35,193 nucleotides of DNA from Selenomonadaceae bacterium. GTDB lineage: Bacteria > Bacillota > Negativicutes > Selenomonadales > Selenomonadaceae. Made by a program: the position numbers and the translations under genes. The notes under the pieces were generated by a model. That model saw only the letters and a program-made list of their open reading frames with translations. It did no database searches and was not told the origin of the DNA. The stretch covers positions 1 to 35,193 of the forward strand of contig JAFUYE010000053.1 in NCBI GenBank assembly GCA_017470715.1, given 5' to 3'. This document shows, piece after piece, positions 1 through 35,193 of this stretch; the stretch's first letter is position 1; each line of letters starts with the position of its first letter.

Positions 1-9
1 CGAACGGCC

Positions 10-96
10 TTATTTTTTTCCGTTGAAGTGGTCGATGAGCGCGAGGACGAAACTGCCGACCGTGCAAATGAGCATCAGCCAATCAAGAAAATCCAT
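10..96 (-). CDS. Small hydrophobic peptide, probable type I toxin (holin-like), copy A
   Basis: A 28-residue peptide starts with ATG at 96-94 and ends with TAA at 12-10. It begins MDFLDWLMLICTVG, has one hydrophobic segment (about residues 4-22) and ends in a basic tail (NGKK). This layout is that of the Firmicutes holin-like or TxpA/BsrG type of small membrane toxin. A strong ribosome site (GGAGGTGACGC) lies just upstream and is partly shadowed by a small stem-loop at 110-124. Its promoter is at 157-185. Copy B at 412-489 has the same architecture, about 393 bp away. The 3' end of the locus, and any antisense promoter for this copy, lie outside the window. Toxicity is inferred, not shown. 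Confidence 0.7.
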   Translation of the reverse strand: MDFLDWLMLICTVGSFVLALIDHFNGKK

Positions 97-109
97 TACG
101 CGTCACCTC

Positions 110-124
110 CTTCCTTCGAGGAAG
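110..124 (-). promoter_or_regulatory. Leader stem-loop abutting the toxin A ribosome site
   Basis: The minus strand reads CTTCCTCGAAGGAAG, a small stem-loop ending where the GGAGG ribosome site begins. At the same place copy B has CCTCTC-GAAA-GAGAGG (515-500). The sequences differ but the pairing is kept, which suggests the fold matters, as in leader structures that limit translation of type I toxins. Two copies give only limited covariation evidence. Confidence 0.5.
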
Positions 125-156
125 AAAGCCGACACACCAAACTGCCTGCCGCAAAA

Positions 157-185
157 AATATAGCATACGTTCAGAATTATTTCAA
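157..185 (-). promoter_or_regulatory. Promoter of toxin copy A
   Basis: On the minus strand TTGAAA (185-180) and TATATT (162-157) are separated by 17 bp. The same promoter, with one base changed in the spacer, precedes copy B at 546-574, so the two loci share their expression signal. Transcription should start near 150, giving a leader of about 55 bases. Confidence 0.7.
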
Positions 186-223
186 GATAATTTTTTCGTG
201 TTGCTTACGTGAATGACCAAACG

Positions 224-247
224 AAAAAACCCCGCGATTACACGGGG
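224..247 (-). terminator. Terminator of toxin B transcript
   Basis: On the minus strand CCCCG and CGGGG pair around the loop TGTAATCG and are followed by six T. It lies between toxin B and the toxin A promoter, so the toxin B message would be about 320 bases long and include a long 3' untranslated region containing the antisense RNA region. Confidence 0.65.
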
Positions 248-261
248 ATTTCGTTTTGGCG

Positions 262-290
262 TTGACAATCCGAAATGTTTATGCTAAATT
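262..290 (+). promoter_or_regulatory. Promoter of antisense (antitoxin) RNA for copy B
   Basis: A perfect TTGACA at 262-267 is followed, after 17 bp, by TAAATT at 285-290. It points towards the toxin B gene and no protein gene lies downstream before the terminator at 382-405. Confidence 0.65.
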
Positions 291-296
291 TGTTCC

Positions 297-405
297 GCAG
301 AACAAAGTAATTTCCAAAGGCAGGTCGTCGGTGTGAGCGCGTCGACTTCCTCCCGATTAATAACTGCTTGAATCCGTCAGGAGCCGTCTAGCGAACGGCT
401 TTTTT
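297..405 (+). ncRNA. Probable antisense antitoxin RNA of the type I locus
   Basis: The strong promoter at 262-290 and a terminator at 382-405 define an RNA of about 110 bases that encodes nothing recognisable. It is transcribed convergently to toxin B and is fully complementary to the 3' untranslated part of the toxin B message, ending about 7 bases before the toxin stop codon. This is the layout of TxpA/RatA and BsrG/SR4-type systems, where 3'-overlapping antisense RNA triggers decay of toxin mRNA. The start point is estimated from promoter spacing; the assignment is inference. Confidence 0.6.
382..405 (+). terminator. Terminator of antitoxin RNA
   Basis: AGCCGT and ACGGCT pair around a 7-base loop and are followed by six T. 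The first 19 bases of the window (CGAACGGCC then a T run) match the 3' half of the same structure, so copy A has an equivalent terminator cut by the window edge. Confidence 0.7.
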
Positions 406-411
406 CGTGCC

Positions 412-489
412 TCAGTCGAGGTACGTGAGCAACGTCAGCACCAAGTTTGCAAACTGGATTGCGAGGGAAATGATTTCATACTTGGACAT
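412..489 (-). CDS. Small hydrophobic peptide, probable type I toxin (holin-like), copy B
   Basis: This 25-residue peptide begins MSKYEIISLAIQFAN and consists almost entirely of one predicted membrane helix. The MxxYEIISL start is typical of the putative holin-like toxin family of Firmicutes. ATG is at 489-487, preceded by a GGGGGTG ribosome site and a stem-loop (515-500). TGA is at 414-412. The promoter (546-574) and the antisense RNA (297-405) complete a type I toxin-antitoxin unit. The amino-acid sequence has diverged widely from copy A while the non-coding elements are nearly identical. Experimental toxicity is unknown. Confidence 0.72.
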   Translation of the reverse strand: MSKYEIISLAIQFANLVLTLLTYLD

Positions 490-545
490 AGCGTCACCCC
501 CTCTCTTTCGAGAGGAGAGCCGACCACCTAGACCTGCCGCGAAAA

Positions 546-574
546 AATATAACATACGTTCAGAATTATTTCAA
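546..574 (-). promoter_or_regulatory. Promoter of toxin copy B
   Basis: On the minus strand TTGAAA (574-569) is separated by 17 bp from TATATT (551-546). About 40 bp around this promoter are nearly identical to the copy A promoter region. Confidence 0.7.
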
Positions 575-695
575 GATAATTTTTCCCGTCAATGTGGCGG
601 GATTTTTTGTTGCCCGAATTGCTTCGGAGAACGTGAGCGACTGCCGCGCAACGCCGAATGTTATCGCCGAATTCAAACGCGGTTCAAGATTAATT

Positions 696-724
696 TTGTT
701 GTTCGATAATCGACGTGTTATAAT
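696..724 (+). promoter_or_regulatory. Promoter of the MATE transporter gene
   Basis: TTGTTG at 696-701, 17 bp, then a perfect TATAAT at 719-724. The ribosome site and ATG follow about 30 bp later. Confidence 0.6.
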
Positions 725-755
725 CGCCGCGAAGTTCCTTTGGAGGCAATTTGTT

Positions 756-2114
756 ATGAGCACTCAAGACAACGGCGCAGTCAAAGATCTGACGGTCGGC
801 GAACCTGCGCGGCTGATTTTATATTTCACGTTGCCGCTGCTTGCGGGCAATATTTTCCAACAGTTATTCGGATTCGTGGACACGCTGATAGTCGGGCGAT
901 TTTTGGGCGTCGAGGCGTTGGCGGCAGTCGGTTGCACGGGACCGATGATGTTTTTGATGCTGGGATTTGTCAACGGGATGACAAGCGGATTTTCGATTTG
1001 CACGGGACAAAGTTTCGGCGCAAAAGATTTCGACGGCGTGCGGAAGTCGGCGGCGATTTGTGTTGCGCTGAGTTTTGCGGCGTCGATTGTGTTGACGATT
1101 GTCGGCGTGATGTTTTGTCGCGAACTGCTGATTGCAATGAACACGCCCGAAGAAATTTTGGACGGCGCGTATTCGTTTATCGCGATAATTTACGGCGGCG
1201 CGGTGATGTTCGTTTTTCAGATGATGTTGACGAATTTAATCCGTGCGCTCGGCGATTCAAAGATGCCGACGGTGATTCAGGCGACGACGCTGGTGATAAA
1301 TATTTTGCTTGAGCCCGTGGCGATAATCGGACTCGGTTTGGGAATTCCCGGCTCGGCGGGCGCGACAATCGTTGCATTGACAATCGGAAATATTTTGTGT
1401 CTGGTTTACATTAAAAAACGTGTGAATTTTCTTCACGTGCGGCGGGAAGATTTTTCGTTCGACAAAGAGTTTTTACTTGAGCATTTGCGAATCGGTTTGC
1501 CAATGGGATTTCAGTCGTCAATCATTGCGATAGGCGCGGTCGTGTTGCAAATTGCGCTTAACGGTCTCGGCTCCGTGGCGGTCGCAAGTTTCGCGGCGGC
1601 TCACCGTGTCGACGGAATTGCGGTTATGCCGATGATGTCGTTCGGCGTGGCAATGGCAGCTTATACTGCTCAAAATTTCGGCGCGAAGAAATTCGGGCGA
1701 ATCGTCGACGGCGTGAAAAAATGTATTTTGATGTCGTGTTCGTTCAGCGTGCTGGTTGCGGCGTTCAACATTTATTGCGGCGACATGATAATCGAATTAT
1801 TCGTTGGCGCGGAAGAAGTCAGCGTTATCGAATACGGGCGATTGTTTTTAATCGTGACCGGCTTGTCGTATTGGGCGTTGGCGTTGCTGTTTATCTTCCG
1901 CTTCACGTTGCAGGGGCTCGGACAAAGTTTCGTGCCGACGTTGGCGGGCATAACCGAACTTGTCATGCGAATTGCGGCGGCGATTTTCCTCGTCGATAAG
2001 CTCGGATTTTTGGGCGCGTGTCTTGCGGCACCGATGGCGTGGATCGGCGGGCTGATTCCGTTGGCGATTGCGTTTGTGCGCACGGCGAAAAAGCAATTAG
2101 GAATTAGGAATTAG
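756..2114 (+). CDS. MATE family efflux transporter
   Basis: A 452-residue integral membrane protein with about twelve hydrophobic segments, the usual size for MATE exporters. The N-terminal part carries the family signature in LPLLAGNIFQQLFGFVDTLI and AVGCTGPMMF; the second half repeats the bundle. MATE proteins expel drugs or cationic metabolites in exchange for Na+ or H+; the substrate cannot be told from sequence. The start is ATG at 756, with TGGAGG ten bases upstream; the open frame extends back to 594 but without a ribosome site. The last residues (QLGIRN) and the stop codon are encoded by an AATTAGG tandem repeat, so the natural C-terminus may have been replaced by a few residues. Confidence 0.9.
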   Translation: MSTQDNGAVKDLTVGEPARLILYFTLPLLAGNIFQQLFGFVDTLIVGRFLGVEALAAVGCTGPMMFLMLGFVNGMTSGFSICTGQSFGAKDFDGVRKSAAICVALSFAASIVLTIVGVMFCRELLIAMNTPEEILDGAYSFIAIIYGGAVMFVFQMMLTNLIRALGDSKMPTVIQATTLVINILLEPVAIIGLGLGIPGSAGATIVALTIGNILCLVYIKKRVNFLHVRREDFSFDKEFLLEHLRIGLPMGFQSSIIAIGAVVLQIALNGLGSVAVASFAAAHRVDGIAVMPMMSFGVAMAAYTAQNFGAKKFGRIVDGVKKCILMSCSFSVLVAAFNIYCGDMIIELFVGAEEVSVIEYGRLFLIVTGLSYWALALLFIFRFTLQGLGQSFVPTLAGITELVMRIAAAIFLVDKLGFLGACLAAPMAWIGGLIPLAIAFVRTAKKQLGIRN

Positions 2115-2141
2115 GAATTAGGAATTAGGAATTAGGAGTTA
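2095..2141 (+). repeat. AATTAGG heptanucleotide tandem repeat
   Basis: Five perfect AATTAGG units (2095-2129) are followed by one AGTTAGG and a partial unit. The array runs from the last codons of the MATE gene into the intergenic space. About 30 bp further on, ATTCCTAATTA (near 2170-2180) is an inverted partial copy. Related arrays are at 8166, 15194 and 23660. Confidence 0.9.
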
Positions 2142-2231
2142 GGAATTGTTGACGCGAAATGATTTCACATTCCTAATTATTTTTGTGGCGGCTCCAAATT
2201 TTCGTAACGTTGTTGTTCGGAGAGTGAAGAA

Positions 2232-3800
2232 TTGATACACGAAAAAATTTTGTTCGCGAAATCGGGCGGGCGTTTGAAATTTGCGCTGGCGTACCCGAAT
2301 TTGTATCGCGTCGGCATGTCGAATCTCGGCATACACATAATTTATGAACTGTTGAACTTGCGGGCGGGCGTCACCTGCGAAAGATTTTTTTTGCCCGAAC
2401 GTGACGCGTTGCCGCTGAGTGTGGAAAGTCAAACGCCGCTGAATAAATTTCAGGTCGTCGGCTTCGCGGTGAGTTTTGAACCGGATTATTTTCACGTCGT
2501 CAAAATGCTCAAGCTTGGCAAGATAAATCCGCGTGCGTCGGAGCGAACGGACTTTGACCCGATAATCATTGCGGGCGGACCGTGTGCAACGTTCAATCCC
2601 GCGCCGCTGTCGAAAATTGTTGATGCGTTTGTTGTCGGCGAAGGCGAAGAAATTTTACCGCAGTTAATCGACGAAATTCTTGCGACGGAAAATTTACCGC
2701 GCCTGCAACGGCTGGAAAAAATTTCACAAGTCGAAGGCGTTTACGTGCCCGCATTCCCGAAAAAAACTTCGCGGCGTTGGGTGAAAGATTTGGACAAATT
2801 TCCCGCGCACACGACGATTTTAACCGACGACGCCGAATTCAACATGTATCTCGTCGAGACGGCTCGCGGTTGCGGACGACACTGCCGATTTTGCATGGCG
2901 GGCTATTGTTTCCGAAAACCGCGTAACCGTTCGCTTGACGTGCTCAAAGACGAAATTCGCGCCGCAAAAAGTTTCGGTAAAAAAATCGGCTTGATGGGTG
3001 CCGCGATTTCCGATTACCCGCAAATTGATGAGCTGTGCAATTTCATTCTCGGCGAAGGGCTGACGATGTCCGTTGCAAGTTTCCGCGCAGATTCCGTGAC
3101 TGAAAATCTCGTTCGTGCGTTGGCGACAAGCGGCTTGAAAACTTTGACGATTGCGCCCGAAGTCGGCTCGGAAAAAATGCGTGCCGTCGTCAACAAAGGC
3201 ATAACCGAAGCGAACGTTTTCAACGCCGTGGAATTGGGACTGCGCGCCGGCATAAAAAATTTTCGGCTGTACTTTATGATAGGTTTGCCGTTCGAGGAAA
3301 TTTCGGACGTTGAAGCGATAACCGATTTAACGTTGCGGCTGAAAAAATTCGCGAGCGGGCGATTGACGTTGTCGGTCAATCCGTTCGTACCGAAACCGTT
3401 CACGCCGTTTCAGTGGTCACCGTTCGCCGAAAAAAAATATCTTGACGCGGCGTTGAAACTGTTGCGAAAAAATCTGCGCGGCGTCGACATGATTTCGGAG
3501 TCGGTGCGTTCGGCAACAGTGCAGGCGATACTTTCACGCGGCGACGAAAAAATTTCGGAAGTGCTTTTAAGTTCACAGAGCGAAAACGAATTCCGCAAAA
3601 ATTTTCGTGACGCGGGACTTGACGAAGAATTTTATTTGCGACGGGAAATTTCATTTGATGAGCCGTTGCCGTGGGACATACTTGACCAAGGCTTTACGAA
3701 AAATTATCTGCGCGACGAATTCAGCCGTGCGAAAAGTTTGAAGTCAACGCCGAAATGTTTCGACGGTTGCCGGCGTTGCGGTGTCTGTAAATATAATTAG
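2232..3800 (+). CDS. B12-binding-type radical SAM protein (TIGR03960-like)
   Basis: The 522-residue protein begins with a cobalamin-binding-like region (YPNLYRVGMSNLGIHIIYEL, then IIAGGPCATFNPAPL and VVGEGEEILPQLIDE). A radical SAM core follows, with the cluster motif CGRHCRFC (Cys214, 218 and 221). A cysteine-rich tail, CFDGCRRCGVC, lies near residues 507-520 and could hold another metal cluster. This order matches the TIGR03960-type proteins of Firmicutes, whose reaction is not established, so no substrate is assigned. The start is TTG at 2232, with GGAG ten bases upstream. The gene stands alone between the MATE gene and rfbA. Confidence 0.85.
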   Translation: MIHEKILFAKSGGRLKFALAYPNLYRVGMSNLGIHIIYELLNLRAGVTCERFFLPERDALPLSVESQTPLNKFQVVGFAVSFEPDYFHVVKMLKLGKINPRASERTDFDPIIIAGGPCATFNPAPLSKIVDAFVVGEGEEILPQLIDEILATENLPRLQRLEKISQVEGVYVPAFPKKTSRRWVKDLDKFPAHTTILTDDAEFNMYLVETARGCGRHCRFCMAGYCFRKPRNRSLDVLKDEIRAAKSFGKKIGLMGAAISDYPQIDELCNFILGEGLTMSVASFRADSVTENLVRALATSGLKTLTIAPEVGSEKMRAVVNKGITEANVFNAVELGLRAGIKNFRLYFMIGLPFEEISDVEAITDLTLRLKKFASGRLTLSVNPFVPKPFTPFQWSPFAEKKYLDAALKLLRKNLRGVDMISESVRSATVQAILSRGDEKISEVLLSSQSENEFRKNFRDAGLDEEFYLRREISFDEPLPWDILDQGFTKNYLRDEFSRAKSLKSTPKCFDGCRRCGVCKYN

Positions 3801-3953
3801 ATTCTGCAACAGGGTTTTGATTTTCGGCGGTTGTCAAAGACTGTTGCTTATGGCATAATAAAAAAAATTTTGGCTATTGAAATGACTGTGACATACAAAA
3901 TAATTTACCCGCAATCAACAACAATGCTCAATAATTAAGGAGTGATATTTTTC

Positions 3954-4835
3954 ATGATACGCAAAGGAATCATTTTGGCGGGCGGTTCCGGCACGCGCCT
4001 TTATCCGCTCACGGAAGTTGTCAGCAAGCAATTAATGCCCGTGTTCGATAAGCCGATGATTTATTATCCGCTCTCGACGCTCATGCTTGCCGGAATTCGG
4101 GAAATTTTAATCATCACGACGCCGCAGGATTCGCAGCTGTTTCAAGCACTTTTGGGCGACGGGGCACAACTCGGTTTGAACATTTCTTACGCCGTGCAAC
4201 CGAAACCCGAAGGGCTCGCGCAGGCATTTTTAATCGGCGAAGAATTCATCAACGGCGAAGGCTGCGCGCTGGTTTTGGGCGACAATATTTTTTACGGCTC
4301 GGATTTTGCCAAACTCGTTCAACGTGCCGCCTCATACGACGAAGGCGCGACTGTTTTCGCTTATTACGTCAACGATCCGCAAAATTATGGCGTCGTCGAA
4401 TTCAATCGCGAAACCGGCAAGGCTGTCAGTCTCGAAGAAAAACCCAAAGAGCCCCGCTCGAATTACGCGGTTACCGGACTTTATTTTTACGACAAAAATA
4501 TTGTTGATGCGGCAAAGTCGATTAAACCTTCAGCACGCGGCGAACTCGAAATCACCGACGTGAACAAAATTTATCTCGAACGCGGCAACCTTCGCGTTGA
4601 AAAAATGCGTCGCGGTTATGCTTGGCTCGATACCGGAACGCACGAATCACTTTTGCAGGCGGGCGCGTTCGTTCACACAATCCAAACTCGTCAGGGCTTA
4701 AAAATTTCTTGCATCGAAGAAATTGCCTATCGCATGGGCTACATTGACGAAGCGCAACTTTTGAAACTTGCGGAGCCGCTCGCCAAAAACGAATACGGAA
4801 AATATTTGCAACGTCTCGCCAAACACGGCAGATAA
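3954..4835 (+). CDS. rfbA: Glucose-1-phosphate thymidylyltransferase
   Basis: A 293-residue nucleotidyltransferase with the glycine-rich signature [16 protein letters not shown] at the N-terminus, [20 protein letters not shown] (thymidylyltransferase hallmark), LGDNIFYG and [10 protein letters not shown]. It forms dTDP-glucose from dTTP and glucose-1-phosphate, the first step to dTDP-rhamnose for surface polysaccharide. Length equals that of typical RfbA/RmlA. ATG at 3954 is chosen because AAGGAGTG lies ten bases upstream; a GTG at 3942 overlaps that ribosome site. The rfbB, rfbC and rfbD partners are not in this window. A terminator closes the gene. Confidence 0.95.
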
Positions 4836-4860
4836 TTCGTCGCCAATCATAAAAAAATTT

Positions 4861-4886
4861 CCCGTCACGTCGACGGGATTTTTTTT
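4861..4886 (+). terminator. Terminator after rfbA
   Basis: CCCGTC and GACGGG pair around a 5-base loop and are followed by ATTTTTTTT. Confidence 0.8.
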
Positions 4887-4906
4887 ATAAAATTTCAATT
4901 AACAAA

Positions 4907-4935
4907 TTGCGTTGCATCAACGAATGCGATAAAAT
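4907..4935 (+). promoter_or_regulatory. Promoter of the secreted-protein pair
   Basis: TTGCGT (4907-4912), 17 bp, TAAAAT (4930-4935), following directly on the rfbA terminator and preceding the GGAGG of the 4967 gene. Confidence 0.6.
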
Positions 4936-4966
4936 TTCCGCAAGATTTTTTTTTGGAGGTGTCGAC

Positions 4967-5362
4967 ATGAAAAATTTTTTGACGATACTTTTCGCGATTG
5001 TCTTTTTAAGCGCGTCGGTTGCGTGCGCCGAAGTCAAAACTTACACCGGCAACGGCGAATATCTTTTGACGGACGAAAATGTCGATTTCGCGAAAAGTCG
5101 TGCGGCAATTTCGGCGGAGCGCAACATCCTCGAAAAAGTTTGCGTTTACGTCAAGGGCGATTCGACGCTGATTGACAACGAACTTGACAACGACGAAGTC
5201 ATTTCGATTTGCGCAGGCATTTTGCACGTCACTGACACGAAATTTAAAATCGTTGAGGACGCGGACGGAATTTTAGTCAAGTCATTTGTCACGGCGCAGG
5301 TCGACATTGACGAGCTTGAAACTTTGCTCAAACAAGCTATTGCCGAACGAATCAAACGTTGA
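4967..5362 (+). CDS. Secreted protein of unknown function, one FlgT-N/LPP20-like repeat
   Basis: The 131-residue protein has a signal peptide (MKNFLTILFAIVFLSASVACA, likely cleaved before Glu22) and one small alpha/beta domain. That domain starts VKTYTGNGEYLLTDE, continues as an alanine-rich helix, and ends in VTAQVDIDELETLL. The same pattern occurs twice in the next gene, so the two are paralogues. It resembles domains found in FlgT N-termini and LPP20-type exported proteins; I do not assign a function. ATG at 4967 is preceded by TTGGAGG. The next gene starts 24 bp after the stop, so the two are probably one operon. Confidence 0.75.
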   Translation: MKNFLTILFAIVFLSASVACAEVKTYTGNGEYLLTDENVDFAKSRAAISAERNILEKVCVYVKGDSTLIDNELDNDEVISICAGILHVTDTKFKIVEDADGILVKSFVTAQVDIDELETLLKQAIAERIKR

Positions 5363-5386
5363 TAAAATTTTTGCGGAGGTGATGAC

Positions 5387-6370
5387 ATGAAAAAATTTTT
5401 CCGACGAACGTTGGCGACTCTGCTGATTGTTGCGGGAATTTTTTTGTTGACGACGGTCGCGCACGCCGAAGTTCAAACTTACACAAGCGAAGGCATTTAC
5501 ATCATGAGCAAGGCTGAAACTCTCGAAATCGCCAGAGAAAAAGCCAAAGCCGACGCCATGCGCTACGCTTGCGAACAAGCCGGCGTCTTCGTCAAAAGCG
5601 TTTCGCGCAAAAAAAATTCTAAACTCGTTGAAGACGAAATCACTACGATAGCGAGCACCGTCATAAAACTGGTCGAAGAACCGCACTTTTTCCCGCTTGA
5701 AGAAGTCGATAACCTTCAAGGCATTTTGATTCGCGTGACGATTAAAGCGCAAATCGACAGCGACGATGTGTTGAAGTGGCTTGAAAAAGACGAACGCGAA
5801 AGAATTGCGCTTGTGTCGGAAAACGAAGCACTTCGCAAAGCAAACGACGAGAAAGACGAACAGATTGCCGAACTGAAAAAAGAACTCGCCGCAGCCAAAT
5901 CCGCGCAGGAAAAAGAACGAATCAGGCAAGAAATTTCCGACAGCGAAAGAACTTACACAGGCATCGGGAAACATTACATGGACGAATCTGAAACTGCTGA
6001 AATATCCAAAGAACGAGCAAAACAACGAGCAATTCGTGACGCGCAAGAAAAAGCCGGCGTTTACCTCACGAGTTTTTCACGCGCCGCCGGTGTACAACTG
6101 ACCGCCGACGAAATCTCTGCCGTCACCGCTAACATCATCAAAGTTTCCGACGTGAAAATCGAAAAAGAACTCCTCTACGACGGGCAGATCGTCCTTTGGA
6201 CGGCGACGGTAAAAGTGAAAATCAACACCGACGGAATTTATGATTTCATCAAGCGTGACGACAAAGCTACAATCGTGCAGAAAAATAACGAGTTACGCGA
6301 GGCGATTAAACGCAACGATAAGCAAGCTGAAGAGTTAAAAGCAAAATTCAAGAATTCTTCTCGAAAGTAA
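5387..6370 (+). CDS. Secreted two-repeat coiled-coil protein, paralogue of the preceding gene
   Basis: A 327-residue exported protein with a signal peptide cleaved after AHA (residue 27 or so). Two copies of the small domain seen in the upstream gene follow: about residues 28-120 ([22 protein letters not shown]) and about 187-285 ([21 protein letters not shown]). A charged coiled coil (about 130-185) lies between them and a lysine-rich helix ends the protein. The start is ATG at 5387 with GGAGGTGATGAC upstream. It probably acts in or on the cell envelope; partners and role are unknown. Confidence 0.75.
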
Positions 6371-6404
6371 AAGCAATCGTTTGCAACAATACGAAAAAAT
6401 TTTT

Positions 6405-6430
6405 CGGGCGTCATCGGCGTCCGATTTTTT
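6405..6430 (+). terminator. Terminator after the secreted-protein pair
   Basis: CGGGCGTC and GGCGTCCG pair over a very short loop (two G-T pairs) and are followed by ATTTTTT. Confidence 0.7.
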
Positions 6431-6431
6431 A

Positions 6432-6460
6432 TTGCGCGGCGTCGACAAATGATATAAAAT
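6432..6460 (+). promoter_or_regulatory. Promoter of ilvD
   Basis: TTGCGC (6432-6437), 17 bp, TAAAAT (6455-6460). It begins immediately after the upstream terminator. No T-box or leader peptide was recognised in the 55 bp before the start codon. Confidence 0.6.
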
Positions 6461-6516
6461 TCCCCGCGTCGAAAATATTTTTGCCGACAAAGTTTTTACA
6501 AGGAGAGTCTTTTAAA

Positions 6517-8178
6517 ATGAGAAGCGACATTGTCAAAAAAGGTGCGACACGTTGCGCACACAGAAGTTTATTTCACGCGAACGGTTTCGGCGTCGACGAA
6601 CTCAGTCGCCCGCTTATCGGTGTGTGCAATTCTTTCAACGAAATTATCCCTGGTCACATGCATTTGAAATCGATAACCGAAGCCGTCAAACTCGGCGTTG
6701 CGGCGGCGGGCGGCACTCCGATTGAATTCCCTGCGATTGGCGTTTGCGACGGAATTGCAATGGGTCATACCGGCATGAAATATTCGCTGGCAAGCCGTGA
6801 ACTTATTGCCGATTCGGTCGAAGCCGTGACAATGGCGAGCGGTTTTGACGCGCTGATTTTGATTCCGAACTGCGATAAAGTTGTCCCCGGCATGTTAATG
6901 GCGGCGGCACGTTTAAACATTCCGTCGATAATCGTCAGCGGCGGTCCCATGCTTGCGGGCAGACTTCACGGGCGCGACATAAGTGTCAGTCAAGCTTTTG
7001 AAGCGGCGGGCAAATTCGCGGCGGGCAAAATGACCGTCGACGAAATGACAGAACTTGAAGCGCACGCCTGTCCGAGTTGCGGCTCCTGCGCGGGACTTTT
7101 CACGGCAAACACGATGAATTGTTTGAGTGAAGCTTTGGGTATGGCTCTGCCCGGCAACGGAACAATTCCTGCGGCGTACACGGGCGACAGATTTATTTTG
7201 GCGAAACGCGCCGGCAAAGTCATCATGGACTTGCTTGAAAAAAATATTTGCCCGCGTGATATTTTGACGCTCAAAGCTTTTGAAAACGCGATAACCGTCG
7301 ACATGGGTATCGGCGGCTCGTCGAACACGGTTTTGCATTTAACGGCGATTGCGAACGAATGCGGCATCAAAATTCCTGCGACGTTGTTTGACGAAATTTC
7401 TGCGCGGACGCCGTACATAACGAAGCTCAGCCCTGCGGGAACTCATCACATGCAAGACCTTGACGAAGCGGGCGGCATTAACGCTGTCATGCACGAACTT
7501 TCGCGCAAAAATCTGTTGCATTTGGACGCGTTGACTGTCACGGGCACTTTGGGCGAACGAATCAAAGACGCGCAGATTAATCGTCCCGACGTGATTCACA
7601 CGGTCGAAAATCCCTATCGTCAAACCGGCGGCATTGCGATTTTGCAAGGCAACCTGTGCCCCGATTATGCGGTCGTCAAAGCCTCGGCGGTCAGCGAAGA
7701 CATGCTCGTTTACAAAGGCAAGGCGAAATGTTTCGACAGCGAAGAAACTGCGATTAACGCGATTATGGCGGGCGAAATTCACGACGGCGATGTTGTCGTC
7801 ATCCGCTACGAAGGTCCCAAAGGCGGTCCCGGTATGCAGGAAATGTTGAATCCCACGGCAGCTATCACGGGCGCGGGTTTGAAAGTCGGCTTGATTACCG
7901 ACGGTCGTTTCAGCGGAGCAAGTCAAGGCGCGTGTATCGGTCATATTTCCCCCGAAGCAATGGAAGGCGGCACAATCGCCTTGATTCACGACGGCGACAT
8001 TATTTCGATTGACATTCCCAATCGCAAACTTGAGCTTGAAGTTTCCGACGAAGAACTTGCCGAACGTCGCAAAGCTTGGACGAAACCGGAGCCGAAAATT
8101 AAAACCGGTTACCTTGCTCGTTATGCGAAACTCACAACTTCCGCGTCGACGGGTGCGGTTTTGACAATTAGGAATTAG
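6517..8178 (+). CDS. ilvD: Dihydroxy-acid dehydratase
   Basis: A 553-residue enzyme of the IlvD/Edd family that dehydrates 2,3-dihydroxy-3-methyl acids to the keto acids for isoleucine and valine (and, through the latter, leucine). Cluster cysteines are visible in [19 protein letters not shown] and [17 protein letters not shown]; the C-terminal GRFSGAS motif is present. ATG at 6517 has AAGGAGAG upstream. The last residues (TIRN) and the stop codon are supplied by the AATTAGG array also seen after the MATE gene. murB begins 16 bp after the stop, so co-transcription is likely. Other ilv genes are not in the window. Confidence 0.95.
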
Positions 8179-8197
8179 GAATGAGGAATTAGGAATG
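8166..8197 (+). repeat. AATTAGG tandem repeat joining ilvD and murB
   Basis: Units are AATTAGG, AATTAGG, AATGAGG, AATTAGG, AATG. The ilvD stop codon (8176-8178) lies in unit two, a Shine-Dalgarno-like GAGG (8183-8186) is created by the variant third unit, and the murB ATG (8195-8197) is in the final partial unit. Confidence 0.9.
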
Positions 8198-9157
8198 TCT
8201 GACAAATTTCTAGTCCCAAGTTCCAAGTCCCAAGTCCCTGATTGGGAAGAATCCTTTAAATTTCGACTGACGGAATTTCTGCGCGACGAACAATTTATCT
8301 TTCACGCGCCGATGAGCGAACACACGACATTTAAAATCGGCGGTGCGGCGGATGTTTTAATTTTCCCGTCAAGCGCGGACGACGTGTCGAAAATTTTTAA
8401 GCTCGTCGACGAATTTTGTTTGCCGTGCACGATTTTGGGCAACGGTTCAAATGTTTTGGTGCGCGACAAAGGAATTCGCGGTGCAGTCGTCAAGTTCACG
8501 GAAAAATTTTTCGGCAACATGCGTTGTGACGGTCAAAGAATTTTTGCGTGTGCCGGTGCCAAACTTAAAGATGTTTCGGAGTTCGCGGCTCAAAATTCGT
8601 TGACGGGCATGGAGTTCGCCTGCGGAATCCCCGGCAGTATCGGCGGAGCAATTTTCATGAACGCGGGCGCATATGATGGCGAAATGAAAAATACCGTCGC
8701 GAGCGTCAAAGCGGTCAGTCGCAACGGCGAATTTATCGAATTCAGCGGCGCAAGTCTCGGACTCGGTTATCGTCACAGCAATTTTCAGGAAAACGGTTGT
8801 GCGATTTGCGAAGTCGAAATGATTTTGCAACGCGGCAACGTCGACGAAATCAAAAATAAAATGGCGGACTTCACCGAACGTCGCGAAAGTAAACAGCCGC
8901 TTGACTTGCCCAGTGCGGGTTCGACGTTCAAACGCCCGAAAGGTTATTTCGCGGGTACTTTGATTGACAAAACCGGCTTGAAAGGTTTGCGCGTCGGCGG
9001 AGCAATGGTTTCCGAAAAACACGCGGGCTTTGTCGTGAACACGGGCGGCGCGACAGCCGAAGACGTTTTGAATTTGATTGAGGAAGTCAAACGCAGAGTT
9101 TGCGAAATGCACGGCGTGACGTTGATGCCGGAAGTGCGCATTATCGGCGAAAAATAA
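8195..9157 (+). CDS. murB: UDP-N-acetylenolpyruvoylglucosamine reductase
   Basis: A 320-residue FAD enzyme that reduces UDP-GlcNAc-enolpyruvate to UDP-MurNAc in peptidoglycan synthesis. FAD-binding signatures SEHTTFKIGG, ILGNGSNVLV and GIPGSIGGAIFMNAGAY are present, as are YRHSNF (catalytic region), PSAGSTFKRP and the closing HGVTLMPEVRIIG. It is a type II-like MurB, as expected for Gram-positive relatives. The first 16 residues (MSDKFLVPSSKSQVPD) come from two tandem repeats and are unlike any MurB N-terminus, while conserved sequence starts near residue 18. The ATG at 8195 is the only start with a ribosome site, though that site itself is repeat-derived. Confidence 0.95.
   Translation: MSDKFLVPSSKSQVPDWEESFKFRLTEFLRDEQFIFHAPMSEHTTFKIGGAADVLIFPSSADDVSKIFKLVDEFCLPCTILGNGSNVLVRDKGIRGAVVKFTEKFFGNMRCDGQRIFACAGAKLKDVSEFAAQNSLTGMEFACGIPGSIGGAIFMNAGAYDGEMKNTVASVKAVSRNGEFIEFSGASLGLGYRHSNFQENGCAICEVEMILQRGNVDEIKNKMADFTERRESKQPLDLPSAGSTFKRPKGYFAGTLIDKTGLKGLRVGGAMVSEKHAGFVVNTGGATAEDVLNLIEEVKRRVCEMHGVTLMPEVRIIGEK
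8212..8239 (+). repeat. AGTCCCA heptanucleotide tandem repeat inside murB
   Basis: AGTCCCA, AGTTCCA, AGTCCCA and AGTCCCT follow one another and are translated as part of the unusual MurB N-terminus (VPSSKSQVPD). The unit length equals that of the AATTAGG repeat 15 bp upstream although the sequence differs. Confidence 0.85.
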
Positions 9158-9247
9158 TTTTGCGCTTTGGACGGCGATAACGTTAACCAAATTGGATGCA
9201 ACGTCACGTTGCCCCGAAGTGCGCATTATCGGCGAGGAATAATTTTT
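9131..9247 (+). repeat. Duplicated murB 3' end flanking a palindromic repeat element
   Basis: The 20 bases GAAGTGCGCATTATCGGCGA at 9131-9150, with following stop and T run, recur at 9216-9235. The second copy encodes PEVRIIGEE and a stop, against PEVRIIGEK in the real gene. Between them lies a modular repeat element (about 9170-9213, minus orientation): GGCGATAACGTT, then the perfect inverted repeat GCAACGT-C-ACGTTGC at 9198-9212. The same element with a gene-end copy recurs near 27921-28159. Confidence 0.85.
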
Positions 9248-9301
9248 TGTCGACGCAACAAAAAGTTTCACAAGCAGTAAAGTTTCAAAGGAGTTTCAAA
9301 C

Positions 9302-10318
9302 ATGATTAAAGATGCCATCGTTAAAATCGTGAACAAGGGGGATTTGACTTACGACGAAGCCTTTGCCGTCATGAACGAAATCATGAGCGGCGAAACTTCC
9401 GCGACACAAAATGCGGCGTTCCTGTCCGCGCTGTCGACGAAAAACGCTCGTGCTGAAACGACGGACGAAATTGCGGGTTGCGCGGCGGCAATGCGGTCAC
9501 ACGCCACGGCTGTCGATACCGGCATGGACGTTTTTGAAATCGTCGGCACGGGCGGCGACAATTCCCAAAGCTTTAACATTTCGACGACTTCGGCGATTAT
9601 CGCGGCGGCGGGCGGCATGAAAGTTGCCAAACACGGTAATCGTGCGGCGTCGTCGAAATGCGGAGCGGCGGATTGTCTGGAAGCTCTCGGCGTCAACATT
9701 GACCAATCGCCCGAAAAATGCATTGAACTTTTGCGCGAAGTCGGTATCTGTTTTTTCTTCGCGCAAAAATATCATGCGTCAATGAAATATGTCGGCGCGA
9801 TTCGTCGCGAACTCGGTTTTCGCACGGTCTTTAACATTTTGGGGCCGCTCACCAATCCCGGCAAACCGTCAATGCAAATTCTCGGCGTGTACGACGAATA
9901 TTTAATCAATCCGCTCGCGCAGGTTTTAATCGGGCTCGGCGTCAAGCGCGGCATGGTTGTTTACGGTCAAGACAAACTCGACGAAATTTCATTGAGCGCG
10001 CCAACTTCGATTTGCGAAATTAACGACGGCTGGATTAAAAATTTTGTCATCAAGCCCGAAGACTTCGGATTTTCACGTTGCACGCGGGAAGATTTACGCG
10101 GCGGAGATCCTGCCGAAAACGCGGCGATAACTCGTTCGATTCTGCGCGGCGACAAAGGTCACAAACGCAACGCAGTCCTTTTGAACGCGGGTGCGGCTCT
10201 GTATGTCGGTGGCAAAGCTGAAACTTTTAAATCGGGCGTCGAACTTGCGGCGGAATTAATCGACAGCGGCAAAGCTCTCGACACGCTTGAAAAATATATT
10301 GAGGCGTCGCAGGCATGA
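9302..10318 (+). CDS. trpD: Anthranilate phosphoribosyltransferase
   Basis: A 338-residue enzyme that joins anthranilate to PRPP, the second dedicated step of tryptophan synthesis. The PRPP/Mg motif [17 protein letters not shown] and the anthranilate-site sequence [21 protein letters not shown] are intact, as is the glycine-rich [22 protein letters not shown] at 9302 is preceded by AAAGGAG. It is the first trp gene here; trpE and trpG are not upstream, where murB and repeats are found. No leader peptide, TRAP site or T-box was recognised in the preceding 140 bp. Its stop overlaps the trpC start (ATGA). Confidence 0.96.
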
Positions 10319-11106
10319 ACATTTTGCAGGAAATTGCCGAGTGCGCGAAAATCCGTGTCGCCGGTTACAAAGTTATCGGTGAGCCCGCCGAAGTCAAAAG
10401 TTTGGCGTTGAGTTTGCCGCGAAAAAATAATTTTCCGTTTGAAGTTGCGCTGAAGAAACCGTGGCTGTCGTTTATCTGCGAATGCAAAAAAGCTTCACCG
10501 TCGAAAGGTTTGATTGCCGAAAATTTTCCGCACGTCGAAATTGCCAAAGCTTACGAATCAGCCGGCGCGGACGCAATTTCGATTTTGACGGAGCCGAAAT
10601 ATTTTTTGGGCAGCGACGAATTTTTGTTTGACATTGCCCGCGAAGTGTCAATCCCGTGCCTGCGGAAAGATTTTGTCGTCGATGATTACATGATTTATCA
10701 GGCGAAAATTTTGGGCGCGGACGCCGTGTTGTTAATTTGTGCGATTCTCGACGACGTTCAGTTGAAAAATTTTATCGCGGCGTGTGACGAACTGGGCTTG
10801 AGCGCGTTGGTTGTAGCTCACGACGAAAACGAAATTCGGCGGGCTTTGAACTGCGGAGCGCGTGTTATCGGCGTCAACAATCGCAACTTGAAAAATTTTT
10901 CCGTCGACATGAGCAATGCCGCAAAACTTCGCGAACTGGTTCCGCATGAAAAAATTTTCGTTTCCGAAAGCGGCGTGCAAACTACCGACGACGTGAAAAA
11001 AATCCGTTCAATCGGTGCCGACGCGGTTTTAATCGGCGAAGTTTTGATGCGTGCCGTCGACAAAAAATTAAAGCTTGCCGAATTGCGCGGTGACGGTCAC
11101 TTTTAA
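10315..11106 (+). CDS. trpC: Indole-3-glycerol phosphate synthase
   Basis: A 263-residue TIM-barrel enzyme that closes the indole ring from CdRP. The catalytic region [15 protein letters not shown], the strand ending in [14 protein letters not shown], and the phosphate-binding [11 protein letters not shown] and FVSESGVQT are present. It is a stand-alone trpC, not fused to trpF. Its ATG overlaps the trpD stop by four bases, suggesting coupled translation. The last codons and the TAA stop lie inside a palindrome (CACTTTTAAAAAGTG, 11098-11112) that begins a repeat element, so the natural C-terminus may have been altered by a few residues. Confidence 0.96.
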
Positions 11107-11272
11107 AAAGTGGACAAACAGTTGACGCGCTGTGACGTTGAAATATTTTTGACGTTATCGCCGCGCCGAAACTCATCGAAAGGAATTTTTCATGACACGA
11201 ATTAAATTCTGTGGACTGCGGACGCTCGACGACATTTTTGCGGTCAACGAAATTTTTCCCGATTATGTCGCC
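11098..11272 (+). repeat. First unit of a 175-bp tandem duplication between trpC and trpF
   Basis: This unit begins with the palindrome CACTTTTAAAAAGTG and contains the repeat-element blocks (AACAGTTGACGCG and GACGTTATCGCCGCG) and a copy of the trpF ribosome site plus 26 codons. The second unit is 11273-11447. The two differ at more than a dozen positions, many at third codon positions. Confidence 0.9.
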
Positions 11273-11281
11273 CACTTTTAA
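11192..11281 (+). pseudogene. Truncated 5' copy of trpF
   Basis: The 29-residue frame starts [18 protein letters not shown] and matches the first 26 residues of trpF, then runs into the next repeat palindrome and stops (AHF, TAA). It keeps a ribosome site (AAAGGAATTTTTC), so it may be translated as a leader peptide. It cannot be an active isomerase. Confidence 0.85.
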
Positions 11282-11447
11282 AAAGTGGACAAACAGTTGA
11301 CGCGCCACGACGTTGAAATATTTTTGACGTTATCGCCGCGCCGAAACGCATTGAAAGGAATTTTTCATGACACAGATTAAATTCTGCGGATTGCGGACGC
11401 TCGACGACATTTTTGCCGCGAATGAAATTTTGCCCGATTACGTCGGC
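11273..11447 (+). repeat. Second unit of the 175-bp tandem duplication
   Basis: Offset is exactly 175 bp from the first unit. This unit includes the palindrome CCACTTTTAAAAAGTGG (11272-11288), the same conserved blocks and the real start of trpF. Confidence 0.9.
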
Positions 11448-11954
11448 TTTGTCTTCGCGCCGAAAAGTAAACGTTACGTCACGCCCGAAATTGCCGAAAA
11501 ACTTCGTGACGCTCTGTCGAAAAAAATTTCGGCTGTCGGCGTTTTCGTTAACGAAAATTTTCAAACCGTAGCCGAACTTTTGAACGCGGGCATAATCGAT
11601 ATTGCTCAACTGCACGGCGACGAAAACGACGCTTACATAAAAAATCTGCGCGGGCTCACCGACAAGCCGATAATCAAAGCTTTTCGCGTCGACAAGTTGG
11701 CTGACACGACGGCAGATTTTATTTTGATTGACGCGGGCGCGGGTGACGGAAAAACTTTCGATTGGCAACTGCTGAAAAATTTTCGACGCGAATATTTTTT
11801 GGCGGGCGGACTTACTCCCGACAATGTTTCGGACGCGATTAAACTTTTGCAACCGTTCGCCGTCGACGTAAGCAGCGGCATTGAAACCGACGGACGAAAA
11901 GATTTTCACAAAATGGCAACCTTCGCGGAGGTTGTGCGGAGGAATTTTTTATGA
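11367..11954 (+). CDS. trpF: Phosphoribosylanthranilate isomerase
   Basis: A 195-residue TIM barrel that converts PRA to Cd[12 protein letters not shown] carries the catalytic Cys, and [28 protein letters not shown] and the phosphate-binding [10 protein letters not shown] are in the expected order. ATG at 11367 follows AAAGGAATTTTTC. A truncated copy of its beginning lies just upstream within a tandem duplication. The stop overlaps the trpB start (ATGA). It is slightly short for the family, but no motif is missing. Confidence 0.95.
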
Positions 11955-13141
11955 CGAATCAAAACGGACGCTTCGGCGTCTACGGCGGGCAGTACATTCC
12001 CGAAACGCTCATGAACGCGGTTATCGAACTGGAGACGGCTTACAATCGTTTCAAGGACGACGAAACTTTTAATCGCGAACTCGACGACCTGTTTAAAAAT
12101 TACGCGGGACGCCCGTCACTTTTATATTTTGCCGAACAAATGACGAACGACCTCGGCGGCGCAAAAATTTATCTCAAGCGTGAGGACTTAAATCACACCG
12201 GTTCACACAAAATCAATAACGTGCTCGGTCAAGCGTTGTTGGCAAAAAAAATGGGCAAAACTCGTTTGATTGCCGAAACGGGCGCGGGTCAACACGGTGT
12301 CGCAACCGCAACTGCCGCCGCCTTGCTCAAAATGTCCTGCGTCGTGTTTATGGGCGTCGAAGATACAATCCGTCAAGCACTGAACGTTTACCGCATGAAA
12401 CTTTTGGGCGCGGAAGTTGTCCCCGTCAAAAGCGGCACCGGCACGCTTAAAGACGCAGTCAGCGAAACTTTCCGCGAATGGACGGCACGAATTGCCGACA
12501 CGCATTATTGTTTGGGTTCCGTCATGGGACCGCATCCGTTCCCGACGATTGTTCGCGATTTTCAAGCCGTCATCTCGAAAGAAATTAAAACTCAAATTCT
12601 CGAACGCGAAGGCAAACTTCCCGACGCGGTGATTGCCTGTTGCGGCGGCGGCTCAAATTCAATCGGCACGTTTTACAATTTCATCAACGACAAAAGCGTT
12701 AGACTTATCGGTTGCGAAGCGGCGGGACGCGGTGTCGACACGTTTGAAACTGCAGCGACGATTGCCACGGGACGCACGGGAATTTTCCACGGCATGAAAA
12801 GTTATTTCTGTCAGGACGAATACGGACAAATCGCGCCGGTGTATTCGATTTCGGCGGGGCTCGACTATCCCGGTATCGGTCCCGAACATGCGTATCTGCA
12901 CGACATTGGCAGAGCCGAATACGTTCCGATAACCGACGCGGAGGCTGTCGACGCCTTTGAATATTTGTCACGCACGGAAGGAATTATTCCCGCGATTGAA
13001 TCTGCGCACGCCGTTGCTCACGCAATGAAAATTGCTCCGACAATGTCCCGCGATAAAATTATCGTTGTCACGTTGAGCGGACGCGGCGACAAAGATTGCG
13101 CGAGTGTTGCCCGCTACAGAGGAGAAAATATCGATGAGTAA
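11951..13141 (+). CDS. trpB: Tryptophan synthase beta chain
   Basis: A 396-residue PLP enzyme that condenses indole with serine. The PLP lysine is Lys87 in HTGSHKINN, the canonical position; [12 protein letters not shown] and the phosphate-binding GGGSNSIG loop follow. It is of the TrpB1 type that works with TrpA. ATG at 11951 overlaps trpF's stop and has GCGGAGG upstream. The 3' end overlaps trpA by eight bases. Confidence 0.97.
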
Positions 13142-13913
13142 AATTTTTCAGGCGTTCGCGCACGGCAAAGCGTTTATCCCGTTCATCACTTGCGGCGACC
13201 CGAATTTAAAGACGACGGCTGAAGTTGTTCGGGCGGCAGTTGCAAACGGTGCAGATTTAATCGAACTCGGAATTCCGTTTTCAGATCCGACGGCTGAAGG
13301 TGTCGTGATTCAAGCGGCGAATTTGCGGGCACTTCAAGGCGGCGTCACCACCGATAAAATTTTCGACATGGTTCACGACCTGCGCGGCGACGTGAAAATT
13401 CCGTTCGTGTTTATGACTTATGCCAACGTGATTTTTTCATACGGCGCGGAAAAATTTTTCGGCAAATGTCGTGAGCTTGAAGTTGACGGCGTGATTCTGC
13501 CCGACGTGCCGTTTGAGGAAAAAGATGAGTTTCTGCCGACGTGTAAAAAATTCGGCGTCGATTTAATTTCGATGATTGCCCCGACTTCCGAACAACGAAT
13601 CGCAATGATTGCCCGCGAAGCCGAAGGTTTCGTTTATGTCGTGTCGAGTCTCGGCGTGACGGGCGTGCGCAGTGAAATTAAAACCGATTTGGCGTCGATT
13701 GTCGCGGCGATACGGGCGAACACGAAAATTCCCTGCGCTATTGGTTTCGGCATTTCAACGCCCGCGCAGGCTCAAGCAATGGCAAAAATTTCGGACGGCG
13801 CGATTGTCGGTTCGGCGATAATAAAAATTCTTGCGGAACACGGCACGGCGGCTCCGAAATTTGTCGGCGAATATGTTCGCGAAATGAAAGATGCAATTCG
13901 TTGCGTAAATTAG
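13134..13913 (+). CDS. trpA: Tryptophan synthase alpha chain
   Basis: A 259-residue TIM barrel that releases indole from indoleglycerol phosphate. Catalytic residues are in [15 protein letters not shown] (Glu) and the [13 protein letters not shown] region (Asp). The start is ATG at 13134, with AGAGGAG eight bases upstream; an ATG-less upstream extension to 13104 lacks support. Its stop codon TAG donates a base to the inverted repeat at 13913-13936, which may act in transcription or RNA stability. No T-run terminator follows. It is the last trp gene. Confidence 0.96.
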
Positions 13914-14090
13914 AGGCCGTCACGGATGACGGCCTCAGCCGCGTTATTCGCGTGATGCGAATACTGCGGCCAAAGTTGGTGACTCACACGCCGACTTATG
14001 TGATAACGCACTGTATCGCCCGCCGCGTAGGCGCGAGTTTCTTTGCTACTTTCTTTGCTCGGTCAAAGAAAGTAGATTCAAAAAATTAAT
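13913..14090 (+). repeat. Multi-hairpin intergenic repeat, copy 1
   Basis: Three hairpins are visible. The first (13913-13936) pairs GAGGCCGTC with GACGGCCTC. The second (13938-13970) is GCCGCGTTATTCGC, loop GTGAT, GCGAATACTGCGGC. The third (14046-14075) pairs CTACTTTCTTTG with CAAAGAAAGTAG. Copies 2 and 3 (17830 and 34930) share the opening GAGGCCGTCA, the GTGAT-loop hairpin with changed but complementary arms, and a CTTTCTTT-rich third part. No protein gene is seen inside. Confidence 0.75.
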
Positions 14091-14136
14091 TTGGAACGCG
14101 GAATCATTTAAAATTGCCGTTAAGGAGGTCTGAAGT

Positions 14137-15168
14137 ATGTTCAAAAAATTTTTTGCGGCGGTGTTGCTCATTGTGACGTTCGTCGTGACGGGTTGCGGAG
14201 GCGGTCAAAGCGGCGACAAACCTGCCGAAAATCCCGACGCGAAAAAATCCGCCAACAAGCTCGTGATTTACACGTCAATGAAAGAATCGCTTATCGGCGG
14301 CATTGTCGAAGGTTTCAAGGCGAAATATCCCGACATTGACGTTGATTGGCAATCGGCGGGCGCGGGCAAAATCATGGCGAAACTCGAAGCCGAACGCCAA
14401 AGCGGTCACCTTATGGCGGACATCATTTGGACAAGTGAAGTCCCCGACTTTTACCAAATGAAAAATGACGGCTTGCTCGAACAGTACACGCCCGCAGGTT
14501 TCGACGAAATTTTGAATCCGTTCGACGACTATGACGGCTCGTTTACGGCGGCGCGGCTCGGAACATTGGGCATTGTCATCAACACGGAGAAAATTACAAC
14601 TCCGCCCGAAAATTGGGAAACGATAGCGACCGACGCGGCGTATAAAAATTCTTTCGGCATTGCAGACCCGGCGTTGAGCGGCACGGCGTTTATGAGTATC
14701 GCGCTGCTCGAAAAACAATTCGGCTGGGATTATATCGTTCGCCTGCACGACAACGGCGCGACCAAAAGCAAAGGTTCCGGACGCGTGGTTGACGACACTG
14801 CCGACGGAGTTTTGAACGCGTGTCTTGGCGTCGATTACATTACCGCCGTCAAAATCGACAAAGGTTCGCCGCTCAAGATGATTTATCCGAAAGAACTTTT
14901 GATGGTGCCCAGTCCCGTTGCGATTTTCAAGGACGCAGATCATAAGGACGCCGCGAAAAAATTTGTCGATTATCTTATGACGCAGGAAGCTCAGCAGAAA
15001 GTTGCCGAAGCCGGAACAGTGCCCGTGCGTCGTGATGTGACTTTGCCCGAAAAATATAATTTACCAAAACCCGAAAACGCGCTCGCCAACGGAATCAAGG
15101 TAAATTATTCGGAAGTGCTTGCAAACAAAGATGAAACCATTCGCAAATTTTCCAACCTGTTCAAGTGA
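14137..15168 (+). CDS. ABC transporter solute-binding lipoprotein, Fe3+/family 1 type
   Basis: A 343-residue exported lipoprotein with signal peptide and lipobox VTGCG (Cys20), a short disordered linker (GGGQSGDKPAENPD) and a bilobed binding domain. NKLVIYTSMKESLIGGIVEGF, IIWTSEVPDFYQMKNDGLL, TLGIVINTEKI and FGIADPALSGTAFM resemble AfuA/FbpA-type and other family 1 receptors, which bind ferric iron, 2-aminoethylphosphonate or similar anions. No permease or ATPase adjoins, so the ligand is unassigned. ATG at 14137 has TAAGGAGGTCTGAAGT upstream, a very strong site. Confidence 0.85.
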   Translation: MFKKFFAAVLLIVTFVVTGCGGGQSGDKPAENPDAKKSANKLVIYTSMKESLIGGIVEGFKAKYPDIDVDWQSAGAGKIMAKLEAERQSGHLMADIIWTSEVPDFYQMKNDGLLEQYTPAGFDEILNPFDDYDGSFTAARLGTLGIVINTEKITTPPENWETIATDAAYKNSFGIADPALSGTAFMSIALLEKQFGWDYIVRLHDNGATKSKGSGRVVDDTADGVLNACLGVDYITAVKIDKGSPLKMIYPKELLMVPSPVAIFKDADHKDAAKKFVDYLMTQEAQQKVAEAGTVPVRRDVTLPEKYNLPKPENALANGIKVNYSEVLANKDETIRKFSNLFK

Positions 15169-15193
15169 ATTTGTTTGACCGTCACGAAAAAGC

Positions 15194-15257
15194 AATTAGG
15201 AATGTGGAATTAGTAATGAGGAATTAAATTCGCCGAAACAATTCCTAATTACTAATA
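15194..15257 (+). repeat. Diverged AATTAGG repeat forming an inverted repeat
   Basis: AATTAGGAATGTGGAATTAG followed by TAATGAGGAATT, then about 14 bp, then AATTCCTAATTACTAAT. ATTAGTAATGAGGAATT pairs with the last stretch with one mismatch, so the repeat makes a hairpin after the binding-protein gene. Confidence 0.75.
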
Positions 15258-15260
15258 AAA

Positions 15261-15292
15261 AAAATCCCCGACCGCAGTCGAGGATTTTTTTT
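15261..15292. terminator. Bidirectional terminator between convergent genes
   Basis: An A run, TCCCCGAC-CGCA-GTCGAGGA with one mismatch, then eight T. It would serve both the binding-protein gene (plus) and the cytidine deaminase gene (minus). Confidence 0.75.
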
Positions 15293-15299
15293 ACGAAAA

Positions 15300-15785
15300 T
15301 TATTTCAAGCTGTCCGGTCCGAAACTCATCGGCAAAAGTTCTTCGAGAGTTTTTTCAACGTAATCCGTCGGAGACTTCGCCATTATGACCAAAAGATTTT
15401 CGGGATTGGCGAATTCGCGCATGACTTGCCGACACATGCCGCACGGTGCACAGTAATCGCTTGCCGTGAAGTTCAATCCGCCGACAATCGCCACCGCGCA
15501 GATTTGTTTTTCGCCCTCGGCTATCGCGTGAAAAATTGCCGTCCGTTCGGCGCACAGTCCCGCAGGATAGGAAGCGTTTTCAACGTTCGTGCCCGTGTAA
15601 ATTTTTCCCGACGCGCACAAGACAGCTGCTCCGACGTTGAATTTCGAGTAAGGCGCGTAAGAATTTTTTTGCGCGTTCAAAGCCGCTTGAATCAGTTCGG
15701 CGCGATTGACTTCGATTTTCGGAGCTGCAGAGGCAATGCCCGTCAACAAAAACATCATCAACAATACCGTCAAAAAATTTTTCAT
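15300..15785 (-). CDS. Cytidine deaminase with an N-terminal signal peptide
   Basis: The 161-residue protein combines a signal-like N-terminus (MKNFLTVLLMMFLLTGIASA, cleavage likely after residue 20 or 21) with a complete homotetrameric-type cytidine deaminase. Zinc and catalytic residues are Cys78, Glu80, Cys115 and Cys118, in AGLCAERTA and APCGMC, and the substrate motif FNVGAAVL is kept. Such enzymes are normally cytoplasmic, so export is unusual. The first 18 bases match the start of the secreted gene at 4967, which may reflect capture of a 5' end. No start codon lies downstream of the leader before the catalytic domain. The ribosome site is weak. CarD is 13 bp upstream. Confidence 0.85.
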   Translation of the reverse strand: MKNFLTVLLMMFLLTGIASAAPKIEVNRAELIQAALNAQKNSYAPYSKFNVGAAVLCASGKIYTGTNVENASYPAGLCAERTAIFHAIAEGEKQICAVAIVGGLNFTASDYCAPCGMCRQVMREFANPENLLVIMAKSPTDYVEKTLEELLPMSFGPDSLK

Positions 15786-15798
15786 GTAATGTATCTCG

Positions 15799-16290
15799 TT
15801 ATTCTTCCGTCGGAATGTCAATCAGTTTGTCGACCCACGCGGTAGTTTCTTCGGGCGATTTGTTGAGCGCGTAAACAAGTTCGCTGATTAAAATTTGCCG
15901 CGACAATTCCAAAAGCCGACGTTCGCCGCTGGAAATTTTGCGCTTACTGTTTTGCCGTGAAAGATTTCGTGCCACCGACGCCGCGTCCAAAATATTGCCG
16001 GTTTTGAGCCGTTCAAGATTCGTGTGATAACGTTTGTTCCAACTGCCCTGAAGTTGTTCAGTCTCGGCATGCAAAACTTCTTTGACCGCTTGAATTTCGT
16101 CGTCGCCGATAATTTCGCGCAGGTTCGCTTCTTCGACCTTGTCGACAGGTAGCATGACTTTCATGTCGCCCATCGGCAGGCGGAAAATGTAGTAAGAATT
16201 TTTGACGCCGCCGACTTCGTTCTCCTCAACGCCCGTAATTTCGCCGGCACCGTGCATCGGGTAAACAACTCTGTCACCGATATTCAACAA
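15799..16290 (-). CDS. CarD family transcriptional regulator
   Basis: A 163-residue protein with an N-terminal RNA-polymerase-interacting domain (IGDRVVYPMHGAGEITGVEE, then YYIFRLPMGDMKVMLPVDKV) and a helical C-terminal DNA-binding part (WNKRYHTNLERLKTGNI and SRQILISELVYAL). CarD proteins bind the polymerase beta subunit and stabilise the open promoter complex. The start is TTG at 16290, placed by GGGAGG nine bases upstream; an ATG in the leader is out of frame. It is divergent from lysA, and cytidine deaminase lies 13 bp downstream in the same direction. Confidence 0.9.
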   Translation of the reverse strand: MLNIGDRVVYPMHGAGEITGVEENEVGGVKNSYYIFRLPMGDMKVMLPVDKVEEANLREIIGDDEIQAVKEVLHAETEQLQGSWNKRYHTNLERLKTGNILDAASVARNLSRQNSKRKISSGERRLLELSRQILISELVYALNKSPEETTAWVDKLIDIPTEE

Positions 16291-16394
16291 CTCATGCCAC
16301 CTCCCGAAAAAATTTCTTGTTCACAGTTTAACACAAATGAATATCGCCTGCAAACCTGCGGAAAAATTTTTCTGCACACGGTTGATTTTTTTGT

Positions 16395-16400
16395 TATAAT
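16395..16400 (+). promoter_or_regulatory. Possible -10 element of lysA
   Basis: A perfect TATAAT lies 20 bp before the lysA ribosome site. No good -35 is seen at 17 bp (CTGCAC), so the promoter may be activator-dependent, or I have the wrong partner. Confidence 0.4.
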
Positions 16401-16432
16401 CAGCGGCGATAAATTTTATGGAGGCACATACC

Positions 16433-17737
16433 TTGACGAATTATAATCACGCGGAAACTTTCCGCACGCCAAAAAATTTTCCAATGACCGAAGACGCGCT
16501 CCGTCAACTGATAGAAAAATTCCCGACGCCGTTTCATATCTACGACGAAAAAACCATCCGCAAAAATTTCCGCAGACTTCGTGACGCTTTTGCATGGGCA
16601 CCGGAATTCCGCGAACATTTTGCCGTTAAAGCGACGCCCAATCCGTATCTGGTTGAAATCTTGGCGCGTGACGGCGCGGGCACCGATTGCAGTTCGTTGG
16701 CTGAACTTTTTATCAGCGAATCGGCAGGCGTCACGGGCGAAAAAATTATGTTGACTTCAAACGACACGCCCGCCGTCGAATTCCGCAAGGCTCGTGAACT
16801 CGGCGCGATTATCAACCTTGACGACATTTCGCACATTGAATTTTTGGAACGCAACGCGGGACTGCCAGAAATTATTTCGTTCCGCTACAATCCCGCCGAC
16901 ATCATGAACGACGGCAACGACATTATCGGTCGCCCCGCCGAAGCGAAATTCGGGCTCACACGCAAACAAATTTTCGACGCGTACAGAATTTGCCGCGACA
17001 AGGGCGTTAAACGTTTCGGACTTCACACGATGATTGCCTCGAACGAACGCAAGGCGTCGACGTTCATTTACACTGCTCGAATCATGTTTGAGCTTGCCGC
17101 GCAGATTAAAAATCAGCTCGGAATAAATCTTGAGTTCGTGAATTTGGGCGGCGGTCTCGGAATTCCGTACAATCCCGACGAATCACCCGTCGATTTAAAA
17201 GTTGTCGGCGAAGGCGTCAAAAAACTTTTCCACGAAATTTTGGTGCCGTGCGGTTTGGGCAACGTTCGCATTGCAATGGAAAGCGGGCGCGCAATGACCG
17301 GCAACGCGGGCTGGCTCGTCACGACCGTCCTGCACCAAAAGCACACGTACAAAAATTATGTCGGGCTTGATGCCTGCATGTCGGATTTGATGCGTCCCGC
17401 GCTTTACGGCGCATATCACCACATTACGATTTTGGGCAAGGAAAATCTTCCCGCCGAAGAAATTTACGACGTGACCGGCTCGCTGTGCGAAAACAATGAC
17501 AAGTTCGCGATTGACCGCCGCTTACCGAAGATTGACACGGGCGACGTGCTGATTATTCACGACACGGGCGCGCACGGACACGCGATGGGCTTCAACTACA
17601 ACGGCAAGTTGCGCAGTGCCGAATTGCTGATTCGCGAAAACGGCGAAGTTGAAATGATTCGGCGCGCAGAAACTTTGGCTGATTATTTCGCGACGCTGAA
17701 CTTTCCGAACGCCCGATTAAATCCCGCAACGAAATAA
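16433..17737 (+). CDS. lysA: Diaminopimelate decarboxylase
   Basis: A 434-residue PLP enzyme of the alanine-racemase fold that makes lysine from meso-diaminopimelate. The PLP lysine is Lys66 in FAVKATPNPYL; the glycine-rich phosphate-binding NLGGGLGIPY and the C-terminal GSLCENNDKFA and DTGAHGHAMGFNYNG are characteristic. TTG at 16433 is preferred: GGAGG ends eight bases before it. The ATG at 16418 sits inside the same ribosome site and has none of its own. Related decarboxylases for arginine or carboxynorspermidine are less likely given these motifs. Confidence 0.9.
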   Translation: MTNYNHAETFRTPKNFPMTEDALRQLIEKFPTPFHIYDEKTIRKNFRRLRDAFAWAPEFREHFAVKATPNPYLVEILARDGAGTDCSSLAELFISESAGVTGEKIMLTSNDTPAVEFRKARELGAIINLDDISHIEFLERNAGLPEIISFRYNPADIMNDGNDIIGRPAEAKFGLTRKQIFDAYRICRDKGVKRFGLHTMIASNERKASTFIYTARIMFELAAQIKNQLGINLEFVNLGGGLGIPYNPDESPVDLKVVGEGVKKLFHEILVPCGLGNVRIAMESGRAMTGNAGWLVTTVLHQKHTYKNYVGLDACMSDLMRPALYGAYHHITILGKENLPAEEIYDVTGSLCENNDKFAIDRRLPKIDTGDVLIIHDTGAHGHAMGFNYNGKLRSAELLIRENGEVEMIRRAETLADYFATLNFPNARLNPATK

Positions 17738-17777
17738 CCGGTTCGCCAAATACTACACAAAGTCACGCAGAAAATTT

Positions 17778-17804
17778 CCCGTCAATAATTTGGCGGGATT
17801 TTTT
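17778..17804 (+). terminator. Terminator after lysA
   Basis: CCCGTCAA and TTGGCGGG pair over the loop TAAT and are followed by ATTTTTT. Confidence 0.75.
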
Positions 17805-17829
17805 GTTTGCGGTAACGTCACGACAATCA

Positions 17830-18040
17830 GAGGCCGTCATGGGCAAATGCGCGCTGGCAAGCATTTGCGACGCCCGCAGTATTTCACGTGATGTGAAATA
17901 TGCGGGCACGAGCGGCACCCGTAGCCGACTACTCCGAACAGCGAACGACCAACGCCCTCCGCGCAGGCGAAGGCGAACTGGTGAGCGTTCGCGCTTTCTT
18001 TGCTACTTTCTTTCACTGCTGAAAGAAAGTAGATTCGACA
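17830..18040 (+). repeat. Multi-hairpin intergenic repeat, copy 2
   Basis: GAGGCCGTCATGGGCAAATG starts the element. GCAAATGC/GCATTTGC (around 17843-17868) pair. The main hairpin (17872-17907) pairs GCCCGCAGTATTTCAC with GTGAAATATGCGGGC around GTGAT. The third hairpin (about 18002-18031) is CTACTTTCTTTC with GAAAGAAAGTAG. Nearly the whole 499-bp gap between lysA and argC is made of this element, flanking terminators and the argC leader; no gene is seen. Confidence 0.75.
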
Positions 18041-18086
18041 AACCAATTTTGAAATCGAACCGAATCGAAGCAAATGCTCAACGGTC

Positions 18087-18110
18087 GCAACGTCGGGTTG
18101 CTTTTTTTTT
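18087..18110 (+). terminator. Terminator upstream of argC
   Basis: GCAAC-GTCGG-GTTGC followed by nine T. It closes the repeat region just before the argC -10 sequence (TATAAT at 18125-18130); whether it attenuates argC or stops read-through from upstream cannot be told. Confidence 0.6.
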
Positions 18111-18136
18111 CGCGTTGACTGTTATATAATGCGGCG

Positions 18137-18160
18137 GTCGCTTTAAAAGTGACGGAACAA
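18137..18160 (+). repeat. Palindrome element in the argC leader
   Basis: GTCGCTTTAAAAGTGAC then GGAACA matches, in order, the palindrome and the first conserved block of the element at the end of lysC (GTCGCTTTAAAAGCGAC, GGAACA). The later blocks are absent, so this is a partial copy in the 5' leader of argC. Confidence 0.55.
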
Positions 18161-18236
18161 TTTGGAACAACGCAGTCGGTAAATTTATCACTGCGACAAA
18201 ATATTTCACAACAAACACGTTCAGGAGGTTGACACA

Positions 18237-19274
18237 TTGGCAAAAGTCAGCGTTATCGGTGCAACGGGCTACGCGGGCGCGGAATTGCTCTCGATTTTGA
18301 TTCGTCACCCGCAGGCGGAAATTGCGCACATAACTTCGGAAAGTCACACCGGCAAAAAAATTTCGGAACTGTATCCGCATCTGCGCGGCATTTGCGAATT
18401 GACGCTTGAAAGTTTGGCGGACATTGAAACAATCGGCGCGGACAGCGATTTTATTTTTATCGCGTTGCCGCACGGTCACGCAATGGACGTTGGTTTGAAA
18501 CTCGAAAAACTTCCCGTCAGAATTATCGACTTGGGCGCGGATTATCGTTTCGCCGACACGTCGATTTACGAAAGCTGGTACAACGTTCCGCACAAACACC
18601 CGAACGCGCCGCGAGTTTACGGCTTGGCGGAAATTTATCGCGACTACATTCGCACGGCAAAAATCATCGGCAACGCGGGCTGTTTCACCACGGCATCAAT
18701 TCTTGCGTTGGCTCCGTTGGTCAAACATCATCTTGTTGACGCGAATTCGATTATCGTTGACGCGGCGTCGGGTGTTTCGGGTGCAGGTCGCGGACTCAAA
18801 CTCGGCAACCATTTCCCCGAACTCTACGACAACTTCAAGGCTTACAACGTTGCCCGTCACCGTCACACGCCCGAAATCGAACAAGCACTTGAAGATTTGG
18901 GCGGTGAGCGCACGATTATAAATTTCACGCCGCATTTGGTTCCAATGTCACGCGGGATTTTGGCAACGTGTTATGCGACGCTTAAAGAAAATGTCGGCGA
19001 CGAAATGATTGACGCGGCATTTCAAAAAATGTACGGCGACGAAAAATTTATTCGACTTTTGGGACGCGGCGGCTATCCCGAAACAAAATTCGTTCGCGGC
19101 TCAAATTTCTGCGACATCGGCTGGCACATTGACGAGCGTACGCGCCGTGTTATAATTCTTTCGGCGATTGACAATCTGGTTAAAGGTGCGGCAGGTCAAG
19201 CCGTTCAGAATTTCAATATCGCGGCGGGCTTCGACGAATCAACTGCGATTGACGTTGCGCCGATGTATCCGTGA
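18237..19274 (+). CDS. argC: N-acetyl-gamma-glutamyl-phosphate reductase
   Basis: A 345-residue NADPH enzyme of the third arginine-synthesis step. The Rossmann start VSVIGATGYAGAELLSILIRH, the catalytic Cys in IGNAGCFTT, and VVDAASGVSGAGRG-type sequence (here IVDAASGVSGAGRGLKLG) are all present. The start is TTG at 18237, with CAGGAGG about nine bases upstream. argJ follows after a 152-bp gap filled by a 16-bp tandem array. Confidence 0.95.
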   Translation: MAKVSVIGATGYAGAELLSILIRHPQAEIAHITSESHTGKKISELYPHLRGICELTLESLADIETIGADSDFIFIALPHGHAMDVGLKLEKLPVRIIDLGADYRFADTSIYESWYNVPHKHPNAPRVYGLAEIYRDYIRTAKIIGNAGCFTTASILALAPLVKHHLVDANSIIVDAASGVSGAGRGLKLGNHFPELYDNFKAYNVARHRHTPEIEQALEDLGGERTIINFTPHLVPMSRGILATCYATLKENVGDEMIDAAFQKMYGDEKFIRLLGRGGYPETKFVRGSNFCDIGWHIDERTRRVIILSAIDNLVKGAAGQAVQNFNIAAGFDESTAIDVAPMYP

Positions 19275-19391
19275 TTAGATCGATAGATCGTTAGATCGAT
19301 AGATCGTTAGATCGATAGATCGTTAGATCGATAGATCGTTAGATCGATAGATCGTTAGATCGATAGATCGTTAGATTGTTAGATCGATAGT
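19275..19391 (+). repeat. 16-bp GATC-rich tandem array
   Basis: TTAGATCGATAGATCG is repeated six times without a change (19275-19370), followed by a degenerate copy to 19391. The unit is two similar octamers (TTAGATCG and ATAGATCG) and holds two GATC sites and one ATCGAT. It starts right after the argC stop and ends about 36 bp before argJ. Confidence 0.9.
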
Positions 19392-19426
19392 TTTAAAGCT
19401 TCAAACTGAAATAGGAGGCAAATAAC

Positions 19427-20638
19427 ATGTTCAGCGAAAATCATCGAATTGCGGGCGTTGCTTATCCCCTCGGCTTCAAGGCGGCGGGCGTGCGCGCAGG
19501 TATCAAAAAAAATGGCAACCTCGACGTGGCAGTTATCCACACGGAGCGCGAGGCTGCGGTTGCGGGCGTCTTCACGAAAAATCTTGTCGCGGCGGCTCCC
19601 GTTCAAGTCTGTAAAAAAGTTGTCGCGACGGGCACGGCTCACGCGATTGTTGCGAACGCCGGTTGTGCAAATGCCTGCACGGGCGAACAAGGTCTGCGCG
19701 ACGCCGAACGCATGGCGGAAATTACTGCGGGCGAACTCGGTTGCAATGCGGACGACGTGATTGTTGCGTCGACGGGCGTTATCGGATTTAATCTGCCGAT
19801 GGACAAAATGGAGTCGGGCATTAAAGCTGCAGTCCAAAAACTTTCCCGCGAAGGTTCAATCAATGCCGGCAACGCGATTGTCACGACGGATACTTATTCC
19901 AAAGCCTGCGCAACCGAAGTTCAAATCGGCGGCAAGGAAGTTCGTTTCGGCGCGATTGCAAAAGGTTCCGGCATGATTCGCCCCGATATGGCGACGATGC
20001 TTTGTTTCATCACGACGGACGCGGACATTGACCAAAAACTTTTACAGGCGGCTTTGTCGGACGCTGTCGAAGTTTCGTTTAACTGCATTTCCGTTGACGG
20101 CGACATGAGCACGAACGATTCTGTTGTCGTTTTGGCGAACGGCGCGGCGGGCAACCCGAAAATCACCGAACGCGGCGAAGACTACGAAAAATTTTTCGCG
20201 ACGCTGAAAACCTTGTGCACGGAGCTTGCGAAAAAAATTGCGGCTGACGGTGAAGGTGCAACGAAATTTTTGACAATCAACGTCACGGGCGCGGAAAGTT
20301 TCGCGGACGCCAAAAAAGTCGGCATGAGTGTCGCAAATTCCCCGCTCGTCAAAACTGCTTTCTTCGGGCAGGACGCAAACCCCGGCAGAACAATCTGCGC
20401 GGTCGGCTATTCGGGCGTTAAAATCGTTCCCGAAAAAACCGTTATCGATTTCGGCGGCTTGAACGTTTATAAAGACGGTCTTGTCAGCAAATTCGACGCG
20501 GAAGAAATGCGCAAGGTTTTGGCTCAGCATGACATTGTTGTCGACATTGAACTTAATCTCGGCGACGCGGCGGCGACGGTTTACACTTGCGACTTGAGCT
20601 TCCAATACGTCAAAATCAACGCCGATTACACGACCTGA
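19427..20638 (+). CDS. argJ: Bifunctional glutamate N-acetyltransferase / amino-acid N-acetyltransferase
   Basis: A 403-residue ArgJ-family precursor that cleaves itself into alpha and beta chains. The cleavage region reads KGSGMIRPDMATMLCFITTD, with the nucleophilic Thr in MATML. The oxyanion-hole sequence STGVIG and the terminal SLQYVKIN-like SFQYVKINADYTT are present. It recycles the acetyl group from N-acetylornithine to glutamate; whether it also uses acetyl-CoA cannot be read directly. ATG at 19427 has TAGGAGG upstream. argB and argD are not in the window. Confidence 0.95.
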   Translation: MFSENHRIAGVAYPLGFKAAGVRAGIKKNGNLDVAVIHTEREAAVAGVFTKNLVAAAPVQVCKKVVATGTAHAIVANAGCANACTGEQGLRDAERMAEITAGELGCNADDVIVASTGVIGFNLPMDKMESGIKAAVQKLSREGSINAGNAIVTTDTYSKACATEVQIGGKEVRFGAIAKGSGMIRPDMATMLCFITTDADIDQKLLQAALSDAVEVSFNCISVDGDMSTNDSVVVLANGAAGNPKITERGEDYEKFFATLKTLCTELAKKIAADGEGATKFLTINVTGAESFADAKKVGMSVANSPLVKTAFFGQDANPGRTICAVGYSGVKIVPEKTVIDFGGLNVYKDGLVSKFDAEEMRKVLAQHDIVVDIELNLGDAAATVYTCDLSFQYVKINADYTT

Positions 20639-20656
20639 TTTCTCGGAGGAAACTTT

Positions 20657-20980
20657 ATGAGCAGTGAAGATTTCATCAAAGAACTTGCCTCAATGATTGA
20701 CACGGGCACGGCTCCCGACGACAATTCCGCCGACGCGAAAAATTTTGCAAACTTCATGAACGTCAAAGATTTTATCAAGAAACTTTCCGAATTGATGGAC
20801 ACGGAAACGGAATTGACTTTGTGGACGAAACTTGCCGACCTTGAGGATTGGGATTCGCTCAGCATGGTGTCGTTTTATTCGTTCTGCACGACGCAGGGAC
20901 GCACGGTTACTGCCGACCAAATTAAATCCGCGCAGACTGTCGAAGATTTATTCAAACTTGCGGGAGGCGCGACGAATTGA
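20657..20980 (+). CDS. Acyl-carrier-like protein with internal N-terminal duplication
   Basis: The 107-residue protein ends in an acyl-carrier fold: LTLWTKLADLEDWDSLSMVSF holds the DSL motif with the phosphopantetheine-accepting Ser, followed by ITADQI-like TADQIKSAQTVEDLFKL. The first 35 residues look like a second copy of the domain's beginning: EDFIKELASMIDTGT against KDFIKKLSELMDTET. GGAGG precedes the ATG at 20657; an ATG at 20756 would give a normal-sized carrier but has no ribosome site. It adjoins a UxaA-like enzyme and an SDR, hinting at a small thioester-linked pathway; the substrate is unknown. Confidence 0.7.
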   Translation: MSSEDFIKELASMIDTGTAPDDNSADAKNFANFMNVKDFIKKLSELMDTETELTLWTKLADLEDWDSLSMVSFYSFCTTQGRTVTADQIKSAQTVEDLFKLAGGATN

Positions 20981-21099
20981 CGAACGCGATTTTGCTTGAC
21001 GAGCGCGCAAGCGTGACGCTTGACCCAACGGGAGCAACCCGCGACTTTTTGACGTTGATTCGTTGCAAAAATTTTTCGGGCGGTGAATATCATGATTAA
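20977..21099 (+). pseudogene. Residual 5' end of uxaA with inserted repeat element
   Basis: TTG at 20977 overlaps the carrier gene's TGA and has GGGAGG upstream. Its frame starts MTNAILLDERASV, like the uxaA start MINAILLDEHDNV, and then crosses a repeat element (inverted repeat CAAGCGT-G-ACGCTTG at 21008-21022, then CCGCGAC and GACGTT) to stop at 21099. The 20-bp AACGCGATTTTGCTTGACGA occurs at 20983 and again at 21098. I read this as the former start of uxaA, displaced by the insertion. Confidence 0.65.
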
Positions 21100-22585
21100 C
21101 GCGATTTTGCTTGACGAACATGACAACGTTGCCACTTGCACGGCTCCCGCAGTCAAAAATGACACGATTAAAATTCTCGGCGGCGGCGAAATTGTTTGCG
21201 TCGAAGACATTCCGATTTGGCATAAAGTTGCGTTGAAACCGATTCATGCCGGCGAAAAAGTTTTCAAGTACGGCGAAATTATCGGTGAGGCTTCGGCGGA
21301 CATTTCGGCGGGCGGGCACGTGTCTCACGAAAATATTTTCAGCGTGCCGCGTGATTATGCGAACGAATATTTGTCGGGCGACGTTGATAAAAAAATTCCT
21401 GCGCAGAAAAATTCTTCGACCGGCTTAAAATTTTGGGGATATAAACGCAGTGACGGACGTGCCGGAATTCGCAATCACGTTTTGATTTTGCCGACGTGCG
21501 CTTGCGGTTCGGAGACCTGCCGAATTGTCGCAAGTCAAGTTCGCGGCGCGGTCAACATAATTTTTAACACGGGCTGTTCGGACGTGGCGGCGAATACCGC
21601 AATGTCGCAAAAAATTTTGACGGGCTTCGCGTGCAATCCGAACGTTTTCGGCGTCGTGATTATCGGGCTCGGTTGCGAAACCGTTCCGCATGACAAGTTG
21701 CGCGAAAAAATTCAATCGATGACGAACAAGCCCGTTGTGTCGTTCGGAATTCAGGACGAAGGCGGCACCCTCAAGACGATTGAAAAGGCAGTTCGTGCGG
21801 CGCGTGAACTTGCGGCGGAGGCGGGACTTCAACAAAAAGAACTTTGCGACGCGTCAGAAATTTTGCTGGGTATCGAATGCGGCGGCTCGGATGCAACGTC
21901 GGGCATTGCGTCAAATCCCGCTGTCGGAAATTTGAGCGATAAACTCGTTGACTGCGGCGCGTCGACAATGATGAGCGAATCAATCGAGTGGATTGGCGGC
22001 GAACATGTTCTTGCTAAACGGGCGGCGAATTCCGACTTGCACAATCAAATTATAAAAATCTGCGCGGATTACGAATCACATTTAAAATCGGCGGGGCAAG
22101 ATTGTCGTGCGGGTCAACCGACGCCCGGTAACAAGTTCGGCGGATTGTCGACGATTGACGAAAAAAGTTTGGGCTGTATTCGCAAAGGCGGCACGCGACC
22201 GATTGTCGAAGTTTTGGAGCAGGCACAACGTCCCACACAACGCGGAGCTGTCGTCATGGACACGGCGGGATATGATATTTCGTCCGTCACGTCGATGGTT
22301 GCGGCGGGTTGCAACGCGATTATTTTCACGACGGGACGCGGCACACCGACGGGCAACGCGATTGTCCCCGTGTTGAAAGTCACTGCCAACGCACAAACTT
22401 TTTCACGCATGGAAGACAATCTCGATGTGAATTTGAGCGGAATTATCGACGGCACGTTGACGATTGACGACGCGGGCAGTTTGTTGCTGGAAAAAATTTC
22501 TGACGTGCTCAACGGGCGACTGACCAAGGCGGAAGCTTACGGCTTTTCGGACATTGCGGTTGATCACGTCTGCAGATTCGTTTGA
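21092..22585 (+). CDS. Altronate dehydratase family protein
   Basis: A 497-residue UxaA/galactarate-dehydratase-type protein. An N-terminal SAF-like domain (about 1-75, DIPIWHKVALKPIHAGEKVFKYG) precedes the catalytic domain, with the hallmark GYKRSDGRAGIRNHVLILPT, Cys-rich ACGSETC, IGLGCET, ECGGSDATSGI and FTTGRGTPTGNAI. Family members dehydrate altronate, galactarate or split sulfolactate using a metal. No uronate genes adjoin; instead a carrier protein and an SDR do, so the in vivo substrate is uncertain. ATG at 21092 is chosen, with a weak ribosome site (GGGCGGTG); GTG at 21083 is an alternative. An older start copy lies at 20977. Confidence 0.85.
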   Translation: MINAILLDEHDNVATCTAPAVKNDTIKILGGGEIVCVEDIPIWHKVALKPIHAGEKVFKYGEIIGEASADISAGGHVSHENIFSVPRDYANEYLSGDVDKKIPAQKNSSTGLKFWGYKRSDGRAGIRNHVLILPTCACGSETCRIVASQVRGAVNIIFNTGCSDVAANTAMSQKILTGFACNPNVFGVVIIGLGCETVPHDKLREKIQSMTNKPVVSFGIQDEGGTLKTIEKAVRAARELAAEAGLQQKELCDASEILLGIECGGSDATSGIASNPAVGNLSDKLVDCGASTMMSESIEWIGGEHVLAKRAANSDLHNQIIKICADYESHLKSAGQDCRAGQPTPGNKFGGLSTIDEKSLGCIRKGGTRPIVEVLEQAQRPTQRGAVVMDTAGYDISSVTSMVAAGCNAIIFTTGRGTPTGNAIVPVLKVTANAQTFSRMEDNLDVNLSGIIDGTLTIDDAGSLLLEKISDVLNGRLTKAEAYGFSDIAVDHVCRFV

Positions 22586-22587
22586 CA

Positions 22588-22661
22588 TTAAAGCTTTGAG
22601 CTTAGAGCTTTAAGCTTTAAGGAATGTCCCCTTAAAGCTCACAGCTTAAAGCTTAAAGCTA
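22588..22661 (+). repeat. AGCTTTA heptamer arrays in inverted orientation
   Basis: AGCTTTG, AGCTTAG, AGCTTTA, AGCTTTA (about 22592-22620) is followed after a short spacer (AATGTCCCC) by the reverse form (TTAAAGCTC, ACAGCTT, AAAGCTT, AAAGCT). The two arms can make a long hairpin between uxaA and the SDR gene. Confidence 0.85.
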
Positions 22662-22682
22662 ATTTACTGGAGAAAATTTTTT

Positions 22683-23462
22683 ATGAACGTGACCTTTGAT
22701 TTCGGCGGAAAAAATTTTGTGGTAGTCGGTGCGTCAAGCGGTATCGGTCGGCAAGTTGCGCTGGAATTGTCACAGAGTGGCGCGAACGTCTTGGCTGTCG
22801 GCAGAAATTTGGAGCGACTCGACGCCTTACGAAAAAGTTCGCCAATCAGTTTGATTAAGCAATCGTCGAGAATTTTTGTCGAACAGTTGGACGTTACTAC
22901 GGCGACGGCTGACGAATGGAATTCGGTTTTGGAAAATTTCACGCGTTCCGTCGGCAAAATCAACGGCGGAGTTTACACGGCGGGCATTTGGGGTTTGACA
23001 CCGTTGAACGCTTTCGACACGGAACTTGCGCGGAAAATTTTCGAGACAAGTTTTTGGGGCGCGGTTAATTTCGTGCAGACAACTTCGCGCAGAAAATTTG
23101 CAAACGAAAGTTCGTCGTTCGTTGTGATGAGTTCGGTTGCGGCGGATTTCGCGGGCAAAAGTTTGTTCGCGTATTCGGCGGCAAAAGCGGCAATTCAAGC
23201 GGCTGTAAAATCTTTCGCGGCGGAACTGGTTCGCGGCAAGCACCGAATCAATTCAATCGCGCCGGCATTCGTTCAAACCGAAATGATGCAAAACGAAATG
23301 TACGTCGAGAGCGAAGAAATACTTTCGCGACATTTGCTCGGAATAAGTTCGCCGTTCGACGTGGCGGGCATGATTTTATTTTTGCTGAGCGAACGCGCCG
23401 CACGAATCACAGGACAAAATTTTTTCGTGGACGGCGGCTATGTCGTCGGCTCGTTTGCGTAA
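22683..23462 (+). CDS. SDR family NAD(P)-dependent oxidoreductase
   Basis: A 259-residue classical short-chain dehydrogenase. The cofactor motif VVGASSGIGRQ lies near the N-terminus, VYTAGIWG replaces the usual NNAG, and the catalytic SSVAADF and YSAAKAA supply Ser, Tyr and Lys. The closing GQNFFVDGGYVVG is typical. FabG-like reductases share this layout, and a carrier protein two genes upstream would suit acyl substrates, but the substrate is not established. ATG at 22683 follows TGGAGAAAATTTTTT. Confidence 0.88.
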   Translation: MNVTFDFGGKNFVVVGASSGIGRQVALELSQSGANVLAVGRNLERLDALRKSSPISLIKQSSRIFVEQLDVTTATADEWNSVLENFTRSVGKINGGVYTAGIWGLTPLNAFDTELARKIFETSFWGAVNFVQTTSRRKFANESSSFVVMSSVAADFAGKSLFAYSAAKAAIQAAVKSFAAELVRGKHRINSIAPAFVQTEMMQNEMYVESEEILSRHLLGISSPFDVAGMILFLLSERAARITGQNFFVDGGYVVGSFA

Positions 23463-23490
23463 TAAAAAATTATCGTTTTGCAGAAAAAAA

Positions 23491-23528
23491 AGCCCTCGCG
23501 TCGGAGTGACGCAGGGGCTGATTTTTTT
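23491..23528 (+). terminator. Terminator after the SDR gene
   Basis: AGCCCTCGCGTC and GACGCAGGGGCT pair with one mismatch, loop GGAGT, then seven T. Confidence 0.75.
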
Positions 23529-23580
23529 CGGGACGGGTTTTCTCGTCGCGGACTTGTGCGGCGGCAAACAAAATTTCTGC

Positions 23581-23609
23581 GTCGGCTCAAATTCGAGTCG
23601 GCGTTTTTT
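23581..23609 (+). terminator. Second terminator-like hairpin
   Basis: GTCGGCTC and GAGTCGGC pair over a 6-base loop and are followed by six T. Together with the preceding hairpin it separates the SDR cluster from the HD gene. Confidence 0.6.
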
Positions 23610-23659
23610 GTTGCGTGCGATAACTGTAATCGGGAGTTATTAATTGTTGACACGAAATC

Positions 23660-23683
23660 TTCCTAATTCCTAATTCCTAATTG
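23660..23683 (+). repeat. AATTAGG repeat on the minus strand
   Basis: CTTCCTAATTCCTAATTCCTAATT is the reverse of the AATTAGG array. The preceding AATTGTTGACACGAAAT closely matches the sequence after the array at 2137 (AATTGTTGACGCGAAAT), so the two loci share more than the heptamer. Confidence 0.8.
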
Positions 23684-23691
23684 CTTTTCTG

Positions 23692-23720
23692 TTGCGCGTG
23701 GGATTTTTCGGTTGTATAAT
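23692..23720 (+). promoter_or_regulatory. Promoter of the HD-domain gene
   Basis: TTGCGC (23692-23697), 17 bp, a perfect TATAAT (23715-23720), followed by GGAGGAG and ATG. Confidence 0.65.
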
Positions 23721-23755
23721 TCGGCTAATTTATTTCTAACGTTGGAGGAGATTTA

Positions 23756-24550
23756 ATGCGGGAATTGCTCACCCGAATGCATACGTGGATGACGCGTTAC
23801 ATGAAAAGTTTTTATTCCGACGACGAAGAAGTTCAGCGCGGAATTTTAATTAAGGAAACTCACACGGGCTGCGTTACGGCGAATTGCGTTGAGCTTGCGA
23901 AATTTTTGCAACTGTCGACGCACGACACACAGCTTGCCGAAATTATCGGGCTGTTTCACGACGCGGGACGTTTTCGCCAATACAGCATTTACAAAACTTT
24001 CAACGACGCCGATTCCGAAGATCACGCGGAACTTTCGCTCAAAGTCATTGACGACTTGGAATTTTTTAACGAACTTGGCGCGGAAGATTTGGACGTTGTG
24101 AAATTCGCGATTCAAAATCACAACAAAAAAACCGTTGCGCCTTGCAATGACGAACGAAAAATTTTGTTCGCCAAAATCATTCGCGACGCCGATAAGTTGG
24201 ATATTTACCGCGTGCTTGAACCTTTCCTTGCGCAAAAAGACGTTGACAAAATGCCGAATTTCATCAAGGCGAAAAGTAGATTGAGCGCGGACATCAGCCC
24301 CGATTTCGTCGAAAATTTTGTGGCGGGCGTGCAGGCTGATTACACCAAAATTCGTACCAACGGCGACAGAAAAATTGTTCGGCTCATGTGGCTTTATGAT
24401 ATAAATTTTTCGTGGACAATGCGCAAAATCGTCGAACGCGGCTACATTGAAAAAATCGTCGACAATTTGCCCCGCGACGAAAAAGTTGCCGAGGGCGTCA
24501 AACGTCTGCGCCGTCACGTTGAAACGAAAATTACCGAGGTGAAAAAATGA
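23756..24550 (+). CDS. HD-domain phosphohydrolase
   Basis: A 264-residue protein with an HD metal-binding domain: His36 region, the signature FHDAGR (His68, Asp69), DHAELS and IIRDADKLDIYR. HD proteins hydrolyse phosphate esters or nucleotides with two metals; the substrate is not predictable. The C-terminal half is helical (MWLYDINFSWTMR). ATG at 23756 follows GGAGGAG. Its stop overlaps the next gene's start (ATGA), so the two are translationally coupled. Confidence 0.85.
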   Translation: MRELLTRMHTWMTRYMKSFYSDDEEVQRGILIKETHTGCVTANCVELAKFLQLSTHDTQLAEIIGLFHDAGRFRQYSIYKTFNDADSEDHAELSLKVIDDLEFFNELGAEDLDVVKFAIQNHNKKTVAPCNDERKILFAKIIRDADKLDIYRVLEPFLAQKDVDKMPNFIKAKSRLSADISPDFVENFVAGVQADYTKIRTNGDRKIVRLMWLYDINFSWTMRKIVERGYIEKIVDNLPRDEKVAEGVKRLRRHVETKITEVKK

Positions 24551-25305
24551 ATAACGAACAGTACAAAAATTTAATGTGGCATTTGCTATATACGGAGAGT
24601 CTGCTCGAAAACATTTCCGATGCAACCGCTTCAGGGGGGGATTGTGAATGTCCCGTTTGCAAAACGAAAATTCGCGTTTTTCTTCCGTTCGGCGAAACTC
24701 CCCGTCCGAATGCACAATGCCCGAATTGCAAATCGCTTGAACGTCATCGGGCGTTGTGGCTTTTGTTACAACAACTGAATTGGTACCGCAAAGGAATGCA
24801 CGTCCTGCATTTTGCGCCGGAGTTGATTTTTTATCGGCTGTTCACTTCGTTTAAAGACATTGATTATTGGTCGGTTGACTTAGACCCGAAAGGCTACGGC
24901 GGTATGGTCAGAAAACAAGTCGACATAACGAACATCACTTTCGACGATAACAGCTTCGATTTAATCATGTGCACGCACGTTTTGGAACACATCCCCGACG
25001 ACAAAAAGGCAATGAGCGAACTTTACCGCGTGCTTAAGCCGAAAACGGGAATTGCTTTTTTGAACGTGCCGGTTTATGACATGCCGCAGACGTTTGAAAA
25101 TCCGGAAATAAATACGCCCGAACTTCGCTCAAAGTATTACGGGCAATTCGACCATGTGCGAGCTTACGGGCTTGATTATCCGCAACGGTTGAGCGAGGCG
25201 GGGTTCATCGTTCATTTAATTACAATGCAAGGTTTTGACGAAAAAACTTTGAAACGTTACGGCTTAAATAAAAACGAAAAAATCTTTTTATGCAGAAAGG
25301 ATTGA
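24547..25305 (+). CDS. Class I SAM-dependent methyltransferase with N-terminal zinc-finger-like region
   Basis: A 252-residue protein. A CPVC and CPNC pair (about residues 36-62) may bind zinc, followed by a type 11 methyltransferase core: VLHFAPE at the SAM-binding strand, [22 protein letters not shown] and YRVLKPKTG. Proteins with this layout are often found in surface-polysaccharide regions, though nothing here identifies the acceptor. It starts within the HD gene's stop codon. glnS starts just 4 bp after its stop. Confidence 0.82.
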
Positions 25306-25309
25306 CTCC

Positions 25310-26962
25310 ATGACAAATTTTGTTCAGCAGGAAATTGAAAACGACTTGAATGCAGGCAAATATTCCGACGGAATTCACACGCGTTTTCCGCCGGAACCGA
25401 ACGGTTATTTGCATATCGGGCACGCGAAAAGTGTTTGCTTAAACTTCGGGCTTGCGATTCACAACAACGGGCTTTGCAATCTGCGCTTCGACGACACCAA
25501 TCCGACGAAAGAGGACGTTGAATTTGTCGACTCGATTCAGGAAGATATTAAATGGCTCGGCTTCGATTGGGGCGACAGAAAATTTTTCGCGTCCGATTAC
25601 TTCGACAAACTTTACGATTATGCCGTCGAACTTATCAAACGCGGGCTTGCTTACGTCGACGACTTGAGCGCGGAAGAAATTCGGGCTTATCGCGGCACGT
25701 TGACTGAACCGGGTAAAGAAAGTCCACACCGCAACCGCTCAATCGAAGAAAATTTGGATTTGTTCACGCGCATGAAGAACGGCGAGTTCCCCGACGGCTC
25801 GAAAGTTTTGCGTGCAAAAATTGACATGGCGTCACCGAATATCAACATGCGCGACCCCGTCATTTACCGAATCACGCGAACGACGCATCATCACACCGGC
25901 GACGCTTGGTTGATTTATCCCATGTACGATTTCGCGCACCCGCTTGAGGACGCGATAGAAAATATCACGCACTCGGTTTGCACGTTGGAATTTGAAGATC
26001 ATCGCCCGTTTTATGATTGGTTGCTTGACGCGTTGGGATTCGACCCGAACTCGCGCCCGCGTCAAATTGAATTTGCTCGGCTTGACGTGACGAACACAAT
26101 CACAAGCAAGCGGAAACTTCGTCAGCTCGTCGAAGAACATCACGTGCGCGGTTGGGACGATCCGCGTATGCCGACTTTGTGCGGGCTTCGTCGACGGGGA
26201 TTCACTCCTGCGGCAATTCGCGATTTCTGCGAACGAATCGGCGTCGCGAAGTCAAACAGCCTCGTCGATATTGCGATGCTTGAACACTGCGTCCGCGAAG
26301 ACTTGAACGCCAATGCCGCCAGAGTTATGGCGGTGCTTGAACCGATTAAAGTTGTCTTGACGAACGTCGACGAAAATTCCGTTGAATATTTGACGGCGGA
26401 AAATCATCCGACACGCGGCGGCAGTCGATTCGTGCCTTTTACGCGGGAAATTTTTATCGAACGCGAAGACTTCATGGAAGATGCTCCGAAAAAATTTTTC
26501 CGTTTGAAACCCGACGGCGAAGTTCGTTTAAAGCACGCGTACATAATCAAATGCAACGAAGTCATCAAAAATTCCGACGGCGAAATTGTCGAGCTTCACT
26601 GCACGATTGACCCGACTTCCAAATCGGGCGGCGCGACTGCCAATCGCAAAATCAAAGGCACGATTCATTGGGTGAGCGCGAAATTTGCACTGCCCGCCGA
26701 AGTTCGCCTGTACGATTATCTTTTGACGACCGACGAAAACGGCAACTTGCCCGAAGATTTTATCGGCGCGATTAATCCCGATTCGCTGATTGTCAAAAAC
26801 GCGTTGATTGAACCGTCCGTTCGCTGGACAAATTCGGGCACGCACTATCAATTTTTGCGGCTGGGATATTTCGTCGTCGACCCCGATACCACGCCCGAAA
26901 AGTTGGTTTTCAATCGCGTTGTCGGCTTGAAAGATTCTTGGGCGAAAGTCAAAAACAAATAA
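25310..26962 (+). CDS. glnS: Glutaminyl-tRNA synthetase
   Basis: A 550-residue class I synthetase. [21 protein letters not shown] is the GlnRS form of the HIGH motif; DDTNP, the [23 protein letters not shown] tRNA-acceptor sequence and TSKRKL (KMSKS equivalent) follow, and the C-terminal beta-barrel domain (INPDSLIV region) is complete. PEPNG and the last motifs separate it from GluRS. Many Firmicutes lack GlnRS and use GatCAB amidation, so its presence is informative for taxonomy. ATG at 25310 has AAAGGA 10 bases upstream, a modest site. Confidence 0.95.
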
Positions 26963-26974
26963 GGAGCAAACATT

Positions 26975-27646
26975 ATGAAAAAAAGTAATCGCGAGGTTTT
27001 TTCCGATATATACGCCAACGGCAGATGGTACAGACCGCCGAATCCCGAAGAAAGATTCGGTTCCGGCAGAGGCTCTCACGACGAAGAAGTGATCTTGCCT
27101 TATATCAATACGTTGATTCCACTGCTCACGAACAACAATATCCGCAATATCGTCGATTTGGGTTGCGGAGATTTTTGGATTATGCGTCACGTGCTCGGTG
27201 CTCTTTCGGATGCCGGTTACAATTTTTTCTACACGGGCATTGATGTTGTCGAGGACTTGATAAATTACAATGCCGCTCGTTTTCAACATCCGAACATAAA
27301 ATTTATTTGCATGGACGCCGCCGAAGACGAATCTTTGCCTGACGGAGAGTTGTTGATTATAAGGCAAGTCCTTCAGCATTTGAGCAACGACGACATAAAA
27401 AAGATTTTAAGCAAGACGACGAATTTCAAGTTCGTACTCATAACGGAGAGCATTTACGACGAGATCGACGCCGTGCCGAATATCGATAAGCAAGCCGACA
27501 ATCAAACCAGAGTTCATTTGAAATCGGGCGTTTATCTGGAACATGCGCCGTTCAATTACAAAAACATCGTGCACTTGTTGAAAGTCAACGGCGGCGTCTT
27601 GGAAAATGTTCAAAACACGATTCGGAGCAGTCTTATAATTAACTGA
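26975..27646 (+). CDS. Class I SAM-dependent methyltransferase
   Basis: A 223-residue protein with the SAM-binding motif NIVDLGCGDFWIMRHV, acidic strand-two residue in TGIDVVEDL, and IIRQVLQHLSNDD at motif post I. The end is variable and gives no substrate. ATG at 26975 is preceded by AAGGAGC. It lies 12 bp after glnS and 13 bp before the next gene. Codon choice (for instance more ATA and AGA) looks slightly different from its neighbours, which might mean later acquisition; I did not measure this. Confidence 0.82.
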   Translation: MKKSNREVFSDIYANGRWYRPPNPEERFGSGRGSHDEEVILPYINTLIPLLTNNNIRNIVDLGCGDFWIMRHVLGALSDAGYNFFYTGIDVVEDLINYNAARFQHPNIKFICMDAAEDESLPDGELLIIRQVLQHLSNDDIKKILSKTTNFKFVLITESIYDEIDAVPNIDKQADNQTRVHLKSGVYLEHAPFNYKNIVHLLKVNGGVLENVQNTIRSSLIIN

Positions 27647-27659
27647 GGAGGCGATAACG

Positions 27660-27971
27660 TTGCCGAAAATTCCACGCGGCTTGACCGATAAAGACATGGT
27701 GAAAAATTACGTCGAAGAAGAAACTATCGAACAGCAACTTTTGACCGCCGCGAAAAAAGCCGAAAAACTTCGTTTGGTCGCCGAAGCGGAAGCACCGCCC
27801 GCGCCGTTGGCAAAAGCCGGATTCACGCCCGAACTTACAGACAAACTCGGCCGCGAATTGCTTGCGCTTAAAATTGAGCTGTCGAATGCCGGCGTCAAAA
27901 GTTACAACTTCAAAATCAAACGTGACGGCGATAAGATAACTTTGACCGTCGTCGATAAAAAACTTTATTGA
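27660..27971 (+). CDS. Small protein of unknown function
   Basis: A 103-residue, charged protein, not recognised. An N-terminal helix (KDMVKNYVEEETIEQQLLTA) is followed by an Ala/Pro linker (EAEAPPAPLAKAG) and a small end domain (LALKIELSNAGVKSYNFKIK, then RDGDKITLTVVDKKLY). TTG at 27660 is the start, with GAGGAGG nine bases upstream. The last 16 codons recur 93 bp downstream with identical amino acids but different codons. Confidence 0.7.
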   Translation: MPKIPRGLTDKDMVKNYVEEETIEQQLLTAAKKAEKLRLVAEAEAPPAPLAKAGFTPELTDKLGRELLALKIELSNAGVKSYNFKIKRDGDKITLTVVDKKLY

Positions 27972-28078
27972 CGCTCGGAAATTTTCCAACTGTTCCCCCG
28001 CTTCTAAAGCGGGCGTGACGGAGACAAAATTACGTTGACCGTCGTCGATAAAAAACTTTATTGACGCTCGGAAATTTT
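27921..28078 (+). repeat. Duplicated gene end with synonymous differences
   Basis: 27921-27985 and 28014-28078 are 93 bp apart. Both encode RDGDKITLTVVDKKLY and a TGA stop, but the first five varying codons differ only at synonymous sites (GGC/GGA, GAT/GAC, AAG/AAA, ATA/ATT, ACT/ACG). Between them lies CAACTGTTCC and the inverted repeat CCCGCTTCTAAAGCGGG (27997-28013). Confidence 0.9.
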
Positions 28079-28080
28079 TT

Positions 28081-28159
28081 GATAACGTTTGAGCGCGGCG
28101 ATAACGTCGGATTAATCGGAACGTCGCGGCGCGTCAACCGGATGCAACGTCACGTTGCC
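28081..28159 (-). repeat. Complete modular palindrome element
   Basis: Read on the minus strand: inverted repeat GCAACGTGACGTTGC (28158-28144), then ATCCGGTTGACGCGCCGCGACGTT, an AT-rich spacer and GACGTTATCGCCGCGC. The order and blocks match those at trpC/trpF and at the end of lysC. Confidence 0.75.
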
Positions 28160-28214
28160 TGAACTCGTTGCAGAAAATTTTTTGACCGAAAAATTTTTCT
28201 AAGGAGAAGATTTA

Positions 28215-29498
28215 ATGGAACCTATGACTTATGTGGCGATTGCGATTTTCATAACCGCCTACGCGCTGATAATTTCCGAAAAAGTTCACCGCACGGTTGT
28301 CGGACTTTTCGGCGCAATGCTGATGATTTTGCTCGGAATTCTCAGCCAAGAAACCGCAGTTCACCACATCGACTTTAACACAATCGGGCTTTTGATGGGC
28401 ATGATGATTGTCGTCAATATCACAAGCGAAACGGGACTGTTCAACTTTTTGGCGATTTGGGCGGCGAAAAAAGTCAAAGCGCAACCGGTTGCCCTGCTCG
28501 TCGCGTTGAGCACGTTGACTGCAGTTTGTTCCGCACTTTTGGATAACGTCACGACGGTTTTGCTGACGGTGCCGGTCACGTTCAACATTGCCGCACAGCT
28601 GAAAGTTGACGTGAAACCGTTTTTGATGGCGCAAATTATCAGCTCGAATATCGGCGGCACGGCAACATTAATCGGCGACCCGCCAAACATTATGATCGGC
28701 TCGGCTGTCGGTTTGAGTTTCGGCGATTTCGTCTTGAACATGACGGCGGTATCGATTTTTATTTTCTTGGTGACCGTCGCGATTTTGGTTGTGATTTACC
28801 GCAACGACCTGCACACGAAACCCGAATTGCAAGATAAAGTTTTGCGGCTGAACGAAAAAGAACAAATCACCAATCCGGCGTTGCTGAAAAAATGTTTGTG
28901 CGTGCTTGCGATAACGATAAGCCTGTTTGCGTTCCACGGCATGTTGGGACTTGAATCGGCAACGGCGGCACTCACGGGCGCGGGACTTTTGCTGTTGGTC
29001 TCGTTCCACAACAACGAAGAAATGATCGCCAAAATGCTCAGCAAAATCGAATGGCTCGCAATATTTTTCTTCGGCGGACTGTTTATCCTCGTCGGCGCGC
29101 TGGTTGAAACGGGCGTCATCAAAATGCTTGCCGAAGAGGCGATTAAAATCACTCAAGGCGACGTGACGTTGACCGCAATGATTATTCTGTGGATGAGTTC
29201 GATTGCCTCGGCGTTTATCGACAACATTCCGTTTGTCGCAACGATGATTCCGCTGATTAAAGACATGGGACAAATGGGCTTGACGAATCTTGACCCGATG
29301 TGGTGGAGCCTTGCACTCGGCGCGTGTCTCGGCGGCAACGGTACGTTAATCGGCGCGTCGGCGAACGTCGTTGTTGCGTCAATGGCGGCACAGCGCGGGC
29401 GTGCGATTTCGTTTATCGGCTTCATGAAAGTTGCCTTCCCGCTGATGATTTTGTCGATAATCATTTCGACCGTCTACGTTTATTTGCGTTACCTGTAA
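28215..29498 (+). CDS. SLC13/ArsB-type anion permease
   Basis: A 427-residue membrane protein with about eleven hydrophobic segments. Family motifs are FNTIGLLMGMMIVV, SALLDNVTTVLLTVPV and GGTATLIGDPPNIMIGSA, with a second copy of the pattern (FIDNIPFVATMIPL and GGNGTLIGASANVV), as expected for the inverted-repeat fold. Such permeases move arsenite, Na+/H+ or dicarboxylates; the exact substrate is not clear and no arsR or arsA is near. ATG at 28215 has AAGGAGAAG upstream. Confidence 0.88.
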   Translation: MEPMTYVAIAIFITAYALIISEKVHRTVVGLFGAMLMILLGILSQETAVHHIDFNTIGLLMGMMIVVNITSETGLFNFLAIWAAKKVKAQPVALLVALSTLTAVCSALLDNVTTVLLTVPVTFNIAAQLKVDVKPFLMAQIISSNIGGTATLIGDPPNIMIGSAVGLSFGDFVLNMTAVSIFIFLVTVAILVVIYRNDLHTKPELQDKVLRLNEKEQITNPALLKKCLCVLAITISLFAFHGMLGLESATAALTGAGLLLLVSFHNNEEMIAKMLSKIEWLAIFFFGGLFILVGALVETGVIKMLAEEAIKITQGDVTLTAMIILWMSSIASAFIDNIPFVATMIPLIKDMGQMGLTNLDPMWWSLALGACLGGNGTLIGASANVVVASMAAQRGRAISFIGFMKVAFPLMILSIIISTVYVYLRYL

Positions 29499-29511
29499 GA
29501 AAAATTTTTTC

Positions 29512-29550
29512 GGTCGGCAGGCTCGTTTGAGTTTGTCGACCAATTTTTTT
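29512..29550 (+). terminator. Terminator after the permease
   Basis: GGTCGGCA and TGTCGACC pair around an inner hairpin GCTC-GTTT-GAGT, then AATTTTTTT. It leads straight into the ribosome site of the next gene. Confidence 0.65.
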
Positions 29551-29561
29551 GAGGTTTGCTT

Positions 29562-30890
29562 ATGAAAATTTTTTCCGATACAAAAATTTACGTGCTGTGT
29601 CCCGCGAACGTCCACACGGGCGGCCCCGAATCACTTCACCAGTTGACTTCGCGATTAATCAGTTTCGGCGTCGACGCGAAAATTTTGTACTGTGCACGCG
29701 TCGGGGAATTTTTTGACATAAATGACCCCGTGCATCCCGCGCTGAAAAAATATCACGTGCCGTACACTTTCGGCTTTGAGGATTCGTCGCGAAATGTTTT
29801 CGTCGTGCCGGAGCCGTTGACCGAACATCTTTACGCCGTGAAAAAATGCCGAAAAATTCTTTGGTGGATGAGCGTCAACAATTATTTGGAAAATATTTTG
29901 GAGCTGATTCGCCCGTGCATTGATTCGCCGTTGACGGAGCCCGTGCCGAAATATTTCACCTTCGACAAGCCAAACGACGTTGACGAACATTGGGGACAAT
30001 CCGAATTCGTTCGACAATTTCTACGCTTGAACGGCGTCAAAAAAATCCGAAGTGTCGAAACGCACATGGGGCAAATTTTTTTGAGCAATGCCGCAAGTGT
30101 CGACTTCGCCGCAAAAAAAAATTTCGTCACGTTCAATCCGCGAAAAGGTTTTGAGTTCACGAAAAAACTTATTGAACTTGCGCCCGATATTGATTGGCGT
30201 CCGATTGAAAACATGTCGCCCGTGCAGGTTCGGGAACTGCTTGCCGCGTCGAAAGTTTATATCGATTTCGGAAATTTCCCCGGTCGCGAAAGACTTCCAC
30301 GCGAAGCCGCAGTTTCGGGTTGTGTCGTTATAATCGGCAAACGCGGCGCGGCGGGCAACGATGTCGACTTCAACATTCCCGCAGAATTCAAATTCGACGA
30401 ACGCGAGCCCGAAGTCATCATCAAAAAAATTCGCGACGTGCTGAAAAATTTCGATACTGCCTTCGAGGCACAAAAAAATTTTCGCGAACAAATTTTCAAC
30501 GCGCAAAAAAATTTTTCGGACGCGGTGATTGACGCTTTCGGAATAAAAAAATTTCCGCCGCCGACCGTCGCTTTAACTCAGGGCGTTGACGAAAAAAGTT
30601 TCCTGCTTGCCGAAGAATTCTTCCGCACAAAAAATTTCCTGCCGAAATTTATCGTCGACGACACACTTGCAAACGCACGAATCACGGACGATTTGATTGT
30701 CCGCGACCGGAATCGAAATTATTTGCGCGTCGGAAAAAATCTTGTCGAAATAATTTCGTTTGCGGACGCGAAGTTTCTGTATCTTGAAGGACGAATACAA
30801 AAGTTCGCGTTGCTTGAGCCGACAACTGCCGACCTTGACGCGTTGAAAAATTTTGCCGCGCCGGACGACGTGTTGACTTTCACGCGATAA
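29562..30890 (+). CDS. Glycosyltransferase-like protein (GT4/GT-B-type)
   Basis: A 442-residue protein. The N-terminus (IYVLCPANVHTGGPESLHQL) has the glycine motif of GT-B sugar transferases, and FGNFPGRERLPREAAVSGCVVI corresponds to the nucleotide-sugar-binding helix with its acidic end. A long, charged C-terminal extension from about 310 carries no recognised motif. It could add sugars to cell-surface polymers; donor and acceptor are unknown. The start is ATG at 29562 with GAGG nine bases upstream; TTG at 29556 is less likely. Confidence 0.75.
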   Translation: MKIFSDTKIYVLCPANVHTGGPESLHQLTSRLISFGVDAKILYCARVGEFFDINDPVHPALKKYHVPYTFGFEDSSRNVFVVPEPLTEHLYAVKKCRKILWWMSVNNYLENILELIRPCIDSPLTEPVPKYFTFDKPNDVDEHWGQSEFVRQFLRLNGVKKIRSVETHMGQIFLSNAASVDFAAKKNFVTFNPRKGFEFTKKLIELAPDIDWRPIENMSPVQVRELLAASKVYIDFGNFPGRERLPREAAVSGCVVIIGKRGAAGNDVDFNIPAEFKFDEREPEVIIKKIRDVLKNFDTAFEAQKNFREQIFNAQKNFSDAVIDAFGIKKFPPPTVALTQGVDEKSFLLAEEFFRTKNFLPKFIVDDTLANARITDDLIVRDRNRNYLRVGKNLVEIISFADAKFLYLEGRIQKFALLEPTTADLDALKNFAAPDDVLTFTR

Positions 30891-30928
30891 AAAAAAACTC
30901 TCGTCATTTGACGGGAGGTTATTTTTTT
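30890..30928. terminator. Bidirectional terminator between convergent genes
   Basis: CTCTCGTC and GACGGGAG (30898-30917) pair around ATTT, with an A run on the left and a T run on the right, so it can stop both the glycosyltransferase-like and ABC ATPase transcripts. The ABC stop codon lies in its T-rich side. Confidence 0.7.
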
Positions 30929-31644
30929 GCGAAGACTTCGGCAAACTCTGCGGATTGAAAAACTTCGTTCACGTTGCCGAATTTCAAGACGCGCTTGTTG
31001 AGCAAAATTACTTTGTCCGCGAAACGTTCCAGCATGTCCAAATCGTGCGAAATTAAAAGTATCGCCATGTCTTCGATTGATTTCAGTTCGTCGACGAGTT
31101 CATAAAAAATTTCCATGCCGACTTTGTCGACGCCGCTTATCGGTTCGTCAAGCAAAAGTAAATCGGGCAACGGGTCAAGTGCCAGTGCCAAAAGAATTCG
31201 TTGCAATTCGCCGCCCGACAGTGCGCCAAGTCGTCTGTCGATTAAATGTTCGGCTTTGACGCGACGAAGATTTTCCGTCACACGCGGGCGAATGAATTTT
31301 GAACTGCACAGCCAAACCGGTCGCCGCGACAGGCACGCCATAAATAAATCCAAAACCGTCGTCGGCGAAGTGGCGTCAAATTTGAGGGTTTGCGGCACGT
31401 AACCGATTATCGGGCGCAAATGTTTGCCTTTCGCGTCGAAATAATTCAGCGTGCCCGCGTGATCTACTTCGCCGAGGATTGACTTGAGCAACGTGGATTT
31501 TCCCGCGCCGTTGGGACCGATTAACGCCGTCAATTCGCCGCAATGCAAAGTAAAATTCACGTCGTCGAAAATCGTCAGTTCGCCGACTTTCACGGAAAAA
31601 TTTTCGATGCTCGTTATGCAAAGTTTAGATTGATTGTGCTTCAT
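30919..31644 (-). CDS. Metal-type ABC transporter ATP-binding protein
   Basis: A 241-residue ATPase with Walker A ALIGPNGAGKSTLLKSIL, signature LSGGELQRILLALAL, Walker B LLLLDEPISGVD and switch His in LISHDLDML. The sequence IGYVPQTLKFDATSPTTV is typical of ZnuC/MntB-like zinc or manganese importers. Neither the permease nor the binding protein is next to it, so substrate is inferred from family only. ATG is at 31644. It lies 33 bp after the aminotransferase gene and probably shares its message. Confidence 0.85.
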   Translation of the reverse strand: MKHNQSKLCITSIENFSVKVGELTIFDDVNFTLHCGELTALIGPNGAGKSTLLKSILGEVDHAGTLNYFDAKGKHLRPIIGYVPQTLKFDATSPTTVLDLFMACLSRRPVWLCSSKFIRPRVTENLRRVKAEHLIDRRLGALSGGELQRILLALALDPLPDLLLLDEPISGVDKVGMEIFYELVDELKSIEDMAILLISHDLDMLERFADKVILLNKRVLKFGNVNEVFQSAEFAEVFAKK

Positions 31645-31677
31645 GCGGCTACCTTAAAATTTTTTCGTTGGCGATTT

Positions 31678-32910
31678 TTATTTCATGGCGCGAAGAATTT
31701 TTTCAGCAACGCCGTGCATTTTCTCGAACGAAATCGAACATGCGGCAACTCTGATACCGAGTTTCAGCGGCACGGCAAAAACTAAATCGTCGCGAAGTTT
31801 TTGGCAGACTTCGGCGGGATTTTCGGCAGGCACCGCGATAAAAAATCCGCCTTTATACGGGACAATTTTCAAACCGCAAGTTTTTGCCTCGTCGACGAAA
31901 ACATCTGCGCGGCGTTTCACCATTTGATAAAGTCCGTCGCGTTCGGCTTCGTATTGCGGCAAAATTTCCGCGTCGTTCAGAAGTTTGCCCAACAGAGCTT
32001 GCGAACCGCGATTAATGTTCGACCAAGTTGCGCGGCAAGAATATTTGCCGACCTCTTTGAATTCGTCAATAATTTTTTCGTCCGACGACACGCCGATAAG
32101 CGCGCCCGTGCGTTGCCCGTAAAACGTGAAACTTTTCGACATGCTGAACGAAATCATCACGAAAAGATTTTCCGGCAGATTGGAAAATTTTTTCATGAAA
32201 GCCCGCGTGGAATTTTTTTCGCCCGCGAAGTCAATGTAAGCAATGTCGACGAGCAGAGAAATTTTTTTGCCGGTTGACGCCTGAGCTTTGAGCACGTCAA
32301 GAACTTTGTCCCATTCGTCGGAGCTGAGCGCGTAACCCGTCGGATTGTGTGCGGGCGTGTTCAAAATCACGAGCAAAGATTTTTGATTTTTCAACAGCGC
32401 GTCGACTTTGACGGCAAAATCCGTAATGTTGAAGTTCAACGCGTCGTCAAAAAGTTTGAACGTCTCAAGCCGCTTGCCGGTTTCGTTGCAGATAATGTCG
32501 TAAGTTCCCCAACGCCAATCCGAAGTCAACACGGCGTCCCCGCGTTCGGCATAGTTGGCAATGGCGTGGTGAATCGCGCCCGTGCCGCCGGCAGTTGCAA
32601 TCGCTCCGAAATTCGCTTCGGGTTTGCAATCCGCGAACGTCCAATCAATCGCCGCGTTCAGATAATCGGGCAGCCCGACAATCGGCGCGTAAGCAACCAG
32701 TTCCGACATTTCCATCGAACGGAAAATTTTTTCGACTGTCGTAAGCGTCGCAAGTTTGCCGTCTTCGTTCAAAACAACGCCGATTGTCGCGTTGGTGACG
32801 GAATTCGCGCCGTGAATTTTTATTGCCTCGTTGCAAGCTCTGTTCGCGTCGAAAATCGCGTCTTTAAGTTTTCTGCCTGCCGCGTGCGTTGCTGCCATGG
32901 TCATTGACAT
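31678..32910 (-). CDS. Class I/II aminotransferase, aspartate/aromatic type
   Basis: A 410-residue PLP enzyme. TAGGTGAIHHAI (phosphate-binding region), NTPAHNPTGYALS (Asn and Pro of the substrate site), VDIAYIDFAG (the Asp/Tyr pair) and SFSMSKSFTFYGQRTGAL (PLP Lys) are in standard order. It is of the aspartate/tyrosine aminotransferase type; the specific substrate is unclear. ATG at 32910 is used because AAAGGAGA lies ten bases upstream; the upstream extension to 33066 runs through promoter sequence. Confidence 0.88.
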   Translation of the reverse strand: MSMTMAATHAAGRKLKDAIFDANRACNEAIKIHGANSVTNATIGVVLNEDGKLATLTTVEKIFRSMEMSELVAYAPIVGLPDYLNAAIDWTFADCKPEANFGAIATAGGTGAIHHAIANYAERGDAVLTSDWRWGTYDIICNETGKRLETFKLFDDALNFNITDFAVKVDALLKNQKSLLVILNTPAHNPTGYALSSDEWDKVLDVLKAQASTGKKISLLVDIAYIDFAGEKNSTRAFMKKFSNLPENLFVMISFSMSKSFTFYGQRTGALIGVSSDEKIIDEFKEVGKYSCRATWSNINRGSQALLGKLLNDAEILPQYEAERDGLYQMVKRRADVFVDEAKTCGLKIVPYKGGFFIAVPAENPAEVCQKLRDDLVFAVPLKLGIRVAACSISFEKMHGVAEKILRAMK

Positions 32911-32947
32911 TTTGGAAAGTCTCCTTTGATTTAAGTTGTGCGTCGAC

Positions 32948-32975
32948 ATTATAACCGCCGGCGGTTTTTTGGCAA
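32948..32975 (-). promoter_or_regulatory. Promoter of the aminotransferase gene
   Basis: On the minus strand TTGCCA (32975-32970) and a perfect TATAAT (32953-32948) are 16 bp apart. The spacer holds a palindrome, CCGCCGGCGG, which could be an operator. Confidence 0.6.
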
Positions 32976-33064
32976 ATGTTTTCGGCAATGTATTCAGGTA
33001 TTCAATCAGGGACAAGTTGTAAGTGGCAAATGTCGGCAAATTTTTTCGACAGATATTCAAGCAC

Positions 33065-33090
33065 AAAAAAATCCGCCGATTATTCGACGG
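33065..33090 (-). terminator. Terminator after lysC
   Basis: On the minus strand CCGTCGA and TCGGCGG pair around a four-base loop and are followed by ATTTTTTT. Confidence 0.75.
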
Positions 33091-33103
33091 AGAAAATTTT
33101 TAG

Positions 33104-33178
33104 TTCGCGGCGATAACGTCAGAGAAATTTTGAGACACGTCGCGTCAACTGTTCCGTCGCTTTTAAAGCGACTCGGGG
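33104..33178 (-). repeat. Modular palindrome element at the 3' end of lysC
   Basis: Minus strand: GTCGCTTTAAAAGCGAC (perfect 8-bp arms with a central A), GGAACAGTTGACGCGACGTG, an AT-rich spacer, TGACGTTATCGCCGCG. The lysC stop codon TAA lies in the palindrome's centre, the same position as for trpC and the trpF remnant. Confidence 0.8.
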
Positions 33179-34401
33179 AAAAATTCGTCGTGAATGCTGT
33201 TGACGGCTTCGGTGACTTGCGAACCTTTGACAAGGCAAGACACGCTGATTTCCGACGTACTGATAATGTCAATGTTCACGTCTGCTTTGGCCAACGCGCC
33301 GAACATTCTTGCCGCGACACCGGGGCTGCCCAACATGCCCGCGCCGACGATTGAAACTTTCGCCATGTCTTCTTCAAACAAAACGGTTATCGCGTTGATT
33401 TTTTCGCTGACAACGCCGATAACTTTTTTCGCTTCGGGCAAGTCGTTGAGCGCGATTGTAAAGACAATGTCGTTAATGTCGCGGTCAATGTTGCGGATAC
33501 TTTGAACAATCATGTCAACATCAATGTTCGCGTCCGCCAAAGCCTGAAACAGCGTGTGCGCAATGCCGGGGCTGTTCGGGACGCCGAGCACGGAAATTTT
33601 TGCAACTTTCATGTCGTGGGCGACGCCGCGAATTTCAAAATCTTTTTCTTCCACAGTGTAATCCTCCCGAATAATCGTGCCTGACTTGTCGGTAAAAGTC
33701 GAGCGAACATGAATCGGTATGTTGAAATATTGTCCCATTTCAACAGAACGCGGTTGCATGACGCCCGCGCCGAGTCGTGCCATTTCCAACATTTCGTAAT
33801 AGGTAATTTCTTTCATCTTGCGAGCGTTCTTGACGATGCGCGGGTCAGCGGAATAAACGCCGTCCACGTCCGTAAAAATTTCGCATTCGTCGGCTTTGAG
33901 TGCACCGGCCAGAGCAACGGCAGACGTGTCGGAGCCGCCGCGTCCGAGTGTCACGGGGTCGCCGAATTTGTCCGCGCCTTGAAAACCTGCCACAACGACG
34001 ACATTGCCTTTATCAAGTTCTTCGTGCACGCGTTTGGGTTCGATGCCAACAATTCTGCCTTTGGTGTGCACGGAACTTGTCCTCATGCCGACTTGCGCAC
34101 CCGTCAACGAAATTGCAGGTTGTCCCAATTTTTGAAATGCCATTGCCAAAAGCGCAATCGAAACTTGTTCGCCTGTCGTCAACAACATGTCCATTTCACG
34201 CGCATAACCGGCTTTGTAAGGTTCGGGGTCAATTCCGCCGGCAAGCGCAATCAAACTGTCGGTCGTCTTGCCCATTGCCGAAACAACCACGACGATTTTG
34301 TCGCCGTCTTTTTTTTCGGAGAGGATTCTTTTTGCCACTGCCAAAATTTTATCGGTCGTCGCAACCGAACTGCCGCCGAATTTTTTCACAACGAGAGCCA
34401 C
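33163..34401 (-). CDS. lysC: Aspartokinase
   Basis: A 412-residue monofunctional aspartate kinase that starts the lysine, methionine and threonine pathway. The kinase motif VKKFGGSSVATTDKI, TLGRGGSDTSAVALA and FTDVDGVYSADPRIV are followed by two ACT domains (from about residue 270, ISVLGVPNSPG and VSIVGAGMLGSPG), which normally bind lysine and/or threonine. GTG at 34401 is chosen: GAGGAGG is ten bases upstream, while TTG at 34410 is too close to it. The C-terminal codons and stop are within a repeat palindrome. Confidence 0.95.
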   Translation of the reverse strand: MALVVKKFGGSSVATTDKILAVAKRILSEKKDGDKIVVVVSAMGKTTDSLIALAGGIDPEPYKAGYAREMDMLLTTGEQVSIALLAMAFQKLGQPAISLTGAQVGMRTSSVHTKGRIVGIEPKRVHEELDKGNVVVVAGFQGADKFGDPVTLGRGGSDTSAVALAGALKADECEIFTDVDGVYSADPRIVKNARKMKEITYYEMLEMARLGAGVMQPRSVEMGQYFNIPIHVRSTFTDKSGTIIREDYTVEEKDFEIRGVAHDMKVAKISVLGVPNSPGIAHTLFQALADANIDVDMIVQSIRNIDRDINDIVFTIALNDLPEAKKVIGVVSEKINAITVLFEEDMAKVSIVGAGMLGSPGVAARMFGALAKADVNIDIISTSEISVSCLVKGSQVTEAVNSIHDEFFPESL

Positions 34402-34478
34402 TATATTCAATCCTCCTCAGCACGGTCCGGAAAATTTTCGCGAACCGCGACGATTACATTCATTTTTCAGTTTCGGGC

Positions 34479-34507
34479 ATTGTAACAGAGATTTATTCGT
34501 TAGTCAA
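34479..34507 (-). promoter_or_regulatory. Promoter of lysC
   Basis: Minus strand TTGACT (34507-34502), 17 bp, TACAAT (34484-34479). A leader of about 70 bases follows, too short for a full lysine riboswitch, and none was recognised. Confidence 0.65.
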
Positions 34508-34512
34508 AAACC

Positions 34513-34547
34513 AAAAAAATCCCCCGCGTCGGCGGAGGAAATTTTTT
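34513..34547. terminator. Terminator after the small gene at 34566
   Basis: CCCCCGCGTCGGCGGAGG pairs on itself (7 bp, G-T allowed) with an A run before and T run after. On the minus strand it ends the 34566-34826 gene before the lysC promoter. Confidence 0.65.
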
Positions 34548-34565
34548 CCCGAAACTCCGAGGCAA

Positions 34566-34826
34566 TCATTTTTTCGAGGCTTTGGCGGGTTTTTCCGGCT
34601 TGTCCGCAGTTTTCGCGGGAGCGGGAGCCGCCAACTCTTGGAAAATGTCGACGAGTGCAACTTTCACCACATTCAAAACGTCCGCCAAAACCGCGTTGTA
34701 AAGGTCGCCGCCGTCGGTGACGCCGCGTCCGTTCGCCGTGATGAAAAATTTCTTCGGGTGTTCGCCCGACTTCATGGCCGCATCAATTTTGTCCGCAACC
34801 AACTTTGCAAGCTGCTCTTTATCCAT
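34566..34826 (-). CDS. Small protein of unknown function
   Basis: An 86-residue protein: an N-terminal helix (MDKEQLAKLVADKIDAAM), a short strand region (KKFFITANGRGVTDGGDL), a hydrophobic helix (AVLADVLNVVKVALVDIF) and a low-complexity tail of Ala, Pro and Lys. I do not recognise the family. ATG at 34826 (or TTG at 34829) has GGGAG at a suitable distance. It has its own terminator, and a repeat element lies upstream. Confidence 0.65.
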   Translation of the reverse strand: MDKEQLAKLVADKIDAAMKSGEHPKKFFITANGRGVTDGGDLYNAVLADVLNVVKVALVDIFQELAAPAPAKTADKPEKPAKASKK

Positions 34827-34928
34827 CAATCTTCAACTCCCAAAATATTTTTCTACGAAACTTTCTGCGCGTTGCAAAAAATTCCTGCCGCAGTTCAAAA
34901 ATTTAATCGCGAATCGCCTAACGAACTT

Positions 34929-35110
34929 GAGGCCGTCATGGGCAAATGCGCGCTGGCAAGCATTTGCGCCGCCCGTGGTATTTCACGTGATGTGAAATGC
35001 ACGGGCACACCAAGCACGGGTTGCCGACAACATTTTTACAACGAGCGACCAACGCCCCGCGAGGGGTCTTTTCTTTTGGTTACTTTTCTTTGGACACTTG
35101 AATTGTCAAA
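34929..35110 (+). repeat. Multi-hairpin intergenic repeat, copy 3
   Basis: GAGGCCGTCATGGGCAAATG and the GCAAATGC/GCATTTGC pair are as in copy 2. The main hairpin (34971-35006) pairs GCCCGTGGTATTTCAC with GTGAAATGCACGGGC around GTGAT; bases changed relative to copy 2 keep their pairing. The last part (GGTTACTTTTCTTTGG near 35078) is a decayed form of the CTACTTTCTTT hairpin. The remaining window to 35193 shows no supported gene. Confidence 0.75.
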
Positions 35111-35193
35111 CGAAGTGCAACGGGGTAGAAAACCACACTTCCCACGGTGATTTGTAACCCAAACATTTTCGCGGTCTCTGATTTAACTGCTCA

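Follow-up and report, generated by a model that had tools for sequence, protein, structure and literature searches.

Beside short palindromic repeats in the stretch of DNA analysed here (the window, 35,193 nt from a Selenomonadaceae bacterium), the end of the adjoining gene is found a second time, as a diverged copy. Such an arrangement raises the question of where the second copy comes from: a related strain, an element that travels together with a gene end, or the target itself. We find that the gene-end copies are target duplications. The repeats are likely non-autonomous mobile elements that insert by copy-in, with their hairpin at the break and a target duplication of variable length. Because the target stretch is duplicated, a gene whose end takes an insertion survives intact, with a fragment beside it.

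A hairpin element with two unlike ends

The element is about 70 bp long (about 28-100 bp across the family) and consists of a hairpin belonging to one of three classes with covarying arms, followed by AACAG(T/C)TGACGCG or AACAATTTGG, a variable stretch, and CGCCGCG. In an alignment of 80 copies, one side ends with GTTACTTTT and the other with CGCCGCG; the near-invariance of AAACA and GACGCG in this alignment is partly built in, since the seeds were chosen by those motifs. The two ends differ, and terminal inverted repeats were found neither in the 80-copy alignment nor, by reading, in classes B and C. When hairpins were picked by the hairpin alone, AACA or ATCC followed within 12 nt in 101/103 class A, 45/53 class B and 21/31 class C copies, and GCCGCG lay 30-75 nt past the hairpin in 74, 24 and 9 copies, respectively, and at 130-175 nt in 7, 1 and 3.

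What is conserved at one end is the structure of the hairpin more than its sequence. Counted without demanding pairing of the outer bases, complementary arm dinucleotides occur in 106 of 111 copies of class A, where shuffling gives 32 on average and 45 at most. For class B, 39 of 43 copies have complementary arm trinucleotides, against 15 on average and 26 at most after shuffling. Both counts bear out the original prediction that the arms vary yet stay complementary. A conserved second stem was sought with alifold, which returned the terminal hairpin alone, the other strand adding three weak pairs.

Hairpins can be exchanged while the core is retained, as observed for class B then A in the window's own genome (G000:C28) and for class C then A in L046. 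Stacked hairpins make up nine cases among 40 neighbouring pairs. Swapped and stacked hairpins join at CGCG or within 3 bases of it, and could arise by template switches between elements within the common AACAGTTGACGCG core.

Copies in the window and in related genomes

The window contains eight copies of the element, with a duplicated gene end at four sites (Table 1). The gene-end copies anticipated at murB, trpF, uxaA and the 27660 gene are all present; the one at uxaA is the weakest of the four and falls below our 3-nt rule, since it amounts to 19 identical bases lying 5 nt off the hairpin. The two class A copies at the trpC-trpF junction are parts of a 175-bp tandem unit, and trpC terminates inside the first of them. 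A duplicate was sought in the window beside the copies at 18137, 28094 and 33106, and was not found. The window copies sit at gene junctions.

Table 1. Element copies and duplicated gene ends in the window
Feature	Position	Strand	Remarks
murB 3' end, copy in the intact gene	9128-9161	+	
Class C element	9172-9212	-	Profile E 0.099 plus hairpin match; 34-nt duplicate (L101-3988)
Class C hairpin GCAACGTGACGTTGC at 9198-9212, then ATCCAATTTGG, later CGTTATCGCCG	within 9172-9212	-	
Duplicate of murB end	9213-9246	+	Adjoins the class C hairpin at 9198-9212
Class A element, first copy	11096-11165	+	At trpC end; profile E 7.6e-20
trpF start fragment	11192-11270	+	Abuts second class A hairpin; 10/78 differences from gene copy
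Class A element, second copy	11271-11340	+	Profile E 2e-19
Intact trpF start, second copy of the duplicated stretch	11367-11445	+	ORF 11367-11954
Short class B element, hairpin GTCGCTTTAAAAGTGAC plus GGAACAATTTGG	18137-18165	+	Without detectable duplicate
uxaA start fragment	20984-21002	+	Left of the 21008 hairpin; 19 identical bases
Class C variant element, hairpin CAAGCGTGACGCTTG plus ACCC	21008-21070	+	Right end approximate
Intact uxaA-like gene start, matching stretch	21099-21117	+	19 identical bases
End of the 27660-27971 gene, intact copy	27921-27985	+	
Short class B element, hairpin CCCGCTTTAGAAGCGGG plus GGAACAGTTGG	27986-28013	-	L033-1625
Duplicate of the 27660-27971 gene end	28014-28078	+	Abuts hairpin; 5/65 aligned bases differ
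Class C element, TTGACGCG core plus CGCCGCG end	28094-28158	-	Profile E 4.8e-8
Class B element	33106-33172	-	Profile E 1.9e-8

A DNA search of the same genome returned 55 element matches. The two-block pattern has 9 exact matches there and the reversed pattern none. The proposal of a single modular repeat family holds, with further copies that carry both the shared blocks and gene-end duplicates. Across the bacterial family, the core pattern is carried by 16 of 189 genomes, all in one genus. These carriers are uncultured gut bacteria in which the element occupies many genomic places, and the named genome records are all MAGs. Viral spread was rejected, as the exact core pattern occurs in 0 viral contigs.

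Duplicated target at the hairpin boundary

The hairpin catalogue holds 196 entries, of which 187 had enough flank for a search for duplicates. The count of copies flanked by a duplicate, which the original prediction had called for, came to 73 of these 187 hairpins, where the flank touching the hairpin recurs beyond the element, versus 18 of 2000 random anchors (Fisher p 5e-67); at this threshold a duplicate was not detected in the other 114. The second copy was sought in local flanks only, and a gene end carried from elsewhere would escape. By hairpin class, duplicates accompany 41/103 A, 21/53 B and 11/31 C hairpins, tandem copies being counted separately and the class C counts including a few chance palindromes. 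Copy density in the catalogue is biased, because its DNA was fetched mostly for element matches; the fetching was independent of duplicates. Thirty of the 73 pairs are not fully independent, since they have a second hairpin close by, for instance in a tandem array; 43 have no neighbouring hairpin.

No base separates the duplicate from the hairpin start (gap 0) in 64 of 75 matches; among the 43 pairs that lack a neighbouring hairpin, this holds for 36. A boundary falling inside the hairpin would likewise score as gap 0. The length of the duplicate is unfixed, ranging from 21 to 127 bp in these 43 pairs; the longest alignments (up to 156) take in a neighbouring element copy. Once the copies without detectable duplicate are included, the duplicated target spans from roughly 0 to roughly 130 bp. 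Ten pairs are 95-100% identical, and the three at 100% (L003, L015 and L070) all lie in tandem arrays. The last four target bases before the hairpin are often GC-rich, and CG precedes the hairpin in 48 of 166 copies versus 18 expected. In 22 of the 24 coding pairs, the only ones of the 73 to pass the coding filters, the CGCCGCG end of the element faces the intact gene, a bias that symmetric duplication does not predict unless it is caused by a target preference or by hairpin-anchored detection.

Empty sites in relatives

At the same site, the element is present in some relatives and absent from others, and the empty sites hold the duplicated stretch once. The trpC-trpF junction is direct in 11 of the 13 relatives listed. 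An independent class C insertion at trpF in G014 is accompanied by a 103-bp duplicate of a stretch that is single in G036, and the two alignments overlap by 109 bases. The corresponding overlap is 48 bases at L055 and 37 bases at L076. It is almost nil for copies without detectable duplicate (14 bases at L045, 6 at L048, 8 at L053, 3 at L065 and 1 at L219, with 6 extra bases at L188). At L093 and L061 no overlap is seen; the relative carries 20 and 36 bases there that are peculiar to it, which speaks against the explanation favoured here. L086, which gave no clean break, was left out of this set.

Mobility, which had been suspected from the window alone, is thereby supported. A stationary regulatory repeat, such as a terminator or an RNA processing site, combined with unrelated tandem duplications, would fit the conserved hairpin structure and the location of the window copies at gene junctions. 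Presence/absence polymorphism with empty sites, duplicates that end at the hairpin start and the lack of any Rfam match at gathering score in the window make this reading scarcely credible.

Divergence of gene and fragment

The gene-end fragments left over by insertion allow comparison with the intact gene. In the 24 coding pairs, changes at the three codon positions number 25/23/66, and the changed codons comprise 55 silent and 38 amino-acid changing ones. A free fragment facing a constrained gene predicts 40.6 amino-acid changes, versus 81 if all were neutral, so the data do not support the argument that the silent-site differences lie beyond what duplication alone could produce. Nor did strain-to-strain divergence favour it: in 10 of 11 pairs the fragment is no further from the gene copy than the gene copy is from the first relative listed, the exception being L005 (10 differences vs 7).

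With a relative as outgroup, 15 changes were assigned to the fragment, 28 to the gene copy and 6 were undecided (sign test p 0.066), which is mildly the reverse of simple fragment decay. This count covers the 10 usable pairs out of 22, as 12 were dropped (11 with a same-genome outgroup, and L147, whose outgroup matches both copies), and several of the loci used as outgroup themselves contain elements.

The original prediction had invoked recombination that brings in a diverged gene end from a related strain, or an element that moves together with a gene end. Consistent with this are the gene-side excess in these 10 pairs, a silent share that varies between pairs (p 0.03), and ATTTGCCCC, which is common to the trpF gene copy of G014 and its ortholog at L113 (G024). 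As the origin of the second copy, such an import is nevertheless unlikely, given that relatives with empty sites hold the stretch once and at the same place, that ten pairs retain 95-100% identity, and that the number of amino-acid changes is close to that expected from plain duplication and drift. What may survive of the idea is that, once the element had inserted, the gene copy recombined with alleles from other strains, to which the gene-side excess and the varying silent share point; this would be a later event and not the source of the second copy.

How the element may be copied in

In the copy-in model that we favour, a hairpin-recognising nuclease or recombinase would act in trans on the element. 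The target would be opened by two independent, widely spaced nicks, or synthesis would be primed at one nick; the element would be copied in starting from the hairpin base, and repair synthesis would double the stretch between the nicks. The gene fragments would then age in place, with some allele exchange possible in the gene copy later on. A dense genome could tolerate insertions in gene ends because the long duplication restores the gene.

Six transposase families were sought in G000 and none was found. That no trans-acting enzyme emerged tells against the model, as do the 114 hairpins without a detected duplicate and the uncertain position of the non-hairpin end. Template switching would require no dedicated enzyme: the hairpin would stall the polymerase or the nascent strand, which would jump at GC-rich microhomology to another element copy and return up to about 130 bases upstream, doubling the target. 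The negative transposase searches agree with it, as do the joins of swapped and stacked hairpins at or near CGCG, the GC-rich target bases and frequent CG before the hairpin, and the unfixed duplicate length. However, the exact hairpin start together with the recurring motifs behind it looks like protein recognition, and the restriction of the core pattern to one genus suggests a specific factor; we regard this explanation as doubtful, while deserving of attention. More generally, we tentatively suggest that a transposase of a known family may not be needed, and that interchangeable hairpins could be copied in at a break from the hairpin base, with at most about 130 bp of the target being copied again; the element would in this way seed tandem arrays, extra gene ends and additional ribosome-binding regions.

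Alternatively, a DDE transposase of a type that makes long variable direct repeats could mobilise the element as a MITE. IS1549 and IS1634 are reported to generate target repeats of 8-514 bp, for which there was no mechanistic model in 2008, and resemble the element in these long variable direct repeats; they differ as autonomous ISs of 1.5-2 kb (PMC2266710), and their transposase family was not found in G000. Among the 37 genomes searched, DDE_Tnp_1 matches occur in 6 of the 9 that carry the element (core-pattern carriers minus G004) and in 12 of the other 28. This family nonetheless has no match in G000, G014 and G021, all of which carry the element, and NF033559, whose lack of a match in G000 led us to reject an IS1634-type MITE, exceeds the cut-off in 0/37 genomes, with weak partial matches in 4. 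Terminal inverted repeats are absent. A MITE in the usual sense would also duplicate a target of fixed length, which the element does not. A longer, gene-bearing version was not found among 86 copies tested (3 matches, attributed to tandem or neighbouring elements, vs 6/400 random anchors), the long stretches searched covering only about 12% of G000. We consider a DDE-driven MITE very unlikely.

If a small RNA with the hairpin at its end were inserted by target-primed reverse transcription, a precise 3' end and a ragged or truncated 5' end would be expected. The hairpin end of the element is indeed precise and the other end varies (CGCCGCG, TTGG or longer tails), with short forms; in 16 pairs, a filler of 8-51 bases separates that end from the duplicate. 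Moreover, RVT_1 has matches in the carriers G000, G017 and G036. Against this, RVT_1 is unmatched in the other six of the nine carriers (G005, G010, G014, G016, G021 and G024, 60-89% complete), both G000 loci lie amid apparent phage genes, and the element motif is absent at the 20 RT loci examined. The CGCCGCG end is itself often precise, since its gap is 0 in 5 of 10 young pairs. On these carriers and loci, spread driven by a reverse transcriptase was set aside as improbable, with the caveat that the six unmatched genomes are incomplete. The view of the filler as decayed target was rejected, its similarity being marginal (the observed total is equalled or exceeded in 15 of 500 shuffles).

Relation to known elements

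To our knowledge, it is unusual for a target to be duplicated over more than 100 bp without a fixed length. The element occurs in many copies, has three hairpin classes that can replace one another, joins its target precisely on the hairpin side and is matched by empty sites, which makes the origin of such long variable duplications testable. Mitochondrial double-hairpin or repetitive hairpin elements and GC clusters are mobile, and their arms vary yet remain complementary; they reside in organelles, unlike the bacterial element described here, and we know of no long duplicates associated with them. Among open-licence PMC titles and abstract openings, such a repeat is not described in Selenomonadales.

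Compared by description, YPAL/RU-2 of Yersinia is likewise small, without terminal repeats and with a variable target duplication; it has internal inverted repeats, lacks a terminal TA, makes duplications of 3-26 bp and is known from empty and filled sites (PMC2229807). It differs in its size of 168 bp, its duplicates of at most 26 bp and its hosts, and in the passages describing it there is no mention of a hairpin located precisely at the junction or of hairpin classes being exchanged (PMC2229807).

Y1_Tnp (PF01797) is unmatched in G000 and has matches in 5 of 37 genomes, 4 of them over the cut-off. REP and REPIN sequences, associated with RAYT Y1 transposases, also form many short intergenic hairpins with a conserved motif adjoining the hairpin. 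A RAYT/REPIN system was rejected because the Y1 match is absent from G000, and the long duplicates set the element apart as well. Against this rejection, a class B hairpin motif lies close to one of the 7 Y1 loci, the 53-aa frame L158 of G014. For an IS91-like (Y2 HUH) element, PF04986 was not found in G000 and exceeded the cut-off in 0/37 genomes, in a search of unproven sensitivity whose control also gave 0/14 genomes.

Element anatomy and distribution

The palindromic repeat is a mobile and modular hairpin element with covarying arms, whose target duplications have no fixed length. As the original prediction held, its arms vary yet remain complementary and copies of gene ends lie beside it; it also recurs in the genome and among relatives. 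An alignment of 80 full-length copies spans 71 columns, and the hairpins fall into three classes (see table). Short forms stop at AACAATTTGG or AACAGTTGG, and an extra tail of type GTACGCAACGCTGCGCATTGCTAGC is found on elements in some relatives. Since the 80-copy alignment was motif-seeded, motifs were recounted on hairpins selected by the hairpin alone. AACA or ATCC lies within 12 nt after the hairpin in 101/103 class A, 45/53 class B and 21/31 class C copies; CGCG is no more than 26 nt away in 97, 30 and 16 copies, respectively (24, 17 and 7 when the span is shifted 200 nt further on), and GCCGCG at 30–75 nt in 74, 24 and 9 (7, 1 and 3 at 130–175 nt). In a covariation test anchored only on the loop and the right-hand motif, class A arm dinucleotides were complementary in 106/111 copies, where seven different pairings occur (shuffling gave a mean of 32 and a maximum of 45), and class B trinucleotides in 39/43 (mean of 15 and maximum of 26 on shuffling).

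Hairpin classes of the element, one site with exchanged hairpins, and other repeats in the window
Feature	Position	Sequence	Remarks
Class A		GNNAC-TTTTAAAAA-GTNN, then CAAACAG(T/C)TGACGCG, ~20 variable positions, then ...CGCCGCG	80-copy alignment
Class B hairpin		N3GC-TTTAAAA-GCN3 with GGAACA	precedes same or related core
Class C hairpin		GCAACGTGACGTTGC with ATCC	precedes same or related core
Class B then A, same core	window's own genome, G000:C28, about 5537–5720		locus L134; 20-nt tail shared, hairpins differ
Second repeat family	window 17830–17932 and 34929–35031	GAGGCCGTCATGGGCAAATGCGCGCTGGCAAGCATTTGCG...	103 nt, 85% identity, palindromic parts
Tandem array	window 19274–19390	alternating 8-mers TAGATCGA/TAGATCGT	between two genes
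Scattered heptamer repeats	window 2086–2155, 8157–8198, 15185–15226, 23660–23688	AATTAGG	both strands

Forty neighbouring hairpin pairs within 330 bp were listed. They include same-hairpin tandem arrays, nine stacked cases in which a hairpin with AACA...CGCG is followed by a second hairpin at once or at most 3 bases on, and two cases of a different hairpin class ahead of the same local core. One of the two is class B then A; the other, class C then A, shares 31 core bases (locus L046). The hairpin can therefore be exchanged with the core left in place.

The genome that holds the window as contig 18 is 2.9 Mb long, in 155 contigs, and 95% complete. A DNA search of this genome with one element copy gave 55 matches with an E cut-off of 10, of which 45 reach 0.001 or better, and two matches can stem from a single element; a two-block pattern gave 9 exact matches against 0 for its reverse. 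The core pattern occurs in 16 of 189 genomes of the family, a lower bound for element carriage that includes one likely chance match (G004), and its reversed control in none. All 16 belong to the window's genus (66 genomes), with 0/123 in 29 other genera. In three genomes without the core pattern (G020, G022, G030), the class C element of the murB site also gives short matches. A search for the exact class A pattern picked out 31 stretches from named genomes, every one titled as a MAG of Selenomonadales or Selenomonadaceae, some from ruminants.

Target duplications and empty sites

Hairpins were collected from 222 loci (1.71 Mb including overlaps), and a maximum of 200 bp preceding each hairpin was aligned with a maximum of 350 bp following it; 187 of 196 had enough flank for this. 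Counting matches that scored at least 18 and ended within 3 bases of the hairpin, duplicates accompany 41/103 class A, 21/53 class B and 11/31 class C hairpins, against 18/2000 random anchors (p 5e-67). Of 75 matches within 30 bases of the hairpin, 64 have a gap of exactly 0, and aligned lengths range from 21 to 156 bp; the 43 pairs without another hairpin nearby span 21–127 bp, 36 with gap 0. The printed list of an earlier profile-based catalogue (114/122 copies tested) has the same pattern. The gene-end copies are target duplications. In 22/24 coding pairs, the side with CGCCGCG holds the intact gene.

The four bases leading up to the junction have a high GC content (0.66–0.80; 64 pairs whose left copy has no other hairpin). 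CG directly precedes the hairpin in 48/166 copies, where 18 are expected, and a purine precedes it in 49/53 class B and 29/31 class C copies.

Relatives without the element carry the duplicated stretch once. Among the 13 same-genus relatives printed for trpC-trpF, 11 have a direct junction, with the start codon inside an ATGA string and neither element nor duplicate. Of the two exceptions, L108 has an unrelated spacer, and L106 (genome G014) an independent class C insertion with its own 103-bp trpF-start duplicate; this stretch is single in G036, where two alignments overlap by 109 bases. Other single-copy overlaps comprise 48 bases (L055 versus L134) and 37 bases (L076 versus L195). At six copies without detectable duplicate (L045, L048, L053, L065, L188, L219), the break shows overlaps of at most 14 bases, or 6 extra bases. 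The relative compared with L093 has 20 private bases at the break, and that compared with L061 has 36. The element is therefore mobile, with duplications that vary between about zero and over 100 bp. The same gene end was hit in two genomes with different hairpin-side endpoints at L018/L189, L033/L209 and the window's trpF/L106, an observation suggestive of hot spots or recurrent insertion.

Ageing of the copies

Coding filters were passed by 24 of 73 pairs (383 codons, 114 base differences), with differences of 25/23/66 by codon position; 55 codons changed silently, and 38 encode a different amino acid. The original prediction had considered third-position differences inexplicable by insertion-site duplication alone. 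This is not supported: 81 amino-acid changes are expected if all are neutral and 40.6 if a constrained gene receives half of them, and the 38 observed match plain duplication followed by drift. Two results fit drift less well, namely the variation of the silent share among pairs (p 0.03) and the polarity of changes in the 10 pairs for which an outgroup was usable (the fragment carries 15 and the gene copy 28, with 6 undecided; p 0.066). Exchange with other alleles may later have affected the gene copy. Where relatives were compared, the two copies of a pair are 2–10 bases apart; except at L005 (10 versus 7), this does not exceed the distance between the gene copy and the first relative listed. 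At L106, it is the gene copy of trpF, not the fragment, that has four amino-acid differences from G036 in the duplicated stretch, which is unusual for a constrained gene start.

Possible mechanism and related systems

Of the six transposase families sought in the window's own genome, none has a match: IS1634, Y1, DDE_Tnp_1, rve, Transposase_mut and Y2, for which the control likewise gave 0/14 genomes. Among 37 genomes of the genus, DDE_Tnp_1 matches occur in 6/9 carriers versus 12/28 others. DDE_Tnp_1 has 21 matches in G010, another genome of the genus, while it has none in the window's genome, where the core pattern is more abundant than in any other of the 189. An RVT_1 match is absent in 6/9 carriers; the own genome's two reverse transcriptases stand among phage-like genes, and the element motif is absent at all 20 reverse transcriptase loci fetched. 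One Y1 locus, L158, does have it. No longer version of the element with a gene was found.

We infer that a putative hairpin-recognising activity would nick the target at two widely spaced places, and that the element would be copied in from the hairpin base. The main rival is microhomology-driven template switching, which would involve no dedicated enzyme. With respect to the duplications, the nearest system, by the description in PMC2266710, is IS1549/IS1634, although no IS1634 match exists in the own genome, which argues against membership. Nearest in kind, by the description in PMC2229807, are the YPAL elements.
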